Counted from the first letter of the stretch, positions 1 to 64,000 are shown. The stretch is DNA of 64,000 nucleotides from Aurantimicrobium sp. INA4 (GCF_027924525.1 NZ_AP027040.1:1364001-1428000); one strand, 5' to 3'. Numbers and translations: made by a program. Notes: generated by a model not told the origin, from the sequence alone.

Positions 1-1
1 A

Positions 2-325
2 TCACGATTGCGCGAGCTTGCTCGCACTGTAGATAACAGCCTCGATGACGGTGTTTATGTACAGTTCCGTGGCCCACATTATGAAACACCTGCAGAAGTA
101 CAGATGGCCAAGGTTCTTGGCGGCCACATCGTGGGCATGTCCACCGCGTTAGAGGCAATTGCGGCCCGCCAAGCAGGCATGGAAGTTCTCGGGCTTTCTC
201 TCATTACGAACTTGGCAGCTGGAATTTCTGAGAATCCACTTTCTCATAAAGAAGTTCTTGAAGCCGGCGCTGCTGCTGAAAGTCGCATTAGCGAGCTTCT
301 TGCTCACATTGTCGACAAGCTATAG
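2..325 (+). CDS. punA: Purine nucleoside phosphorylase, C-terminal part (5' end outside window)
   Basis: This enzyme cleaves purine (deoxy)nucleosides with phosphate to give the free base and (deoxy)ribose-1-phosphate in cytoplasmic salvage. The visible 107 or so residues carry the trimeric-PNP signatures [28 protein letters not shown] and [11 protein letters not shown]. The frame is open to the window edge (an S-R-L-R-E-L-A-R run before the TTG at 8), so the TTG is internal and the gene starts upstream. It is followed after 8 nt by the phosphohexo/pentomutase gene, the same order as deoD-pmmB in mycobacteria, which suggests co-transcription. Confidence 0.93.
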
Positions 326-333
326 AAATTTCG

Positions 334-2034
334 GTGATGAAAATGGAGCATGAGTTCCACTCAGATGTTCTTGACTGGCTCGATCAGGACCCAGATCCTG
401 AAACAGTGGCAGAGCTTCGAGCTCTTCTCGAAGCATCTGAAAAGGGAGATGAAAATGCACACACTGAGATTACGGACCGCTTCTTCACTCGGTTAAGCTT
501 TGGCACTGCTGGTCTTCGTGGAGCTATCGCTGCTGGACCCAACCGAATGAATCGGGTTGTTGTTATCCAAGCTGCAGCTGGTTTGGCACGCTACCTCCTT
601 TCCCACGCTCCCACAGGCAAGACTCCCCTTGTGGTTATTGGTTTTGACGGACGCAAGAACTCTGAAGTGTTTGCCCGTGACACGGCAGAAATCATGTCAG
701 GTTTCGGCATTCAGGCTTTGTTGATGCCCCGAATGGTGCCCACTCCTGTCCTCGCTTTCAGTGTTCGCGAGCTGAATGCCAGCGCAGGTGTCATGGTGAC
801 TGCCAGCCACAACCCTGCAGCAGACAACGGCTACAAGGTGTATCTCGGTGGTGAAGATCACGGTTCTCAGATAGTTTCTCCCGCAGATGCATACATTGCC
901 GAGCAGATTCACTTCGTTGCCACTCAGATGAAGGTTAGCGAGCTTGCCAGAGGACCCTTCAACATCATTCCTGAATCGGTCATTGAGAACTACATCTCCC
1001 AGACTGCTCTGGTTGCAGGAAGTTCTGCACCTGTTCCTTCAGCACAGCCCCACTTTGTTTACACTGCCATGCATGGCGTGGGCTTTGAAACTTTCGCAGC
1101 TGTCATCTCACGTGCTGGCTTCTCTGCACCAGAAGTTGTTGCTGAACAAAACGTTCCTGATGCAACCTTCCCCACAGTGGAGTTTCCCAACCCTGAGGAA
1201 CCCGGTGCCCTTGACTTGGCCTTTGCACTGGCTGGCAAGACCAAGGCTGAACTGATTGTGGCGAACGACCCAGATGCAGATCGTTTGGCTGTGGCCATCC
1301 CGGATCAGACAGCGGCCGAAGGCTATCGCCGCCTCACCGGCAATGAACTAGGCGCACTGCTGGGCTGGCGAGCAGCACGTGAACTTTCTGCTAAACAGCG
1401 CACAGGAACCCTGGCATGCTCCATCGTGTCTAGCCCTGCACTCTCTGCCGTTGCTGAACACTACGGCCTGGGCTTTAAGTGGACACTCACCGGATTCAAG
1501 TGGGTTTCCAGGGTTGAGAACTTGACCTTCGGTTATGAAGAAGCACTGGGCTATCTGGTCAACCCCGGAACAATTCGAGACAAGGACGGCATCTCCGCTG
1601 CCGTTGCACTCTTGAGCATCGTCAGCGAACTGAAATCTCGCGGGTTGACCTTGAGTGATCACCTCGATGAGTTCAGCATGACATTTGGACATTTTGCGAG
1701 TGATCAGATTTCCCTTCGAGTTTCTGACCTCTCAGAGATTCCTCGATTGATGACAAGACTGCGATCTTCGCAGCCAGCGTTTGTTGGTGGGATTGCCGTG
1801 TCAAAAGTCGATGATCTTCTCGAAGGTAACTCCGAATTTCCCCCCAGTGATGTATTGAGGTTCTGGCTTGAAGATAGCTCCCGCATCATGGTTCGCCCCA
1901 GCGGAACCGAACCCAAGCTCAAGGTCTATATCGATGTGGTCTGCCGCGAAGGTGAGCTCATCGAACGCAGAAACGACGCTTCACAGAGACTCTCAGCCCT
2001 TTCTCTGGGGATGAAAGAACTACTTGGGCTCTAA
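334..2034 (+). CDS. Alpha-D-phosphohexomutase (phosphomannomutase/phosphoglucomutase, possibly phosphopentomutase)
   Basis: This 566-residue enzyme of the PGM2/PmmB branch moves phosphate between C1 and C6 (or C5) of a sugar. The catalytic serine loop TASHNPAADNGYK lies near residues 156-168 with phospho-Ser about 158. The metal loop DPDADR is at about 312-317 and the phosphate-binding RPSGTEPKLKVY is near the C-terminus. GTG 334 is the outermost start; ATG 337 and ATG 343 are equally possible because no clear Shine-Dalgarno sequence is visible. It follows the purine nucleoside phosphorylase gene and converges on deoA with a 3-nt gap. From that context I infer that it may act as phosphopentomutase on ribose-1-phosphate, a known activity of PGM2-type enzymes; specificity cannot be read from the sequence. 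Confidence 0.9.
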   Translation: MMKMEHEFHSDVLDWLDQDPDPETVAELRALLEASEKGDENAHTEITDRFFTRLSFGTAGLRGAIAAGPNRMNRVVVIQAAAGLARYLLSHAPTGKTPLVVIGFDGRKNSEVFARDTAEIMSGFGIQALLMPRMVPTPVLAFSVRELNASAGVMVTASHNPAADNGYKVYLGGEDHGSQIVSPADAYIAEQIHFVATQMKVSELARGPFNIIPESVIENYISQTALVAGSSAPVPSAQPHFVYTAMHGVGFETFAAVISRAGFSAPEVVAEQNVPDATFPTVEFPNPEEPGALDLAFALAGKTKAELIVANDPDADRLAVAIPDQTAAEGYRRLTGNELGALLGWRAARELSAKQRTGTLACSIVSSPALSAVAEHYGLGFKWTLTGFKWVSRVENLTFGYEEALGYLVNPGTIRDKDGISAAVALLSIVSELKSRGLTLSDHLDEFSMTFGHFASDQISLRVSDLSEIPRLMTRLRSSQPAFVGGIAVSKVDDLLEGNSEFPPSDVLRFWLEDSSRIMVRPSGTEPKLKVYIDVVCREGELIERRNDASQRLSALSLGMKELLGL

Positions 2035-2037
2035 GTT

Positions 2038-3345
2038 CTATTCGCCGGTGATGCGCTCAGCAATGAGCGAGTTGCGGGGCACGAAAGTGCTGGCATCACC
2101 AATGACATAAGCTCCTTCAACTGCTTCCAGCGCACGCTCAAAGCGAGCTGCATCGTTGGCATAGAGCGTGAACAGCGGCTCACCCTTGCGAACCATGTCG
2201 CCTGGCTTGGCGTGAAGATCAATACCTGCTGCGTGGATAACAGCATCCTCAGCACGGGCGCGTCCAGCACCCAAACGCCAGGCAGCAATCCCAAAGGGAA
2301 GGGCTTCTTGGTGCAACAGCATGCCATCGCTCTCGGACAGAACCACGTGTGATTCCGCGGCTGTGGGCAGTGCCGCGTCAGGGTCTCCCCCCTGAGCAGC
2401 AATCGTTGCACGCCAGGAATCCATAGCTTTGCCGTTGCGGAGATTCTCCGCGACGTCCACATCATGCATGCCAGCCAGGTTGAGCATTTCCGTAGCCAGG
2501 GCCACGGTTAGCTCAATCAGATCAGCGGGACCCCCGCCTGCCAATACCTCAACAGATTCACGAACCTCATTTGCATTACCAATGGTGAGACCCAGAGGAA
2601 TGTTCATATCCGTGAGCAAAGCTGTGGTGTTTACGCCAGCATCCGTGCCGAGGGCAACCATGGTCCGGGCAAGTTCGCGTGAGCGTTCTATGTCTTTAAG
2701 AAATGCACCAGAACCAAACTTCACATCCAGGACGAGGCTGTCTGTTCCTTCGGCAATCTTCTTGCTCATGATGCTGGAAGCAATCAAGGGGATCGCTTCC
2801 ACGGTTGCCGTGATGTCGCGCAGGGCATAAAGTTTGCCATCTGCGGGAGCTAGACCAGAGCCCGCAGCACAGATCACACCGTTGAGCTTCGCGAGTTGAT
2901 TGAACATCTCTTCATTGGATAGATGTGCTCGCCAACCAGAAATGGATTCAAGTTTGTCCAAGGTTCCACCGGTGTGACCAAGTCCTCGGCCAGAAAGCTG
3001 TGGAACAGCAACACCAAAAGAAGCAACGAGGGGCATCAAAGGAAGTGTGATCTTGTCTCCCACACCACCTGTGGAGTGCTTATCAGCTGTGGGGCGGTTC
3101 AGCGCAGAGAAGTCCATGCGCTCTCCTGAAGCAATCATGGCCATGGTCATGTCTTTGATTTCTCGACGGGTCATGCCGTTGAGGAAAATAGCCATGGTCA
3201 TGGCTGACATCTGTTCTTGAGCGATGAAGCCGCGGGTGTAGGCATTAATCATCCACTGAATCTGTTCGGTGCTCAGCTCCCCTTTGTCACGTTTGATGGA
3301 GATGAGTTGAACAGCGTCGAAAGGCTCGATCGTGGGGGTACTCAT
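2038..3345 (-). CDS. deoA: Thymidine (pyrimidine-nucleoside) phosphorylase
   Basis: This enzyme splits thymidine or deoxyuridine with phosphate into base and deoxyribose-1-phosphate. The protein has 435 residues, normal for the family. The phosphate-binding signature KHSTGGVGDK lies at residues 89-98, preceded by the alpha-domain run SAMTMAIFLNGM. The start ATG overlaps the cdd stop by 4 nt, so the two are translationally coupled. It is the last gene of the nucleoside-uptake operon (BMP lipoprotein, ATPase, two permeases, cdd, deoA). Imported cytidine nucleosides are deaminated and then phosphorolysed by the last two enzymes. Confidence 0.97.
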   Translation of the reverse strand: MSTPTIEPFDAVQLISIKRDKGELSTEQIQWMINAYTRGFIAQEQMSAMTMAIFLNGMTRREIKDMTMAMIASGERMDFSALNRPTADKHSTGGVGDKITLPLMPLVASFGVAVPQLSGRGLGHTGGTLDKLESISGWRAHLSNEEMFNQLAKLNGVICAAGSGLAPADGKLYALRDITATVEAIPLIASSIMSKKIAEGTDSLVLDVKFGSGAFLKDIERSRELARTMVALGTDAGVNTTALLTDMNIPLGLTIGNANEVRESVEVLAGGGPADLIELTVALATEMLNLAGMHDVDVAENLRNGKAMDSWRATIAAQGGDPDAALPTAAESHVVLSESDGMLLHQEALPFGIAAWRLGAGRARAEDAVIHAAGIDLHAKPGDMVRKGEPLFTLYANDAARFERALEAVEGAYVIGDASTFVPRNSLIAERITGE

Positions 3346-3773
3346 GACTTGTCCTTGGATTGTGCAGTATAGGCATCGAGCTGGCGAGGTCCGAAGGCAT
3401 CTGGCAAGACCTCATCTATGGTCTTGAATCCGGATACGGTTTCAAGGACCATGCCCTCGGTTGAATGTTCGTAGAGAAGTTGACGGCAACGACCGCAGGG
3501 CATTAGTACTTCACCGTTGCCATCCACGCAGGTGAATGCAATGAGCTTTCCACCTCCAGTGGCATGAAGCTGAGAAACCAGGCTGCACTCAGCACAGAGG
3601 GTGAGGCCATAGGACGCGTTCTCCACATTGCAGCCAGAGATGATACGGCCGTCATCGACCAGAGCTGCTGCTCCCACGGGGAAGGAGGAGTAAGGAACAT
3701 ATGCGTTCTTCATTGCTGCTTTTGCAGCATTGCGTAAGACATCCCATTTGATGTCTTCACTTGTCGAACCCAT
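3342..3773 (-). CDS. cdd: Cytidine deaminase
   Basis: This enzyme deaminates cytidine and deoxycytidine to uridine and deoxyuridine. It is a 143-residue homotetrameric-type enzyme. Zinc ligands are Cys60 in LCAEC, and Cys93 and Cys96 in MPCGRCRQ; Glu62 is the proton shuttle. The substrate motif FPVGAAAL and NVENASYG are also present. The stop overlaps the deoA start (ATGA), and the gene lies 8 nt after the second permease gene, so it belongs to the nucleoside uptake and salvage operon. The start is supported by an AGGA about 5-9 nt upstream. Confidence 0.97.
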   Translation of the reverse strand: MGSTSEDIKWDVLRNAAKAAMKNAYVPYSSFPVGAAALVDDGRIISGCNVENASYGLTLCAECSLVSQLHATGGGKLIAFTCVDGNGEVLMPCGRCRQLLYEHSTEGMVLETVSGFKTIDEVLPDAFGPRQLDAYTAQSKDKS

Positions 3774-3781
3774 ATTTATTC

Positions 3782-5056
3782 CTAGCTCTTTACGTAGGGC
3801 TTCCCCGCTGCTGCGGGTCCGCGGACGCGACCAACAAAGCCGGCAACAGCAAAGATGGTGACGACATATGGCAACATCAACATGAACTCACTGGGCACAG
3901 GTGAGCCGATGATAGATAGAACGTTTTGCAGATTGCTCGCAAAACCAAACAGCAACGCGGCCAGGGTTGCTCGGATGGGATCCCAGCGACCAAAAATCAC
4001 CGCGGCAAGGGCTATAAATCCAGCTCCCGCGGTCATTTCTTTTTGGAATGCACCGACAGAACCGAGCGTAAAGTAAGCCCCGCCGATTCCGGCGATTGCA
4101 CCAGCGAGTGCCACGTTCCAGAATCTCGTCGCGGCAACGTTAATTCCAACTGTGTCCGCAGCCATGGGATGTTCACCCACTGAACGCAAGCGTAGCCCCC
4201 ACTTGGTTTTGAAAAGGGCATAGGCAACAATCGCAACAATCACATACATCAGATAGACAATGACTGTTTGTCTAAAAAGCACCGGCCCAATAATGGGGAT
4301 TTGGCTGAGAAGGGGAATTTCGATGCGATCAAAACGGGGAGGAGAGTTCAATGCTGGAGTGTTTGCGCTCAGGACCTGCGAATACAAAAAGCTTGTAAGG
4401 CCGAGCACGAGAACATTAAGAACAACACCAACAATGACTTGATCGACCAAATATTTGACTGAGAAAGTTGCCAAGACAAACGAAACGAGCATTCCGGCAA
4501 CCATTGCTGAAGCCAAACCAAGGTAAGGCGATCCAGTCAGGGTAGCTACCATCGCCGAAACAAAAGCACCAGCCAAGAGCTGTCCTTCAATTGCAATGTT
4601 GATGACGCCAACGCGCTCGGAGATAATTCCACCAAGTGCTCCAAAAATCAGTGGAATACTCAGACCAAGTGTCCCTAGAAGAAGACCTGGGATGAGGATT
4701 GATCCATCTGCACCGGCCCAGGTGAGGAAGCCCACCATAAAGAAAAAACCGAATGCACTTATCATCCACACTGGGGATGACTTTCCTCTTCGAGAAAAGA
4801 AGAAGCTGACCATGGTGATGACAAACAGCACAGCGGTCACAACTATTCCGGTTGCCAGAGCCGGCAAATCAATAGAGGGAAGTTGAATGAAATCTGACTC
4901 TGTTGAAAGACGGAAATTTGTACTTGCCCCAGTATTGAAAAGGATGAAAATGAGAAAGGAGACAGCAGTAAACGCGGCAAAAGCAATGGGTGCTTTCCAA
5001 CTACGCAACACCACTGTGTTTGCAGTCTCATTGTTAAGTGTGAGGCTCTGACTCAT
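3782..5056 (-). CDS. Nucleoside ABC transporter, permease (NupQ/YufQ type)
   Basis: This inner-membrane permease of a BmpA-type nucleoside importer has 424 residues with about ten hydrophobic segments. The family run GGIISERVGVINIAIEGQLL (roughly residues 142-161) is the conserved cytoplasmic loop contacting the ATPase. The segment LRSVGEHPMAADTVGINVA in the second half is the second family signature. The long N-terminal part adds two extra membrane segments before the core. It overlaps the upstream permease gene by 4 nt and partners with it as a heterodimeric channel. Family membership is clear; nucleoside specificity is inferred from the linked cdd and deoA. Confidence 0.93.
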   Translation of the reverse strand: MSQSLTLNNETANTVVLRSWKAPIAFAAFTAVSFLIFILFNTGASTNFRLSTESDFIQLPSIDLPALATGIVVTAVLFVITMVSFFFSRRGKSSPVWMISAFGFFFMVGFLTWAGADGSILIPGLLLGTLGLSIPLIFGALGGIISERVGVINIAIEGQLLAGAFVSAMVATLTGSPYLGLASAMVAGMLVSFVLATFSVKYLVDQVIVGVVLNVLVLGLTSFLYSQVLSANTPALNSPPRFDRIEIPLLSQIPIIGPVLFRQTVIVYLMYVIVAIVAYALFKTKWGLRLRSVGEHPMAADTVGINVAATRFWNVALAGAIAGIGGAYFTLGSVGAFQKEMTAGAGFIALAAVIFGRWDPIRATLAALLFGFASNLQNVLSIIGSPVPSEFMLMLPYVVTIFAVAGFVGRVRGPAAAGKPYVKS

Positions 5057-6318
5057 CGTGCCACCGCCTTAACTCGGGGGCGTCGCAACGATACAGGCTT
5101 AGGTTCGCCAGCAGGGACCGGAAGCCTAAACATTGCTCGGATGAGGGGCGGAGCTGCAATGAACAACACAATAAGTGACTGAACAACCAGAACAATATCG
5201 ATGGGAATTCCTTCAGCAGCTTGCATGGCAAAACCACCCGCTTTGAATGCGCCAAAAAGAATACCGGCGAAGAAAACTCCCCACGGCCGAGCGCGTCCTA
5301 GAAGCGCAACGGTTATTGCGTCGAAGCCGATACCAGCATCAATACCGGAACTAAAGCCGGAAGGAACAACTCCCAGCACTTGGATCACACCCGCAACAGC
5401 GATAAGTCCACCTGAGAACAGCATCGCGTAGATGTACATCCGATCAACGCGAATACCTGCAACTCGTGCTGCGTTAGGGTTCTCTCCAACTGCACGGAAT
5501 TGAAATCCCAGGCTAGAACGTGACAATAGCCACCAAACGAACACAGTGAGCAGGACGACGAGGAGGAATCCTGAATTGAGGTTATAGCTGGGCCCGAGCA
5601 ATTTAGGAAGAACAGCGGTTTCGAGGATGGGCGCAGTCTTGGGGTTATTTGAACCAGGTGCTTGCAAGAATCCTTGAGTTCTCAGCATCCAAGAAACTAG
5701 GTAGAAAGCAATGTAATTGAGCATGATGGTCACGATGACCTCATGCGCTCCGGTGCGGGCCTTGAGTACACCCACGATTCCTGCCCACAGAGCTCCACCA
5801 ATAATTCCGGCAACAATGGCAACAATAAGGTGAATAACAGGGGGCAGTTGCCACGTGAATCCGACATACCCCGCACAGGCCGCAGCAATGAGCATCTGAC
5901 CTCGACCACCAATGTTGAATAAACCAACTCGGAAAGCTAGGGCAACACCTAGTCCGGCAATAATCAATGGGGTCGCAAAGGTGAGCGTTTCCGTCAGAGG
6001 CTTAATTCCTGTGGCGAAAGCTGGTCGACGGAAGTTATACACAGAGCCTTGAAAGAGTGACGAGTATGCTCCGAAGACAGAATCCCAGATTGCTTGGAAT
6101 GTGGACATTGGGCGAGCGAGGAAATAAGTCGTCGCTTTGTGAACCTGAGGATCGGTTACTGCGATCAGTATTGCGCCTACGATGAGAGCACTGATGACAG
6201 ACAATATGGAAATCACAACACTGCCACCGAGCATTTCTTTCAATGCAATATTCCAACGCGAAGGTGGCGCAATTTCCCCTTCAGGTGTGAGTCCTGTTTC
6301 GGTTGTGTTTTTGCTCAT
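5053..6318 (-). CDS. Nucleoside ABC transporter, permease (NupP/YufP type)
   Basis: This is the second permease of the importer, 421 residues. The family signatures LAFRVGLFNIGGRGQMLIAA and FRAVGENPNAARVAGIRVDR are visible, as is the branched-chain-amino-acid/BMP permease fold with about nine membrane segments. Both ends overlap neighbouring genes by 4 nt (ATPase upstream, NupQ-like permease downstream), a pattern typical of subunits needed in equal amounts. The N-terminal 20 residues are polar and cytoplasmic. Substrate is inferred from context, as for the partner permease. Confidence 0.93.
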   Translation of the reverse strand: MSKNTTETGLTPEGEIAPPSRWNIALKEMLGGSVVISILSVISALIVGAILIAVTDPQVHKATTYFLARPMSTFQAIWDSVFGAYSSLFQGSVYNFRRPAFATGIKPLTETLTFATPLIIAGLGVALAFRVGLFNIGGRGQMLIAAACAGYVGFTWQLPPVIHLIVAIVAGIIGGALWAGIVGVLKARTGAHEVIVTIMLNYIAFYLVSWMLRTQGFLQAPGSNNPKTAPILETAVLPKLLGPSYNLNSGFLLVVLLTVFVWWLLSRSSLGFQFRAVGENPNAARVAGIRVDRMYIYAMLFSGGLIAVAGVIQVLGVVPSGFSSGIDAGIGFDAITVALLGRARPWGVFFAGILFGAFKAGGFAMQAAEGIPIDIVLVVQSLIVLFIAAPPLIRAMFRLPVPAGEPKPVSLRRPRVKAVAR

Positions 6319-7838
6319 GCTGCAACTCCAGAAGGTGCTTCGCCTGCCATCATCAAACCTAGAGTTGCTCGAGGCGTGTCTGAAGGAACGATTCCCACAA
6401 TCTTTCCCTTGTACATCACTGCGATTCTGTCTGCGAGTGCAACAACTTCATCCAACTCGCTCGACACGACCAGCACAGGTATACCGCTGTCGCGGGTCTC
6501 TACGATTCGCTTATGCACAAACTCAATTGAGCCCACATCGATTCCGCGAGTTGGTTGAGCTGCAACGAAGAGGCTTAAGTCGCGACTAAGCTCTCTGGCC
6601 AACACAATTTTTTGTTGATTACCACCAGACAATTGTGATGCTTTTGACGTTATCCCTTGAGAGCGAACGTCGAATTCAGCTGACGTTTGGGTTGCGAATT
6701 CAGAAAGAGTTTTGAGTTGGAGTGCACCTGCTCGGACGAATGGGGCACCATGTGCTCGATCAAGCATGAGATTCTCTGCAATTGTAAAACTACCCACCAG
6801 GCCGTCTTGGGTTCTGTCTTCGGGGACAAAGCCAACTCCCGCATCAAGGATGTGACGAACTGATTTCCCAAGTAGTTGCTCTCCGTTAAGCGTGATGGAA
6901 CCAGTGACGTGCTGTGCTAGCCCCAAGATAGCCTCTGTCAATTCTGTTTGACCGTTTCCTTGGACCCCTGCAATACACACAATCTCGCCAGCCTTAATTG
7001 TGAAACTGACGTTATCCACGACGGGAATTCCATTGGTATCAATGACAGACAAAGATTCAACGACGAGGGCATTAGGGCCGAGTTGTGGTTCTTCCTTATC
7101 TACAGTGAGTTGAACCGCGCGACCTACCATCATTTCTGCGAGTTCTGTGTTTGAGGCAGTTGGTGACGCTTCTCCCACAACTTTCCCGAGACGAATCACG
7201 GTAATCTCATCGGCAACCTCGCGAACTTCTCTGAGTTTGTGGGTGATGAAAATAATGGCAGTTCCCGCATCACGAAGTTGCTTCATGATTTCCATCAACT
7301 CGTCTGTCTCTTGCGGAGTGAGGACTGCTGTGGGCTCGTCAAAAATCAATACTTGTGCATCACGAGACAACGCCTTGATAATTTCTACACGCTGTTGCAC
7401 ACCAACTGGTAGATCGCCAACCATCGCGTCTGGGTCAATATCGAATCCAAAGCGGGCACTGACATCAAGCACCAACTTTCGGGCCGCATCAATATCTAGG
7501 CGCCCACCCCTCTTAGTCTCTTCATGGCCCAGCATTACGTTCTCCGCCACCGTAAAGACTGGAATAAGCATGAAGTGCTGATGCACCATTCCAATTCCAG
7601 CTGCCATGGCATCACCGGGTCCGGAGAATTGCTGAACGACATCGTCCAGAAGAATCTCTCCCTCGTCTGCTTGATAGAGACCAAACAAGACGTTCATCAG
7701 TGTCGACTTACCAGCACCATTTTCTCCGACGAGCGCATGAATTTTGCCAGGCATAGCCACAAGGTTGATGTGGTCGTTGGCCGTCAACTGACCAAAACGC
7801 TTAGTGATATTGCGCAGTTCGAGCTTCATTGATCTCAC
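6315..7838 (-). CDS. Nucleoside ABC transporter, tandem ATPase (NupO/YufO type)
   Basis: This 507-residue protein contains two fused ABC domains and powers the BMP-dependent importer. The first domain has Walker A GENGAGKST at residues 38-46 and Walker B VLIFDEPTAVL. The second has a degenerate Walker A (GVQGNGQTEL) but a canonical LSGGNQQK signature. One catalytic site is therefore probably weakened, as is usual in sugar and BMP-type tandem ATPases. GTG 7838 and ATG 7829 are alternative starts. The gene overlaps the next permease by 4 nt and is separated from the lipoprotein gene by a strong hairpin, so it is probably expressed below the binding protein. Confidence 0.94.
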   Translation of the reverse strand: MRSMKLELRNITKRFGQLTANDHINLVAMPGKIHALVGENGAGKSTLMNVLFGLYQADEGEILLDDVVQQFSGPGDAMAAGIGMVHQHFMLIPVFTVAENVMLGHEETKRGGRLDIDAARKLVLDVSARFGFDIDPDAMVGDLPVGVQQRVEIIKALSRDAQVLIFDEPTAVLTPQETDELMEIMKQLRDAGTAIIFITHKLREVREVADEITVIRLGKVVGEASPTASNTELAEMMVGRAVQLTVDKEEPQLGPNALVVESLSVIDTNGIPVVDNVSFTIKAGEIVCIAGVQGNGQTELTEAILGLAQHVTGSITLNGEQLLGKSVRHILDAGVGFVPEDRTQDGLVGSFTIAENLMLDRAHGAPFVRAGALQLKTLSEFATQTSAEFDVRSQGITSKASQLSGGNQQKIVLARELSRDLSLFVAAQPTRGIDVGSIEFVHKRIVETRDSGIPVLVVSSELDEVVALADRIAVMYKGKIVGIVPSDTPRATLGLMMAGEAPSGVAA

Positions 7839-7905
7839 AACTTCAAGGGGGGAAAGTAAACAATTTGAGTCTAATCAATGCGATGGAAAGGCCCATCACG
7901 TAAAA

Positions 7906-7943
7906 GTTTGGGGAGGCAACCGCCGAAGCGGGCCTCCCCAAAC
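7906..7943 (-). terminator. Intercistronic hairpin (attenuator) after the nucleoside-binding lipoprotein gene
   Basis: A 12-bp perfect stem (GTTTGGGGAGGC, 7906-7917, with its complement 7932-7943) encloses a 14-nt loop and is followed on the - strand by TTTTA. It lies between the lipoprotein gene and the ATPase gene of one operon. It should allow partial termination or 3'-end protection so that the binding protein is made in excess. Confidence 0.75.
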
Positions 7944-7953
7944 GAGTGTTCTA

Positions 7954-9027
7954 TTACTTAGGCGAAGAAGGTGAAACTACCTGGATAGAACCATCGTTGA
8001 TGCCCTTAGTAATGGCATCCAACTGGCTCTGGAGGTCAGGGTTTACCTTCGATGCGTAGTCGTGGAATGGTGCTAGACCTACACCGCCGTTAGCGAGTGT
8101 TCCCACGAAAGGAGTGTTGTCGAACTTGCCGTTTGCAGCTGCGAGAGTTACATCAGCAACACCAACACCAACCTGCTTGAGAACAGAGGTCAAGAACATG
8201 CTCTTGATTTCTGGTGCAGTGAGGTAAGCGTCGGAGTCAACACCAATCAGAGGAATGTCCTTGCCGGAGTCCTTGATTGCTTCAGCAGCGCTGAGGAAGA
8301 TAGGACCACCAACGGGGAAGATGACGTCAGCGTTCTGGTCGATGAGACCCTGAGCTGCAGTCTTTGCTTCAACGCCAGCTGCGAATCCACCAGTGAAAGA
8401 ACCGGTTTGAGATGCGACATCCCAACCAACGACCTTGACGTTAGCGCCGTTTTCCTGGTTGTAGTATGCAACACCATCAGCAAAACCATCCATGAAGATG
8501 GTTACTGGTGGAATCTGCATACCACCGAAAGTACCGACTACACCTGTGGTGCTGTAGCTAGCTGCGGTGTAACCAGCAAGGAACGCTGCCTGAGCAGTGT
8601 CGAAAACGATGGGCTTCACGTTGTCAGCAACAATGCTGCTGTCGTCAACGATGGCGAAGTTCACATCGGGGTTAGCTGCTGCTGCTTCTTTAGTAGCGTC
8701 TGCAAGCAAGAAACCAACGGTTGTGATCAAGGTGCAACCTTGGTCTACGAGGCTCTGAATGTTTGGTGCGAAGTCAGTCTCTGCAGCTGACTCGACGGTG
8801 ATGGGGGTTACACCCAATTCGTCAGAAGCTGCAGTGAGTCCTTCAAAACCAGACTGGTTGAACGACTTGTCGTCGAATCCACCTGAGTCAGAAACCATGC
8901 AAGGAAGGGCGAGGCTGCCGCCGTCGGCTGCTTCGTCTGCGGGTGCGCTGGCACAACCAGCCAACAGGGCAACAACACCAAGAGCTGCAACGCTGCTGAT
9001 GGCTACCTTACGAGAAAAAATTCCCAA
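7954..9027 (-). CDS. BMP-family nucleoside-binding lipoprotein (BmpA/PnrA/NupN type)
   Basis: This is the extracytoplasmic substrate-binding protein of the nucleoside ABC importer. The precursor has a positively charged N-terminus, a hydrophobic stretch and a lipobox LLAG-C with the lipidated cysteine at residue 25. The mature start carries the BMP signature SDSGGFDDKSFNQSG. I place the start at TTG 9027 because a GGAGGA Shine-Dalgarno lies 4-5 nt upstream and the signal peptide then begins properly; the frame is open to 9108 but that stretch does not look like a signal peptide. That gives 357 residues. It is the first gene of the nucleoside operon. Confidence 0.93.
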   Translation of the reverse strand: MGIFSRKVAISSVAALGVVALLAGCASAPADEAADGGSLALPCMVSDSGGFDDKSFNQSGFEGLTAASDELGVTPITVESAAETDFAPNIQSLVDQGCTLITTVGFLLADATKEAAAANPDVNFAIVDDSSIVADNVKPIVFDTAQAAFLAGYTAASYSTTGVVGTFGGMQIPPVTIFMDGFADGVAYYNQENGANVKVVGWDVASQTGSFTGGFAAGVEAKTAAQGLIDQNADVIFPVGGPIFLSAAEAIKDSGKDIPLIGVDSDAYLTAPEIKSMFLTSVLKQVGVGVADVTLAAANGKFDNTPFVGTLANGGVGLAPFHDYASKVNPDLQSQLDAITKGINDGSIQVVSPSSPK

Positions 9028-9199
9028 TGTGTCCTCCAAATACGAGTCCTCATACCAACCGCATGAGGTAGAGACTACGTTACTGGAAACAACGAAATTC
9101 GCTATCAATCCAGTTCTTTAGGCCGGATACGTTACACAAAAGAAATATTGGGATACGGAATCAGTCGTTTAGGGCCAAACAAACAACGAATTCCTTAGT

Positions 9200-10555
<1,356 letters not shown>

Positions 10556-10558
10556 TCA

Positions 10559-10564
10559 ATTCTA
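10559..10564 (-). promoter_or_regulatory. -10 box of argG, leaderless arrangement
   Basis: TAGAAT on the - strand ends 6 nt before the argG ATG at 10552, with no purine-rich ribosome site between. With transcription starting about 7 nt after the -10 box, the mRNA would begin at the start codon. The same box and spacing recur at the hadA-like gene (34787-34792). Confidence 0.6.
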
Positions 10565-10634
10565 GTTGGGGGTGAACTGGCCGAAGATTCTCCCCTAACA
10601 TGAGCTACACCCCTCTCTCTTTCAAGGACCGCTG

Positions 10635-11675
10635 ATGCTCCCCACTTCGTTACCTGCCCCACGACTCATTGATCCCAACTCTGTGCCTTCACTGCGGTGG
10701 GGAATTATTGGCCCTGGTGGTATTGCGGCAACTTTTGCTGACTCCGTTCACAAACACACTGCGCAACGGATTGTTGCCGTGGCCTCTCAAACCCCCGGAA
10801 AAGCAGAAGCCTTTGCTACACCTCGAGGAATTCCTTACGCACTGACCTCCTATCAGGAACTTGTCTCTCACCCTGAGGTGGATGTGGTTTATGTCGCGAC
10901 CACACACGAATTCCATAAGGAGCATGCACTCCTTGCTATTGCCGCAGGCAAGCATGTCTTAGTTGAGAAGCCACTTGCCACCAACCCCATCGATGCGCAA
11001 GAGATCCTGGATGCTGCCCGCAGTGCCGGGGTCCTCGCGATGGAAGCAATGTGGACGAGATACATTCCACAATCCGATGTCATGCGTCAACTTCTCAGCG
11101 ATGGTGTCCTCGGCGAGATTCGATGTGTTCTCTCTGACTTCGGTCAAGACCTCCGACATGTTCCCCGTTTGATGGATCCTGTTTCTGGGGGTGGATTGTT
11201 GGATTTGGGAATCTACAACTTCGCATTCACTTCATTTGTTTTGGGGGAAGCATCCAAGGTTGCAACCGTCGGTTCACTCACCTCAACTGGTGTGGACGAA
11301 ACGACCACTTCATTCTTGAGCTATGCCTCTGGTGCTCAGGCGGTGGCGACGGTCACTATGGCCGCATTCACACCAACCGCTGCGTCTATTTCGGGCACTG
11401 AAGGAAGGCTCAACGTTCACGAGCCTTTCTTCACGCCAAGTGGCTTGACCCTTTTTGCTTCAGAGTTCAACCCGATCCCCATTGCTACCTGGCGTGATGA
11501 AACAGGTGTTCCAGCTCATGAAGGGTTGAGCTATCAGGCCACCGGTTTGGCGTCCTTCGTCGATCAAGGGTTGACAGACTCTCCTCTTCGCCCACTGCAT
11601 GAGGCAGTGAGCGATATCGGATTGATCCTCCAGGCCCGCCATCAGGTTGGTGCATACCTGACCGGAGAGAAGTAA
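10635..11675 (+). CDS. Gfo/Idh/MocA-family NAD(P)-dependent oxidoreductase
   Basis: This cytoplasmic sugar or inositol-type dehydrogenase has 346 residues. The N-terminal Rossmann motif is GIIGPGGIAATFADS (about residues 23-37). The EKPLATN motif (about 116-122), whose lysine is part of the active site, is followed by an alpha/beta substrate domain with GGGLLDLGIYN. An AAGGA ribosome site precedes ATG 10635. The gene diverges from argG and converges on the xylose repressor, so it may be part of the sugar region. The substrate cannot be inferred further. Confidence 0.9.
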   Translation: MLPTSLPAPRLIDPNSVPSLRWGIIGPGGIAATFADSVHKHTAQRIVAVASQTPGKAEAFATPRGIPYALTSYQELVSHPEVDVVYVATTHEFHKEHALLAIAAGKHVLVEKPLATNPIDAQEILDAARSAGVLAMEAMWTRYIPQSDVMRQLLSDGVLGEIRCVLSDFGQDLRHVPRLMDPVSGGGLLDLGIYNFAFTSFVLGEASKVATVGSLTSTGVDETTTSFLSYASGAQAVATVTMAAFTPTAASISGTEGRLNVHEPFFTPSGLTLFASEFNPIPIATWRDETGVPAHEGLSYQATGLASFVDQGLTDSPLRPLHEAVSDIGLILQARHQVGAYLTGEK

Positions 11676-11689
11676 CCTCCGGTTACTTC
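11669..11689. terminator. Stop-codon hairpin between convergent genes
   Basis: A 9-bp perfect stem, GAAGTAACC and GGTTACTTC with a TCC loop, contains both stop codons of the flanking convergent genes (TAA of the oxidoreductase, TAA of the repressor). The 7-nt gap leaves no other room for a terminator. No long T run follows, so strength is uncertain. Confidence 0.5.
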
Positions 11690-12906
11690 CCGCGAGCGGG
11701 GAAGAGCTGAGTCACAGCAGGCTCAGCCAAGAGTGGAGCAATAGGCAATCCAGCTGCACCAATCATGAGAAGGTTTGGCCCAAGTTCTGCCGTCTTCACC
11801 AACAACCTGTCTTGAGGGGCAGTAAGTGTGCTCCAGCGGAAACGACTGAGCAGTCTGTCGCGATCATAAGAATGCAGCACAACTAGATAACCCGCGATCA
11901 GCACAATCTCAGGATTGAAGATGTTCACGTAGTTGCCAATTGCGATAGCTAGGGCGTCAATTTGTGATTCAAGAAGTTTTTGAACTTTTGAACTGACCGG
12001 TTTAGAAAGTACCTCTTCTAGTTCAGCATCATCAGCGCTTTCAATCTTGAGAGCTGCCAGCAAATCTTCACGACGAACCAGTGACTCGAGTGTTCCCTGC
12101 AAACCTGAATAATCTTCACGCGGCGAATCCGAGATGCGCACGTGGCCAAGCTCACCTGCATAACCCGCAGCACCACGGAGAAGAATTCCGCCATGGATCA
12201 CACCGCCGCCGATGCCACCTGAACCACCAAAGAGATACACAATTTCGCTAAAGCCTCTACCAGCACCGAGGTCACGCTCAGCAATAGAACCCAAACTCGC
12301 GTCATTATCAATGAAGACTGGAAGACCCGTTTGCTGGTGCAGCATGCGAGCAAAAGGAACCTCAACCCAATTCAGATGCGGAGCTAACCGAACTACCCCA
12401 TCCTCAACTCGGATCTGACCAGGGATCGCAACACCAATTCCTGCTATGCGAAAAGTGGCCGGCATCTTTGTTCGAAGTTCAGAAATGAGCTTGGTGGCTA
12501 TTTCTACAGATTCATTTGGGCTGGGAACTTCAGGGTGAGTGTGCCGAACCTTATCAATCACTTTTCCGGACAATGTCACTACCCCCACAGTGGTGGCGTC
12601 GGTATCTGGATTGACAGCAAAAACTACTACCTCGTCAGAAAAAGAAACCATCAACGAAGGTCGCCCAACGCCTTGGGTGACATTTGCTTCTGACTCAATA
12701 ATGAGTCCGAGCTCTTGCAGTTCGGTTACCAGGTCAGAAATAGTCGATCGGTTTAGTCCCGTCCTTTGGGTCAGCGCTGATCGAGACATGGTGCCAAATT
12801 GTCGCAGCAATCTCAGAATTGCCGACAAATTATGTTGGCGAACTTGTTCACGGTTACTGCCGACGGTTGACGCGCCACTTCTGGCTTTTGCCTCGGGAGG
12901 TGTCAT
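11683..12906 (-). CDS. ROK-family transcriptional repressor (XylR-like)
   Basis: This 407-residue regulator has an N-terminal winged helix (about residues 25-85, with TGLNRSTISDLVTELQELGL as the recognition region) and a ROK sugar-binding domain. The sugar-kinase-like core shows IDNDASLGSIAERDLGAG and FGGSGGIGGGVIHGG. The usual ROK zinc motif with CxCG and GC after the GELGH segment is absent here; the stretch reads SPREDYSGLQGTLE instead. It is divergent from xylA, and three TTGTT-N9-AACAA palindromes lie before xylA and before the sugar-binding protein gene. I infer that it represses the xylose genes and is released by xylose. Confidence 0.9.
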   Translation of the reverse strand: MTPPEAKARSGASTVGSNREQVRQHNLSAILRLLRQFGTMSRSALTQRTGLNRSTISDLVTELQELGLIIESEANVTQGVGRPSLMVSFSDEVVVFAVNPDTDATTVGVVTLSGKVIDKVRHTHPEVPSPNESVEIATKLISELRTKMPATFRIAGIGVAIPGQIRVEDGVVRLAPHLNWVEVPFARMLHQQTGLPVFIDNDASLGSIAERDLGAGRGFSEIVYLFGGSGGIGGGVIHGGILLRGAAGYAGELGHVRISDSPREDYSGLQGTLESLVRREDLLAALKIESADDAELEEVLSKPVSSKVQKLLESQIDALAIAIGNYVNIFNPEIVLIAGYLVVLHSYDRDRLLSRFRWSTLTAPQDRLLVKTAELGPNLLMIGAAGLPIAPLLAEPAVTQLFPARGK

Positions 12907-12987
12907 TGGAATTTTCTCTCTGTGTGAACGCTGTCAAACATATTCTTACCTCTAAACAACAAATTAATACAGTTATGAATTAATGAG

Positions 12988-13018
12988 TTGACAAGTATTA
13001 CTTGTACGGGTCTATATT
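12988..13018 (+). promoter_or_regulatory. Probable xylA promoter
   Basis: A perfect -35 TTGACA (12988-12993) is followed after 19 nt by TATATT (13013-13018); an overlapping TCTATA gives a 17-nt spacer. The XylR-type palindrome at 13017-13035 overlaps the expected transcription start, which would let a repressor block initiation. Confidence 0.6.
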
Positions 13019-13035
13019 GTTCCCTAAGGCAACAA
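13017..13035. promoter_or_regulatory. XylR-type operator 1, before xylA
   Basis: TTGTTcCCTAAGGcAACAA is an almost perfect 19-nt inverted repeat overlapping the xylA -10 box and start point. The TTGTT-N9-AACAA architecture recurs at 15686-15704 and 15762-15780. It fits known operators of Gram-positive ROK-type xylose repressors. Confidence 0.65.
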
Positions 13036-13066
13036 ATACACAAGACCCCCAAAGGACAAATCGACA

Positions 13067-14260
13067 ATGTCGTCACTCACCCCCACACGCGAAGACAAAT
13101 TCTCATTCGGCCTCTGGACCATTGGCTGGGCAGCTCAAGATCAGTTCGGTGGACCAACACGTGAACACCTGGATGTTGTTGAAGCAGTTGAGAAGCTCGC
13201 CGAACTCGGGGCTTACGGCCTCACGTTCCACGACGACGACCTCTTCCCTTTTGGCAGCAATGACGCGGAGCGACAAAAGCAGATTGATCGCCTCAAGCAA
13301 GCCCTAGCTGACACAGGCCTGATCATTCCGATGATCACCACCAACCTCTTTAGCCACCCCGTTTTCAAAGATGGTGGTTTCACCAGCAATGACCGGGGTG
13401 TGCGCCGCTTTGCTCTGCGTAAGGCACTGCGTAACCTCGACCTTGCTGCCGAAATGGGCGCTAAGACCTTCGTCATGTGGGGTGGTCGCGAAGGGGGCGA
13501 GTACGACAGCGCCAAAGACATTCAGGGCGCACTCCAGCGTTACCGCGAGGGCGTCAACCTGATGACCTCCTATGTCAAAGACAAGGGCTATGACATTCGC
13601 TTTGCGATTGAGCCCAAGCCCAACGAGCCACGTGGAGACATTCTTCTGCCTACCGTCGGTCACGCTATGGCTTTCATTAACACGCTCGAGCACCCTGACC
13701 TCGTCGGCCTCAACCCTGAAGTTGGCCACGAACAAATGGCGGGGCTGAACTTCACTGCGGGTATTGCCCAAGCCATTGAACACGGCAAGCTGTACCACAT
13801 CGATCTCAACGGCCAGAAGGGTGTCAAGTTTGACCAGGACCTCGTCTTTGGTCATGGAGACATTCTTAATGCTTTCTCTTTGGTTGACCTGCTCGAATTC
13901 GGTGGCCCCAACGGTGGACGTGCCTATGACGGTCCCCGTCACTTTGACTACAAGCCCAGCCGCACCGAGGACTTCACAGGTGTCTGGGACTCAGCAGCTG
14001 CAAATATGCGCATGTATCTTTTGCTCAAGGAACGCGCTGCCGCTTTCCGTGCAGACCCAGAAGTCAAGGCTGCATTAGAAGCTTCACGTGTGGCTGAAAT
14101 TCACACCACCACACTTGCTCCTGGTGAGACTTACCAGGATCTCTTAGCGGACACCGCTTCTTACGAAAACTTCGATGCTGATTCCTACTTCAACGGACGC
14201 GGCTTCGGTTTCGTCAAGCTCAACCAGTTAGCTATTGAACACCTTATGGGTGCTCGATAA
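13067..14260 (+). CDS. xylA: Xylose isomerase (class I, actinobacterial type)
   Basis: This enzyme converts D-xylose to D-xylulose with two divalent metal ions. It has 397 residues, close to Actinoplanes and Streptomyces enzymes. The catalytic His/Asp pair lies in [10 protein letters not shown]. The metal and substrate ligands are seen in [14 protein letters not shown] and in [22 protein letters not shown]. An AAGGAC ribosome site precedes the ATG. It is the first gene of the xylAB pair and ends 3 nt before xylB. Regulation is probably by the divergent ROK repressor through the operator at 13017. Confidence 0.98.
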
Positions 14261-14263
14261 CCC

Positions 14264-15676
14264 ATGGCTTTAGTAGCTGGAGTTGATTCATCAACTCAGA
14301 GTTGCAAAGTCGTCATTCTTGACGCCCAAACCGGAGAGTTAGTCCGGCAGGGTCGAGCAAGCCACCCGAATGGTACCGAGGTTAATCCCTCCTGCTGGTG
14401 GGAAGCACTCCAGACGGCAATAGGGGATGCTGGCGGCATTGACGATGTTGACGCGATATCTATTGGTGGCCAGCAACACGGCATGGTTGTCCTTGATGAA
14501 GAGGGCCGAGTCATCAGGGATGCTTTGTTGTGGAACGACACGCGAAGTGCCCAGGAAGCAGATGAGCTCATCGCCCACTTCGGCGCCGAGAACCTTGCAG
14601 CACGAACAGGATCTGTTCCTGTTGCATCGTTCACCTCAACCAAACTGTTGTGGCTTCGCAAAAATGAGCCAGAAAAAGCAGCTCGAGTTGCTGCCGTGGC
14701 GTTGCCGCACGACTGGTTGACATGGAGACTTGCAGGTTTCGGGCCCGCCGGGGAAAGTGAAAAGGGCCCCGTCCTTGAAGCGTTAGCCACCGACCGTTCA
14801 GACGCCAGTGGCACCGGGTATTTCAATCCAGCGACCAATGAGTATCTCGAGGATGTGCTGACCTTTGCCCTTGGTCACATCCCCATCCTTCCCCGAATTG
14901 TGTTTCCCGGTGAACCTGCGGGAGAAACATCCAGTGGGGCCACGATTGCCTGCGGTGCTGGAGATAATGCTGCAGCTGCGTTTGGCATAGGTGCAACCGA
15001 AGGTGATGTCGTTGTTTCACTCGGGACAAGCGGAACAGTGTTCTCCGTCTCGCGATCTTCAACCCAAGACACCTCAGGAACCATCGCTGGCTTTGCCAGT
15101 GCTTCTGGCACGTTTTTGCCATTGGTTTGCACGCTCAATGCCGCACGGGTCATTGACTCCTTTGCAGGTCTTCTCTCTGTCTCCCACGAAGAACTAGGTT
15201 CCCTCGCCCTAGAAGCAGAAGCGGGCGCTGGCGGAATTGTTCTGGTTCCTTACTTTGAAGGTGAACGTACTCCTAACCTGCCTCATGCCACAGCTGAAAT
15301 TGTTGGTCTGACCTTGGCAAACAATTCCCGTCAGAACATTGCCCGAGCCGCAATCGAGGGAATGCTGTGTGGTTTGAATGCAGGTCTAGATGCGCTTGTC
15401 GAAGCAGGTGTTGAATGCACCCGGATTTTTCTGGTTGGTGGCGCAGCAGCTAATCCTGCTGTGCAGGAGATCGCCGCAGAGGTTTTTGGTGTTCCAATTG
15501 TTGTCCCGCAGCCAGGAGAATATGTCGCTACGGGTGCCGCACGACAGGCTGCCGAATTGCTCCTGGGAACCGCACCGACATGGGAGAAAAGCACTTTAGC
15601 CACTCTTTCGCGCGGACGAAGGGTTGACGTCATCGACACCTACCGCAGAGCAGCTAATTTTGCTGTAAAACGTTAA
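14264..15676 (+). CDS. xylB: Xylulokinase (FGGY family)
   Basis: This enzyme phosphorylates D-xylulose to xylulose-5-phosphate, which enters the pentose phosphate pathway. The 470-residue protein begins with the phosphate-1 motif [14 protein letters not shown]. It has [11 protein letters not shown] and [11 protein letters not shown] in the substrate domain, and [10 protein letters not shown] plus [19 protein letters not shown] in the FGGY C-domain. The ATG is 3 nt after the xylA stop. The 3' end runs up to the second xylose operator group, suggesting the importer genes have their own promoter. Confidence 0.96.
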
Positions 15677-15685
15677 ACCTCCTAT

Positions 15686-15704
15686 TTAGTGTTTTAAACA
15701 ACAA
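15686..15704. promoter_or_regulatory. XylR-type operator 2, before the sugar-binding protein gene
   Basis: TTAGT-GTTTTAAAC-AACAA keeps the TTxGT-N9-AACAA layout of the xylA operator and is internally palindromic. It lies 10 nt after the xylB stop and about 150 nt before the binding-protein gene. Confidence 0.5.
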
Positions 15705-15761
15705 AATAAGTACTTTCCCTGTTTTGTTACCAGTTTGTAACCAAATCAGGTTGTTATTTAT

Positions 15762-15780
15762 TTGTTGGATAGGGCAACAT
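15762..15780. promoter_or_regulatory. XylR-type operator 3, before the sugar-binding protein gene
   Basis: TTGTT-GGATAGGGC-AACAT again shows TTGTT-N9-AACAw. Two such sites flanking the promoter region of the importer operon would allow cooperative or looped repression. The assignment rests only on similarity to the xylA site. Confidence 0.5.
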
Positions 15781-15853
15781 ATAGGCAGGGCTCACCGTCG
15801 AGCCCGACTCGAAGTTAACTTCGAGAAACCAAGAGAAAATTGAAGGGAGAGAA

Positions 15854-16900
15854 ATGAAGAAGTCTTCATTGATCTCAATCGCAGCTCTAGCAGCTGTGTC
15901 CGCACTTGCCCTCTCGGGTTGTGCCGGTGCATCTAACGATGCAGCTGCAAGCACTCGTGCTTGTGTAATCCTCCCCGACACCGAGTCTTCGCCTCGTTGG
16001 GAAGCTGGCGACAAGCCTGCTCTCGAAAAGGCACTGGCTGACGCTGGTTACGAAACTGACATCCAGAACGCTCAGGGTGACACCGCTAAGTACGCAACCA
16101 TTGCTGACCAGATGCTCTCTAAGGGCTGTGGTGTAATGATCCTCACCGACCACCAGGGTGCTGCTATCCAGGTAGCTGAAAAGGCAAAGGCTGCTGGTGT
16201 TCCAGTTATCGCTTACGACCGCCCACTTGCTGGTGCTGACTACTACGTTTCGTTCGACAACGAGACTGTTGGTGGCATCCAGGGTGAGTGCATCGTTGAC
16301 GGTCTGACCGCTGCTGGCAAGGACCCAGCTGCTGCATCAGTTGTTTACGTTGGTGGAGACCCTGCTGACGGTAACGCAAAGATGTTCTACGACGGTGCTG
16401 TTGCTGTCATGTCAAAGGCTGGCATCAAGCCTGCTGCTGAAACCCCCGGTACCTGGGATGGAACCAAGGCTGGAACCGCATTCGAGCAGGCTTACACCTC
16501 TCTCGGCGGTAACGTTGACGCTGTTTGGGTAGCAAACGACACCAACGCAGCTGCAGTTATCACCATCCTTGACAAGAACGGTAAGACTGTTCCTGTTTCG
16601 GGTCAGGACGCATCTGTAGCTGGTCTTCAGAACGTTCTTCTCGGCAAGCAGACCTGCACGGTCTACAAGCCATTCTCTGTAGAAGCAGCTGCAGCTTCCG
16701 ACCTGGCTATCCAGATCCTCGGTGGCAAGACTCCTTCTGTAGACAAGAAGCTCGCTGATGGAACTCCTTTCATCGCAGTTACCCCCATCAAGGTCGGTCC
16801 TGAACAGGTCATCGACGTTGTATCCGCTGGTGACGCATCTGCTAAGGACCTCTGCACCGCAGAGCTCAAGGCAGCATGTGAGAAGTACGGCGTAAAGTAA
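15854..16900 (+). CDS. Sugar ABC transporter, substrate-binding lipoprotein (xylose-type)
   Basis: This periplasmic-binding-protein type 1 lipoprotein of 348 residues has a signal peptide ending ALALSG-C, with the lipid-modified cysteine at residue 23. The body shows CUT2-family features: the early ILPDTESSPRWE segment, AYDRPLAGADYYVSFDNE, GQDASVAGLQNVLLGKQ and KPFSVEAAAA near the C-terminus. A GGGAG ribosome site precedes ATG. Position after xylB makes D-xylose the likely ligand (XylF/ChvE-like). A strong hairpin follows the gene. Confidence 0.92.
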   Translation: MKKSSLISIAALAAVSALALSGCAGASNDAAASTRACVILPDTESSPRWEAGDKPALEKALADAGYETDIQNAQGDTAKYATIADQMLSKGCGVMILTDHQGAAIQVAEKAKAAGVPVIAYDRPLAGADYYVSFDNETVGGIQGECIVDGLTAAGKDPAAASVVYVGGDPADGNAKMFYDGAVAVMSKAGIKPAAETPGTWDGTKAGTAFEQAYTSLGGNVDAVWVANDTNAAAVITILDKNGKTVPVSGQDASVAGLQNVLLGKQTCTVYKPFSVEAAAASDLAIQILGGKTPSVDKKLADGTPFIAVTPIKVGPEQVIDVVSAGDASAKDLCTAELKAACEKYGVK

Positions 16901-16913
16901 TACCCCTATAGAT

Positions 16914-16952
16914 AAGACTTTGCGCCGGTCTTCCCGGCCGGCGCAAAGTCTT
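16914..16952 (+). terminator. Hairpin terminator/attenuator after the sugar-binding protein gene
   Basis: A 15-bp perfect stem (AAGACTTTGCGCCGG, 16914-16928, with its complement 16938-16952) has a 9-nt loop and is followed by a short T-rich tract. It lies between the binding protein and the ATPase gene, so most transcripts should end here. Confidence 0.8.
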
Positions 16953-17036
16953 TATCTTGTTAGACCCCAAACTTCACGTCATGTTTATGACACCACCCCG
17001 GCACTGACGCTGGATGACACATCAAAGGAGATGGGC

Positions 17037-17786
17037 ATGGATGTGCCACTAATCGAACTCTCCGGAGTAAAGAAAAGCTTCGGCCCCGTCGACGTTCTTA
17101 AAGGAATCGACCTCAAGGCATACGCAGGTCAGGTCACCGCTCTCGTAGGAGACAACGGTGCAGGTAAGTCGACATTGATCAAGGGACTCTCCGGAGTACA
17201 GCCCTATGACGAAGGAATCGTCAAGTTCGCCGGTGAAGAAGTCCACCTCACCTCTCCCCGCCAGAGCGGTGCGCTCGGTATCGAGGTCGTGTACCAGGAC
17301 CTCGCCTTGTGCGACAACCTCGACATCGTCCAGAACATGTTCCTTGGCCGTGAAGAACTAAGCCAAGGAACCCTCGACGAAGGTTCAATGGAGTTCCAAG
17401 CAACCAAGGCTCTGCAGAGCCTCTCGGTACGAACCGTGAAATCAGTTCGTCAGAAGGTTTCCTCCCTCTCTGGTGGTCAGCGCCAGACCGTAGCAATCGC
17501 CCGTTCTGTTTTGCGTAACGCCAAGCTCGTTATTCTTGACGAGCCAACAGCCGCATTGGGTGTGGCCCAGACCGAACAAGTTCTCAACCTCGTTCGTCGT
17601 CTCGCGGACAACGGTATAGGTGTGATCATCATTAGCCACAACCTGGCAGACGTCTTCCAGGTGTGCGACTCCATCAACGTCCTATACCTAGGTCGCATGG
17701 TTGCATCCCTGAAGACCTCAGAAACTACCCAAGCCGATGTTGTGGGATACATCACCGGCACTAAGAGCATGGAAGAGGTGGCGTAA
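17037..17786 (+). CDS. Sugar ABC transporter, single-domain ATPase
   Basis: This 249-residue ATPase drives the pentose importer. Walker A is GDNGAGKST, the signature is LSGGQRQ and Walker B is LVILDEPTAAL. Unlike E. coli XylG it has only one ABC domain, as in FrcA-type systems, so it must dimerise. The start is ATG 17037 because AAAGGAG (17024-17030) is then 6 nt away; ATG 17031 abuts the ribosome site, and the open frame back to 16920 runs through the terminator. Its TAA overlaps the permease ATG (TAATG). Confidence 0.94.
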   Translation: MDVPLIELSGVKKSFGPVDVLKGIDLKAYAGQVTALVGDNGAGKSTLIKGLSGVQPYDEGIVKFAGEEVHLTSPRQSGALGIEVVYQDLALCDNLDIVQNMFLGREELSQGTLDEGSMEFQATKALQSLSVRTVKSVRQKVSSLSGGQRQTVAIARSVLRNAKLVILDEPTAALGVAQTEQVLNLVRRLADNGIGVIIISHNLADVFQVCDSINVLYLGRMVASLKTSETTQADVVGYITGTKSMEEVA

Positions 17787-19027
17787 TGGCTTCGCTTGAA
17801 CCCACAGCAATTGGAAGTGGCCACGAAGGTAGTGTCCGCGATCAAATCACCGCCTACGTTCAGCGCCTGAAGAACGGTGAAATGGGAGCACTTCCTGCTG
17901 TCATTGCACTGTTTGCACTGGTTGTGCTATTTGCTTCGCTGAGCCCCTACTTCCTCACCACCTTGAACTTTGCCAACCTGTTTGTTCAGGCAGCACAGCT
18001 CACGGTCCTAGCAGCTGCTCTGGTTTTCGTTCTGCTGCTTGCGGAAATTGACCTTTCAGCTGGTGTGACCGCCGGTGTTGGTATGGCTCTATTTGCGGTC
18101 CTCAACCTGATGTGGGGCGTCAACTGGATTGTTTCGATCCTGGCAGCCCTTCTCGTCGGCTCACTTGTTGGTTGGATTATCGGTATCTTCGTCGCGAAGA
18201 TTGGTGTTCCCTCCTTCGTCGTGACCCTGGGTCTGTTCCTGGGTTTCCAGGGTCTCATGCTGGTGATGCTCGGTGACGGTGGTCTTTACCGCCTCGACGT
18301 CCCTGAGCTCAAAGCCATCATGAACGGCAACATGCCTGTATGGGCAGGCTGGCTCATGCTCGCGATTATGGTTGCTGTTTCTTTGGGACTGGGCTTCTAT
18401 GACCGCGCACGTCGCGCAAAGGCTGGCGTCGCTAACCGCCCCATCTCTTTGATGCTGCTTCGCGTAGCAACCATCGCCGTCCTGGGTGGTATCGCCGTGG
18501 GTGCCATGAGCGTCAACCGCAGCGTTTCGGTTGTCCCCATCGAAGGTGTGCCCATCGTTATTCCGATCGTGATCGGAATCCTCTTTGTCGGAACCTTCGT
18601 GCTCGACCGCACCACTTTTGGGCGTCACCTTTACGCCGTTGGTGGAAACCCTGAAGCAGCACGTCGTGCAGGTATCAAGGTTGCCAAGATCCGCATCACC
18701 GCGTTCATCATCTGTTCAACACTTGCTGTTGTCTCCGGAATCCTGGCTGCAAGCCGTATTGGTGCTATCGAATCGACCGCAGGTCGATCTATCGTACTGA
18801 GCGGTGTGGCTGCAGCCGTCGTCGGTGGTGTCAGCCTCTTCGGTGGCCGTGGCCGTTTGATTCACGCCGCTATCGGTGCTTTGGTTATCGCCATCATCGA
18901 CAACGGCCTGGGCCTCATCGGTTTGCCTGCAGGTGTGAACTTCCTGGTTACCGGTGCAGTTCTGATTGCTGCTGCAACCATTGACGCTCTCTCTCGCAAG
19001 CGCTCCGGCGGCGGGGTTCGCGTCTAA
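17786..19027 (+). CDS. Sugar ABC transporter, permease (XylH-type)
   Basis: This 413-residue CUT2-family permease has about ten membrane segments. Signatures include LAEIDLSAGVTAGVG in the first half, VPSFVVTLGLFLGFQGL and the cytoplasmic loop GRHLYAVGGNPEAARRAGI. The N-terminal 35 residues are hydrophilic. It is translationally coupled to the ATPase gene. The large central hydrophilic stretch with FYDRARRAKAGVANRP is a typical XylH insertion. The substrate, probably xylose, is inferred from xylAB and the shared operators. Confidence 0.94.
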   Translation: MASLEPTAIGSGHEGSVRDQITAYVQRLKNGEMGALPAVIALFALVVLFASLSPYFLTTLNFANLFVQAAQLTVLAAALVFVLLLAEIDLSAGVTAGVGMALFAVLNLMWGVNWIVSILAALLVGSLVGWIIGIFVAKIGVPSFVVTLGLFLGFQGLMLVMLGDGGLYRLDVPELKAIMNGNMPVWAGWLMLAIMVAVSLGLGFYDRARRAKAGVANRPISLMLLRVATIAVLGGIAVGAMSVNRSVSVVPIEGVPIVIPIVIGILFVGTFVLDRTTFGRHLYAVGGNPEAARRAGIKVAKIRITAFIICSTLAVVSGILAASRIGAIESTAGRSIVLSGVAAAVVGGVSLFGGRGRLIHAAIGALVIAIIDNGLGLIGLPAGVNFLVTGAVLIAAATIDALSRKRSGGGVRV

Positions 19028-19040
19028 CACTCAATGGAGT

Positions 19041-19081
19041 AGTAGTGCCCCCGCTAAGCGAAAGCAAGTGGGGGCACTACT
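19041..19081 (+). terminator. Terminator-like hairpin after the xylose importer operon
   Basis: A 15-bp stem with one G-T pair (19041-19055 with 19067-19081), built on AGTAGTGCCCCC and its complement, encloses an 11-nt loop. There is no T run, which is common for actinobacterial hairpin terminators. Confidence 0.65.
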
Positions 19082-19100
19082 GTCTTCAGAAAAGAAGCTC

Positions 19101-20078
19101 ATGAGCATCACACACGAACCTTCCGGATTCACACGACTGAGCACCACCTCAGGAGTATCAATGGTGGTTTCCACCTTTGGAGCACGACTAGTTGAGCTGT
19201 GGGTTCCAGATAGAGATGGCAACCTCGGCAATGTTGTCGTGGGATTACCCACCCCCGAGGACTATGCCCAGCGAGCTGGGTTGTATCTGGGCTGCACGGT
19301 CGGTCGTGTTGCCGGGCGCATTCCGCATAGCCACTTTGAGGGCGGTGGGCTCTCTTTCGATGTCGAGCCTAATGAGCGTGGTAATCACCTTCACGGCGGA
19401 CCAGAACGCAGCTTCGACCGTGTGGAATGGGAGCTCGTTACTTTCGACAATGGTGATGATGTCTCAGCAGAGTTTCACTATCTCAGTCCTGCAGGCGAAG
19501 AAGGCTACCCTGGTGAGCTCACCGTAACGTCTCGTTATGACCTCAGCGCTCAAGGGGTGTTGACCTCGACCCTCACTGCCCACACAACCGCTTCAACCCC
19601 AGTTAATCTCACTACGCATGCCTATTGGAACCTGTCAGGAATTCCTGGCCAAACAATTGATGACCACGAATTGTTTGTGGATCATGCTGGGCAGCTGGAA
19701 ACAGATAATGTTCAACTGCCAACGGGAAAACTTCTGGCCCCGCCTCAGCAACTTTCACTTTCAGAACAGAGCTGGGATGACACGTTCATCTTGGCAAGCA
19801 CTAACCACCTCACAAATTCTGCTGCACAGCTTCACCACAGCGGAACTGGCAGGACCTTAACTCTCTACACCTCCGAGCCCGCAATGCAGGTTTATTCAGG
19901 GGCATATCTTCCAGACGAAGAACTCGATGCTGTGCACATCCTCACCCCTTCAGGTGGGCTGTGTTTAGAGCCTCAACGCATCATTGACAATCCGTTACTG
20001 CCCGGATTCTCTTCAATAGTTCTTCAGCCTGAAGAAACATACGTGCACGTCACACGCCACGAGTTCAGCACAGATTAA
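19101..20078 (+). CDS. galM: Aldose 1-epimerase
   Basis: This enzyme interconverts alpha and beta anomers of aldoses. It has 325 residues from ATG 19101; the frame is open back to 18966 but that part overlaps the permease gene and the hairpin. Catalytic histidines are in NERGNHLHGG and LTTHAYWNLSG, and the general-base glutamate is in GLCLEPQRIID. An AGAAAAGAAG purine run lies 3-12 nt before the start. Its position behind the xylose importer suggests it prepares the alpha-xylose anomer for the isomerase. Confidence 0.93.
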   Translation: MSITHEPSGFTRLSTTSGVSMVVSTFGARLVELWVPDRDGNLGNVVVGLPTPEDYAQRAGLYLGCTVGRVAGRIPHSHFEGGGLSFDVEPNERGNHLHGGPERSFDRVEWELVTFDNGDDVSAEFHYLSPAGEEGYPGELTVTSRYDLSAQGVLTSTLTAHTTASTPVNLTTHAYWNLSGIPGQTIDDHELFVDHAGQLETDNVQLPTGKLLAPPQQLSLSEQSWDDTFILASTNHLTNSAAQLHHSGTGRTLTLYTSEPAMQVYSGAYLPDEELDAVHILTPSGGLCLEPQRIIDNPLLPGFSSIVLQPEETYVHVTRHEFSTD

Positions 20079-20187
20079 GCACGTCGAAGCACATTTCTGG
20101 TCTGGGTAACCCCACAACAGGCAAACGTAGTGCTTGTAGTCTGAAGGGGAAGACGAAATACGTCCATCCCAGCGAAATTGAGTAGCG

Positions 20188-21438
20188 ATGTCGACCCCAC
20201 CCGCCACACCTCCGACGACTCGTCGAGCGCGTGCGCTGAGGGTTGTTCCGCTCCTTGGCCCGGCACTAGTTGCTGGAGTGGCCTATCTCGATCCCGGCAA
20301 CGTGGCCAGCAACATGACCGCTGGAGCACAGTTTGGTTATCTCCTGGTTTGGGTTGTCGTTGTTGGCAATCTCATTGCCTGGCTGGTGCAATATCTTTCC
20401 GCCAAGCTGGGGATTGCAACGGGTAAATCTCTCACCCAGATTTTGGGTGAACGCATCCGCAATAAATGGCTACGTCGTGGGTTTTGGGTTCAAGCAGAAA
20501 TAGTGGCCATGGCCACCGATCTGGCCGAAGTTATTGGTGGAGCAATTGCACTGAATCTGCTCTTCGGAATGCCACTGTTGGCCGGCGCCCTCATCATGGG
20601 TCTGCTATCAATGTTGATGCTCTCCATGCGTGATAGGTCCGGCTCAGAGGTCTTTGAACGGATGATCATCGGTCTGCTACTGCTCATCGCTGTGGGCTTT
20701 GGCATGGGATTGGTTGTGGCTCCGCCGGATCCTTCTTCAGTGCTGGGAGGCCTGTTCCCACGCTTTGACGGCCCAGACTCGGTGCTGCTGGCGGCATCTA
20801 TCTTGGGCGCCACCATCATGCCTCACGCCATTTATGCACACTCTGCACTGACCCGTGACCGTTTTGGTTTAGTGCAAGCTGGTGTTCAGCGTGGAACAAT
20901 TCTCAAAGCAACGCGGGTGGATGTGACCATCGCCCTGGTCATCGCCGGAAGTGTCAACCTGGCCATCTTGTTGACTGCAGCAGTAAGCCTGCAGGGTGTG
21001 GAAGGAACGGACAGCCTTGAGGGTGTCTACAACGCTTTGGGAACTCAGCTTGGACCCGTCATCGCTATCTTGTTTGCTGTTGGCTTGTTGGCCTCGGGAT
21101 TAGCGTCAACCTCCGTGGGCGCCTATGCCGGCGCAGACATCATGAGTGGTCTCACCAAACTGAATGTGCCCCTGGTGTGGCGCAGACTCATCACGCTCAT
21201 CCCTGCCTTCATTATCTTGGGGCTAGGTATAGACCCCACGTGGGCATTAATTATGAGCCAAGTTGTTCTCTCCTTTGGTATTCCTTTTGCCCTGATACCT
21301 CTGTTGATATTGACCAACGATAAAAAGATTGTGGGAGAGGATTCCAACCGCAAAGCAACCACCGTGCTCGCTATCACGGCCGCAGGTTTTGTTATTGCTT
21401 TGAACCTGGTTCTGCTCTGGATCACGTTCACGAGCTAG
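20188..21438 (+). CDS. mntH: Nramp-family divalent metal (Mn2+/Fe2+) transporter
   Basis: This proton-coupled metal importer of the inner membrane has 416 residues and 11 predicted membrane helices. The helix-1 metal site DPGNVASN and the helix-6 motif MPHAIYAHSA are both intact, so transport of Mn or Fe is expected. The start ATG 20188 is used; no strong ribosome site is visible. It is a single-gene unit ending in the bidirectional hairpin shared with rplL. No MntR or Fur-type operator could be identified with confidence in the 109-nt upstream gap. Confidence 0.95.
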   Translation: MSTPPATPPTTRRARALRVVPLLGPALVAGVAYLDPGNVASNMTAGAQFGYLLVWVVVVGNLIAWLVQYLSAKLGIATGKSLTQILGERIRNKWLRRGFWVQAEIVAMATDLAEVIGGAIALNLLFGMPLLAGALIMGLLSMLMLSMRDRSGSEVFERMIIGLLLLIAVGFGMGLVVAPPDPSSVLGGLFPRFDGPDSVLLAASILGATIMPHAIYAHSALTRDRFGLVQAGVQRGTILKATRVDVTIALVIAGSVNLAILLTAAVSLQGVEGTDSLEGVYNALGTQLGPVIAILFAVGLLASGLASTSVGAYAGADIMSGLTKLNVPLVWRRLITLIPAFIILGLGIDPTWALIMSQVVLSFGIPFALIPLLILTNDKKIVGEDSNRKATTVLAITAAGFVIALNLVLLWITFTS

Positions 21439-21450
21439 AGGTTAAAGCAC

Positions 21451-21482
21451 AAGGGCGCCGATCCCTGAGGATTGACGCCCTT
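21451..21482. terminator. Bidirectional terminator between mntH and rplL
   Basis: AAGGGCG pairs with CGCCCTT, and inside it CGATCC pairs with GGATTG around a CTGA loop, with one bulged base pair. It serves the convergent mntH and rplJ-rplL units. Confidence 0.75.
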
Positions 21483-21502
21483 GAAGCGTGTAGTGAGAAA
21501 GA

Positions 21503-21895
21503 CTACTTGAGAACGACGGTTGCGCCAGCCTCGGTGAGGGCAGCGTTAGCCTTGTCAGCGGTCTCCTTGTTTGCACCTTCGAGGATGGTTGCAGGTGCAC
21601 CATCAACGAGAGCCTTTGCTTCACCAAGACCGAGGTTAGTAAGGGTACGAACCTCCTTGATAACAGCGATCTTGTTAGCGCCAGCAGCTTCGAGAACGAC
21701 GTCGAAAGAGTCCTTCTCTTCAGCAGCTTCAGCAGCGCCGCCACCAGCAGCAGGTGCGCCAGCAGCAGCAACAGCTACGGGAGCTGCAGCGGTGACCTCG
21801 AAGGTCTCCTCGAATGCCTTAACGAACTCGCTGAGCTCGATGAGTGAGAGCTCCTTGAAAGCCTCGATGAGCTGCTCAGTTGAGAGCTTTGCCAT
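21503..21895 (-). CDS. rplL: 50S ribosomal protein L7/L12
   Basis: This 130-residue stalk protein recruits translation GTPases. It has an N-terminal dimerisation helix ([18 protein letters not shown]), an Ala/Gly/Pro hinge (about residues 36-58) and the C-terminal domain with [20 protein letters not shown]. It lies 46 nt downstream of rplJ in one unit with an AAGGAGA ribosome site. Four copies bind each L10 in the stalk, so rplL has to be translated more than rplJ. The gap between the genes contains an AACTAGT inverted repeat around the rplJ stop. Confidence 0.99.
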
Positions 21896-21941
21896 GATTT
21901 TCTCCTTGTTATATTTCGTTTAAACCGTGAACTAGTAAGGA

Positions 21942-22457
21942 CTAGTTGCCGGACTCTTGCTTTGCACGCAGTGCGTCGACTGTACGAACAGCCTTGGACA
22001 GTGGTGCGGTGAACAGGTATGCGGCACCGAAGAGAGAGGCCTTCGCAGCACCGGCAAACTTTGCCAGAAGTACTTCGCGGGACTCGAGATCGGCGAGCTT
22101 TCCAACCTCAGCAGCGTCGAGAGGCTTACCGTCGAAGTAGCCGCCCTTCAAAATGAGCTGAGGGTTTGCCTTGGCAAAGGCACGCAGAGCCTTCGCAACA
22201 GCGACAGCGTCACCGTGTACGAATGCAATAGCCGATGGGCCAGCAAGCTGGTCATCGAGACCAGTGATGCCAGCCTTAGCGGCAGCAAGCTTGGTCAGCG
22301 TGTTCTTTACCACGGCGTAAGTCGCGTGCTCACTGATTGATCTGCGCAGCTCCTTGAGCTGTGCAACAGTGAGGCCGCGGTACTCGGTGAGCAGAACTGC
22401 ATTCGAACCAGAGAAATTCTTCTCGAGTTCGGCGAGCATTGCTTCCTTGTTCGCCAT
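21942..22457 (-). CDS. rplJ: 50S ribosomal protein L10
   Basis: This 171-residue protein is the base of the L7/L12 stalk and binds 23S r[21 protein letters not shown] starts the RNA-binding domain. The C-terminal helices (after about 130) carry the L7/L12 dimers. The start is ATG 22457 because AAGGAG is 4 nt upstream; the open frame to 22481 adds only leader translation. In bacteria the L10-L7/L12 complex represses its own mRNA by binding the leader, and here the leader contains a perfect intrinsic terminator (22516-22549). Confidence 0.99.
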
Positions 22458-22478
22458 GGCGCTCCTTGTGGTTTCACA

Positions 22479-22498
22479 CACCCCACTTGTGTGGGGTG
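22479..22498 (-). promoter_or_regulatory. Hairpin in the rplJ 5' leader
   Basis: CACCCCAC pairs with GTGGGGTG (8 bp, loop TTGT on the + strand) between the leader terminator and the rplJ ribosome site. It may be part of the L10 binding structure or stabilise the read-through mRNA. Confidence 0.45.
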
Positions 22499-22515
22499 AT
22501 TTTCCGCAGGCCGCT

Positions 22516-22549
22516 GAAAAATAAAAAAGCTCCAGCGCAGGGCTGGAGC
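22516..22549 (-). terminator. Transcription attenuator in the rplJ leader (L10 leader candidate)
   Basis: On the - strand GCTCCAGC-CCTGC-GCTGGAGC forms a perfect 8-bp GC-rich stem followed at once by TTTTTTATTTTT, a textbook intrinsic terminator about 60 nt before the rplJ ribosome site. It lies upstream of the gene it would serve, so it fits the autogenous control of rplJ-rplL known from L10 leaders. Confidence 0.7.
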
Positions 22550-22816
22550 GAAAGAAAACACGCGAACGTGAATATCACTAACAGTTAGCCTGCGCGGGTT
22601 TTCGTCGAAACGAACTTTAGATGGATGTTCATTTTCATGAACACACCAATAACCAGCGGTCTTTGGTTATCTCTAGGTTATGTGAGAGTTGCCCTCTCCC
22701 GCAAATCGGTAGACTAGAGACTTCCCTCCCTTATTAGCGCTGACGCTGACACAGTTACCTCGCAAGAGACCGTAACAAGATGTGAGCTGAAGCATGTCAC
22801 GAAGATTAGAGGCCTC
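22550..22816. other. Divergent promoter region between rplJ and the pfkB gene
   Basis: Together with the leader this makes a gene-free gap of about 360 nt. It should hold the rplJ promoter and distal L10-leader structure (- strand) and the pfkB promoter (+ strand). A small inverted repeat GTTCAT-TTTC-ATGAAC lies at about 22628-22643. I could not identify convincing -35/-10 pairs and see no coding region. Confidence 0.4.
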
Positions 22817-23833
22817 GTGAACGCAGTTGTTACCCTAACCCCCGCTCCCGTGCTGGACCGCACTTACCTTGCCGAGGATCTCACCGTCGGCAAAGTGAAC
22901 CGTGCCTATGAAGTCCACGAATACATGAGCGGTAAGGGCCTGAATGTTGCCCGCACCCTGCACTTGGCAAAGCACCCCGTCTCGGCCGTGCTACCGATTG
23001 GTATGCAGGACCAATACCTTTTGTTCTCCACCCCTTTCCCACAGATTCTGCGCATCATGCCCGTCCAAGGACGTGTGCGCGTGAACACCACTGTTGTTGA
23101 ACGTGGTGGCCGCACTACCAACATCAACCAGCAAGCTATCCCTTTCACTCAGGAAGACTGGCACAACGTTGTCGAGACCACCCTCGAGCAGGTTTCCGAC
23201 ATGAACGCGGACTGGCTTGTGGTCTCCGGTATGCACCCGAAGATGATTGACACAGGTTTGCCCATTGACCTCAGTGAGCTTTTTGCTCGTGCACGTGATC
23301 TTGGTGCTCGTGTTGGCTTGGACACCTCTGGTCCAGAACTCAAGCACTGGGGACGCAGTGGCGAAGTAAACCTCATCAAGCCCAACGCAGATGAACTTGC
23401 TTCACTGGTAGGGCACGAGCTTCACACTCTCGGTGAAGTCATCGATGCTGGTCGAGAACTCATTGAGACCGGACTCGAGATTGCACTCGTGAGCCTCGGC
23501 CCCGACGGGGCGATTGCCATTACCGCCGATGAGGCAGTCTGGGCAAGCGCTGTTGCACCTGAGGTCATCAACACCACTGGTGCTGGCGATGCATTCTTGG
23601 CCGGGTTCCTGAGTCAGGTAGTAAGCCCCGAAGCTTCCGCTGAGGGACACGAACATGGCACGCTACCCAAGCTCAGTCCTGAAGCAGCCCTCACAACAGG
23701 CTGCTCCTGGGGAGCCTTGGCTGTGTCTCTTCCCACCACATTGATAAGTTCCTTCGGAGATGCTCCGAAAGCTGTGTTGCGTGAAGTAGACCCCAACTAC
23801 ACTCTGCTCGAGAAGGCTACCGTTCGCTACTAG
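22817..23833 (+). CDS. PfkB-family sugar kinase (1-phosphofructokinase/tagatose-6-phosphate kinase-like)
   Basis: This ribokinase-fold kinase has 338 residues. The N-terminal TLTPAPVLDRTY and the glycine-rich MSGKGLNVARTL are typical of FruK/LacC enzymes. The C-terminal signature NTTGAGDAFLAGFL carries the catalytic Asp. It starts at GTG 22817 with AGAGG 5 nt upstream. Its stop overlaps the histidine-kinase stop by 4 nt in convergent orientation. There is no PTS or fructose gene nearby, so the phosphorylated substrate is uncertain. Confidence 0.88.
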   Translation: MNAVVTLTPAPVLDRTYLAEDLTVGKVNRAYEVHEYMSGKGLNVARTLHLAKHPVSAVLPIGMQDQYLLFSTPFPQILRIMPVQGRVRVNTTVVERGGRTTNINQQAIPFTQEDWHNVVETTLEQVSDMNADWLVVSGMHPKMIDTGLPIDLSELFARARDLGARVGLDTSGPELKHWGRSGEVNLIKPNADELASLVGHELHTLGEVIDAGRELIETGLEIALVSLGPDGAIAITADEAVWASAVAPEVINTTGAGDAFLAGFLSQVVSPEASAEGHEHGTLPKLSPEAALTTGCSWGALAVSLPTTLISSFGDAPKAVLREVDPNYTLLEKATVRY

Positions 23834-25311
23834 GCCTTCGGTAAGGTCACAGTGAACTGGGTATTTCCAGGTTCACTTCTGACAGAAACAGTTCCGTTGT
23901 GGGCATGAACCACGGCATTCACTATGGCAAGACCGAGGCCAGTGCTTCCTGTCGCACGGGTGCGTGAAGCGTCTCCGCGCGAAAAGCGTTCAAACAGGGC
24001 AGGCATTTGGTCTGCAGGAATACCTGGGCCGTTATCAATTACTCTCAAGTTGACGCTGTCCTCGGTTTCTTCAAGAACAACTCGAACCGTTGAACCTGCG
24101 GGAGTATGCACACGTGCGTTAGCCAGGAGGTTGACAACAACTTGGTGCAGTCGAGCCTGGTCACCCAACACCTCAACAGGTACCTCAGGAATGTCAATGT
24201 CCCACGTGTGGTCTGGTCCTGCAGCGTGCGCATCACTGACGGAATCGACCACGATGCGGGAAAGATCAACCTGTTGGTGCTCTAGTTCACGACCCTCATC
24301 GAGTCGAGCCAGCAACAGCAAATCCTCAACCAAACCAGTCATGCGAGTTGCTTCGGATTCAATACGGTTGAGGGAATGACTGACGTCTTCTGGCAAAGTT
24401 GCACCACTGCGCCTGGTTAGTTCGGCATATCCCCTGATGGAGGCTAGGGGTGTTCTCAGTTCGTGACTTGCATCAGCCACAAAGCGTCGCACCTTCTCCT
24501 CACTTGCCTGGCGAGCAGTCAGTGCCCGACCAATGTGAACCAGCATGTTGTTGAAGGCTGAGCCCACTCGACCAACTTCAGTGCGCGGATCTGTGTCTTC
24601 TTCGTTCAGGCGCTCACCTAAGTCCACATCACCCTTATCCAGAGGCAATTCGGACACACGTGTTGCCGTGTCTGCCACGCGATCAAGTGGACGAAGCTCA
24701 TACCGGATAAGAATTCGGCCAACCACAATTGCGGCAGCAACACCGAGCCCCGTGACAATCAAAATCACGATGAGCAATTGGGTGGTGGCAGCGTTTACTT
24801 CCACCATAGGTAGCGCGATGACGAGTGATGAACCGTCTTGTGCTTCTACAGCTACAGCACGATACTCACCGGCTCCCTTCACATGAATAGTTTCTGGAGC
24901 ACCGTGGGAGTCAACAGCAGCCAAGGCGGCGGTGTCTTCTAAGTTCACAGCAACAACCGCACCGCGGTTGTTGAGGACACCGGCAGTGACCTGTCCCGAG
25001 GGATCAACTATGGCTACGAGTGTTCCGGCCGCTTGACCAGGGGCAAGGAGTGCATCATTGGGTCGGTCATCGTGATCATCATCACCATCGTCATGGTGAC
25101 CAGGTCTGCCGTTTTCCATTCCGTTAGATACTGCTGCTGTTGAACGAACAACGGCATTGGTTATTTGTTGGTCTAATCGGTCGACAAGAAACGCGCGCAA
25201 TGACACCACGCTGACCACACCAATGAGTGCTGCAGCAACAACTAGTAACCCCGCCATCGTAACCGTGAGGCGACGACGCAAAGTCCAGGGAGTGCGACCT
25301 GTTGAAGACAT
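23830..25311 (-). CDS. Two-component sensor histidine kinase
   Basis: This membrane sensor of 493 residues has TM1 at about 17-39, an extracytoplasmic domain at 40-177, TM2 at about 178-200, HAMP, HisKA with ASHELRTPLA (phospho-His 283), and an HATPase_c domain with NLLANARVHTP, DNGPGIP and STGLGLAIV. The sensor domain contains the odd His/Asp-rich run GHHDDGDDDHDD at residues 71-82, a possible divalent-metal site. Its start overlaps the response-regulator stop by one base (TAATG), so the pair is translationally coupled. It resembles mycobacterial TrcS/TcrY kinases; the signal is unknown. Confidence 0.95.
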   Translation of the reverse strand: MSSTGRTPWTLRRRLTVTMAGLLVVAAALIGVVSVVSLRAFLVDRLDQQITNAVVRSTAAVSNGMENGRPGHHDDGDDDHDDRPNDALLAPGQAAGTLVAIVDPSGQVTAGVLNNRGAVVAVNLEDTAALAAVDSHGAPETIHVKGAGEYRAVAVEAQDGSSLVIALPMVEVNAATTQLLIVILIVTGLGVAAAIVVGRILIRYELRPLDRVADTATRVSELPLDKGDVDLGERLNEEDTDPRTEVGRVGSAFNNMLVHIGRALTARQASEEKVRRFVADASHELRTPLASIRGYAELTRRSGATLPEDVSHSLNRIESEATRMTGLVEDLLLLARLDEGRELEHQQVDLSRIVVDSVSDAHAAGPDHTWDIDIPEVPVEVLGDQARLHQVVVNLLANARVHTPAGSTVRVVLEETEDSVNLRVIDNGPGIPADQMPALFERFSRGDASRTRATGSTGLGLAIVNAVVHAHNGTVSVRSEPGNTQFTVTLPKA

Positions 25312-26051
25312 TAGTCAGCAGGCTTAATCATGTAGCCGGCACCACGCACGGTATGCAACATAGGAGAGCCCTCTGCATCAATCTTCTTGCGCAGGTAGGA
25401 GATGTATATCTCGACGACGGAACTCTTGCCGCCAAAGTCGTAATCCCACACGCGGTCAAGGATTTGTGTCTTGCTCACGACGCGGCGTGGGTTGCGCATG
25501 AGATAACGCAGCAGTTCGAACTCGGTAGCGGTGAGTTCGATGGGGCGCCCAGCACGACGCACTTCATGGCTATCCTCATCAAGTTCTAAATCGCCGACAG
25601 TGAGAATGGGGCTTTCATTTGCGTCAATGGTCAAGGTTGAACGGCGAATCAATCCTCGAAGCCTGGCCACAACTTCTTCCAAGCTGAAGGGTTTAGTAAC
25701 GTAATCGTCACCACCGGCAGTCAACCCAGCAATGCGGTCATCGAGTGAATCTTTAGCGGTGAGGAACAACACCGGAACATCGTTGCCGTCAGCACGCATG
25801 CGCTGCAACACCTGGAGTCCATCAATGTCCGGCAACATGATGTCGAGCACGACGGCATCTGGTCGGAAATCACGCGCCGTGGCGATGGCGGAGGAGCCAT
25901 CGGCGGCAGTCTTGATTTCCCAACCTTCATATCGAAGAGCCATCTGTAACAGATCAGTCAGGGATGCTTCATCATCGACGACGAGGACTCGAATGGGGGA
26001 GCCATCGGCTCGGGTGAGGCGCATGGGGGCTGCAGCTGTTGATTCGTTCAC
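25311..26051 (-). CDS. OmpR-family response regulator
   Basis: This is the DNA-binding partner of the adjacent kinase, 246 residues. The receiver domain has the acidic pocket VVDDE, the phospho-acceptor Asp70 in VVLDIMLPDIDG and the switch LTAK (Lys100). A winged-helix effector domain follows (LTATEFELLRYLMRNPRRVVSK). The start is GTG 26051. It is the first gene of the two-gene unit; an autoregulatory site is likely in the 100-nt gap before the divergent YqaJ-type gene, but I could not define repeats there. TrcR/MprA-like by overall sequence. Confidence 0.95.
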   Translation of the reverse strand: MNESTAAAPMRLTRADGSPIRVLVVDDEASLTDLLQMALRYEGWEIKTAADGSSAIATARDFRPDAVVLDIMLPDIDGLQVLQRMRADGNDVPVLFLTAKDSLDDRIAGLTAGGDDYVTKPFSLEEVVARLRGLIRRSTLTIDANESPILTVGDLELDEDSHEVRRAGRPIELTATEFELLRYLMRNPRRVVSKTQILDRVWDYDFGGKSSVVEIYISYLRKKIDAEGSPMLHTVRGAGYMIKPAD

Positions 26052-26153
26052 ACCTCGAGTATGGCCAAGTTTTCTATGAGAATCCTATGAATCACCTAAG
26101 AAGGCTATGAATAAATGTAGAGATAGTCAGCAACCCGGCGAGCGCCTGCCCGA

Positions 26154-26819
26154 ATGTCGGTGACCGCCACCAGAATAGGAAACGTGAATTCACCAGTGAA
26201 CGTGGCAGGTATGCCTGAGACGAAACCGCAGGCAGAATTCCCTCATATTGCCTATCTTGATCGTCTCGTCACCGACGGAACGGATGAAGCAGCGTGGCTT
26301 CGCGCCCGAGCACGCGGAATTACCGCCACCGATGTCGCCAAGCTCAATAGTGTTAACGCCATTCCCACCGCAGCATTGGAAAAGCTTCGCGGATCCACCT
26401 TTACTGGCAATGTTTTCACGGATCACGGAAAAGCTCGAGAACCGGTTATCGCTGCCTGGGTGAAAGAAAACTTTTCCATCAACCCCAGCTCTGCCCTGTT
26501 TCATGCAGAGCCCGAACCGAGACATCTGGCTACGCCAGATGGCATAGGTGTCATTGAAGAAACCCTCGTACTTGCCGAGATAAAGACTAGTCAAAAGCCC
26601 TTCGAGGGTGTCCCTGCCGGATATCTTCGTCAGGTCTATTGGCAGCAATATGTTCTCGGAGCAGAAAGAACGTTGTTCGTCTGGGAACAGCATGAGAACT
26701 TTGTTCCCGTTTCAGATACTCCCAAACACATCTGGATTGAGCGCGACGAGCGTGCAATTCGAGAACTTGTCTACCTTGCCAATGGACTTATTGGTGAGCT
26801 CCACCGCCTCACAAACTAA
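26154..26819 (+). CDS. YqaJ-type (lambda exonuclease-like) nuclease domain protein
   Basis: This 221-residue protein has the YqaJ viral-recombinase nuclease layout of the PD-(D/E)xK superfamily: RARARGITATDVAKLNS (about 49-65), the HGKAREPVIAAW helix, the metal-binding Asp in ATPDGIG, then EIKTS as the E-x-K motif, followed by the Gln-containing YWQQYVLGAERTLFVWEQH. Such nucleases degrade or resect double-stranded DNA, usually with a phage recombinase. None is adjacent here. GTG 26184 with AGGA before it is an alternative start. It is followed 21 nt later by a GNAT gene. Confidence 0.8.
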   Translation: MSVTATRIGNVNSPVNVAGMPETKPQAEFPHIAYLDRLVTDGTDEAAWLRARARGITATDVAKLNSVNAIPTAALEKLRGSTFTGNVFTDHGKAREPVIAAWVKENFSINPSSALFHAEPEPRHLATPDGIGVIEETLVLAEIKTSQKPFEGVPAGYLRQVYWQQYVLGAERTLFVWEQHENFVPVSDTPKHIWIERDERAIRELVYLANGLIGELHRLTN

Positions 26820-26840
26820 ATTCTCTTCCTAAGGAAACAC

Positions 26841-27449
26841 ATGTCACTTCCCGAGATTCCAGTTCTTGAGGGCGACTACGTTCGCTTAGAGCCCCTGAGC
26901 AATGAGCGTATTGATGAGCTCAAAGCTGCATGCAAAGATGGCAATCTCTACGAGCTTTGGTACACCGTAGTTCCCAGCCCCGAGGGAATGAAAGCAGAGA
27001 TAGAACGCCGGCTGGGCCTCTATAGCGCAGGAAGCATGATGCCTTTTGCCACGATTGATGTTTCCTCAGGCAAGGCCGTCGGCATGACCACATTCATGAA
27101 CATGAAACTGGAGAACTTAAAGGTTGAGATTGGCTCCACTTGGATGGCGAGTAGCTTCCAAGGAACAGCCCTCAACCCCGAGGCAAAACTTCTGATGCTG
27201 AGCTACGCCTTTGATGTTTTGGGGTGCAACGCAGTCGAACTGCGCACGCATGAAAAGAATGCTCAGTCCCGCGCTGCAATTGAAAAGCTTGGCGCCAAGC
27301 TCGACGGCATGCTTCGCAACGACATGGTGATGCCCAATGGCACCCTGCGCAACACTGCCGTGTATTCCATCACGAAGGACGAGTGGCCTGCCGTACACGA
27401 TGGTCTTATTGCTCGTCTTGATGACTTTGAGCAGGCAGAAGAGGCCTAG
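26841..27449 (+). CDS. GNAT acetyltransferase (RimJ/RimL-like)
   Basis: This 202-residue acetyl-CoA-dependent N-acetyltransferase is related to those acting on ribosomal-protein N-termini and amino groups. The N-terminal VRLEPLSNERIDELKAA is typical of the RimJ/RimL group. The acetyl-CoA region lies around SSFQGTALNPEAKLLML and the later NAQSRAAIEKLGAKLDG. A TAAGGAAA ribosome site precedes ATG. It follows the YqaJ-type gene in the same direction and ends 3 nt from the convergent hisC-like gene. Its actual substrate is unknown. Confidence 0.88.
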   Translation: MSLPEIPVLEGDYVRLEPLSNERIDELKAACKDGNLYELWYTVVPSPEGMKAEIERRLGLYSAGSMMPFATIDVSSGKAVGMTTFMNMKLENLKVEIGSTWMASSFQGTALNPEAKLLMLSYAFDVLGCNAVELRTHEKNAQSRAAIEKLGAKLDGMLRNDMVMPNGTLRNTAVYSITKDEWPAVHDGLIARLDDFEQAEEA

Positions 27450-27452
27450 AGA

Positions 27453-28520
27453 CTAGCTCCGGCTATAGCTATCCAACGCATCTATCAGGGCAAGGTTGGC
27501 CTCAGGAGATCCGATAGATATACGAATACCTGTGCCACTGAATGCCCGCCCGATAATTCCTCGGCTCATCAGATGCGCTTGTAGAGAGTCTGTCTCCTCA
27601 CCTGCGGCAAGCCAGACAAAGTTAGCTTGAGACAAGGGAACATCCCATACGGTCGTTGCGAGGTAGGCTTCGAGTTTGTCTCGTTCCTGCAGCAAAACAT
27701 CGATGCGTTCTTGAAGTTCAGGCTCAGCAGCTAATGAAGCAACACCTGCTGCTTGAGCAATATCGGTTACTCCAAAAGGCAGTGCGACCTTAGCTAGGCC
27801 CTCCATCACGTCAGGGCGAGCAACGGTATATCCCAAACGCAAAGCAGCAAGACCGTATGCCTTCGAGAAGGTGTGCAGGACAGCTACATTCTCAAACTCT
27901 CGGTAAAGCTCAATTCCCCGTGCTGCTTTGGGATCGTTTTGAAAGTGAACATAGGCCTCATCAATCACCACGAGGATGTGTGAAGGAACCTGGGAAAGGA
28001 ATTCCCGCAACTCGTCATGGCCGACAGCTGTGCCCGTGGGGTTATTCGGCGTGCAAATGAAGATGACTTTGGTTGCGGGAGTAATCGCCGCAAGCATGGC
28101 AGGAAGATCATGACGATGATCGGCTGTGAGGGGAACTTCAACTGGCGTTGCACCAGCCCCACGAACCAAGATGGGATAAGCCTCGAAAGAACGCCACGCA
28201 TATATGACTTCATCGCCATGACCGGCGAAAGCACGAATGAGCTGTCCAGCAACCTCAACTGATCCAGTGCCAAAGGCGATTTCTGAGTCCTTGACATTCA
28301 AACGCTTTGCCAAAGCTGCTGTGAGTTCGGGTGCAGCCATATTGGGATAGCGGTGCATTGTTGATGCTGCATTCGTGATGGCCTGAATAACGGAGGGAAG
28401 CGGTGGATACGGGTTCTCATTCGAGGAGAGCTTGTACACCGGACCATCCCAGCCATCCACAGTGGACTTCCCTGGTTTGTAGGCAGGGATGTTCTCAATG
28501 TGCGCAGGCTGCTTAATCAC
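27453..28520 (-). CDS. hisC: Histidinol-phosphate/aromatic aminotransferase (HisC/Pat type)
   Basis: This PLP enzyme of fold type I has 355 residues. The PLP lysine is in HTFSKAYGLAALRLGY. Other conserved elements are LSSNENPYPPLP at the substrate side, CTPNNPTGTAV, VVIDEAYVHF and the C-terminal RISIGSPEAN. It transaminates histidinol phosphate or aromatic amino acids. It is unlinked to other his genes, and actinobacteria often carry a second copy (Pat) for phenylalanine, so the aromatic role is a serious alternative. Confidence 0.88.
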   Translation of the reverse strand: MIKQPAHIENIPAYKPGKSTVDGWDGPVYKLSSNENPYPPLPSVIQAITNAASTMHRYPNMAAPELTAALAKRLNVKDSEIAFGTGSVEVAGQLIRAFAGHGDEVIYAWRSFEAYPILVRGAGATPVEVPLTADHRHDLPAMLAAITPATKVIFICTPNNPTGTAVGHDELREFLSQVPSHILVVIDEAYVHFQNDPKAARGIELYREFENVAVLHTFSKAYGLAALRLGYTVARPDVMEGLAKVALPFGVTDIAQAAGVASLAAEPELQERIDVLLQERDKLEAYLATTVWDVPLSQANFVWLAAGEETDSLQAHLMSRGIIGRAFSGTGIRISIGSPEANLALIDALDSYSRS

Positions 28521-28550
28521 TCTTCAACGATACCGGGCAGAACTAGAGAG

Positions 28551-28589
28551 AAAAACAAGAAGCCCCGTCGCTTTCGCGACGGGGCTTCT
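28551..28589 (-). terminator. Terminator of the secE-nusG-rplK-rplA unit
   Basis: A 14-bp perfect stem (AGAAGCCCCGTCGC, 28558-28571, with 28576-28589) and a 4-nt loop lie just after rplA and are followed on the - strand by TTGTTTTT. This is a strong intrinsic terminator. Confidence 0.88.
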
Positions 28590-28605
28590 CAAAGTTCAGT
28601 TGAAC

Positions 28606-29295
28606 TTAGATGCTTGCAACATCAAGTGGGATGCCAGGACCGAAGGTGGTCGAGACAGCGCCCTTCTGGATGTAGCGACCCTTTGCCGATGAAGGCTTGA
28701 GGCGAACAACTTCTTCGAGAGCTGCGTTGATGTTTTCGCTAAGCTGCTCTGCGGTGAACGAAGCCTTACCAACGATGAAGTGAACGTTGGAGTGCTTGTC
28801 TACCTTGAATTCGATCTTTCCGCCCTTGATGTCGCTAACAGCCTTAGCTACATCTGGGGTTACGGTTCCAGTCTTGGGGTTTGGCATCAGGTTACGAGGA
28901 CCGAGTACCTTACCGAGACGACCAACCTTACCCATGAGTTCAGGGGTAGAAACAGCTGCATCGAAATCGGTGTAACCAGCGGCTACCTTCTCGATGAGCT
29001 CGTCTCCGCCAACCTCGTCTGCACCAGCTGCAACAGCAGCTTCAGCAGCAGGACCGGTTGCGAACACGATAACGCGTGCAGTCTTACCGGTGCCGTGAGG
29101 GAGCATGACGGTTCCACGAACCATCTGGTCTGCCTTACGAGGGTCAACACCGAGCTTGAGGGCTACCTCAACGGTGCTGTTGAATTTTGCGGAACCGGTT
29201 TCCTTAGCAAGTGCGACTGCTTCGGTTGCGGTGTACAGCTTGCCTTCTTCTACCTTTGCGGCAGCAGCAAGATATGCCTTTGACTTCTTAGCCAT
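28606..29295 (-). CDS. rplA: 50S ribosomal protein L1
   Basis: This 229-residue protein binds the L1 stalk of 23S rRNA. Signatures include [19 protein letters not shown] and [20 protein letters not shown] near the middle (the rRNA-binding loop). It lies 11 nt after rplK and ends just before a strong terminator. In many bacteria L1 also represses translation of rplK-rplA. Here the usual next genes rplJ-rplL are not adjacent but about 6 kb away. Confidence 0.99.
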
Positions 29296-29306
29296 GATCT
29301 ATCCCC

Positions 29307-29738
29307 TTAGCCCTCTACCGTGATGCCCATGGAACGAGCGGTTCCGGCAATGATGAGCTTTGCAGCTTCAATGTCGTTTGCGTTGAGGTCAGCCATCTTT
29401 GCTTCTGCAATGGTCTGAACCTGTGCCTGGGTGAGCTTGGCAACCTTCACAGTGTGAGGAGTACCAGAACCCTTAGCAACGCCAGCAGCCTTCTTGATCA
29501 TTTCAGCTGCAGGAGGAGTCTTGAGGATGAAGTCGAATGAACGGTCTTCGTAAACGGTGATCTCAACGGGGATGATGTTTCCGCGCTGTGATTCGGTTGC
29601 TGCGTTGTATGCCTTGCAGAAATCCATGATGTTCACACCGTGCTGACCCAGAGCGGGACCAACAGGAGGAGCTGGATTCGCGGCGCCGGCCTGGATCTGA
29701 AGCTTAATCAGACCTGTGACCTTCTTTTTCGGTGCCAT
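29307..29738 (-). CDS. rplK: 50S ribosomal protein L11
   Basis: This 143-residue protein forms the GTPase-associated centre with 23S rRNA. It opens with [28 protein letters not shown], the Pro-rich thiostrepton-site loop, and ends with the conserved RNA-binding domain ([18 protein letters not shown]). The ribosome site is AAAGGAAAAAGAA. The 113-nt gap to nusG holds two short inverted repeats, a CATCGG/CCGATG and a GAATCAGG-TTTA-CCTGATT hairpin, possibly part of ribosomal-protein regulation. Confidence 0.99.
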
Positions 29739-29851
29739 TTCTTTTTCCTTTTTTTGAATTCGAACTCATCGGGGTTCCGATGAACTCTCCCGTGAAATCA
29801 GGTAAACCTGATTCGCGGTAATCCCTGAGACTGAGCTCGGGGAAATCTGTA

Positions 29852-30658
29852 TTACTGCTTAGTGACCTGGTCGAAGCTCAGTTCAACTGGAGTCTCACGT
29901 TCGAACAGGGAAACCAGAACAGTGAGCTTGCCGCTCTCTGGCTTGATTTCGCTGATCGAACCAGGAAGACCTGCGAAGGAACCTTCCTTGATAACCACGG
30001 TCTCGCCGATTTCGAAGTCGATCTCTGCGATGGGGGTACGAGCAACAGCCTGACCACCCTTGGCCTGAACAGCCTTGGCGGTAGGAACATCCTTGACCTC
30101 AACCAGGGGCTTGAGCATGTTGAATGCTTCCTGGAAACGCAGAGGAGTGGGGTTGTGAGCGTTGCCGACGAAGCCGGTCACACCTGGGGTGTGACGGACA
30201 CACGACCAGCTGTCTTCGTTGAGGTCCATACGCACGAGCACGTACCCGGGGATACGAACACGGGTAACCATCTTGCGCTGACCGTTCTTGATTTCAACAA
30301 CGTCTTCCATTGGTACTTCGATCTGGAAGATGAAATCGTTGAGCTGCATCGAGGTACGACGGTTCTCAATGTTGTGCTTGACCTTGCGCTCAAAGCCAGC
30401 GTAGGAGTGGATGACGTACCACTTACCAGGCAGGGTACGAAGCTCTGCTTCGAAGGCTGCGTAGGGGTCTTCAGCAACTTCTTCTTCATCTTCAGAAGCA
30501 ACGATGGCTGCTTCTGCTTCTTCGATGGTGTCGATGTCGAGAGCATCGGCAATAACTTCGTCAGCCTCCACGTCAACCACTGCAGCAGCATCGGTTTCGG
30601 TTAGTGCATCCAGAGCAGCCTCGAGCAGCTGCTCGTCTTCGCGCGTCGAATCAGTCAC
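29852..30658 (-). CDS. nusG: Transcription termination/antitermination factor NusG
   Basis: This factor binds RNA polymerase and couples it to ribosomes or Rho. The conserved NGN domain begins at about residue 80 (GKWYVIHSYAGFERKVKHNIE) and the C-terminal KOW domain carries GETVVIKEGSFAGLPGSI. The first 75-80 residues form a very acidic extension (EAEAAIVASEDEEEVAEDP), usual in actinobacteria and the reason for the 268-residue length. Start GTG 30658 has AGGA about 5 nt before it. It follows secE by 37 nt. Confidence 0.98.
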   Translation of the reverse strand: MTDSTREDEQLLEAALDALTETDAAAVVDVEADEVIADALDIDTIEEAEAAIVASEDEEEVAEDPYAAFEAELRTLPGKWYVIHSYAGFERKVKHNIENRRTSMQLNDFIFQIEVPMEDVVEIKNGQRKMVTRVRIPGYVLVRMDLNEDSWSCVRHTPGVTGFVGNAHNPTPLRFQEAFNMLKPLVEVKDVPTAKAVQAKGGQAVARTPIAEIDFEIGETVVIKEGSFAGLPGSISEIKPESGKLTVLVSLFERETPVELSFDQVTKQ

Positions 30659-30695
30659 GTTGTTCCTGTCTTATTTGTGTAAATCGTGGTGCTGG

Positions 30696-30986
30696 TTATC
30701 CAGCAGGTGTTGTTGCACCGAGGTCACCGAATACGGCAATTACGGTCCAGCCAAATACTGCGTCCATCGCCGACACAATCAACAACATGATGGTGACGAA
30801 GGCGAGAACTACCAACACATAGTTGATGAGTTCTTTACGGGTAGGGGTGACGACTTTCTTGAGTTCACCCATTACCTGACGAAGGAAGAGCGCAATGCGC
30901 GAGAAAGGATTGCGCTTGGCAGCACGATCCTTTTTTGCGCGTGCGACGATGTCCTCACCGGGCTCGTCGGCTACGTCTTGCGCCAT
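30696..30986 (-). CDS. secE: Preprotein translocase subunit SecE
   Basis: This small membrane subunit of the SecYEG channel has 96 residues with a single transmembrane helix (about 54-80). The conserved amphipathic segment FLRQVMGELKKVVTPTRKELINY precedes the helix, and a charged actinobacterial N-terminal extension comes first. The gene lies between tRNA-Trp and nusG, the standard bacterial order. A GAAAGGAAAAC ribosome site precedes ATG. Confidence 0.97.
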   Translation of the reverse strand: MAQDVADEPGEDIVARAKKDRAAKRNPFSRIALFLRQVMGELKKVVTPTRKELINYVLVVLAFVTIMLLIVSAMDAVFGWTVIAVFGDLGATTPAG

Positions 30987-31005
30987 TTGTTTTCCTTTCG
31001 ATTTG

Positions 31006-31078
31006 CAGGGCGGACAGGACTCGAACCTGCAACCTGCGGTTTTGGAGACCGCTGCTCTACCAATTGAGCCACCGCCCT
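31006..31078 (-). tRNA. trnW: tRNA-Trp (anticodon CCA)
   Basis: The 73-nt gene folds as a cloverleaf: the acceptor AGGGCGG pairs with CCGCCCT, D arm GCTC/GAGC, anticodon stem GCGGT/ACCGC with loop CTCCAAA (anticodon CCA) and T arm with GGTTCGAGTCC. The discriminator is G and no CCA is encoded. It lies 20 nt upstream of secE, the position known from mycobacteria and many other bacteria. Confidence 0.96.
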
Positions 31079-31211
31079 CTGCTTCACGCTGCCACTGAAA
31101 ACTTCAGTAGTTTCTTCCCAAAAGAAGGCGCGCGAAAGCATGGCATTTTTCAACCACTTCGCAACAGCTTAGGTCAGAAAGTGCCTCTGTGTAAAGCTGA
31201 GCCCGGAGCCC

Positions 31212-31217
31212 TATAGT
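31212..31217 (+). promoter_or_regulatory. -10 box of aspC, leaderless arrangement
   Basis: TATAGT ends 7 nt before the GTG start at 31225. No Shine-Dalgarno is present in that space, so transcription should begin at or next to the start codon. Confidence 0.55.
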
Positions 31218-31224
31218 TGTAGTC

Positions 31225-32430
31225 GTGCCTGAATTGAAGCGTATTTCTTCTCGTATTTCCGCCATCGCAGAGTCTGCGACCCTCAAGGTAGATGCCAAGG
31301 CAAAAGCCTTACAAGCTGCTGGTCGCCCCGTTATCAGCTATGCAGCTGGTGAACCAGACTTCTCCACACCTGCTCACATCGTGGATGCGGCACTGGCTGC
31401 GGTGAAAGATCCCAAGAACTACCGCTACACCCCCGCCGCCGGTTTACCCGAACTCAAGCAAGCCATCGCGGATAAAACAAAGCGCGACAGCGGTTGGGCT
31501 GTAGACCCCAGCCAGGTCATCGTCACCAACGGTGGCAAGCAGGCTGTGTACCAAGCTTTTGCAACGCTGCTTGATCCAGGTGATGAGGTACTTGTTCCTA
31601 CCCCGTACTGGACCACCTACCCCGAGGCCATCAAGCTTGCTGGTGGTAAGCAGGTTGACGTTTTCGCTGGCGCCGACCAGAACTACCTTGTCACCGTGGA
31701 CCAGCTCGAAGCAGCTCGCACGGACAAAACCAAGGTGTTGCTTTTCGTCTCGCCCTCGAACCCCACTGGTGCTGTTTACTCCCCCGAGCAAACCAAAGCC
31801 ATTGGTGAGTGGGCTGACAAGCACGGCCTGTGGGTTATCGCAGATGAGATTTACCAAAACCTGACTTATGACGGCCTCAAGGCTGTCTCCATCGTGGACG
31901 CTGTTCCTGCCCTGCAAGACCGCACCATCTTGGTCAACGGTGTTGCCAAGACTTATGCCATGACCGGGTGGCGTCTGGGCTGGATGGTTGGCCCCGCCGA
32001 TGCCATCAAGGCCGCTGCCAACCTTCAATCACACTTGAGCTCCAACGTCTCCAACATCTCCCAGCGTGCAGCTATCGCAGCACTCACCGGGCCTCAAGAG
32101 CCTGTCGAGGAAATGCGTGAAGCATTCGATCGCCGTCGCAAGCTCATCGTTGAAGAACTCCGCAAGATTCCCGGCTTCGAGGTTCCCATGCCTGAGGGCG
32201 CGTTCTATGTTTACTGTGACGTCACGGGACTTTTGAACAAGGAGTGGGGTGGAGTCACTCCAACGAACTCTCTCGAGCTCGCTGACCTGATCCTTGATCA
32301 AGCAGAGGTAGCTGCAGTTCCTGGTGAGGCATTTGGTCCCAGCGGATACCTCCGCTTTAGTTATGCCCTTGGAGATGCACAACTTCTAGAAGGCGTTCAG
32401 CGCCTGCAGAAACTCTTTGGCACGAAGTAG
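31225..32430 (+). CDS. aspC: Aspartate/aromatic aminotransferase (PLP class I)
   Basis: This 401-residue fold-type-I aminotransferase of the AspC/AAT Ib group interconverts aspartate and oxaloacetate. The PLP lysine is in [16 protein letters not shown]. Also seen are [26 protein letters not shown] and [12 protein letters not shown]. Starting at GTG 31225 it has no ribosome-binding site but a TATAGT box 7 nt upstream, implying a leaderless mRNA. The 3' end is 3 nt from the convergent DUF1801 gene. Confidence 0.94.
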
Positions 32431-32433
32431 AAA

Positions 32434-32787
32434 CTAAATTCCCAGTTCGGTCATTCGAGCCGAAATCATGTCGGCGATGAGCTGCTGATCAACATCCCAA
32501 TCAACCGGGATACGAATCAAGCCTTTGGTGGTTTCATAGCCAGCTAGTCGCGGCGCAAAGTCAGCCATGACTGCTTCACTCCAGGGCGCCAGTGAAAGAT
32601 GGTTCTTTGCCGCGGACATGCCAAAGACGTATTTGCCTTGGATCTGAACCTGAGGAACATTCCATGCGAGTTTGAATTCAGCTTCAGGAAAATGTGTTTC
32701 GATGGCCCTCATAACCGCTCGCAGAGTTTCTTGCTTGGGGCCTTCCAAACTGTTGAGGTAGTCCTCTACGCTCTCAAACTTTGCCAT
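32434..32787 (-). CDS. DUF1801/YdhG-like small protein
   Basis: This 117-residue protein has the DUF1801 fold: EDYLNSLEGPKQETLRAVMRAIETHFPEA in the first part, AWNVPQVQIQGKYVFGMSAAKNHLSLAPW in the middle and GLIRIPVDWDVDQQLI near the end. The family has no firmly established biochemical role. The gene is only 2 nt downstream of murB and is likely co-transcribed with hadA-hadB-murB. The gene is real by family match and spacing; the role is unassigned. Confidence 0.85.
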   Translation of the reverse strand: MAKFESVEDYLNSLEGPKQETLRAVMRAIETHFPEAEFKLAWNVPQVQIQGKYVFGMSAAKNHLSLAPWSEAVMADFAPRLAGYETTKGLIRIPVDWDVDQQLIADMISARMTELGI

Positions 32788-32789
32788 GG

Positions 32790-33905
32790 CTAAATCTCCA
32801 CTCCAATGAGGTTGGGTTCTGGGCGCAAGATAATTCCGAAGTGTGATTGGACCATGGCTTGGACATAGGTGGCCAGGCCAACCACCTCGGCAGCTGTTGC
32901 GCCGCCGCGGTTAGTAATTGCCAGAGTGTGCTTGGTGGAGATGCCTGCCTTGGAGCCAGGGATGGAATATCCCTTCTTCACGCCAGCATTCTCAATGAGC
33001 CATGCGGCAGAAAGCTTGACTAGGTTGGGACCAGCTTCTACCGAGGCCAGCGGTGGCACCTCAGCACCGAGTGGAAGCACGCGGTCCTGCTGAGTGTTCT
33101 GCACGGGAAAACGTGGAGCGTCCTCGGGCAAGTTGCGAGCAAAGTTTTCGGTGACGATGGGGTTCATGAAGAAAGAACCTGCGCTGGCTGTGTCGGGGTC
33201 TGCAGGGTTGAGAACCATGCCTTTGCTCGCGCGCAGAGCAAGAACGGATTGCCGAACCTCTTCAAGAGTTACCTGTGCACCCAACTCAACACCGAGCGCT
33301 GAGGCGAGCTGGGGGAAAGCAATTGGTGCAGACAGGTTGTTCCCATAGGAAGCCAGACTCAACTCCACCGTGAGAATGACACCTTCTTTGCCCTGCTTAA
33401 ACACTGAATCACGGTAGCCCAACGCCAGTTCGGAGGCAGGAATCCACGTAATCTCCTGGGTATACCGATCAAGGAATTCCACCGCGGTCAGCACCGAAGA
33501 CAATTCCTGGCCATATGCACCAATGTTCTGGATGGGTGCAGCACCCGTAGATCCCGGAATCCCTGAGAGTGCTTCTATACCGGCTAAGCCTTCGGAAATA
33601 CTCCACGCAACGAGTTCATCCCAGTTCACTCCCGCAGCAATGCGAATAGTGCTGTGGTTTGGCGAGCGCGAAATGTCTTGCTGCCGTTCCATGCCGTGCG
33701 TGCAGACGTGAATAACGGTTCCATCAAACCCATGGTCAGCAACGATGGTGTTGGATCCGCCGCCCAGAATGAGCCAGGGCTCATTCGAATCCCACGTATT
33801 CAGAGCAGCCTCAATAAGTTGCTCCCGCGTTGTGGCGGTAATGAGTTCGCGCGCCGGACCCCCCACCTGCATGGTGGTCAGTGTGGAAAGCGGAACTGAG
33901 TTCAT
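32790..33905 (-). CDS. murB: UDP-N-acetylenolpyruvoylglucosamine reductase
   Basis: This FAD enzyme reduces UDP-GlcNAc-enolpyruvate to UDP-MurNAc in peptidoglycan synthesis. At 371 residues it has the FAD motifs TTMQVGGPARELITA and LGGGSNTIVAD, the segment GIPGSTGAAPIQNIGAYGQE, and the catalytic serine in SAGSFFMNPIV, followed by a long actinobacterial C-terminus with LIENAGVKKGYSIPGSKAGIS. It lies 3 nt after the MaoC gene in the hadA-hadB-murB order. Confidence 0.97.
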   Translation of the reverse strand: MNSVPLSTLTTMQVGGPARELITATTREQLIEAALNTWDSNEPWLILGGGSNTIVADHGFDGTVIHVCTHGMERQQDISRSPNHSTIRIAAGVNWDELVAWSISEGLAGIEALSGIPGSTGAAPIQNIGAYGQELSSVLTAVEFLDRYTQEITWIPASELALGYRDSVFKQGKEGVILTVELSLASYGNNLSAPIAFPQLASALGVELGAQVTLEEVRQSVLALRASKGMVLNPADPDTASAGSFFMNPIVTENFARNLPEDAPRFPVQNTQQDRVLPLGAEVPPLASVEAGPNLVKLSAAWLIENAGVKKGYSIPGSKAGISTKHTLAITNRGGATAAEVVGLATYVQAMVQSHFGIILRPEPNLIGVEI

Positions 33906-33908
33906 CAG

Positions 33909-34328
33909 TTAGGCAAGGTTGACGCGAACCTGGGCTTTACCCAGGACTGTCTCGTCGTTGAACTTCACGGTCAGATCGATACGTACAATCTGTGTGTCTT
34001 CTTCCAGTGCACCCACTGCTGCGGAGACGGTGACATCTGCGCCAGTTTGGCCATCAACAAGGACAGGGCGTGTAAAGCGAACCTGATAGTCCACGATGCG
34101 AGCAGGATCACCCGCCCAGTTGGACACAGGTTGAACAGCTAGTCCCATCGTGAGCATGCCGTGCGCAAGAACTCCAGGAAGTCCAACTGAGACGGCAACA
34201 TCGTCGCGGTAGTGAATGGGGTTGAAATCGCCAGAGGCCCCGGCGTATCGAACCAAGTTGTCTCGGGTGAGGTGGAAGTTCTCTTCGGCGATGACATCGC
34301 CTTTAGACAGTGTTGAGAAGTCAACCAT
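33909..34328 (-). CDS. MaoC-like (R)-specific hydratase, HadB-like
   Basis: This 139-residue hot-dog-fold protein has the hydratase motif YAGASGDFNPIHYRDDVA (about residues 28-45), with the catalytic Asp and His, and GVLAHGMLTMGLAV. In mycobacteria HadA-HadB dimers dehydrate 3-hydroxyacyl-ACP. The neighbouring hadA-like partner and murB keep that order. Since Microbacteriaceae lack mycolic acids, a role in ordinary lipid or CoA-ester metabolism is more likely here. Confidence 0.88.
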   Translation of the reverse strand: MVDFSTLSKGDVIAEENFHLTRDNLVRYAGASGDFNPIHYRDDVAVSVGLPGVLAHGMLTMGLAVQPVSNWAGDPARIVDYQVRFTRPVLVDGQTGADVTVSAAVGALEEDTQIVRIDLTVKFNDETVLGKAQVRVNLA

Positions 34329-34330
34329 GA

Positions 34331-34780
34331 TTAGTCCTCACCTCCTCGAACGACCAGCGTGGAGATAGCAGTCACAACATGCTTTCCGTCCGCGTCAACT
34401 ATCTCAGAGTCAGCGGTGACCATGTTGTGTCCACCCAAGCTCTTTACGCTGGAGACGGTCAAGGTTGCGGTGAGCTCATCTCCGGCAACAATGGCTCGGG
34501 TGTAGGTGAAGCGCTGTTCCCCATGCACGACGCGGGAGAAGTCGATGCCTGCATCCGGCTCGGCTAAGAGTTGCGCCAGGGTGGCCTCCTGCACGACGAC
34601 TGGAAATGTTGTGGGGGCAACGAGGTCGCTGTGGCCGGCAGCCTGCGCTGCGTCCACATCAAAGTTGATGGGGTTGGTCGAGAGCACTGCGCGAGAAAAC
34701 TCGCGAATCTTTTCGCGTCCAACGAGATACGGGACGGTCGGAGGAAAAACACGACCTTGAAGTTCAGGATTTACAGCCAC
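34331..34780 (-). CDS. MaoC-like dehydratase partner, HadA-like
   Basis: This 149-residue hot-dog-fold protein corresponds to the N-terminal MaoC half (HadA type): FPPTVPYLVGREKIREFSRAV, then NPINFD without the catalytic Asp/His pair, and APTTFPVVVQEATLAQLL. It should pair with the HadB-like protein, which supplies the active site. The start is GTG 34780; it sits in the 3' arm of an 8-bp inverted repeat and 6 nt from a TAGAAT box, so a leaderless start is probable. The small gene upstream ends in its own terminator. Confidence 0.86.
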   Translation of the reverse strand: MAVNPELQGRVFPPTVPYLVGREKIREFSRAVLSTNPINFDVDAAQAAGHSDLVAPTTFPVVVQEATLAQLLAEPDAGIDFSRVVHGEQRFTYTRAIVAGDELTATLTVSSVKSLGGHNMVTADSEIVDADGKHVVTAISTLVVRGGED

Positions 34781-34800
34781 GCCACAATTCTAGGCGTGGC
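34776..34800 (-). promoter_or_regulatory. hadA -10 box inside an inverted repeat covering the start codon
   Basis: On the - strand GCCACGCC (34800-34793) pairs with GGCGTGGC (34783-34776), whose last bases include the GTG start. The loop contains TAGAAT (34792-34787), a perfect -10 box 6 nt before GTG. A message starting at the GTG lacks the 5' arm, while a read-through message would have its start codon hidden. Confidence 0.5.
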
Positions 34801-34826
34801 CTGGGAGAAGTGACGGGGTTAAACGA

Positions 34827-34860
34827 AAGAACCCCAGACCGTCTTTGACCTGGGGTTCTT
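34827..34860. terminator. Hairpin terminator after the 28-codon gene
   Basis: An 11-bp perfect stem (AAGAACCCCAG, 34827-34837, with CTGGGGTTCTT, 34850-34860) lies 25 nt after the small-gene stop and before hadA. A short T-rich tract follows on the - strand. It isolates the small gene from the hadA unit. Confidence 0.7.
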
Positions 34861-34884
34861 AGGGCAGCTACTGCTGCAAGGTTT

Positions 34885-34971
34885 TTACTGGCAGCTGTCG
34901 CACTGGAGCAGATCCATTGGATCTACTGGTACTGCGTAGCCACCTACTGTGTCGTTTGATTCGAATTCCAT
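34885..34971 (-). CDS. Small 28-residue protein with C-terminal Cys-x-x-Cys
   Basis: This short gene has a strong ribosome site (GGAGG, 5 nt before ATG), a good promoter (35037-35066) and its own terminator. The peptide is acidic in its N-terminal half (MEFESNDTVGG), then YAVPVDPMDLLQ, and ends CDSCQ. There is no signal peptide or membrane segment. The two cysteines could bind metal, form a disulfide or be a modification site. I do not recognise the family. Alternatives are a regulatory leader peptide, since a hairpin follows 25 nt after its stop, or a RiPP-like precursor. The gene is well supported by signals; function is open. Confidence 0.6.
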   Translation of the reverse strand: MEFESNDTVGGYAVPVDPMDLLQCDSCQ

Positions 34972-35030
34972 TTGTGCCTCCATGAAACTTGTCGAATCTC
35001 TTGCGAGATTCTGCCGCACCCCTGCGGTGA
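34972..35030 (-). promoter_or_regulatory. Structured 5' leader of the 28-codon gene
   Basis: The leader of about 60 nt contains two hairpins, GAATCTC-TTGC-GAGATTC (34994-35011) and CCGCA-CCCC-TGCGG (35014-35027), then the GGAGG site. Two stable hairpins in so short a leader suggest post-transcriptional control or mRNA stability. Confidence 0.45.
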
Positions 35031-35036
35031 GTTATC

Positions 35037-35066
35037 ACTATATAACGCGAATCACACCATTGTCAT
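35037..35066 (-). promoter_or_regulatory. Promoter of the 28-codon gene
   Basis: On the - strand ATGACA (35066-35061, five of six to TTGACA) and TATAGT (35042-35037, five of six to TATAAT) are separated by 18 nt. Transcription would begin at about 35030. The stretch from 35067 to 35282, up to the PLP-decarboxylase start chosen here, shows no convincing gene. Confidence 0.6.
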
Positions 35067-35282
35067 TCCACTACATGTAGTGTTTGAGAGTTTTTTTATG
35101 AGGTGCTGTGAGTTTGCCTAGAGAACAGCATATTTAGGCGTTTTCTCGCTAGAAAAAACTTTTTTGGCTTCTGGGTTTCGGCGTGTCGAACTTCCCCGGT
35201 AATGTGGTCTGAGCCCACCGTAGGGCCCCAGTCGCACGACACTCGTCGTGGCGGGCATTCGGTGGATGAAACACTGAAGTGG

Positions 35283-36677
35283 ATGTCTCACGACATGACA
35301 ACTCCCAACGGCAATCACATGCACACTGTCGACCTCGAAACAATGAAGCTTCGCGAGCAAGTTTTTGAATACGCTCGCCGACGCATGAATTACGACCCAC
35401 CACCGCTGGATGGCCCCAAAACCATCAGCCAACTTCGTAAAGAAGTCCCCGAGACGGTCACCGAAGAGGGCTTAGGCGGATTGGAAGCACTGAATCTTTT
35501 TGAGAATGTGCTTGCTGAGGCAACGATTTCTAACGATCACCCCAACTACCTTTCCTTTATACCTTGTGCACCCACCGAGGCAGCAACACTGTTCGACCTC
35601 ATCGTCTCTGCCTCAACCATTTATGGTGGCTCCTGGATGGAGGGTGCTGGTGCGGTGTATGCCGAGAACCAGGTACTCGAGTGGTTAGCCCGCGAAGCTG
35701 GTTTGCCAGAAGGCGCTGGAGGCGTCTTTGTGCAGGGCGGAACCCTAGGAAACCTCTCAGCCCTTGTTGCAGCACGTCACACTGCCACAGAGGCTCTCAA
35801 GGCCGCTGGGAAGGCAGTGCCTAAGTGCTGGCGCTTTGCCTGCAGCTCTGAAGCTCACTCGTCTCTCAAAGCAGCTGCCCGTGTGATGGATGTGGACATT
35901 GTTCCTATTCCCGTCAACGCAGAAGGCCGCCTCACCGGTCAAGCACTAGCCGAGACTCTCGAAGGCGACTGGGACGGCATCTTTGCTGTGGTGGCAACCG
36001 GTGGAACAACCAACTTTGGCATCGTAGATGAACTCGAAGAAGTGGGTAATGTCACCAAGGCACACGATGTGTGGTTCCACGTGGACGGCGCCTACGGCAT
36101 CGCAGCGATGCTGGCGCCGAGCACGAAGCACCTCTTTGCGGGCGTTGCCCTGGCGGATTCGTTCATTGTTGACCCACACAAGTGGTTGTTTGCTCCTTTC
36201 GATGCGTGTGCCCTGGTGTACCGCGATCCCGAGCTTGGTCGCGTTACCCACACCCAGCACGCTGAGTACCTTGATGCACTCGAGAACCCTGAAGAGTGGA
36301 ACCCGAGTGACTACGCCTACAACCTGACGCGTCGTCCCCGTGGACTGCCACTCTGGTTCTCATTGGCAACCTATGGCGTCTCTGCCTACCGTGAAGCCAT
36401 CGAACAAAACATTCAACTGGCATACAAGATTGCTGATGAGATCCGTCGTCGTCCCGATCTTGAGCTAGTTCGTGACCCCCAGCTCTCTGTAGTGGTGTTC
36501 GTGAAAAAGGGTTGGACTCTGGAGGATTACACCAAGTGGTCCAACAAGCTGCTGGCAGATGGCATCGGATTCGTTGTTCCCAGTTCACACAAGGGCGAGC
36601 CCAACACACGCTTTGCCATTGTGAATCCCCGAACAACCTATGAATCTTTGGTTCAAATCCTCGACACGATGGTCTAA
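35283..36677 (+). CDS. PLP-dependent (group II) amino-acid decarboxylase
   Basis: This fold-type-I decarboxylase is related to aromatic-amino-acid, glutamate and diaminobutyrate decarboxylases and yields an amine and CO2. The PLP lysine lies in IVDPHKWLFAPFD. Other family features are HPNYLSFIPCAPT, the GGTLGNLSALVAARH cofactor loop, and WFHVDGAYG with the conserved Asp. I start at ATG 35283, giving 464 residues, because the extra 27 codons from ATG 35202 look untranslated; both are possible. It precedes an agmatine-deiminase-like gene by 19 nt, so the two probably form an operon. The substrate is not determined. Confidence 0.86.
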   Translation: MSHDMTTPNGNHMHTVDLETMKLREQVFEYARRRMNYDPPPLDGPKTISQLRKEVPETVTEEGLGGLEALNLFENVLAEATISNDHPNYLSFIPCAPTEAATLFDLIVSASTIYGGSWMEGAGAVYAENQVLEWLAREAGLPEGAGGVFVQGGTLGNLSALVAARHTATEALKAAGKAVPKCWRFACSSEAHSSLKAAARVMDVDIVPIPVNAEGRLTGQALAETLEGDWDGIFAVVATGGTTNFGIVDELEEVGNVTKAHDVWFHVDGAYGIAAMLAPSTKHLFAGVALADSFIVDPHKWLFAPFDACALVYRDPELGRVTHTQHAEYLDALENPEEWNPSDYAYNLTRRPRGLPLWFSLATYGVSAYREAIEQNIQLAYKIADEIRRRPDLELVRDPQLSVVVFVKKGWTLEDYTKWSNKLLADGIGFVVPSSHKGEPNTRFAIVNPRTTYESLVQILDTMV

Positions 36678-36696
36678 CTAGGAATACGGTCTTATC

Positions 36697-37725
36697 GTGA
36701 CATCTCGTGAATTCCACATGCCAGCTGAATGGGCTGAGCATGAGCGCACTTGGATGGCCTGGCCTTCCTCCGGTTACACCCTCGGTGAAAGGGAGGAGCT
36801 CGCCAATGAAGCACGAAAGTGTTGGTCAGATGTGGCCAACACCATCGTGCGCTTCGAGCCGGTCACCATCCTGGTTGATCCCAGTGCCGTTGACGAAGCA
36901 AAAAAGTGGTTAGACCCTCAAGTTGAGATCTTGGTTGCCCAGCTCGATGACGCGTGGATGCGAGACATAGGTCCCACGTTTGTTCGCGACAGCTCAGGAA
37001 AGCTCGCTGGAGTGAACTGGATTTTCAATGGCTGGGGCGGCCAAAGTTGGGCAAGCTGGGAACACGATTCCCAAGCAGCCACCACGATTCTGGACTCCAT
37101 CGGTGTTCCCCGGATTGACTCCCCGCTGACCAACGAGGGTGGTGGAATCCACGTCAATGGTTCTCGCACCGTCATGATTACCGAAACAGTTCAGCTTGAT
37201 CCAGGCCGCAACCCTGACTGGACCAAAGAACAGGTAGAAGCAGAACTACATCGCACGCTCGGTGTTGATCACGTGATCTGGATGCCACGAGGTCTCACGC
37301 GTGACTATGACGAGTTTGGAACACGTGGACACATTGACATTGTGGCCTGCTTTGCAAACGAGGACACTGTTCTTTTCCATGATCAAAAGAACCAAGAACA
37401 CCCCGACTACTGGATCAGCCAAGAGGTGCGCAGAGTTCTCAAAGCCGCTCGCGATTCAGAAGGAAACAAGCTCAACGTCATTTCTGTACCAGCCCCTGAG
37501 GTGTTGCAAGATGACGAAGGCTGGGTCGACTACAGCTACATCAACCATTACGTGTGCAATGGCGCAGTAATTTTGTGCGCATTCGATGACGCGAACGATG
37601 AGAAAGCCAGAAAGGTACTCTCCAAGGCCTACCCCGGTCGTGAAATCGTGCTCGTGGATGCTCGCCCACTTTTTGCTCGAGGTGGCGGAATTCACTGCAT
37701 AACGCAGCAGCAACCCAAGGCTTAG
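36697..37725 (+). CDS. Agmatine deiminase / peptidylarginine-deiminase-like hydrolase
   Basis: This 342-residue guanidino-group hydrolase of the AguA/PPAD fold converts agmatine to N-carbamoylputrescine in known members. Active-site elements are MRDIGPTF, NEGGGIHVNG, GTRGHID with the catalytic His, and GGGIHCITQQ with nucleophile Cys334. The start is GTG 36697. Together with the upstream decarboxylase it could form a two-step amino-acid to amine to ureido route. N-carbamoylputrescine amidase is not in the window. The stop overlaps the convergent ferredoxin gene by 4 nt. Confidence 0.85.
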   Translation: MTSREFHMPAEWAEHERTWMAWPSSGYTLGEREELANEARKCWSDVANTIVRFEPVTILVDPSAVDEAKKWLDPQVEILVAQLDDAWMRDIGPTFVRDSSGKLAGVNWIFNGWGGQSWASWEHDSQAATTILDSIGVPRIDSPLTNEGGGIHVNGSRTVMITETVQLDPGRNPDWTKEQVEAELHRTLGVDHVIWMPRGLTRDYDEFGTRGHIDIVACFANEDTVLFHDQKNQEHPDYWISQEVRRVLKAARDSEGNKLNVISVPAPEVLQDDEGWVDYSYINHYVCNGAVILCAFDDANDEKARKVLSKAYPGREIVLVDARPLFARGGGIHCITQQQPKA

Positions 37726-38045
37726 TAGTTCTTTTCTGGGACGTGAAACGTCCCGCCATCAAGTTCGTCTGTGATGGGAATCTGACAGCTCAGCCGTGAG
37801 TTCTCCAGGCGTTCACTCATAGTGCCATCCAGCATTTCCAGTTCGAACTCCTCTGGCGGTGCGCAATGAGCCAGGGTGTCTGAATCGACGTACACATGGC
37901 AGGTAACGCAGACAAGTGCGCCTCCGCACAATCCGAACATTCCCGGCACCACATTGCGCACCCCAGCATCCATCACGGAGTCACCGACTCTGCCCACCAC
38001 GTCACGGCTCTCCCCCTGAGCGGTGATGAATGTGAGCTTCGGCAT
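37722..38045 (-). CDS. [2Fe-2S] ferredoxin (adrenodoxin type)
   Basis: This 107-residue electron carrier has cluster ligands Cys40, Cys46, Cys49 (CGGALVCVTC) and Cys87, the spacing of adrenodoxin/putidaredoxin-type proteins that feed cytochromes P450. It is the last gene of the seven-gene - strand operon and lies 5 nt after the alcohol dehydrogenase. The same operon encodes a 3Fe-4S ferredoxin and one FAD reductase, so the single P450 of the cluster may have two alternative electron donors. Confidence 0.93.
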   Translation of the reverse strand: MPKLTFITAQGESRDVVGRVGDSVMDAGVRNVVPGMFGLCGGALVCVTCHVYVDSDTLAHCAPPEEFELEMLDGTMSERLENSRLSCQIPITDELDGGTFHVPEKNY

Positions 38046-38050
38046 GAGAG

Positions 38051-39109
38051 CTAGATTGTGGTGGCGTCAATCACAAAGCGGAATTGAACATCACCGGCAA
38101 CGACGCGGTCATATGCTTCGTTGATGTAGTCAGCGTTAATCAATTCCACATCAGCTGTGATCTTGTGCTTTCCGCAGAAATCCAACATCTCTTGAGTTTC
38201 GACCGTTCCACCAATTTGTGAACCAGCAATCGACCGTCGGCGCATCATGAGCTTTGGAAGCGAGAAGGGCTGGGTCATGTCATTGACCGCACCAACAACC
38301 ACATACGTGCCATCGAGGGTCAACAGGTCAAGATATGGATTCATATCGTGATCGCCGGGGAGGGTGGAGATGATGAGGTCAAATTTCTGACGCGAAGCTT
38401 TCATTGCTTCTTTGTCGGAAGTGACAAGAACTTCGTCTGCACCTAGTGATGTACCAAGTGCGACTTTTTCAGGGCTCGAGGTCAGCGCAACGGTGTGCGC
38501 ACCGAGGGCGTGAGAAAACTTCACAGCCATATGACCCAGGCCGCCGATACCAACAACACCAACGGTTTTTCCTGGAGCAGCACCCCAGTGCTTCAAGGGT
38601 GAGTACACAGTAATCCCTGCACACAACAGTGGTGCCACCCCTGCAAGGTCTAGGCCTTCAGGAATGCGGTAAACAAAGTTCTCTGTGGTTACTATTTCTT
38701 GCGCGTATCCACCCTGAGTGACCTGTCCAGGAAGTTGGGGCTCTGGTTCTCCATAGGTCAGGCGTGGACCAACAGGTCCGGAGCAGTAGTTCTCGTCATT
38801 GTTCTGACAGTTCTCGCACTCTCCACAGCTATCGACGATCACGCCGACACCAACCACGTCACCGACTTTGTACTTTGTTACCTCAGATCCAACTTCGATA
38901 ACTTTTCCAACAATCTCGTGCCCAGGAACGAGGGGGTAGGGGCGATCTCCCCATTCGCCTCGAACGGTGTGAATGTCAGAGTGGCAGATACCTGAGTGCG
39001 TAATCGCGATGCGGACGTCAGTGGGCTCTGGGGTGCGACGGATGATGTCCATCGGAGCCATTTGTGCACCTTCAGCGGCAGCACCAATTGCACGAACGGT
39101 TGTAGTCAT
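38051..39109 (-). CDS. Zinc-dependent NAD(P) alcohol dehydrogenase (CAD/YahK type)
   Basis: This medium-chain dehydrogenase has 352 residues from ATG 39109, which has GAAAGG upstream; the open frame to 39214 overlaps the reductase gene and is not needed. Catalytic zinc ligands are in SGICHSDIHT and GHEIVG. Structural zinc is held by the CGECENCQNNDENYC cluster. The Rossmann motif is GVVGIGGLGHMAVK. It oxidises or reduces primary alcohols and aldehydes, often aromatic ones. Within the operon it may supply the aldehyde for the dehydrogenase at 42345-43808. Confidence 0.92.
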   Translation of the reverse strand: MTTTVRAIGAAAEGAQMAPMDIIRRTPEPTDVRIAITHSGICHSDIHTVRGEWGDRPYPLVPGHEIVGKVIEVGSEVTKYKVGDVVGVGVIVDSCGECENCQNNDENYCSGPVGPRLTYGEPEPQLPGQVTQGGYAQEIVTTENFVYRIPEGLDLAGVAPLLCAGITVYSPLKHWGAAPGKTVGVVGIGGLGHMAVKFSHALGAHTVALTSSPEKVALGTSLGADEVLVTSDKEAMKASRQKFDLIISTLPGDHDMNPYLDLLTLDGTYVVVGAVNDMTQPFSLPKLMMRRRSIAGSQIGGTVETQEMLDFCGKHKITADVELINADYINEAYDRVVAGDVQFRFVIDATTI

Positions 39110-39147
39110 GGCATTACCTTTCGATGTGTGTACAGCGTGAGATGAGC

Positions 39148-40362
39148 CTACGCGTGGGTTAAACCTACTTGGTTTCGATAGCCCATCACTTTGGAACGCA
39201 TACCGACGCCACACACTCCGACAAGCTCGCCGCGTTTGTAGTAGCCGTAGATACAGTCGCTACCTACTTCGCCGTCAAGAAGCGTGATTTCGTCTGCTTG
39301 GTCTATGAGGCCATAGGCCAACAAGCTGACATCAAACTGGTCGCTCCAAAAGGAAGGAATAGGGGCAAAAGGCTTAGAAATTTCTTCTTCGAAAGCATTC
39401 GTGTCACCGGAAAGTTGTAGCGCAACTTCCTTGCCCACCTTGCGTGCCATCTCGGTAGGAATATTCCAGTGCTCCACCCGGCGTGGGTAGTCACAGAACT
39501 GAGGTATGGGGAAACGAGCCACGTCCCCGACAACATAAACGTTCTGCCAAACAGTGCCATCTTTCCTGAGCACGCGCAGAGAAGAATCTGCTCCCACACC
39601 GCCGTCGAGGTCGACGTCGTTGTCGTGGAGCAATTCCAAGTTGGGCTCTGACCCGATAGCCTCAATGAGCACTTGGGTGTAAAGCTCAACGCCAGAATCC
39701 AAGAGCACGCTCTCGACCTGATCGCCACCGGTCACCTTTGTGATGGTGGAACCCATAAAGAAGTTCACGCCCTGGGCCTCTTGACGAGCCTGAATATCTC
39801 GCGCGAGCTCCAGCCCAAGGGGGCGTAACAAGGGGACTGGTCCCTTGCCAATCACGGTGACGTGAGCACCCAGCTTCTTTGCCGTTGCCGCAACTTCACA
39901 CCCAATGAAACCTGCGCCATAGACAACAACTCGGGTTCCCTCAGAAATCTCAGAACGCAACGCAATCGCATCATCCAGTGAGCGGATTACGTGAGTGCCC
40001 TTCTTGGGCATGCCCGGCAGGTCCAGGCGGCGTGGACGAAGTCCGGTTGCAATGACCAGTGCTTCGTACTGGTGTTCAACACCGAGGTCGTCAGTGACAA
40101 CCTGATTTTCGAGGTCAACGCGTTCGACTTTGCGTCCCAGAATCCATTCCACATCAGCAACGGCCTCCCCCAGTGGGAAAGCAACAGCTTCGTGATTCAC
40201 GTCTGCTGCAAGCACTTCCTTGGACAGCGGAGGTCGGTTATAGGGAGGGTGAGTTTCCTCCCCGATAGCCACGATAGGACCGGCATAACCGCTTCGACGT
40301 AGCGACTCTGCTACGCGAAGTCCGCCCATTGAAGCGCCAATGATGAGAACGGGGCGCGTCAT
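39148..40362 (-). CDS. FAD-dependent ferredoxin reductase (P450 redox partner type)
   Basis: This 404-residue NAD(P)H:ferredoxin reductase is of the putidaredoxin/rubredoxin-reductase family. The FAD-binding GASMGGLRVAESLRRSGY is at the N-terminus, the NAD site is VVVYGAGFIGCEVAATAKKLG (about 145-165), and the second FAD motif is NVYVVGDVARFP. It lies 9 nt after the 3Fe-4S ferredoxin gene. It should pass electrons from NAD(P)H through one or both ferredoxins to the P450 at 45264-46511. Confidence 0.93.
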   Translation of the reverse strand: MTRPVLIIGASMGGLRVAESLRRSGYAGPIVAIGEETHPPYNRPPLSKEVLAADVNHEAVAFPLGEAVADVEWILGRKVERVDLENQVVTDDLGVEHQYEALVIATGLRPRRLDLPGMPKKGTHVIRSLDDAIALRSEISEGTRVVVYGAGFIGCEVAATAKKLGAHVTVIGKGPVPLLRPLGLELARDIQARQEAQGVNFFMGSTITKVTGGDQVESVLLDSGVELYTQVLIEAIGSEPNLELLHDNDVDLDGGVGADSSLRVLRKDGTVWQNVYVVGDVARFPIPQFCDYPRRVEHWNIPTEMARKVGKEVALQLSGDTNAFEEEISKPFAPIPSFWSDQFDVSLLAYGLIDQADEITLLDGEVGSDCIYGYYKRGELVGVCGVGMRSKVMGYRNQVGLTHA

Positions 40363-40371
40363 GAAAATTCC

Positions 40372-40563
40372 TTAGTCGACGATAAAGATGGCCTGCATGG
40401 GGCAGACATCGATAGCGGCCTGAACATTGTCACGCTCGCTGTCGTCAGCAGTTGCGTGGTATTCAAGCTTGTCGTCGTCATTGAGACGGAAAACATTGGG
40501 TGCCTCGAATACACACTGGCCGTAGTGCTGGCACTTTTCCATGTCGACGTTGATCTTGATCAT
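40372..40563 (-). CDS. [3Fe-4S]-type ferredoxin for cytochrome P450
   Basis: This 63-residue ferredoxin has ligands Cys11, Cys17 and Cys54 (VCPMQAI). The position that would be the fourth cysteine is Tyr14 (CQHYGQC), so a 3Fe-4S cluster is expected. Such proteins are standard P450 partners in actinobacteria. The ATG overlaps the stop of the FAH-family gene by one base (TAATG). It lies directly before the reductase gene. Confidence 0.93.
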   Translation of the reverse strand: MIKINVDMEKCQHYGQCVFEAPNVFRLNDDDKLEYHATADDSERDNVQAAIDVCPMQAIFIVD

Positions 40564-41441
40564 TATTCTTTTTCCTCCACGTTGGATGGGTATAGATCTT
40601 TGGAAGGTGTGCGAATTCCGCGGAATTCCCAGTCACCGCCCAAAGCAGTTGAGATAACTTCTTCACTCTCGGTGGGTTGCGCTCCCACGTCTGTGCGAAT
40701 CGGAGTGGGGCCGACAACGATGTGGTTGGTCAACTTACCGAGGCCTTCAACTTCAACCTCGACAACATCACCAGGTTGAACTGGACGTGAGAAGGCGGGG
40801 GTTCCCGAAAAGAGCATGTCACCAGGAACCAAGGTGATGGTGCGGGCAATATCTGCAACCAGATAGTGCATGTCCCATTCCATGTTGTCAGTGTTGTCTT
40901 CTTGCTTGACCTCACCGTTGACATAGGTGCGAATCATCTTGTTGCGGAAGTCCCAGTCAGTAACCAGACCAGGGCCGACGGGAGCCAGGGTGTCTGACCC
41001 CTTCACGCGCAGCATGGAACCCGCGTCCGTGTCACGGAAGTCGTGCAGTCCGTAGTCATTACCCACGGTGTATCCGGCGATGTAGTCGCCGGCTTCTTCA
41101 GGGCTGATGTTGCGGCAGGTCTTGCCGATCACAATGACGATTTCGCCCTCATAGTTCAACCACTTGCAGCCTTCGGGGCGCACAACAGCGCCCTTGTGGC
41201 TGTTGATAGCCGTGATGGGCTTGTGGAAGTAGGTGGGTGCATCAGGGAGCTTGGTCATGAACTCCTTGGTGCGGCTGTCGTAGTTCAGGTGAACAGCAAT
41301 GATCTTGGTGGGCTCCGAAGGTGGCAGATGTTGCGCATCTTCGATAGCTACACGACGGCCGTCGGCGGCAACAAGGAACTCTCCGTCGCGTACGGTTTGC
41401 ACCACAGCGCCGTCAAGCAGGATTCGACGATATTCAGTCAC
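40563..41441 (-). CDS. Fumarylacetoacetate hydrolase-family enzyme (HpaG/HpcE-like isomerase/decarboxylase)
   Basis: This FAH-fold enzyme of 292 residues has the metal motif YEGEIVIVIGK with conserved Glu and further active-site residues in FHKPITAINSHKGAV and GNDYGLHDF. In homoprotocatechuate pathways such proteins decarboxylate or isomerise the product after ring cleavage. I choose GTG 41441, which overlaps the dioxygenase stop by 8 nt; the frame is open to 41477. The last 40 residues form a polar tail (TESEEVISTALGGDWEF). It lies between the dioxygenase and ferredoxin genes, fitting a step after ring opening. Confidence 0.88.
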   Translation of the reverse strand: MTEYRRILLDGAVVQTVRDGEFLVAADGRRVAIEDAQHLPPSEPTKIIAVHLNYDSRTKEFMTKLPDAPTYFHKPITAINSHKGAVVRPEGCKWLNYEGEIVIVIGKTCRNISPEEAGDYIAGYTVGNDYGLHDFRDTDAGSMLRVKGSDTLAPVGPGLVTDWDFRNKMIRTYVNGEVKQEDNTDNMEWDMHYLVADIARTITLVPGDMLFSGTPAFSRPVQPGDVVEVEVEGLGKLTNHIVVGPTPIRTDVGAQPTESEEVISTALGGDWEFRGIRTPSKDLYPSNVEEKE

Positions 41442-42342
41442 GTGAGAGAACCATGTCCTTTGGAAGAGGGAAGCCACCTTCGGGCTTCGGAAAGTAGATG
41501 TGAACCTGACCGGTGCCGACCGAGTTCTCGTAGTCTGAGTACATCACACCTTTAGAGGTGTTGGCCTCTTCACCAATGGCGCCAGCCATGGTGAGGTAGT
41601 GGCTGAAGTTTGCCTCAGGCTTGAACTTCATAAACTCCGGCATGGTCTCAAGAACTCGCTTGTGATCTCCAGCCTTGAACCATTCGATGCGTTCTTCATC
41701 AGCAGCACGTGCTTCAGGAGAAAAGATGTGGCTGGGGTCACTGGCTTCGTGTTTGCGCAGATCACGCAGCTTGTAGAAGGTGTGTGAAAGTGCACCCGAA
41801 GCCAAGAGAAGAACCTTGCGGTCTGAGTCACGAATAGCTTCACCGAGGGCACGACCTGCACGCAAGAAGTCTTCGGTGGTTGCTGTCTGGCACACCGAGA
41901 CGGAAACCCAACGCTTGTCGAGTCCCTTACCGAGGTAGTCCCACAGGTTGACGGTGGCATACATGATGGGCAGGTAGGGGTCGGAAATGGGGGTAATCCA
42001 TGTTCCGTTCTTTTCGTCATACTTGACCACCGACTCAGCAAGCTCACGGTCACCCTTGAAGGAGTAGGGAATCTGTGACATTCCGCGAGGAAGTTCTTCC
42101 GCGGTGTACTTTCCCTCACGGTGGTCGTGTGAGGTAATGACAAACTCAACGGTGGTAGCCCAGTGCGAGTCAAGCACGATAACGGTGTCGTAGTCGAGCT
42201 TCTCCATGACGTCCTTGCGCAGCTTTTCGAGGCCAGGAACAAGAGAGATTTCTTTGCCCTCATTGAGCTCAAGGCGAGTCTCCTTGGGGAGCATGATTGT
42301 GGGTACGTGCGCAAGAATTGCAGCGCCTACTACTTCGCCCAT
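41434..42342 (-). CDS. Class III (LigB-type) extradiol ring-cleavage dioxygenase, homoprotocatechuate-like
   Basis: This 302-residue non-haem iron enzyme resembles 3,4-dihydroxyphenylacetate 2,3-dioxygenase (HpcB/HpaD). The first iron ligands lie in AAILAHVPTIML and the catalytic His region in VIVLDSHWATTVEF. A further conserved segment is LLLASGALSHTFYKLRD. The start is ATG 42342 because AAGGAA lies 7 nt upstream; it begins 2 nt after the aldehyde dehydrogenase stop. It opens a catechol ring to a semialdehyde, the substrate of that dehydrogenase. The exact catechol is inferred only from similarity. Confidence 0.88.
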   Translation of the reverse strand: MGEVVGAAILAHVPTIMLPKETRLELNEGKEISLVPGLEKLRKDVMEKLDYDTVIVLDSHWATTVEFVITSHDHREGKYTAEELPRGMSQIPYSFKGDRELAESVVKYDEKNGTWITPISDPYLPIMYATVNLWDYLGKGLDKRWVSVSVCQTATTEDFLRAGRALGEAIRDSDRKVLLLASGALSHTFYKLRDLRKHEASDPSHIFSPEARAADEERIEWFKAGDHKRVLETMPEFMKFKPEANFSHYLTMAGAIGEEANTSKGVMYSDYENSVGTGQVHIYFPKPEGGFPLPKDMVLSRD

Positions 42343-42344
42343 GG

Positions 42345-43808
42345 TTATTCCTTCCATCCATTTGGTGAAACTACGGTGTTCTTTACATCTGCATAGAAGT
42401 CGAAAGACCATGTGCCGCCATCGCGGCCAATGCCTGACTTCTTGGAACCTCCGAATGGTGCACGCAGGTCACGAACAAAGAAGCAGTTGACCCAGATTGT
42501 TCCGGCCACTATCTCGTCAGTGATTTTCTTGGCGTGCTCCTTATTTCCGGAGACTACAACGGCGGCAAGTCCAAACTCTGTGCCGTTGGCTTTCTCAATG
42601 ACTTCCTCATCGGTGTTGAAGGTCATCATGCACAGCACAGGACCAAAGATTTCGCTCGAGACAATTTCAGAACCGGGGGTTGGGTTCTTCACCAAGGTTG
42701 GCTTGAAGAACAGTCCGCCCAACTCTTCGTTGGGTTCACCGCCCCAGACAATCTCTTGGCCTTCAGCCTTGGCGCGATCAACAAATCCCATAACTCGATC
42801 AAAATGGACCTGGTGGATTTGTGGGCCAATGTCGGTGTCCTCATCACGAGGGTCGCCCTGTTTAATCTCAGCTGCTTTCTCGCCAAACTTCTTGGCAAAT
42901 TCGTCAGCGATGTTTTCGTGAACGAAGATGCGTGTTCCAGACAGACACACCTGCCCAGCGTTGTCGTATTGTTCAACGGCAATTTCTGCAGCGAGGTCGA
43001 GATCTGCATCTTCGAGAACAATCATGGGGCTCTTGCCACCAAGCTCGAAGGAACAGGGGGTCAAGTTGTCGGCAGCTGCGCGAGCAATGACCTTGGCGGT
43101 GGGCACAGAACCGGTGAAGGAGATGCGGTTGATATCAGGGTGAGCAACCAGTGCAGCTCCGGCTTCTTTTCCGTAACCTTGCACAACATTGAAGACGCCG
43201 TCGGGAATACCCGCCTGCTTGGTTAGGTCAGCAAAGAATGACGCACTCAGTGGTGTCCACTCGGCTGGCTTGAGCACGACAGTGTCTCCTGCGGCGAGCG
43301 CGGGGCCAATCTTCCAGGTTGCCAACATCAAGGGGGCGTTCCAGGGAGTAATCAGTGCTGCTACACCAGAAGGGTCCCAGCTGACATTGTTGGTGTGACC
43401 ACGAGTTTCGAAGGGTTCGTGGTGTAAATCGTTGAGTGCCCAGTCTGCGAAGAATCGAATGTTCATCGCCACGCGAGGCATGACTCCTCTGCGGTGTGAG
43501 CGCAACAAGGAACCATTGTCCATGGTTTCAAGCTGAGAAAGGGTCTCATTGTTTTCTTCTACCAGGTCAGCAAGTTTGTGAAGCAGTACACCGCGGCCTT
43601 GGGGGCCGAGCTTGGCCCAAGCGGGAAAAGCTGCGCGTGCTGCTGCAACAGCAGCATCTACTTCTTCCTGTCCTCCGCGCGAGATTTCTCCAAGGAAGGT
43701 TCCGTCAATGGGCGAAGTGTTGGTGTAGGTCTGAGCTGAGGAGACGCGCTGACCGCCAATGTAGTGGCGGGTGTCAATCTTGGCACCGGCGACGCTAATT
43801 GTGCTCAT
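42345..43808 (-). CDS. NAD-dependent aldehyde dehydrogenase (HpaE-like CHMS dehydrogenase)
   Basis: This 487-residue aldehyde dehydrogenase is the first gene of the operon. NAD-binding segments are ALITPWNAPLMLATWKIGPA and ISFTGSVPTAK. The catalytic Glu lies in ELGGKSPM and the nucleophile Cys in NAGQVCLSGTRIF. The C-terminus has RDLRAPFGGSKKSGIGRDGG. It is closest in feel to 5-carboxymethyl-2-hydroxymuconate-semialdehyde dehydrogenases, which fits the following dioxygenase; a gamma-glutamylamino-aldehyde role (PuuC-like) is the alternative. The promoter overlaps the palindrome at 43840-43861. Confidence 0.92.
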   Translation of the reverse strand: MSTISVAGAKIDTRHYIGGQRVSSAQTYTNTSPIDGTFLGEISRGGQEEVDAAVAAARAAFPAWAKLGPQGRGVLLHKLADLVEENNETLSQLETMDNGSLLRSHRRGVMPRVAMNIRFFADWALNDLHHEPFETRGHTNNVSWDPSGVAALITPWNAPLMLATWKIGPALAAGDTVVLKPAEWTPLSASFFADLTKQAGIPDGVFNVVQGYGKEAGAALVAHPDINRISFTGSVPTAKVIARAAADNLTPCSFELGGKSPMIVLEDADLDLAAEIAVEQYDNAGQVCLSGTRIFVHENIADEFAKKFGEKAAEIKQGDPRDEDTDIGPQIHQVHFDRVMGFVDRAKAEGQEIVWGGEPNEELGGLFFKPTLVKNPTPGSEIVSSEIFGPVLCMMTFNTDEEVIEKANGTEFGLAAVVVSGNKEHAKKITDEIVAGTIWVNCFFVRDLRAPFGGSKKSGIGRDGGTWSFDFYADVKNTVVSPNGWKE

Positions 43809-43839
43809 GGGTCAGGTCCTCACATCATCGTGTTGAAGT

Positions 43840-43861
43840 AATCATTCGTATACTAATGATT
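43840..43861. promoter_or_regulatory. MarR-type operator A (aldehyde dehydrogenase operon / PuuD-like gene)
   Basis: Half-sites AATCATTCGTA and AATCATTAGTA (on opposite strands) make a 22-nt inverted repeat with one mismatched pair. It lies between the divergent operons, and a possible TAGTAT -10 box of the leftward operon falls in its centre. Related palindromes are at 45223, 48136, 50467 and 50566. Confidence 0.75.
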
Positions 43862-43922
43862 ATTACTAGGATATAAAAGTCAAGCAAGGTTAAAGTCTGT
43901 TTTTATTGGGAAAGGTGTGCTG

Positions 43923-44621
43923 ATGGCCCGCCCGAGAATCGCCATACTTGCTCGCTTTGCAGAAAACACTTCTGCTACTCGTTATGCCGCCGTTATCACC
44001 GCACGACGCCTTGCAGAGGCAGTCTGGGCAGCAGGAGGAGAACCCCTTACCTTCCTCCCCGTCGCAGGCAGCAACTGGGCTGAACGCCTTGTCGGCATTG
44101 ATGGCGTGCTCATGCCAGGTGGTGCCGATGTCAACCCTCGAAGCTATGGTCAAGAGATTTCTTCAGAGCACGTATATGACGTTGATGACTTAGCTGATGA
44201 CGTCGATATTTCTTTGGTGAACTATGCCCTCGGCACCGGCATGCCCGTTTTGACTATTTGCCGCGGGACACAGATCACAAATGTTGCACGCGGGGGAACG
44301 CTGGTTCAACACATGAGTGAACCCCACCAGCACTACGTTGCTGAGGTCACCATTGAGAAGTATCACTCTGAAATGGGCTTAAGTTCAGCAGTGGTTGAGG
44401 CCTCCTGCTATCACCATCAGGTGATAGATCAGCTTGGCGAAGGCATCGAAGTCATTGCTCGTTCAGCACAAGGCGGTGTCGAAGCAATCAAGATTGATGC
44501 ACCAGGGTGGGCTTTTGGTGTGCAATGGCACCCAGAAGACAACTACGACACCAACAAGCCACAAGCAGAACTGTTTGAACGCTTTGTCAGCGAAGCTGCC
44601 AAGTATGGAGCTTCGAGCTAA
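43923..44621 (+). CDS. Gamma-glutamyl-gamma-aminobutyrate hydrolase-like (peptidase C26, PuuD-type)
   Basis: This class-I glutamine-amidotransferase-fold hydrolase has 232 residues. The nucleophile is Cys113 in LTICRGTQITNV, and the His203/Glu205 pair lies in VQWHPED. GVLMPGGADVNP and CYHHQ are typical of the family, which releases glutamate from gamma-glutamyl amides. ATG 43923 is chosen because AAAGG is 7 nt upstream; GTG 43917 is the alternative. It shares operator A with the divergent catabolic operon. It is probably the last step of a gamma-glutamylation route. Confidence 0.9.
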   Translation: MARPRIAILARFAENTSATRYAAVITARRLAEAVWAAGGEPLTFLPVAGSNWAERLVGIDGVLMPGGADVNPRSYGQEISSEHVYDVDDLADDVDISLVNYALGTGMPVLTICRGTQITNVARGGTLVQHMSEPHQHYVAEVTIEKYHSEMGLSSAVVEASCYHHQVIDQLGEGIEVIARSAQGGVEAIKIDAPGWAFGVQWHPEDNYDTNKPQAELFERFVSEAAKYGASS

Positions 44622-45125
44622 CTACTTCGTTCGAGCTTCGGTGTAGTTCGTCAACATGCGCAGCATGTCTGCGAACTTCGCACGATCTGCGGCAGGAATA
44701 TTCGAAGAGATTTCAACTTCTTGACGGTTAAGTGCAGGGAACAGGGTCTCCATCAATTGGTGACCCTTCTCCGTCAGATTCACCAAGACCAGGCGGCCGT
44801 CAGCGTCACTGCGTGAACGCTCAGCTAAGCCCATCTTCTCTAGAGTCTTGAGAACCCCCGTCAGAGTGGCTTTGGAAATACCGCTTTCCTCTGCGATGTC
44901 GCGCGTCTCAGCAGGTTCCCAAATCCAAGTGACCCACAACACCACAAAAGCAGTCCAGCTCAGACCGCTTTCAGCAAGGACATTTCGCTCGAAGTGATTA
45001 CGCACTGCACTGGCTGCACGAAAGAGGTTAGACATCACAGCCATTGCCTCGAAATCGAGCGTCATGTGACTGAGTCTGCTGGAGATCTGAGACTCAGTCT
45101 CAGCCAGAGTGTGACTGCCTGCCAT
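44622..45125 (-). CDS. MarR-family transcriptional regulator
   Basis: This 167-residue winged-helix regulator starts at ATG 45125 (frame open to TTG 45173). The DNA-binding part includes TRDIAEESGISKATLTGVLKTLEKMGLAERSR, followed by the beta-wing DADGRLVLVNLTEKG. Helices at both ends form the dimer. It sits inside the catabolic island, divergent from the P450 gene with a 26-nt palindrome between them. The same palindrome type at four other places suggests that it autoregulates and controls the island, released by an aromatic or amine ligand. Confidence 0.93.
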   Translation of the reverse strand: MAGSHTLAETESQISSRLSHMTLDFEAMAVMSNLFRAASAVRNHFERNVLAESGLSWTAFVVLWVTWIWEPAETRDIAEESGISKATLTGVLKTLEKMGLAERSRSDADGRLVLVNLTEKGHQLMETLFPALNRQEVEISSNIPAADRAKFADMLRMLTNYTEARTK

Positions 45126-45191
45126 GGGTGCTCTTTTCTTTGGAGGGTGATTCAAGTTTATGTCAGCAAACAAAAGAACTCGCGGAATAAC

Positions 45192-45220
45192 TTGACGAAT
45201 GAAGGGGACATATTGTTATC
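45192..45220 (+). promoter_or_regulatory. Possible promoter of the P450 gene
   Basis: TTGACG (45192-45197) and GTTATC (45215-45220) are 17 nt apart. The palindrome starts 3 nt after the -10 box, over the expected start point, a repressing position. Confidence 0.4.
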
Positions 45221-45222
45221 CT

Positions 45223-45248
45223 GAGATTATTCGTATCCGAACAATCTC
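45223..45248. promoter_or_regulatory. MarR-type operator B (P450 / marR)
   Basis: Half-sites GAGATTATTCGTA and GAGATTGTTCGGA (opposite strands) form a 26-nt inverted repeat with two mismatched pairs. It ends 16 nt before the P450 start codon and about 98 nt before the marR start. Confidence 0.8.
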
Positions 45249-45263
45249 AACGAGGAGACCTCG

Positions 45264-46511
45264 ATGAAGCCATCGTCGCCCTATAACTTGGCCGATTTAG
45301 ACCTGTTTTCGCACGGAGCCCCCTGGGTGGCTTTCGAGGAAATCCGCAAGAACACTCCTGCGCACTTCAGCGACGAAGGTGCCGACGGAAGTGGCTTCTG
45401 GTCCGCCACTCGCTATCACGACATTGTGAAAGTTCTTCGTGACTCTGAAACCTTCACCAGTGAACGCTTCACCAACTTGGAAGAAGTAACCCCCGAGCAA
45501 GAAGAAGCACGTCGATCACTCCTCGAGACCGACGGTGCTCGTCACCGCGCGATGCGTCGACTGATTCAGTTCGAATTCACACCCGCTGCTGTTGCTCGCT
45601 ACGAAAACTTCCTCCGCGGCCTCACCGCGAGTACCCTCGACAACGCTTTTGCCAAGGGCGAATTCGACTTCGTCGAGGACGTTGCTGCCGACTTCCCCAT
45701 TCGTGTTCTTGCCAAGATCTTGGACGTGCCCGATGAAGACACTGGTCAGCTCATCGACTGGGGTAACCGCATGGTTGGCTTCTCCGACCCTGAGCACGCA
45801 GATGTGCTGATCAATTCCGAGGAATCAGAGAAGTACAAGAACCTTCCCTTCCGCTCCCCCGCCGCCCTTGAGGTATTTGAATACGGTGACGAGCTTCGTC
45901 GCCAGCGTCTGGGCAAGAACGGCACCGACCTGGTTTCTGTTCTGGTTAACACAGCGCCTTCTGATGGCATCCCGCTCTCTGACCGTGACTTCCACACCAA
46001 CTTCTTGCTCTTGGTCGTTGCAGGTAACGAGACCACTCGTCACACCATTACCCACACAATGAACAACCTCATCAATAACCCAGATCAGCTTGCTCTTCTG
46101 CAGGAGAACCCAGAGCTCATCCCTTGGGCTGTTGAAGAGTTCCTGCGCTATGCAAGCCCGGTTTACCACTTCCGTCGCACTGCAACCAAAGATGTGGATT
46201 TCAACGGCCAGCTCATCAAGAAGGGCGAGAAGATGGTCGCATGGTTTGCATCAGGTAACCGTGATGAGAGTGTCTTCGAAAACCCCAACAAGATGGATGT
46301 CACACGTAACCCCAACGAACACGTAACCTTTGGTCGCGGTGGCCCCCACATGTGCTTGGGTAACTCACTGGCTCGTATTGAGCTGCGCGTGATGTTCGAA
46401 GACTTGATTAGTCGTGTTGACAAGGCAGAGCGCACTGGAGATGTTGACTTCCTGCGTTCGAACTTCGTGCACGGCATCAAGCGCATGCCCGTCAAGGTCA
46501 CTCTGCGCTAA
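45264..46511 (+). CDS. Cytochrome P450
   Basis: This soluble bacterial P450 (class I type) has 415 residues. The oxygen-activating I-helix motif is AGNETTRH (Ala253 to Thr258), the ExxR motif is in VEEFLRYASP, and the haem loop FGRGGPHMCLG has the thiolate ligand Cys364. The N-terminus is not membrane-bound. GAGGAG lies 6 nt before the ATG. Sequence resembles the actinobacterial CYP124/125/142 and linalool-hydroxylase group. Electron partners are encoded in the neighbouring operon. It may hydroxylate the ring or side chain before ring cleavage; substrate unknown. Confidence 0.95.
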   Translation: MKPSSPYNLADLDLFSHGAPWVAFEEIRKNTPAHFSDEGADGSGFWSATRYHDIVKVLRDSETFTSERFTNLEEVTPEQEEARRSLLETDGARHRAMRRLIQFEFTPAAVARYENFLRGLTASTLDNAFAKGEFDFVEDVAADFPIRVLAKILDVPDEDTGQLIDWGNRMVGFSDPEHADVLINSEESEKYKNLPFRSPAALEVFEYGDELRRQRLGKNGTDLVSVLVNTAPSDGIPLSDRDFHTNFLLLVVAGNETTRHTITHTMNNLINNPDQLALLQENPELIPWAVEEFLRYASPVYHFRRTATKDVDFNGQLIKKGEKMVAWFASGNRDESVFENPNKMDVTRNPNEHVTFGRGGPHMCLGNSLARIELRVMFEDLISRVDKAERTGDVDFLRSNFVHGIKRMPVKVTLR

Positions 46512-46559
46512 TAACACTCCCGCCGACGGGGTTCGTCACAACCCCTATTGGCCTCCACA

Positions 46560-46590
46560 AAGAATGGCTCCCCTCACGGGAGCCATTCTT
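46560..46590 (+). terminator. Hairpin terminator after the P450 gene
   Basis: A 13-bp perfect stem (AAGAATGGCTCCC, 46560-46572, with 46578-46590) has a CTCAC loop. It ends the P450 transcript before the next gene; no long T run follows. Confidence 0.7.
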
Positions 46591-46625
46591 ACACCCGCTG
46601 CTACTACTGATTTAGGCTGAACACT

Positions 46626-47354
46626 ATGACTGCTCCCCGCGTACTTGTGATTGTTCATGACATCGATGACAACCTCAATGAGTTTGCTGTTCCTCTAGCC
46701 GAAGCAGGGTTATACCTAGAGACTTGGGATGCAGCCAAGGACTTTGAGTCACGCCCTCCACTGGATCAGCTCGCACAGTATTCGGGATTTATCTCCCTGG
46801 GTGCGCACAACGGCATCCTGGACGAGGCTGAGGTTGAGTGGATGCCTTATGAGCGCAAGATTGTGGAGTATGCGCTCGAGACTGAAACTCCTTTCTTCGG
46901 ATTGTGTTTTGGCTCACAACTTCTTGCCTCAGTTGCCGGAGCTGCCTTCAAGCCATCTCCTGTTCCCGAGCTGGGTTGGACCGAGGTTGAGATGAAACCC
47001 GAAGCTGCAGCTGACCCAGTCTTTGTTCACATCAAAGATGGGCTCAAAGGATTCCACTTCCACTACGACAGCTATGAACTCCCCGAGTCAGCCACACTGC
47101 TGGGAGAGACCAACGGCATCATTGAGGCTTACCGAGTTGGTAGCTCAGCTTGGGCCACACAGTTCCATCTTGAGGTGGGGCTCAACCAACAATTGGCGTG
47201 GCTCACGACCTATCGCAAATACTTTGAAAAAGAAGGCATCGACGTTGATGAGCAGATGCGTCTGAGCCACGAAAACTTCTTGGAATATCGCAAGCAAGCT
47301 CACCTCACTGCTGCGGCATTTGCCGAGCAGGTCAAAGCGTTTGCCGCTAAATAA
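46626..47354 (+). CDS. Class-I glutamine amidotransferase-like hydrolase (first of two)
   Basis: This 242-residue GMP-synthase-type glutaminase fold acts without a synthetase domain. The nucleophile elbow FGLCFGSQLL has Cys94, and TQFHLEVG has His181 and Glu183, so the triad is complete. There is no adjacent synthase subunit. In the context of a glutamine-synthetase-like gene at 48192, hydrolysis or transfer of a gamma-glutamyl group is likely. Its stop overlaps the convergent second amidotransferase gene by 8 nt. Confidence 0.87.
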   Translation: MTAPRVLVIVHDIDDNLNEFAVPLAEAGLYLETWDAAKDFESRPPLDQLAQYSGFISLGAHNGILDEAEVEWMPYERKIVEYALETETPFFGLCFGSQLLASVAGAAFKPSPVPELGWTEVEMKPEAAADPVFVHIKDGLKGFHFHYDSYELPESATLLGETNGIIEAYRVGSSAWATQFHLEVGLNQQLAWLTTYRKYFEKEGIDVDEQMRLSHENFLEYRKQAHLTAAAFAEQVKAFAAK

Positions 47355-48054
47355 GTCCAGCGACGTCCTTCAAGAAGGCATCAATGAGAGCATAGGTGCG
47401 CTTTTCGGCAGCTGAGTCCTCTGCAACGGTCTGAGCAAGCATGACCTCTGGGTCCAAACCTGCTTCGCGAACCTTGGCCGTGCCACCCCAATCCAGCCAT
47501 CCCTTCAATCCTGCAGATTCAAGCTCTGGATGGAATTGCACACCTAGCGTCTTGTTGATTGTGAAGGCTTGCGGTGCTGCAGGATTGCGAGCAATCTCGA
47601 TGGCCCCGGGTGGCACAGTGAAGCGGTCGTAGTGAAATTGAAACCACGGGCCGTTAGAAACAAGCTCAGGGCGATCGCTCCAAATGTTTGTCCAGCCGAC
47701 CTCAAACTGCGGAGCACGTCCCACTGTTCCCCCCATGGCCCTGGCAATGAGCTGGCCGCCAAAACAAATACCCAAAACTGGTTTACCCGAGGAAACCGCC
47801 TTCTTGACGAGGTCGAGTTCTGGCTCAAGCCAGTTCCCAATGCATTCGTTATCCCAGGCTCCCCAAGGAGCACCGAGAGGAACAATCAGATCAAAGTCAT
47901 CAAAGTTGGGAAACTCCACGGTGATGTTGGGAGTAGAGAACTTTTCTTCAGGAACCACAAGGAACTCAGTGATCTCAAAGCCGTGATGCACGAGTCGACG
48001 ACCCACAGGGCCGGTCGGACTGACGTGATCGTGCTGGATAACGAGGGCTTTCAC
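47347..48054 (-). CDS. Class-I glutamine amidotransferase-like hydrolase (second of two)
   Basis: This is a 235-residue GATase-fold protein. Cys97 lies in LGICFGGQLIARAMGG, and His175 and Glu177 in VQFHPELES. The start is GTG 48054, since AAGGAG lies 6 nt upstream; the frame is open to 48102. It diverges from the glutamine-synthetase-like gene with operator C between them. With the genes at 43923 and 46626 it makes three such hydrolases in 4.2 kb, which implies more than one gamma-glutamyl intermediate, or division of labour. Confidence 0.88.
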   Translation of the reverse strand: MKALVIQHDHVSPTGPVGRRLVHHGFEITEFLVVPEEKFSTPNITVEFPNFDDFDLIVPLGAPWGAWDNECIGNWLEPELDLVKKAVSSGKPVLGICFGGQLIARAMGGTVGRAPQFEVGWTNIWSDRPELVSNGPWFQFHYDRFTVPPGAIEIARNPAAPQAFTINKTLGVQFHPELESAGLKGWLDWGGTAKVREAGLDPEVMLAQTVAEDSAAEKRTYALIDAFLKDVAGLI

Positions 48055-48135
48055 AAGTCGCTCCTTGGGTAGAGAATGAGTCACATAAGAAACAGGCATC
48101 AAATATTTTGTAGTTTTCTAGCGAATCGGTACTAT

Positions 48136-48153
48136 TCGTTAGTACCCTAACGA
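48136..48153. promoter_or_regulatory. MarR-type operator C (glutamine-synthetase-like gene / amidotransferase)
   Basis: TCGTTAG-TACC-CTAACGA is a perfect 7-bp inverted repeat matching the core TTxGTAxCCxAACGAT of the other sites. It follows directly on a TACTAT box (48130-48135), a likely -10 of the rightward gene. Confidence 0.7.
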
Positions 48154-48191
48154 TAGCGTTATGACACCAAACTTGCCACAAAGGAGTTGCA

Positions 48192-49544
48192 ATGGTTAAC
48201 GATCTGACCAAACTTCGAGATGACCTCGGGGAACGCGGAATCGATGTTCTGCGCGTCATGTTCTCAGACGTACTGGGCATTGCCCGATCCAAGGACATCC
48301 TGGTCAGCCAACTCGATAAGGCCTGCCACAACGGTCCAGCGTTTAGCCAGGGCGTATGGACCACCACCACGGGTGGTGAATTCCACGAGGCAAACGGTAT
48401 TGCTAACGACGGGCTCCAAGACTTCTTTACTCAGATTGTTCCCAGCACAATTTCGCCCTTGGCTTGGGAGCCTGGGGTTGCCTACGTCGTCGGGGATGCA
48501 TTCAATCCCGATGGCAAACCCAACATGATGTCCCCCCGCTCGGTACTACAAAAAGTCATCAATAGTTACAAAGAGCTAGGGCTTCACCCCGTTGTTGGAC
48601 CAGAGCTCGAGTTCTACATTGCCAACAAAGATGAAGATGGAAACTTTGTTCGCGCGCTGTCACAAACCGGTCAGGTATACACAACCGGAACGTTGGTTGA
48701 CCCAGATGGGGACTTCCTTCACCTCATGCGCATGCTGGATAACCTCAACATAGGTGCATTTGCGGGTAACCACGAATTCAGCCCTAGTCAGTACGAGGTC
48801 AACCTCTGGCACAGCGAAGCGCTTGATGCAGCTGACCGCACCTTCTTCTTCAAAGCTGCCGTGAAGGACATCATTGCTCAACGCGGAAAGCACGCTTCCT
48901 TCTTGGGTAAGCCTTGGAGTGACGAGGGTGGTTCAGGTTTCCACCTGCACTTCTCGGTAACCGATGCTGACGGCATCAACAAGATGCACGACGGCCGTGG
49001 AAACCTTTCTGCTGCTGCCAAGATGCTTATTGCGGGAATAACCAAGCACGCTAACGCATTGACAGCTTTCACTAACCCCACCGTCAACGCATTCAAGCGA
49101 CTTGGCCCTGACACTCTTGCCCCCTACCGCTCCAACTGGGGTTACGACAACCGTTCGTGCATGGTTCGCGTTCCACCAGAGCGTGGACAAGGAACACGTC
49201 TTGAGATTCGCGTGGGCGATGGCGCAGCGAACCCCTACCTTGTTATCGCAGCTATCCTGGCGGCAGGTCTCGACGGCATCGTCAATGAACTCGAATGCCC
49301 ACCAGATGCAGTTGGTATGGCTTATGACAATGAGGGTGCGGAAGTTCTTCCAGAAACGTTTGGACAGGCCCTGGACTCTCTTGAGAAAGATGATGCTCTT
49401 CGCACCCAGATGTCTGAGGAACTCATCAACGTCTTCATGGTTCTTAAGCGTGATGAAATTGCACGCTACGAAGCTGCAGTTCCCGATCCCAGTACCCGTG
49501 AAGTTACGGACTGGGAGATTACGGAATACGCTGCGTGTTACTAG
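48192..49544 (+). CDS. Glutamine-synthetase-like gamma-glutamyl-amine ligase
   Basis: This 450-residue glutamine-synthetase-fold ligase has family motifs GPELEFYIANKD, GNHEFSPSQYEVNLWHSEALDAADR, KPWSDEGGSGFHLHFS and the region RLGPDTLAPYRSNWGYDNRS with the ATP-binding residues. It lacks the adenylylation-site region of GlnA and stands among catabolic genes. It therefore probably ligates glutamate to an amine, as PuuA or GlnA3/GlnA4 do. AAAGGAG lies 5 nt before ATG. Operator C controls it with the divergent amidotransferase gene. Confidence 0.9.
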   Translation: MVNDLTKLRDDLGERGIDVLRVMFSDVLGIARSKDILVSQLDKACHNGPAFSQGVWTTTTGGEFHEANGIANDGLQDFFTQIVPSTISPLAWEPGVAYVVGDAFNPDGKPNMMSPRSVLQKVINSYKELGLHPVVGPELEFYIANKDEDGNFVRALSQTGQVYTTGTLVDPDGDFLHLMRMLDNLNIGAFAGNHEFSPSQYEVNLWHSEALDAADRTFFFKAAVKDIIAQRGKHASFLGKPWSDEGGSGFHLHFSVTDADGINKMHDGRGNLSAAAKMLIAGITKHANALTAFTNPTVNAFKRLGPDTLAPYRSNWGYDNRSCMVRVPPERGQGTRLEIRVGDGAANPYLVIAAILAAGLDGIVNELECPPDAVGMAYDNEGAEVLPETFGQALDSLEKDDALRTQMSEELINVFMVLKRDEIARYEAAVPDPSTREVTDWEITEYAACY

Positions 49545-49572
49545 ACACCTGCTTCTCTCCCAGCAGAGAGAT

Positions 49573-49614
49573 ATAAGTAGATCCCCCGGTGCTTCCACCG
49601 GGGGATCTACTTAT
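49573..49614. terminator. Bidirectional terminator between the GS-like and ADC-like genes
   Basis: A 19-bp perfect stem (49573-49591 with 49596-49614), core AGATCCCCCGGTG, with a CTTC loop lies in the convergent gap. It is the longest perfect stem in the window. Confidence 0.85.
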
Positions 49615-49635
49615 CTGTTGAGACGAACAGAAATA

Positions 49636-50451
49636 CTAAATGCTGGGATTTGAGCCGAGGTCGGCAACGAGAGTTCCACCGTTGAAGGTGGTGCCCACCT
49701 CGCGGAAGTAACCGCCCAGGATCTTCTCTACGGGAAGAATCGAGCCAAGCTCATCCCACTGTGAGTCTCCAAGTGTGAGCTCTGCGGTTCCGCCCCAGGC
49801 TTGACCGAGGTCGAGGTCCACGCCACCCATGGTGATGAGCTGGTCGAGTGAGTTACCAGCGCCGGGGGTAATCGATGGGACCCATCGGTTGTGAAGCATC
49901 TTGTGGCCGTTGACAAAGCCGTTGCTTTCGACCGGTCCAGTGAGGGTCACCTTCGCAGTTGCCAGGCGGTGGTCGTAGGCGGCGAGGCTGGCACCAAACT
50001 GTGCGCCGGCCTCGAGACGAGGTGTTGCCTTACCGCGGTTGTAGACACGGGTGGAATGCATGGAACCAAGCTTCTTGGGGTAGCCTTGGAACCAACCACG
50101 TGCCATAGCGAAGTCTTTGGTGACCCAGATTGCTACACAGCGGCTGTAGGTAACGCCTTCGTATTTGCAGCGGACAACCACGAAGGTCTCCATGTACTGC
50201 GAACGGTCAGGATCAAGAAGTTCTTCAAAATCATCAGAGCAGGACTGCCAGTCTGCCCAAATGAGGGCAACAGCACCTGGCTCTTCATCTGCAAGCTCGA
50301 GCTCGGGAGGAAGAATGGCACGCACATTGGCAGGATCGGTCACATACTCGACAGTGAGCAGTGTGCCGGAATAGTGCCATGGCATCTCGGGAATGATGGC
50401 GCTTTTCCCCGTGGGGGTCTTTGGCGCAAGAAAGCCTTTGAGTTCAGTCAT
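49636..50451 (-). CDS. Acetoacetate-decarboxylase-fold protein
   Basis: This 271-residue protein has the acetoacetate-decarboxylase (ADC) fold: PWHYSGTLLTVEYVTDPANVRAILP near the start, ALIWADWQSC, a conserved central VAIWVTKDFAMARGWFQGYPKKLG with candidate Schiff-base lysines, and GGTLVADLG at the end. Real ADC cleaves acetoacetate; many homologues act on other keto acids or imines. ATG 50451 has no ribosome site but a TATATT box 8 nt before it, so the mRNA is probably leaderless; the frame is open to 50517. Operator D lies just upstream. Confidence 0.85.
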   Translation of the reverse strand: MTELKGFLAPKTPTGKSAIIPEMPWHYSGTLLTVEYVTDPANVRAILPPELELADEEPGAVALIWADWQSCSDDFEELLDPDRSQYMETFVVVRCKYEGVTYSRCVAIWVTKDFAMARGWFQGYPKKLGSMHSTRVYNRGKATPRLEAGAQFGASLAAYDHRLATAKVTLTGPVESNGFVNGHKMLHNRWVPSITPGAGNSLDQLITMGGVDLDLGQAWGGTAELTLGDSQWDELGSILPVEKILGGYFREVGTTFNGGTLVADLGSNPSI

Positions 50452-50459
50452 AGGAAAAG

Positions 50460-50465
50460 AATATA
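50460..50465 (-). promoter_or_regulatory. -10 box of the ADC-like gene, leaderless arrangement
   Basis: TATATT on the - strand ends 8 nt before ATG 50451 with no Shine-Dalgarno in between. The MarR-type site at 50467-50488 abuts it on the upstream side. Confidence 0.5.
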
Positions 50466-50466
50466 T

Positions 50467-50488
50467 GGTCATTCGTATCCAAACAAAC
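50467..50488. promoter_or_regulatory. MarR-type operator D (ADC-like gene), weak
   Basis: ATTCGTATCCAAACAAA matches operator B at most core positions (TTCGTATCC-AAC) but its right half is degenerate. It adjoins the -10 box of the ADC-like gene, and its centre is 100 bp from the centre of operator E. Confidence 0.5.
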
Positions 50489-50565
50489 CTTTTTGACAAA
50501 GATAACTTTTCGGCCAAAAGCGCCTTTTTGGCTTGACGTGGGGGACAAATGTTGGGAAAGTTAGA

Positions 50566-50589
50566 AAATCGTTTTTATCCGAACGATTT
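50566..50589. promoter_or_regulatory. MarR-type operator E (APC permease gene)
   Basis: AAATCGTT and AACGATTT separated by 8 nt (TTTATCCG) form a perfect 8-bp arm palindrome, 27 nt before the permease ATG. The central TATCCGAAC matches operator B. Confidence 0.75.
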
Positions 50590-50616
50590 ATATATCTGAA
50601 CTCAATGAGGAGATCA

Positions 50617-52128
50617 ATGATGTCAACCGCGCAAACGGCTGAAGACACCTCTCTTAAAAAAGGACGCCTTGGCGTCATAGGAATTGTCTTCTTCGTCGTC
50701 GCAGCTTCCGCGCCCCTTGTGGGCATGACAGGTGCTGTACCTGTCGCCATGCTCGCCGGTAACGGCGCAGCCGCCCCAGGAGCGTACCTCGCAGTAGGTA
50801 TCGTTCTTTTATTGTTCAGCGTTGGTTACACCGCCATGGCGCACAAAGTCACCAACACTGGTGCCTTCTTCGCTTACGTCGGTCGTGGTTTGGGCGTCAA
50901 GGCTGGTGTTGCTTCGGCATTCATCTCCATCGTGGGATACATCACCATCCAGCTAGCTATCTATGGCTTCTTTGGTGCGATTCTCTCTGGCCAGATGGCA
51001 GCAATTGGTATCGACCTACCTTGGTACGTCTGGAGCATCTTTGCCTGGGTACTTGTCACGGCTCTGTCCCTGTTGAGCGTTGATGTGGGTGCCAAGGTTC
51101 TGGGAACACTCATGATCCTCGAACTCCTCTCTCTTATCATCACCGGAGTTGCCATTTTGGCTAATGGTGGCCCTGAAGGCTGGAACCTTGCAGCATCGTT
51201 CTCACCTGATCAGATTTTCGCTGGTGGATTCGCTGGCGGTGCTGGTATCGCAATCGCGTTCGCTTTTGCGTCCTTCATTGGTTTCGAAGCCACAGCCATC
51301 TACGGTGAAGAATCAATCAACCCCAAGAGAACAGTGCGTCGGGCAACCTACTGGGCAGTCGGAATCATCACCGCTGTGTTTGCAATCGTCTCCTTTGCCA
51401 TGGTGACCGGTATGGGTGCCAACGCAATCTACGACGAGGTCATCGCTCGTTCCTCTATTGAGGGAGTGCCACTTGCAGATCCTGCTGCCGTGCTGTTCTC
51501 ACTCGCAGACCAATACGTAGGTGGCTGGATGGTTACAGTTATGAGCTGGTTGGTTGTTTCCAGCCTCTTCGCTGGACTGCTTGCATTCCAGAACGCAACC
51601 GGTCGTTACTTCTTCGCAATGGGACGCGGTGGTGTTCTGCCACAACGCTTTGGAACTACCAACAAAGCTGGTGCTCCACAAGCTGGCGTTATCCTCACCT
51701 CAATCATTGCGCTCGTCGTAATCGTTCTCTTCGCAATCGGAAACCTTGACCCTGTACTCAACCTTTTCTTCTGGATGAGCGCAATTACTGCAATTGCAAT
51801 CATTCTGGTTGAAATCCTTGTGAGCATCGCGGTCATCGCTTACTTTGCTAAGAACGAAGGCGCTAACCTCTGGCAGGGCAAGATTGCTCCTGCGCTCGCG
51901 CTGATTTTCCTTGTGGTGGGTGAATACCTCTTGATGAGCCGCTTCAACCTACTTGCAGGAACAGCAGCTGAAGGGGTTGACCCATCACTTCCAGAAAGCG
52001 CGTGGGCACTGAGCCCATTCGGCTGGTTCCTCGTTCTGACACCTTTCATTGCTGGAATCATCGGCTTCATCGTCGCTGCAATTCAGGGCAAGGAAAAGGC
52101 TGCGCTGACCGAGGACATTCTGTCCTAA
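50617..52128 (+). CDS. APC-superfamily amino acid/amine permease
   Basis: This transporter has 503 residues and about twelve membrane helices. The family hallmark of helix 1 is FFVVAASAPLVGMTGAVP; the helix-6 region AFASFIGFEATAIYGEESINP is also conserved. The start is ATG 50617 (GAGGAG 4 nt upstream; ATG 50620 equally possible), not the longer frame from 50533. It should import an amino acid or amine used by the island. It shares the operator region with the divergent ADC-like gene and ends at a long hairpin. Confidence 0.93.
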   Translation: MMSTAQTAEDTSLKKGRLGVIGIVFFVVAASAPLVGMTGAVPVAMLAGNGAAAPGAYLAVGIVLLLFSVGYTAMAHKVTNTGAFFAYVGRGLGVKAGVASAFISIVGYITIQLAIYGFFGAILSGQMAAIGIDLPWYVWSIFAWVLVTALSLLSVDVGAKVLGTLMILELLSLIITGVAILANGGPEGWNLAASFSPDQIFAGGFAGGAGIAIAFAFASFIGFEATAIYGEESINPKRTVRRATYWAVGIITAVFAIVSFAMVTGMGANAIYDEVIARSSIEGVPLADPAAVLFSLADQYVGGWMVTVMSWLVVSSLFAGLLAFQNATGRYFFAMGRGGVLPQRFGTTNKAGAPQAGVILTSIIALVVIVLFAIGNLDPVLNLFFWMSAITAIAIILVEILVSIAVIAYFAKNEGANLWQGKIAPALALIFLVVGEYLLMSRFNLLAGTAAEGVDPSLPESAWALSPFGWFLVLTPFIAGIIGFIVAAIQGKEKAALTEDILS

Positions 52129-52141
52129 TAACCAAATAAAG

Positions 52142-52178
52142 AATGGGGCCCTCATCCACAGTGGATGAGGGCCCCATT
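52142..52178. terminator. Long hairpin terminator between the permease and the 38-codon gene
   Basis: An 18-bp perfect inverted repeat (52142-52159 with 52161-52178), core GGGGCCCTCATCCAC, has a one-base centre. On the - strand TTCTTTATTT follows, so it should terminate both convergent genes. Confidence 0.85.
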
Positions 52179-52198
52179 ACTTAAGGGTGATTTGAAAC

Positions 52199-52315
52199 CT
52201 AGTTACAGGTGCAACGGTCAGCCTGGGCTACGCCTTCCAGCGCTTCCTCGATGTGCTCGCCGCAACCGGTCCAGGTGGTCTTGCCGCATGAACCGCATTT
52301 GGCTGGACTACACAT
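52199..52315 (-). CDS. Small Cys-rich putative metal-binding protein (38 residues)
   Basis: This 38-residue gene is well supported by GGAGG 5 nt before the ATG and a terminator after its stop. It has seven cysteine-containing positions arranged as M-C, K-C-G-S-C-G, G-C-G-E-H and C-T-C near the end; CGSCGKTTWTGCGEH is the core. This resembles a widespread but uncharacterised family of small MCxPAxCxxCGKTTW proteins, which I recall from many bacterial genomes. Zinc, iron or copper binding is likely. It stands alone. The 190 nt upstream to 52508 hold its promoter and that of the acetyltransferase gene, and I see no other coding region there. Confidence 0.75.
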   Translation of the reverse strand: MCSPAKCGSCGKTTWTGCGEHIEEALEGVAQADRCTCN

Positions 52316-52496
52316 GTTTACCTCCGAATAAGCAGTGACCATATGGCCACACTTTGTATACCCCCTAGGGTATCTAATTTCTGGCGTTTCTGCCAGCCCC
52401 AGAATACCCGTAGAGGCTGAAAAAATTGTCTGAACCTTGGATGAATTTGTTACATAGGTTTTACTTCCGGTCTAGGAAGAAAAGGGAAAACAGGTT

Positions 52497-52502
52497 TACC
52501 CT
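52497..52502 (+). promoter_or_regulatory. -10 box of the acetyltransferase gene, leaderless arrangement
   Basis: TACCCT is followed after 6 nt by the ATG at 52509, without a Shine-Dalgarno. It matches the TAnnnT plus about 6 nt pattern seen before argG and the hadA-like gene. Confidence 0.4.
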
Positions 52503-52508
52503 AAAGCT

Positions 52509-52961
52509 ATGGGGACATACACATTAGAAGAACTCAACGCCAGCAACATCGTTGCTGCCAACTCCTTGACGCTCAAGCGAGGTCAGGAACAGTTCCTCGC
52601 TCCCCCGTCGTATTCCATCTCTGAGTCGTATGTGAATCCCACAACAGCCTGGCCCCGCGTCATTAAAGACGGTGACACCGTCGTTGGTTTCGTGCGCGGA
52701 AACTTCGATCCGGACAACGTCCAACCAGAATTACGCAGTTGCTTGTGGCGCATCCACGTTGCTGCTGACTACCAGGGCAAGGGTGTGGGAAAGTTTGCTG
52801 TCGCCGCGCTGGTTGACGAAGCCAAAGCTCGCGGAGCCAAGAGCCTGACCGTGCTGTGGGAGCGCGGTGTTGACAGCCCTGAAGAGTTCTTCCACCGCGT
52901 AGGTTTCTCTGACGTTGGAACCACCCAATACGGTGAAACCATCGGAGAGATTAAGTTCTAA
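52509..52961 (+). CDS. GNAT acetyltransferase (diamine acetyltransferase-like)
   Basis: This 150-residue acetyltransferase has acetyl-CoA motif A in HVAADYQGKGVGKFAVAAL (about 84-102), preceded by LWRI. Motif B follows with LTVLWERGVDSPEEFFHRVGF. The N-terminus TYTLEELNASN is polar. Acidic residues before the end (YGETIGEIKF) are like those in spermidine/diamine acetyltransferases, so an amine substrate is plausible. It lies next to the amine-catabolic island but carries no MarR-type operator, so it is probably separate. Confidence 0.86.
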   Translation: MGTYTLEELNASNIVAANSLTLKRGQEQFLAPPSYSISESYVNPTTAWPRVIKDGDTVVGFVRGNFDPDNVQPELRSCLWRIHVAADYQGKGVGKFAVAALVDEAKARGAKSLTVLWERGVDSPEEFFHRVGFSDVGTTQYGETIGEIKF

Positions 52962-52966
52962 GCCCA

Positions 52967-53005
52967 CATGAAAGAACCCCCGGCTGTGCCGGGGGTTCTT
53001 TCATG
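52967..53005. terminator. Bidirectional terminator between convergent genes
   Basis: An 18-bp perfect stem (52967-52984 with 52988-53005), core AAAGAACCCCCGGC, and a TGT loop lie between the acetyltransferase and the dimethylargininase-like gene. T-rich TTCTTTC arms give short T runs on both strands. Confidence 0.85.
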
Positions 53006-53012
53006 CTCAGAT

Positions 53013-54218
53013 TTAGCGCATGCGCACAGACAAGCAGGTGACGCAGCCTTCAAGTTTTTCGAACTCAGAGATATCGACTGTGATGACACGGTAACCAAGT
53101 TCACGGAAGAGCTCCGCGGACTTCGGTGCTGAAGATGACATCAACACTGTGTCGGGTGCCAAGACCACAACTGCAGTGCCGTGTGCTTCAGGCACGGGAA
53201 GGAAGCGGTCAAAGACACGGGGGTCATCTACGAGTGGTGGGTAACCGATGACAGTGCCATCCGGCAACGCAGTCACGGCTGTCTTGAGGTGCAGTGCTTT
53301 GGTGACAGGAACAGCTACAACGGTGTAACCCTGCTGGGCTGCAATGGCACGAAGCTGGCGAATACCTTCTCCATTTGTACGACCACCACGTCCCACATAA
53401 ACAGTCTTACCAACCTTGAGAACATCGCCACCATCGAGAGCACCTGGGCTGACAATGCGTTCTATCTTGACGCCCAGCTCGTTAAGAGTTGCTTCTGTGC
53501 CAATAATTTCTGGCTTGCGGCTATCGGCTCCAGGGTTAGTGAGAACGGCAATCTTGCCCAGCATCACCACAGTGTCTTCGATGAAGACACTGTCCGCTAG
53601 GTCATCACGTGGTTCAACCTCAATGGTGAGCCAGCCTGCAGCGTTCAGCGCTGCAACATAGCCATCCCACTGATCATTCGCCAGATCAACATCAACCTTT
53701 TTGCGTTTGATGTGTGTGATGAGACCCTCTGCAAGGTTTGCAGCTGGCGCACGAACCAGCGCAACTTTTGTGGGCTGGTCACTCTTGGTGCGAGCAAGAA
53801 CTGCACGCCAAATTGCGGTACCTGCGGTTACCGAGGCAACCGAACCTGCGATGAGGAAGATGAGGTTGTCGTTCAACAGTGAACCGTAGACAACTGCAAC
53901 CACTTCAGGGCTCATGCCCACACCCTGAATACCAACCTGAATGAACATGCCCGTAATGGCAGCAATTGCAGAGGCAACCAGTCCAACGACCCAGGAGTAA
54001 CGACGCTTCGCGAGGAAACCCAATAAGCCGGCCAATGCGATGAGGAAGAACAGGATGGTGCTGGCAGTGAAGAAGAAAGCTCCCGCCTGCCACATGATGT
54101 TTTCATCAAGACCCTTGCCGATGAAAAATGCCAAGACGGTGACATCTTGAGCAATGAAGGCTACAGCGAGCGCTGATAATCCGGCGGCAAGAAGGCGACG
54201 TGGAGTAAACATAAGCAT
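53013..54218 (-). CDS. Membrane-anchored dimethylargininase-like hydrolase
   Basis: This 401-residue fusion has an N-terminal domain of about 140 residues with four membrane helices (approximately 8-30, 42-67, 75-97 and 115-137). A complete dimethylarginine dimethylaminohydrolase-like domain follows from about residue 150. That domain has SVFIEDTVVML, GALDGGDVLKVG, the His region KALHLKTAVTAL and the Cys loop LEGCVTCLSVRMR with nucleophile Cys395. Members hydrolyse methylarginine to citrulline and an amine. AAAGGA lies upstream of the ATG. A fusion to a membrane domain is unusual. It lies 8 nt after purH on the same strand. Confidence 0.9.
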   Translation of the reverse strand: MLMFTPRRLLAAGLSALAVAFIAQDVTVLAFFIGKGLDENIMWQAGAFFFTASTILFFLIALAGLLGFLAKRRYSWVVGLVASAIAAITGMFIQVGIQGVGMSPEVVAVVYGSLLNDNLIFLIAGSVASVTAGTAIWRAVLARTKSDQPTKVALVRAPAANLAEGLITHIKRKKVDVDLANDQWDGYVAALNAAGWLTIEVEPRDDLADSVFIEDTVVMLGKIAVLTNPGADSRKPEIIGTEATLNELGVKIERIVSPGALDGGDVLKVGKTVYVGRGGRTNGEGIRQLRAIAAQQGYTVVAVPVTKALHLKTAVTALPDGTVIGYPPLVDDPRVFDRFLPVPEAHGTAVVVLAPDTVLMSSSAPKSAELFRELGYRVITVDISEFEKLEGCVTCLSVRMR

Positions 54219-54226
54219 GGTGTCCT

Positions 54227-55825
54227 TTAGTGGAAGAAGTGGCGTTCGCCGGTGAAGTACATCGTAACCCCTGCCTTCTGGGCAGCAGCGATGACTTCTT
54301 CATCACGAACTGACCCACCCGGCTGAACTACTGCTTTAATGCCGGCTGCCAAGAGAACCTGGAGACCATCAGCAAAGGGGAAGAAGGCGTCGGAGGCAGC
54401 GACAGAACCTGCTGCACGGTCACCTGCGCGATTGACCGCGAGGTGGCACGAGTCAACCCGGTTGACTTGCCCCATACCTACGCCAACAGATGCGCCGTTG
54501 TGTGCAAGCAGGATGGCGTTGGACTTGACCGAACGACATGCTTTCCATGCAAACTCAAGATCGACCAAGGTATCGGGGTCTGCGGGTTCACCGGAGACCA
54601 GCTGCCAATTTGTCAGAAGTGCGCCGAGCTTGGCATCGCCGTCGAAGAGGTCAGCGTCCTGCACAAGGAAGCCCCCAGATATTTGGCGGACCTCTTGAGG
54701 CTCACGGCCGAAGTTTTCTGGCAGTTGCAACAGGCGCAGGTTCTTCTTTGTCTTGAGTAGAGTGAGCGCGTCTGGTTCAAAGCCGGGAGCGACAAGTACC
54801 TCCGTGAACACTTCACTGACCTGCTCAGCCATCTTGAGAGTGACAGGACGGTTTGCCGCGATAACGCCACCAAATGCAGAGACGGGATCACACTCGTGTG
54901 CCAAGCGGTGAGCAGAAGCAATCTGATCCACAGCCTTGTCACGACCGACAGCAATACCGCAAGGGTTTGCGTGCTTGATGATGGCCACTGCAGGGTTGAT
55001 GAAGTCATAGGCTGCACGCACCGCAGCATCAGCGTCCACGAAATTGTTGTAGGACATTTCTTTACCGCCGAGCAGCGTCGACTGTGCGATGCCGTGGCCG
55101 CCCTGCTCTAGGTACAGAGCAGCTTCTTGGTGAGAGTTCTCACCATAACGCAGGATTGATCCGCGCTGTGCTGACACAGTAAAGTTTTCTGGGAACTTCT
55201 CATCGCGAACAAACCACGCAGACACTGCAGCGTCATAGGCAGCGGTGTGTGCAAAAGCTTCAGCCGCCAGTGAGCGTCGCTGTTCAAGTGTGGTTCCACC
55301 CGTTGCCAATGCTTCGATGATTTCTCCATACCGAGCAGGTGAGACCACGATTGCAACATTGGGGTGGTTCTTCGCCGAAGCACGAACCATTGCAGGTCCG
55401 CCAATATCAATCTGTTCAATCACATCAGCGTCTTCAGCACCGGATGCAACAGTCTCGCGGAAGGGATAGAGGTTCACAACCACAAGATCAAATGCAGCGA
55501 TTCCTAGTTCGTCGAGTTGTTCAGCGTGAGACTGAAGGCGAAGGTCAGCAAGGATGCCGGCGTGAACCGAAGGGTGCAAGGTCTTGACTCGGCCATCGAG
55601 CGATTCTGGGAAGCCGGTTACTTCACTGACGTCTTTGACCGCATGACCGGCATCGCGGATGGTTTGTGCCGTTGAACCGGTGGAGACAAGCTCAACACCT
55701 ACTGCACTCAGTGCACCTGCAAGTTCAAGCAACCCAGTTTTGTCGCTGACTGATATCAGGGCACGACGAACGGGGACAACATCGCGGTGTGTGTACAGGT
55801 TGGGACCGTGGGAAGGACCGCTCAT
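54227..55825 (-). CDS. purH: Bifunctional AICAR formyltransferase/IMP cyclohydrolase
   Basis: This bifunctional enzyme catalyses the last two steps of IMP synthesis and has 532 residues. The IMP cyclohydrolase half starts with [17 protein letters not shown] and includes [20 protein letters not shown]. The formyltransferase half has [28 protein letters not shown] and [12 protein letters not shown]. The stop precedes the next gene by 8 nt. Its ATG overlaps the purN stop by one base (TGATG), giving a coupled purN-purH unit. Confidence 0.98.
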
Positions 55826-56415
55826 CAGCGTGCTAACTCCTGAAGGTTGATGTTTTCGGTGGCAATGTTTTTCACGGTGCGAACAATGAGTTCTCGTTCC
55901 ACCGCTTTGATACGTTCATGTAATGAATCTTCAGTGTCATCAGCTTTGATATCCACCTGAACTTGCTCAATAACTGGACCTGTGTCGACACCTTCATCCA
56001 CAATGTGCACAGTAGCGCCGGTAACTGTTGCCCCATCAGCCAGTGCATCACGCACTGCATGCGCTCCTGGATACAAGGGTAGAAGGGCTGGATGCATGTT
56101 GATCAGTTGGGGCGAGAACAGCCCCACAAATCCCGCGGGAAGGATTCGCATAAATCCAGCGCACACAACCAAATCTGGTTGATGCTCAGAAATGGCTGCG
56201 GCGAGAGCTTGTCCCCATGCTTCGCGATTTGCGTATTCTTGCGGAGCAACAACAAAGGTGGGCACACCAAACTCAACAGCGTGAGCTAAACCGCTTGCAG
56301 CATTATCGGCCCCAACTGCAACAATCTCAGCAGGGTAAGAGTCGTCGCTTGCGGCATCAAGAAGAGCACGCAAATTAGAACCTGACCCCGAGATCAGGAC
56401 GACGAGTTTCAGCAC
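55825..56415 (-). CDS. purN: Phosphoribosylglycinamide formyltransferase
   Basis: This enzyme transfers a formyl group from 10-formyl-THF to GAR in purine synthesis. It has 196 residues. [14 protein letters not shown] binds phosphate, [16 protein letters not shown] carries the catalytic region with Asn/His, and [13 protein letters not shown] has the catalytic Asp. The start is GTG 56415. It follows the DUF6350 membrane protein by 43 nt and is coupled to purH by the overlapping stop and start. Confidence 0.97.
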
Positions 56416-56458
56416 AGGTTAAGCCTACCGGCTAGAAATAGAGCGAAATTCGGGCCTC

Positions 56459-57688
56459 TTACTTTTGCTTTGCTGTCGAAACACCCGAACGCGCATACAT
56501 TCCAAGTGCGGCGGCGATAAGGAACTCGAGTGCAGCAATACCGCCAGTGCGCAATGCATTTGGTCCCACATCTGCCAATCGACCCGGACCGGCAGCACCA
56601 CCACTGGCCCATGCCAACAAACCGATGAGGATTCCTGCAACGAGCGCGATACCCAGCACGGTTAGTGAAATCCAGCGGAACGACACCTCCGTGCCGAGAG
56701 CTCGCAGTAATGCTGGTCGAATAAACCACGCCGCTAGGAATGCAGCCAGCAACGGAACCAAAAGCCCGAGGAATCCAAAGGCTAAATCATTGGTGGGCAT
56801 AGCTCCCAGAATGGGCAAAGCGGGAACAAGACCCAGATCTGTTCCAACTGGAGAAACAGAGGAACCGGTGCCGAGAGCGAAGCCGGTGCCAATGAACCAC
56901 GAGACTACCCACATCACAAAGTTGGGCATAAACATCAATTGGGCTGCCGTAAGGATGAGGCTTCCGCCACCGCCTCCTTGCAAGCCTTCATAAATGCCCA
57001 AAATGCTGGCGAAGTTCGCGATGATCAATACAGATAGCGCAACTGCTGAGGCGCCAATGACGAGTGCGGCCGTCATCAGACCTCCGCGCAATGAAGCTGA
57101 AAGCACGGCTTTGACTTGTGAAGAAAGCCCGGTTGCCCAACCCACCACTTTTTGTTGCACGCGCTCAGCACGGCCTCCCGAGTGACCGACTTCTCCTCGA
57201 GCGCCAATGAAAACTCCCAAAGCGAAGATAGCTGTGGGGAAAGAGACTGCCATCCACATCACTGGAGTGGCATTGACGTGAACAGCAGAGAGGGCGATGA
57301 GGATTGTGAAGAAGCCGAAGGTTGCCACCGCTGAGAGCGGCCCCACAAAGCGAGCTCCTGATTCAAAAGACTTTCGACCCAGTCGAACGCCAAGCAGGAT
57401 GGTGAGCAAAGAAAAACTCAGTGGTGCAATGGAGATGAGGAAGGGCTTGTCGCCACCTGGAAGGTTAACTGCAGCAGCCAGAGCTGGGTCCAAGGTCATT
57501 TTCAGATCGACACCGTGACCGACCAGCCAAATATCTGCGGACGCGCGATAAAACACATCCCAGCTCACACCGGAATCAAATTGCACTGCCCACATCAAAC
57601 TCAGCGGAACGAGCGAGATGCCGACCCCAATAGCTAGCGCAATGAATGCCTCGAGGGCAGCAAGCAGAGCAATGAGGGTGCGGTTCAC
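56459..57688 (-). CDS. DUF6350 multi-pass membrane protein
   Basis: This 409-residue integral membrane protein has about ten hydrophobic segments, beginning MNRTLIALLAALEAFIALAIG. The first third contains PLSLMWAVQFDSGVSWDVFYRASADIW, a conserved actinobacterial motif. It corresponds to the family known as DUF6350, which sits beside purN and sucCD in many actinobacteria. No catalytic motif is visible. It lies 9 nt downstream of the next membrane-protein gene and 43 nt before purN, in the same direction. Confidence 0.86.
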   Translation of the reverse strand: MNRTLIALLAALEAFIALAIGVGISLVPLSLMWAVQFDSGVSWDVFYRASADIWLVGHGVDLKMTLDPALAAAVNLPGGDKPFLISIAPLSFSLLTILLGVRLGRKSFESGARFVGPLSAVATFGFFTILIALSAVHVNATPVMWMAVSFPTAIFALGVFIGARGEVGHSGGRAERVQQKVVGWATGLSSQVKAVLSASLRGGLMTAALVIGASAVALSVLIIANFASILGIYEGLQGGGGGSLILTAAQLMFMPNFVMWVVSWFIGTGFALGTGSSVSPVGTDLGLVPALPILGAMPTNDLAFGFLGLLVPLLAAFLAAWFIRPALLRALGTEVSFRWISLTVLGIALVAGILIGLLAWASGGAAGPGRLADVGPNALRTGGIAALEFLIAAALGMYARSGVSTAKQK

Positions 57689-57697
57689 CTCTTGATG

Positions 57698-59131
57698 CTA
57701 TGACTTTTTAGCAGCAGGCTTCTTCGCGACAGGCTTCTTTGCAGGAGCTTTCTTCGTAACAGGCTTTGCAGTGGTGGCTTTCTTCGCAGCAGGCTTTGCC
57801 GAAGTTGTCGCCTGTGCAGCAGGCTTCTTCGCGGGAGCTTTCTTCGCAGCAGGCTTTGCAGCTGAGGGAGCAGGTGCTACCGGAGCTGCGGGAGCTGCCG
57901 CTGCTGCCGCAACAACGAGCTTGCCGTTGGTGCGTTGCAGGACCTCATATACAAAGAGGAGAACCAGTATGAGCAGGGTGTTCCAGATGACCATCGGAAC
58001 GGTTACGGGCTGCTGAAGAGCAACAATCCATGCAACGACGCCGATAATCACAACACGTGCGAGAACGCGGTACTTGTTCAGCACGGGGCTCACTTCAGCG
58101 AAAGTTTTGTTCTGAGGGTCAACTGCCTTGCGAACGATGTCAATCTGCTTGTTGGAGAAAGCGCGAAGCTTGGCAGCGGACTCTGAGGATCCAAAAGCCC
58201 ATGCTGCAATTGCGGCGAAAATTGCTGCAACGCCCAAGGCAGCAACAACATTGACGACGTAAGAGGTCACGGCGTCGTAGATCACTCCGACTGCTCCAGA
58301 AATAGCCGGGTCAATAACAGTGGACGCCACGATACGACCAGTTCCGAAAAGGAAGCCCATGAAACCCATCACCAGAGCAAAGACAATGCTGGTGGCCATG
58401 ATCGCACGTTGACGATTACGCGCTGCGAAAATTCCGACGGCGAACATCGCAGCCACAATCCATGGCAGCCAGGTTCCTACACCCACGCCAACCTGGTAAA
58501 TCACACGAGCGAGTGCTAGCTCAGGAATCTTGCCGATGGTAATGGACTTGTCGACCTCAGGGATGGCGTTAGCAAAGCCAACACCTTGTTTCACGAGAGC
58601 AGCCTTGATATCGACAATGATGGGCTTGAGCGGAAGAGTAAGGGTTCCATCATTGGAAAGCTGAATCATCGAGTTGGGGTCACCTGAGAGCAGGGCAACA
58701 GCTTGTTCCTGGGTGAGTGTCAGAGTCTTGGTCCAGGCCTGTTGGAAAGCATCTGATTCAACAGCCTTAGTTACAACATCGGTAATCAGTGCATCAACAC
58801 CACTTGCAACCGGAGTGCTCAGCATCTCTAGGGCCTTCTGTGCAGGCTCTGGAAGGTTGAGCGCCTGAGCCAGTCCCGTGAAAAGCGAATCGGTCAGTTT
58901 TGGAATGTCAACGTTTTCCTTGACAACACCCGTGATTTCATCGATGACTACTTGCTGAACTTCGGGGTTAGATGCCAATGGAGAAAGCGTGCTGACGAAG
59001 CGCTCGGTGTTAGTCACTTCACTAGTTGCCCAGTGGCTGACGATGGCAACGGGTGTCAACACCATTGCGACGATAATCAGAATGCTCGAGAGCCAGGCGC
59101 GTCCAGCACTCTTCTTTACAGCTTCAGCCAC
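57698..59131 (-). CDS. Membrane protein with Lys/Ala/Pro-rich histone-like tail
   Basis: This 477-residue protein has an N-terminal membrane segment (about 13-32), a large extracytoplasmic domain (to about 215), several membrane helices (about 225-390) and a C-terminal tail of roughly 55 residues made of repeats such as KPAAKKAPAKKP. The tail resembles histone H1/HupB-like low-complexity sequences. The start is GTG 59131, since AAAGGGG is 6 nt upstream; the frame is open to 59200. It is not clearly assigned to a named family. Its neighbours are sucD upstream and DUF6350 downstream. Confidence 0.82.
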   Translation of the reverse strand: MAEAVKKSAGRAWLSSILIIVAMVLTPVAIVSHWATSEVTNTERFVSTLSPLASNPEVQQVVIDEITGVVKENVDIPKLTDSLFTGLAQALNLPEPAQKALEMLSTPVASGVDALITDVVTKAVESDAFQQAWTKTLTLTQEQAVALLSGDPNSMIQLSNDGTLTLPLKPIIVDIKAALVKQGVGFANAIPEVDKSITIGKIPELALARVIYQVGVGVGTWLPWIVAAMFAVGIFAARNRQRAIMATSIVFALVMGFMGFLFGTGRIVASTVIDPAISGAVGVIYDAVTSYVVNVVAALGVAAIFAAIAAWAFGSSESAAKLRAFSNKQIDIVRKAVDPQNKTFAEVSPVLNKYRVLARVVIIGVVAWIVALQQPVTVPMVIWNTLLILVLLFVYEVLQRTNGKLVVAAAAAAPAAPVAPAPSAAKPAAKKAPAKKPAAQATTSAKPAAKKATTAKPVTKKAPAKKPVAKKPAAKKS

Positions 59132-59220
59132 AGTTTTCCCCTTTGAAGAAAGTCTTAGTCGTTCAAGTCTGCCACCGACAAATGGTTTAACCCAACCCAT
59201 TTGGACTCAGCGGGGAAAAA

Positions 59221-59254
59221 CACATGGCGCCCACCCAAAGGTGAGCGCCATGTG
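59221..59254 (-). terminator. Terminator after sucCD
   Basis: CACATGGCGC pairs with GCGCCATGTG and an inner CACC-CAAA-GGTG extends the stem. On the - strand a TTTTT run follows directly, so it is an intrinsic terminator for sucD. Confidence 0.82.
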
Positions 59255-59267
59255 CATGATGGTTCAG

Positions 59268-60158
<891 letters not shown>

Positions 60159-60182
60159 TTATCCTTGAGTTTTCGTGAGGGC

Positions 60183-61346
60183 TTAGCGGGCAGCGAGTTC
60201 AGCGGCCTTGTCGGCGCCGTCATCCATGCTGTCTGCGAGGGTTACGAGTGGGTGGTTAGCCTCGGCGAGGATACGACGACCCTCGTCGACGTTGTTGCCG
60301 TCAAGGCGAACAACGAGAGGCTTGTTAGCAGCGGAACCAAGGGTTGCCAGTGCCTGGACGATACCGTTCGCCACAGCGTCACAGGCGGTGATACCACCGA
60401 AGACGTTGACGAAAACGCTCTTGACCTGGGCGTCACCGAGGATCACGTCGAGACCAGCCGCCATCACTTCAGCAGAAGCTCCACCACCGATGTCGAGGAA
60501 GTTCGCGGGCTTGACACCACCGTGGTTTTCACCAGCGTAGGCAACAACGTCGAGGGTGCTCATGACGAGACCCGCACCGTTACCGATGATGCCCACCTCT
60601 CCATCAAGCTTGACGTAGTTGAGGTCTGCTGCCTTCGCCTTTGCCTCAAGAGGGTCAGCAGCTGCCTTGTCTTCAAGGGCTGCGTGGTTCTCGTGACGGA
60701 ACTCTGCATTCTCATCTAGCGAGACCTTACCGTCGAGAGCAATGATGTCGCCTTCTTCGGTGAGAACCAGTGGGTTCACCTCAACGAGGGTAGCGTCTTC
60801 ACCGGTGTAGACCTCATAGAGCTTGACGAAGACAGGAGCAACCTTGTCCACAAGCTCTGCTGGGAACTTTGCTGCCACAGCAATCTTCTTAGCTTCCTCG
60901 AGGTCGATGCCCTTGATGGGGTTTACTTCGATGCGAGCAAGAGCTTCAGGGCGCTCAACAGCGAGCTGCTCAATCTCCATGCCGCCTTCGTAGGAGGTGA
61001 GGGAAAGGTAGGAGCGGTTTGCGCGGTCAAGCAGCACGGAGAAATAGAACTCCTGAGCGATGCGAGCACCTGCTGCGACCATGACGCGCTTGACGACGTG
61101 TCCCTTGATGTCGAGTCCAAGAATGGCCTTGGCTGCTTCTTCAGCTTCCTCAGGGGTCTTGGCAACCTTGACGCCACCAGCCTTACCGCGGCCACCGACC
61201 TTAACCTGAGCTTTGACGACAACTACGCCACCGAGCTTTTCAGCTGCAGCACGTGCTTCAGCAGGGGTGTCTGCGATGATGCCCGCCAGTACGGGAACGT
61301 CATAACTCTCGAACAGGTCCCTGGCTTGGTATTCGTATAAATCCAC
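60183..61346 (-). CDS. sucC: Succinyl-CoA synthetase beta subunit
   Basis: This nucleotide-binding subunit has 387 residues. It starts at GTG 61346, giving the canonical [21 protein letters not shown]; the frame is open to 61400 but that is non-coding sequence. The ATP-grasp features [18 protein letters not shown] and the C-terminal [19 protein letters not shown] with ADP/GDP and CoA contacts are clear. The first gene of sucCD, it is divergent from a metal transporter gene across about 190 nt. Confidence 0.98.
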
Positions 61347-61539
61347 GTGATTCCCAATCCGCATTGAGCGATAAATTGTCAGCAGCGATAGGACCGCCAC
61401 TGGCGAAAGTTAAAAGTAACTTGATATCAAGATAAATTGACCAGTTCGACTTTACCCCTTTTTTCAGCCAATTACACCCCTGAACAAGGTTTGGCTCACC
61501 TAACTAGATACCAAAGACTCAAACTGCCAAGCTGGTGTC

Positions 61540-62262
61540 ATGGCTGAACCAACTCTTGAACACGGATTTGAACCTCACGACGCTGCATCCAACAGCAAAC
61601 TGAACTGGCTTCGAGCCGGAGTTCTCGGCGCAAACGATGGCATTGTCTCCATTGCTGCACTGGTTGTTGGTGTTGCGGCCGCCACCAGCGATCCCGCAGT
61701 GATTTTCCTTACCGGTATTGCTGCCCTTGCTGCCGGAGCTATCTCGATGGCGTTGGGAGAATATGTTTCTGTTTCTAGCCAACGAGATTCTGAGAAGGCG
61801 TGGGTCAATAAGGAACGCCGTGAACTGGAAATGTTCCCCGAGGAAGAACTCGAAGAACTCGTTGCGCTCTATGAGGCCAAGGGCCTCAAGCCAGAGACAG
61901 CTCGTCAGGTTGCTGTTGAAATGACCGAGGTGGATGCTCTCAAGACCCACCTCGACGTTGAGCTGGGAATTGACCAAGACGAACTCACTAACCCGCTCCA
62001 CGCGGCTATTTCTTCTGCGATTGCATTCACCGTTGGAGCCCTTCTTCCGCTGTTAGCTGTCTTACTCACCCCAGAGCCTTTCAAGATTGCCGCTACAGTG
62101 GCAGCGTCTCTCTTGGCGCTGGCACTGACCGGCGGAATTGGTGCCTACATCGGAGGCGCACCTGTTCCTCGCGCAATTCTGCGCGTGACTATCGGTGGGG
62201 CGCTTGCACTTGCAGTGACCTACTTCATCGGTTCGCTTTTAGGCGGTGGCGCAGCAATCTAA
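61540..62262 (+). CDS. VIT1/CCC1-family iron/manganese transporter
   Basis: This 240-residue membrane protein belongs to the VIT family, which exports or sequesters Fe2+/Mn2+. Core features are WLRAGVLGANDGIVSIAALVVGVAAA (helix 1 with Asp), GAISMALGEYVSVSSQRDSE (helix 2 and metal site), a cytoplasmic metal-binding helical segment with many Glu (KERRELEMFPEEELEELVALYEAKG), and three C-terminal helices. It may balance Mn/Fe against MntH at 20 kb. It is a single gene converging on the helicase. Confidence 0.9.
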   Translation: MAEPTLEHGFEPHDAASNSKLNWLRAGVLGANDGIVSIAALVVGVAAATSDPAVIFLTGIAALAAGAISMALGEYVSVSSQRDSEKAWVNKERRELEMFPEEELEELVALYEAKGLKPETARQVAVEMTEVDALKTHLDVELGIDQDELTNPLHAAISSAIAFTVGALLPLLAVLLTPEPFKIAATVAASLLALALTGGIGAYIGGAPVPRAILRVTIGGALALAVTYFIGSLLGGGAAI

Positions 62263-62275
62263 GTTTGCGCTCTCC

Positions 62276-64000
62276 TTATAGTTTTTCGATTGGCGCAATC
62301 TTGATCAGGAGCTTCTTTGCTCCAGCAGTATCAAACTTCACGTGAGCAACACTCTTGGCACCTTCACCTGTTACCTGGTTGACCGTTCCTTCACCAAAGT
62401 CGGCGTGAGAAATACGGTCGCCAGCGACAAGAACGAGGTTGCCGTTGTCACGAATCTTGTTCGTGACCCGATTAGCCCATTCGGTCTTTGGTTTAGGGGC
62501 AGCCTCGAGAGAGTTCCAGCCACCTTCGGTAGAGCCCCAACCACCAAGCTCACTCGAACCAAAGCCGCCGTCATAGCGTGAACCTCGAGCATTGAGTGCT
62601 CGTGATTGATAACCGTCACGCCCGTTCACTGTTCCAGGTGACTGGCGCCATTCAATGAGCTCTGAGGGAATCTCCTGCAGATAGCGAGAGGGCATAGCGA
62701 CATTGGTCTGACCAAATTGTGCTCGACTCATCGCCAAAGACAGGAACAGCTTCTTGCGCGCACGTGTGATTCCCACATAGAACAAGCGACGTTCTTCGGC
62801 AGGTCCACCAGGTTCCCCGGAGGACATCCGGTGAGGGAGGAGTTCTTCTTCAACACCTGTAATAAATACAGCGTTGTATTCCAAACCTTTTGCGGTGTGC
62901 AAGGTCATGAGCGAGACGGTGCCACTGGCATCGTCGAGCTCGTCTGCGGCGGCCACGAGAGAAACCTCGGTCAAGAAATCAACGAGCGTACCGCCGGGGT
63001 TGTTCTTATCGAACTCTTTGGTCACCGCCAAGAGTTCTTCGACGTTCTCTGCCCGTGCTTCATCTTGAGGATCACGAGTTGCTCTGAGTAAATCCACATA
63101 TCCGGTTTCTTCCAGAATCCGTGTGAGGACGTCAGCAACGGGTGAAGATTCGGCCAGCGAGGTTGCTTCATCAATGAGGCCCGAGAGTTTGGCAATTGCT
63201 CCGGAGACCTTGGGGCCAAGACCGAGGGAGTCTGCAGAGCGCAATGCGTCGCGCAAGGTGATCTGGTTGGTGTCGGCGTAGTTCTGCAGACCTGTTTCGG
63301 TGGCAGGACCAATTCCGCGCTTGGGAACATTGAGAATACGGCGAACAGCAAGCGAATCAGCTGGGTTCGCCACAGCAACTAAGTACGCCAAGATGTCTTT
63401 GATCTCTGCACGTTCATAGAACTTCGTGCCGCCCAAGATTCGGTAGGGAAGAGCTGAGCGGATAAAGATTTCTTCCAGCGCACGCGTTTGAGAGTTCGTT
63501 CGGTAGAAAACCGCTATCTCGTTGTAGCCCATTCCCTGCGCGTGGAGGGCACTAATTTCATCCACGACAAACTGGGCCTCATCGTGTGCTGAGTAACCAG
63601 TGAATCCAACAATGAGATCGCCATCACCCACATCGGTCCACAGCTTTTTATCCTTGCGATCAAAGTTGTTGGAAATGACCGCATTAGCTGCAGAAAGAAT
63701 GGTCTGTGTTGACCGATAGTTTTGCTCCAGCATGACCACGTGGGCGCCAGGGAAATCACGTTCGAACTCAGTAATGTTGCGCATATCTGCGCCACGGAAA
63801 GCGTAAATGGACTGATCGGAATCACCCACCACCGTCAGTGAAGCGCCAGGAAGACCATCTGCTGTTTCTCGAGTGAGCTCGTGAATGAGTGCATATTGTG
63901 CGTGGTTGGTGTCCTGATACTCGTCAACCAGGATGTGCCTAAATTGTTTGCGATAGTGATCTGCAACATGTGGGAATGCCCGAAATAAGAACACCGTCTG
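62276..64000 (-). CDS. pcrA: ATP-dependent DNA helicase UvrD/PcrA, C-terminal part (5' end outside window)
   Basis: This SF1A helicase acts in nucleotide-excision and replication repair. The visible 574 or so residues begin before motif II (HILVDEYQDTNHAQY) and include motif III GDSDQSIYAFRGAD, motif IV (EQNYRST), motif V LMTLHTAKGLEYNAVFITGVEE and motif VI VGITRARK. The C-terminus has a Gly-rich linker and DRISHADFGEGTV, a small Tudor-like RNA-polymerase-binding domain. The frame remains open to the window edge, so motif I is outside. Confidence 0.95.
   Translation of the reverse strand, partial: QTVFLFRAFPHVADHYRKQFRHILVDEYQDTNHAQYALIHELTRETADGLPGASLTVVGDSDQSIYAFRGADMRNITEFERDFPGAHVVMLEQNYRSTQTILSAANAVISNNFDRKDKKLWTDVGDGDLIVGFTGYSAHDEAQFVVDEISALHAQGMGYNEIAVFYRTNSQTRALEEIFIRSALPYRILGGTKFYERAEIKDILAYLVAVANPADSLAVRRILNVPKRGIGPATETGLQNYADTNQITLRDALRSADSLGLGPKVSGAIAKLSGLIDEATSLAESSPVADVLTRILEETGYVDLLRATRDPQDEARAENVEELLAVTKEFDKNNPGGTLVDFLTEVSLVAAADELDDASGTVSLMTLHTAKGLEYNAVFITGVEEELLPHRMSSGEPGGPAEERRLFYVGITRARKKLFLSLAMSRAQFGQTNVAMPSRYLQEIPSELIEWRQSPGTVNGRDGYQSRALNARGSRYDGGFGSSELGGWGSTEGGWNSLEAAPKPKTEWANRVTNKIRDNGNLVLVAGDRISHADFGEGTVNQVTGEGAKSVAHVKFDTAGAKKLLIKIAPIEKL

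Follow-up and report, generated by a model that had tools for sequence, protein, structure and literature searches.

A conserved gene cluster of small actinobacterial genomes that may combine gamma-glutamylation and ring cleavage of an aromatic amine

Putrescine is degraded in the Puu pathway by PuuP, PuuA, PuuB, PuuC and PuuD, and the homoprotocatechuate (4-hydroxyphenylacetate, 4-HPA) pathway employs HpaD, HpaE, HpaG, HpaH and HpaI. The aniline and 1-naphthylamine systems use a Rieske dioxygenase, and in the aniline system the GATase-type protein AtdA2 adjoins the ligase. In these AtdA1/NpaA1 ('GoaS') systems a glutamine-synthetase (GS)-like ligase is reported to glutamylate the aromatic amine first, with oxygenation and ring cleavage following (PMC11335346). 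The cluster analyzed here resembles the Puu pathway in its permease, GS-like ligase and C26 hydrolase, but lacks PuuB and adds a P450 and ring cleavage. With the homoprotocatechuate pathway it shares enzymes like HpaD, HpaE and the C-terminal half of HpaG as well as an HpaR-like MarR regulator; no HpaB, HpaH or HpaI was found, and an acetoacetate-decarboxylase (ADC)-fold protein is present instead. As in the aniline system a GATase gene lies beside GS, whereas a P450 takes the place of the Rieske dioxygenase and ring cleavage is of the HpaD type. We found no published description of the combination of glutamylation, P450 hydroxylation, ring cleavage and GABA-type recovery; the single steps are known, and the gene set may represent a new combination of them.

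The window, a stretch of 64,000 nt, belongs to a complete, Aurantimicrobium-like genome of 1.58 Mb. GC content is flat across 35283..52128, without a shift, and 'island' is thus used here for a gene cluster rather than a recent mobile element. All gene families named in an earlier note on this DNA were found in the interval by family searches (the small ferredoxin by its cysteine pattern, its ORF at 40372-40563 being visible only with a lower ORF length limit), together with two genes absent from that list, a group II PLP decarboxylase and a PAD_porph/agmatine-deiminase-like protein. These two, the alcohol dehydrogenase (ADH), the [2Fe-2S] ferredoxin and the middle GATase are non-core, lineage-specific extras. 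Several ORF starts are over-long when judged against relatives (ADC, APC). The features are as follows, with counts referring to 22 relatives with full flanks (full loci):

35202..36677, + strand: group II PLP-dependent decarboxylase (aromatic/diaminobutyrate type), island edge; PF00282 197 bits
36697..37725, + strand: PAD_porph/agmatine-deiminase-like hydrolase; PF04371 370 bits, below agmatine deiminase cut-offs
37722..38045, - strand: [2Fe-2S] ferredoxin, lineage-specific; PF00111; 2/22 full loci
38051..39214, - strand: zinc alcohol dehydrogenase/aldehyde-reductase-like (Ahr-like), lineage-specific; PF08240; NF047908 292 bits, cut-off 470; 4/22 full loci
39148..40362, - strand: ferredoxin reductase (FdR), core; PF07992/PF14759; 22/22 full loci
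40372..40563, - strand: 63-aa ferredoxin, core; cysteine pattern; 22/22 full loci at lowered score limit
40563..41477, - strand: FAH-family protein (HpaG C-terminal-half-like decarboxylase/isomerase), core; PF01557 187 bits
41434..42411 (start likely near 42342), - strand: LigB-type extradiol dioxygenase, HpaD-like, core; PF02900
42345..43808, - strand: HpaE-like aldehyde dehydrogenase (ALDH), core; TIGR02299; 22/22 full loci
43841..43860, no strand: predicted operator 1, divergent gap ALDH/C26
43917..44621, + strand: Peptidase C26 (PuuD-like gamma-glutamyl hydrolase); PF07722 140 bits
44622..45173, - strand: MarR/HpaR-like regulator, core; PF01047; 22/22 full loci
45226..45245, no strand: predicted operator 2, divergent gap MarR/P450
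45264..46511, + strand: cytochrome P450, CYP125/CYP124-related, core; PF00067
46626..47354, + strand: second class I GATase-fold hydrolase; PF00117; close orthologs seen solely within the genus (L008, L009)
47347..48102, - strand: class I GATase-fold hydrolase (GAT3), core; PF00117; 22/22 full loci
48135..48154, no strand: predicted operator 3, divergent gap GAT3/GS
48192..49544, + strand: GS-like protein, proposed gamma-glutamyl-amine ligase, core; PF00120 307 bits
49636..50517 (start likely near 50451), - strand: ADC-fold protein, MppR/Sbi00515-like, proposed hydratase-aldolase, core; PF06314 191 bits
50468..50487, no strand: predicted operator 4, divergent gap ADC/APC, found by pattern scan
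50568..50587, no strand: predicted operator 5, divergent gap ADC/APC
50533..52128 (start likely near 50605), + strand: APC-family amino acid/amine permease, core; PF13520; 19/22 full loci

Core gene order is the same in freshwater Microbacteriaceae and in Microcella; in other actinobacterial lineages much of the core is still linked, but shuffled. Among the full loci, 8 of 12 core genes occur in 22/22 and two more in 21/22, the less constant members being APC (19/22) and C26 (16/22). GS and P450 are found in identical sets of genomes (35 of 299 in the family), 31 of which also contain LigB. Co-occurrence across genomes, the test that the earlier note had set itself, is thus conserved in relatives, and its view that Puu-type and Hpa-type sets sit together with a P450 is borne out by the core conservation and the identical GS/P450 sets. 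What stands of its interpretation is one conserved catabolic unit joining gamma-glutamylation and meta-cleavage of an aromatic amine.

A 20-bp palindrome is present in all four divergent promoter gaps of the window. A scan of the window with a pattern built from four of its own matched sites gave 10 strand matches (six places; 0.44 expected). In the relatives 89 of 106 matches fall inside divergent gaps, which make up 17,039 of 461,092 bases, and the MarR/P450 gap carries a site in 22/22 loci. That the gene set forms one regulon is therefore well supported, and its placement under a single regulator, as claimed before, is very likely correct. The regulator is probably the MarR protein (TIGR02337 56 bits, cut-off 121), which would bind the palindrome. 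For the window decarboxylase (35202-36677) the scan found no operator upstream.

In the glutamylation half, the GS-like protein remains below the NCBIfam model for PuuA, gamma-glutamylputrescine synthetase (NF045547 251 bits, cut-off 650) and C26 below the PuuD model (NF008471 72 bits, cut-off 266), with Pfam Peptidase_C26 above its cut-off; no DAO-type oxidase (PuuB) scored above cut-off among the island proteins. A separate puu-like set (GS, C26, ALDH) is located elsewhere in the genome, at 525-530 kb. The flap Glu, located by its FEAP motif, is replaced by Leu in 43/43 island GS-like sequences, in which eight other catalytic residues are retained and Asp50 is Asp (43/43). In PMC11335346, where this residue is numbered Glu357, flap Glu loss is reported for organic-amine ligases, Asp50 loss in NpaA1, and a ligase of this class takes anilines and naphthylamines. 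The island ligase shares the loss of the flap Glu with the GoaS ligases but differs from NpaA1 in having kept Asp50. Compared with GlnA, the island ligase carries an insertion, which may correspond to the extra N-terminal loop (motif 15) of organic-amine ligases. GAT3 is likely a gamma-glutamyl-amide hydrolase.

In the ring-cleavage half, LigB reaches 84 bits with PF02900 (cut-off 26), but stays below the HpaD model TIGR02298 (133 bits, cut-off 316), as do the HpaE-like protein with TIGR02299 (527 bits, cut-off 638) and the FAH protein with the HpaG C-half model TIGR02303 (211 bits, cut-off 276). LigB residues H12, H60 and E243, which we take to be the His/His/Glu iron ligands, are conserved: H60 and E243 in 100/100 aligned sequences, H12 in 92/100 with gaps in the other 8. 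The absence of HpaB, HpaH and HpaI, noted earlier for the interval, extends to the whole genome: HpaB has 0 matches, the island's own FAH gene is the only FAA_hydrolase-family gene, which leaves no HpaH, and the sole PF03328 match above cut-off, judged by its sequence, resembles CitE more than HpaI. We infer that the ADC-fold protein, a relative of the MppR-type pyruvate aldolase, replaces hydratase and aldolase, i.e. HpaH and HpaI. Its best PDB match is MppR (4jm3; also aligned to 4zbo), and it shares with the MppR/Sbi00515 branch the RGW-Q-G-PKK motif, in which Lys148/Lys149 (52/52) presumably include the Schiff-base lysine; it remains below the MppR equivalog TIGR04460 (189 bits, cut-off 380) and, in contrast to that branch, is proposed to act in retro-aldol direction within catabolism. 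A related role in phenol degradation has been suggested for Sso1221/Sso1222 of S. solfataricus (PMC7820114). ADC tracks the ring-cleavage half: both are absent in genus g13, and ADC adjoins LigB in 12 of 33 short contexts. The L150-L154 and L159 stretches yielded no ADC.

The P450 carries the heme-ligand Cys in 64/64 sequences, its best PDB match is CYP125MRCA and its nearest families are CYP125/124, which oxidise aliphatic carbon. Electrons are presumed to come from the ferredoxin reductase, and the cysteine pattern of the 63-aa ferredoxin is presumably that of [3Fe-4S] P450 partners. Genus g13 retains APC, GS, GAT3, P450, MarR and ferredoxin; of three contigs long enough to show the reductase, one has it. 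Purifying selection acts on its P450, GS and GAT3, and its locus contains no LigB, ADC, ALDH, FAH or C26. In this genus, hydroxylating the ring and doing no more would serve no purpose, which counts against the route proposed below.

The presence of Puu-like and Hpa-like genes side by side could be explained by the carbon balance. Starting from gamma-glutamyl-dopamine, the steps of the homoprotocatechuate route lead to the PuuC substrate, so that both routes would meet at gamma-glutamyl-aminobutyraldehyde. Our leading proposal, which we rate as somewhat less likely than not, is that the MarR-controlled regulon catabolises tyramine, or in its place dopamine or a closely related 4-hydroxyphenyl-ethylamine, in eight steps. 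Tyramine would enter through the APC permease or be the product of a PLP decarboxylase; it would then be converted to gamma-glutamyl-tyramine by the GS-like ligase (step 1) and hydroxylated on the ring by P450, ferredoxin and reductase to gamma-glutamyl-dopamine (step 2). The HpaD-like LigB enzyme would open the ring (step 3), the HpaE-like dehydrogenase oxidise the semialdehyde (step 4) and the FAH protein decarboxylate the product (step 5), before hydration and retro-aldol cleavage by the MppR-like ADC-fold protein would yield pyruvate and gamma-glutamyl-4-aminobutyraldehyde (step 6). A PuuC-type dehydrogenase, here probably encoded outside the island, would form gamma-glutamyl-GABA (step 7), from which C26 would release Glu and GABA (step 8); GAT3 would probably reset stalled gamma-glutamyl amides. 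The glutamyl group would thereby stay on through ring cleavage. That it masks the tyramine amine through hydroxylation, ring opening, decarboxylation and the MppR-type step, to give pyruvate and gamma-glutamyl-GABA, is an idea we advance tentatively; in streamlined actinobacteria of fresh water, and in lineages only distantly related to them, such a protected-amine meta-cleavage may join aromatic catabolism to the Puu/GABA route.

If true, aromatic biogenic amines would be degraded by a new route that salvages their nitrogen and side-chain carbon as Glu and GABA, in contrast to the early loss of both as ammonia and 4-hydroxyphenylacetate. It would explain the function of a 15-17 kb cluster in ultramicrobacteria whose genomes measure 1.6 Mb, give an MppR-type ADC-fold enzyme a place in catabolism as substitute for HpaH and HpaI, and extend GS-like amine catabolism by a P450-dependent branch.

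Neighboring genes bear on the substrate. In 20 of 100 loci examined, the cluster contains or adjoins a group II PLP decarboxylase gene, the subtype differing between loci, although the genome studied here encodes just two enzymes of this group. The window decarboxylase has 4obu as best PDB match and a DOPA decarboxylase as second; relatives (48-49% identical) lie between GAT3 and P450 in L161/L162, overlapping P450 by 4 bases in L162, and in L060 a decarboxylase follows FdR with one small ORF intervening. Streptomyces LigB relatives (49-54% identity; L069 and kin) sit with PvcA, TauD, HpaB and flavin reductase, a setting that implies a catechol whose side chain is of the Ar-C-C-N type; these clusters share with the island a LigB whose substrate is presumably a catechol bearing nitrogen on a two-carbon side chain, but are probably biosynthetic, with no GS, FAH or HpaE partners matched at their loci. 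Of the 'aromatic or other amine' suggested earlier, the aromatic amine is thus supported, with a tyramine/dopamine-type arylethylamine as the likely class. On the GABA side, L155 encodes an ALDH with PuuC as best model overlapping the C26 gene by 4 bases; the same pair is adjacent in L156 (only the L155 ALDH was scanned against models). L034/L058 have an aminobutyraldehyde dehydrogenase ortholog, L012 a puu-like ALDH ortholog, and L006 GabT above cut-off with a Gdh-like gene, a pair also present in L005. Puu-like C26 genes occur in L020 and L022, L020 being the one of the 16 C26-bearing full loci with this other type. No PuuC-type ALDH is universal to the cluster; the ALDHs that flank it in L004-L006, L046, L052 and L068, and one of those in L058, belong to types other than the GABA type, and the class III aminotransferases of L143/L145 score below the GABA-transaminase cut-off. 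These points count against the proposed route, as do the lack of C26 in 6 of 22 full loci, of ADC in L150-L154 and L159 and of adjacent ALDH, FAH and ADC in L063/L064, the window decarboxylase without an operator, the retained Asp50 and the closeness of the P450 to CYP125/124.

Alternatively, the glutamyl group might be removed before ring cleavage, which we regard as doubtful. Here the ligase would glutamylate a catecholamine or tyramine, the P450 would hydroxylate the carbon beside the nitrogen to give glutamine and an arylacetaldehyde, with GAT3 as glutaminase/hydrolase, and a homoprotocatechuate-type pathway would lead to pyruvate and succinate semialdehyde. This accounts for g13, with its GS/P450/GAT3 module without ring cleavage and the purifying selection on these three, and fits a P450 closest to aliphatic hydroxylases, the SSADH-like gene a few genes from FdR in L007 and the carboxymethyl side chain that substrates of Hpa-type enzymes normally have. 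Yet, since HpaB is absent from the genome, a ready-made catechol or another hydroxylase is required; the pairing of C26 with PuuC-type genes and the GABA-type neighbors of the cluster are left unexplained, and LigB, HpaE and FAH all score under the Hpa equivalog cut-offs. A different substrate in the same topology (4-hydroxybenzylamine, octopamine, aminophenol/aniline, or gamma-glutamyl-tyrosine/DOPA) is unlikely: nothing in these data fixes the side-chain length, and a GS-like ligase of this class accepts anilines and naphthylamines (PMC11335346), but Ar-C-C-N is indicated by the amino-acid decarboxylases that adjoin the cluster in several lineages and by the Streptomyces LigB relatives with their tyrosine-isonitrile-like surroundings, and no aniline-type Rieske dioxygenase is found among the island proteins.

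Two further readings appear very improbable. Each half of the cluster resembles a known pathway, g13 has module A without module B, and L160 is an HpaB version of the ring-cleavage half with no GS or P450 in the stretch read, as if a 4-hydroxyphenylacetate-like and a polyamine (Puu) pathway were unrelated neighbors. Against this stand the conserved order, the palindrome common to the whole set, the shared genome sets of GS, P450 and (in 31/35) LigB, the linkage kept in rearranged lineages, and the separate puu-like set that the genome already has. Equally remote is a biosynthetic cluster making an amine-derived natural product via P450, extradiol dioxygenase and ligase (cf. Streptomyces PvcA-HpaB-LigB); the LigB relatives in probable biosynthetic clusters and the likeness to MppR of enduracididine biosynthesis would suit it, whereas the permease, the MarR-type regulator, two gamma-glutamyl-hydrolase-like classes, HpaE/HpaG-like steps, GABA-type neighbors, the lack of carrier-protein or assembly-line domains among island proteins and retention in a 1.58-Mb genome argue against it.

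Finally, some loci deviate in composition. L063/L064 have no neighboring ALDH, FAH or ADC, and at the Streptomyces PvcA-type loci P450 matches are weak (25-27%) and restricted to L077 and L082. The pair of decarboxylase and PAD_porph gene is conserved in L004-L006 and L008, and possession of three GATase-fold hydrolases and two ferredoxins sets part of the genus (window, L008, L009) apart from all other loci read.

The window comprises bases 1,364,001-1,428,000 of a one-contig genome of 1,581,031 bases (G000). Twenty proteins were scanned against Pfam and NCBIfam; the matches bore out the gene families named in the earlier note and added two to its list at the left edge of the island, a group II PLP decarboxylase (PLPdc) and a PAD_porph protein, the latter scoring under the agmatine deiminase cut-offs. 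An ORF search located the following feature:

40372-40563, small ferredoxin

With LigB (an HpaD-like extradiol dioxygenase) as query, a scan of a genome collection covering 84,980 species yielded 85 relatives, of which 80 were kept; the closest, from Aurantimicrobium minutum, is 95% identical, and the source of the window is taken to be Aurantimicrobium-like. Gene order was followed by tblastn with the 20 window proteins as queries, and in freshwater Microbacteriaceae, Rhodoluna and Microcella it is that of the window. Core counts were taken from the 22 of 60 loci of this clade with full 10-kb flanks (the flanks of the other 38 are cut by contig ends), and the tally excludes 14 Streptomyces-type loci and L062-L067. 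All 22 loci carry GAT3 (a GATase-fold hydrolase), the P450, MarR, the HpaE-like aldehyde dehydrogenase (ALDH), LigB, FAH (resembling the C-half of HpaG), the small ferredoxin and the ferredoxin reductase (FdR), while the ADC-fold protein (ADC) and the GS-like ligase (GS) are found in 21 each, the APC permease in 19 and the PuuD-like hydrolase C26 in 16, that of L020 being of the puu-like type. ADH and PLPdc occur in four each, PAD_porph in three and the [2Fe-2S] ferredoxin in two. An apparent 20/22 for GAT2, another GATase-fold hydrolase, was discarded as cross-matching of GAT3. The family set comprises 299 genomes. At E up to 1e-120, GS and P450 are found in an identical 35 of these; LigB, at E up to 1e-60, is present in 32, and 31 are shared with that set. 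The remaining LigB genome, G038, carries a fragment of the P450 at its contig end, and one genome of the same genus (G229) is without GS, P450 and LigB. In the phylum sample, LigB relatives were found in 36 of 396 genomes, including G000. Conserved co-occurrence of these families, the check suggested earlier, is found both in the shared gene order and in the GS, P450 and LigB genome sets.

A dyad search of intergenic gaps showed that the four divergent gaps of the window share a 20-bp palindrome. Across the 64 kb its consensus matches at six places (10 strand matches, 0.44 expected); five of the places are in these gaps, and the sixth lies within ALDH. As four of the five window sites had shaped the pattern, an independent test was made in the relatives: with up to five mismatches, the 22 full loci (461,092 bases) contain 106 matches versus 9 in one base-shuffled control, and 89 of the 106 fall into the four gaps, i.e. 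into 17,039 bases, the other 17 lying elsewhere. Sites are present in the P450|MarR gap in 22/22 loci, upstream of ALDH in 21/22, between APC and ADC in 18/19 and between GS and GAT3 in 14/21. When the operator pattern was relaxed to 16 bases, the 81 matches obtained equalled the number expected by chance. The PLPdc/PAD_porph pair of the window lacks the island operator, and neither the dyad search nor the consensus scan found a site near PLPdc. The earlier note had placed the genes under one regulator; the palindrome shared by the divergent gaps of window and relatives speaks for this, and we infer that MarR is the protein that binds it. Overall, the island is a conserved and very probably co-regulated catabolic cluster.

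Concerning the enzymes, eight catalytic residues and Asp50 of GS (residue names in what we take to be enterobacterial numbering) are intact in 43/43 sequences, and the flap Glu is replaced by Leu in all 43. In NpaA1, as described in excerpts of PMC11335346, flap Glu and Asp50 are both lost; one of these two features thus matches, the flap Glu being lost in both enzymes whereas Asp50 is kept in the island. The best PDB relative of LigB is 3,4-dihydroxyphenylacetate 2,3-dioxygenase, and LigB scores under the HpaD cut-off. ADC is closest in the PDB to MppR and to 6eej/4zbo, the latter presumably Sbi00515; an apparent conservation of positions 1-12 turned out to be a gap artefact. Excerpts of PMC7820114 recount that MppR condenses pyruvate with an aldehyde and propose an aldolase role in phenol degradation for two MppR-like proteins. 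Since the genome holds a single FAA-family gene and no HpaI-like gene was recognised in it, the economical reading would be that ADC runs an MppR-type reaction in reverse.

In genus g13, four genomes (MAGs, 77-89% complete) have GS and P450, and a search at E up to 1e-60 finds no LigB in them. The gene order on the contigs concerned, L163-L166, is APC-GS-GAT3-P450-MarR-ferredoxin, L166 being cut within the P450, and FdR is present in one of the three contigs long enough to compare. This reduced island keeps GS, GAT3 and P450 throughout, and MarR, ferredoxin and palindromes in L163-L165. All four contigs lack ADC between APC and GS, and the three longer ones lack C26-ALDH-LigB-FAH between MarR and ferredoxin. 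The ring-cleavage genes, with the distant ADC gene among them, are thus jointly absent from this locus, which ties ADC to ring cleavage. P450, GS and GAT3 of L163-L165 are under purifying selection (dN/dS ~0.05-0.09), and their retention without ring cleavage suggests that the GS/P450 module is useful alone.

A tyramine-type substrate is proposed because of the carbon balance, the group II decarboxylases, the GABA-side genes and the Streptomyces-type loci. In homoprotocatechuate chemistry, a catechol of the type Ar-CH2-COOH ends as pyruvate and succinate semialdehyde; by the same chemistry, an Ar-CH2-CH2-NH-gammaGlu catechol would give pyruvate and gamma-Glu-aminobutyraldehyde. Of 100 loci examined, 20, from several lineages, have a group II PLPdc inside the cluster or next to it; G000 has two such genes in total, and window-type and L060-type decarboxylases have 4obu as common best PDB relative. 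Beside the cluster we found GabT and a Gdh-like gene (L005/L006), aminobutyraldehyde dehydrogenase (L034/L058), a puu-like ALDH (L012), puu-like C26 (L020/L022) and, a few genes off, an SSADH-like gene (L007). L143 and L145-L149 have class III aminotransferases, and the two tested, those of L143 and L145, score under the GABA cut-off; other flanking ALDHs do not fit the GABA side. The 14 Streptomyces-type loci each contain HpaB, Asn-synthase-like and quinone-reductase-like cluster members, with TauD in 13, the isonitrile synthase PvcA in 12 and flavin reductase in 9 (families named from L069). We are fairly confident that the substrate is an aromatic amine, and it is likely an arylethylamine. 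Elsewhere G000 encodes a GabT that exceeds its cut-off (497.8 kb) and an aminobutyraldehyde dehydrogenase (472 kb) that passes the NF010000 subfamily cut-off and falls short of the TIGR03374 one. Together with a puu-like GS/C26/ALDH set at 525-530 kb, separate from the island, they could supply the downstream steps that the island lacks.

How the glutamyl group is handled can be stated less firmly. We tentatively favour a route in which it is kept through ring cleavage, GS acting on tyramine before P450 and LigB; the g13 data suggest an own use of the GS/P450 module that this route leaves unexplained. Alternatively, the P450 might split the C-N bond early, with ring cleavage following removal of the glutamyl group, which we consider less likely.

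Distant contexts (n = 20, L143-L162) comprise 18 from the 36 phylum-sample genomes with a LigB match (G000 included) and two from the family set; gene calls are similarity labels assigned by script, with low similarity in places. GS was called in 15 (labelled puu-like in L153), P450 in 15 (one at 25% identity only), HpaE-like ALDH in 16, and ADC and FAH in 14 each. L155 and L156 have the entire core in changed order plus a second aldehyde dehydrogenase adjoining C26; the two genes overlap by 4 bases in L155 and do not overlap in L156. The second dehydrogenase of L155 matches PuuC best (564.9 bits, cut-off 850), and the C26 proteins of L094 and L155 had no NCBIfam match at the thresholds used. 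In the stretches read, L146 and L148 have neither GS nor P450 beside their ADC, LigB, FAH and class III aminotransferase genes. GS and P450 are also absent from L150 and from L160, the latter being an HpaB version. L158 lacks GS, ALDH and FAH, L159 lacks P450, ALDH and ADC, and ADC was not found in L150-L154.

Several other readings were discarded: that of two unrelated pathways side by side on account of the palindrome they share, their co-inheritance and the puu-like set elsewhere in the genome, a putrescine pathway because scores stay below the Puu cut-offs and PuuB was not seen, the standard 4-HPA pathway because HpaB/H/I are missing, and a mobile island because GC does not shift. Among the titles and starts of abstracts listed from the open-access PubMed Central subset, none described a gamma-glutamyl-tyramine catabolic cluster, and the main text of a light/dark RNA-seq paper (PMC8591293) contains none of six terms searched. 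For Rhodoluna lacicola and A. photophilum, genome editing has been reported (PMC11577799). As each step is known in kind and none of the papers listed shows the combination, the island would be a variant of known pathways that is new in its combination.

Some further observations were made. In L069-L072 and L074-L083 (Streptomyces and one recorded as Streptosporangium), a LigB relative lies beside HpaB, Asn-synthase-like and quinone-reductase-like genes; these clusters possibly belong to a tyrosine-isonitrile product family with extradiol ring opening. A small conserved protein of ~86 aa resembling sigma-factor region 4 by eye (L012:1642-1899; 25 proteins in 24 loci) adjoins FdR or APC in many islands; the one tested had no Pfam match at 1e-10, and neither the window nor the G000 loci examined gave a match to the small protein. 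G000 (1.58 Mb) has 13 aldehyde dehydrogenase family matches. Another aromatic region of this genome, at ~379-402 kb (L108, L095), holds an IclR regulator, a P450 with ferredoxin and reductase genes in the region, PEP-synthase-like proteins, a 4-hydroxybenzoate-hydroxylase-like protein and a set of protocatechuate 4,5-cleavage-like genes that includes a LigB of its own (names by eye except LigB). The PLPdc and PAD_porph pair (35202-37725) stays together in L004-L006 and L008. Finally, a dimethylargininase at 53013-54218 of the window, upstream of purH, is above cut-off over residues 153-400 and carries a membrane-like N-terminal extension of ~150 aa.
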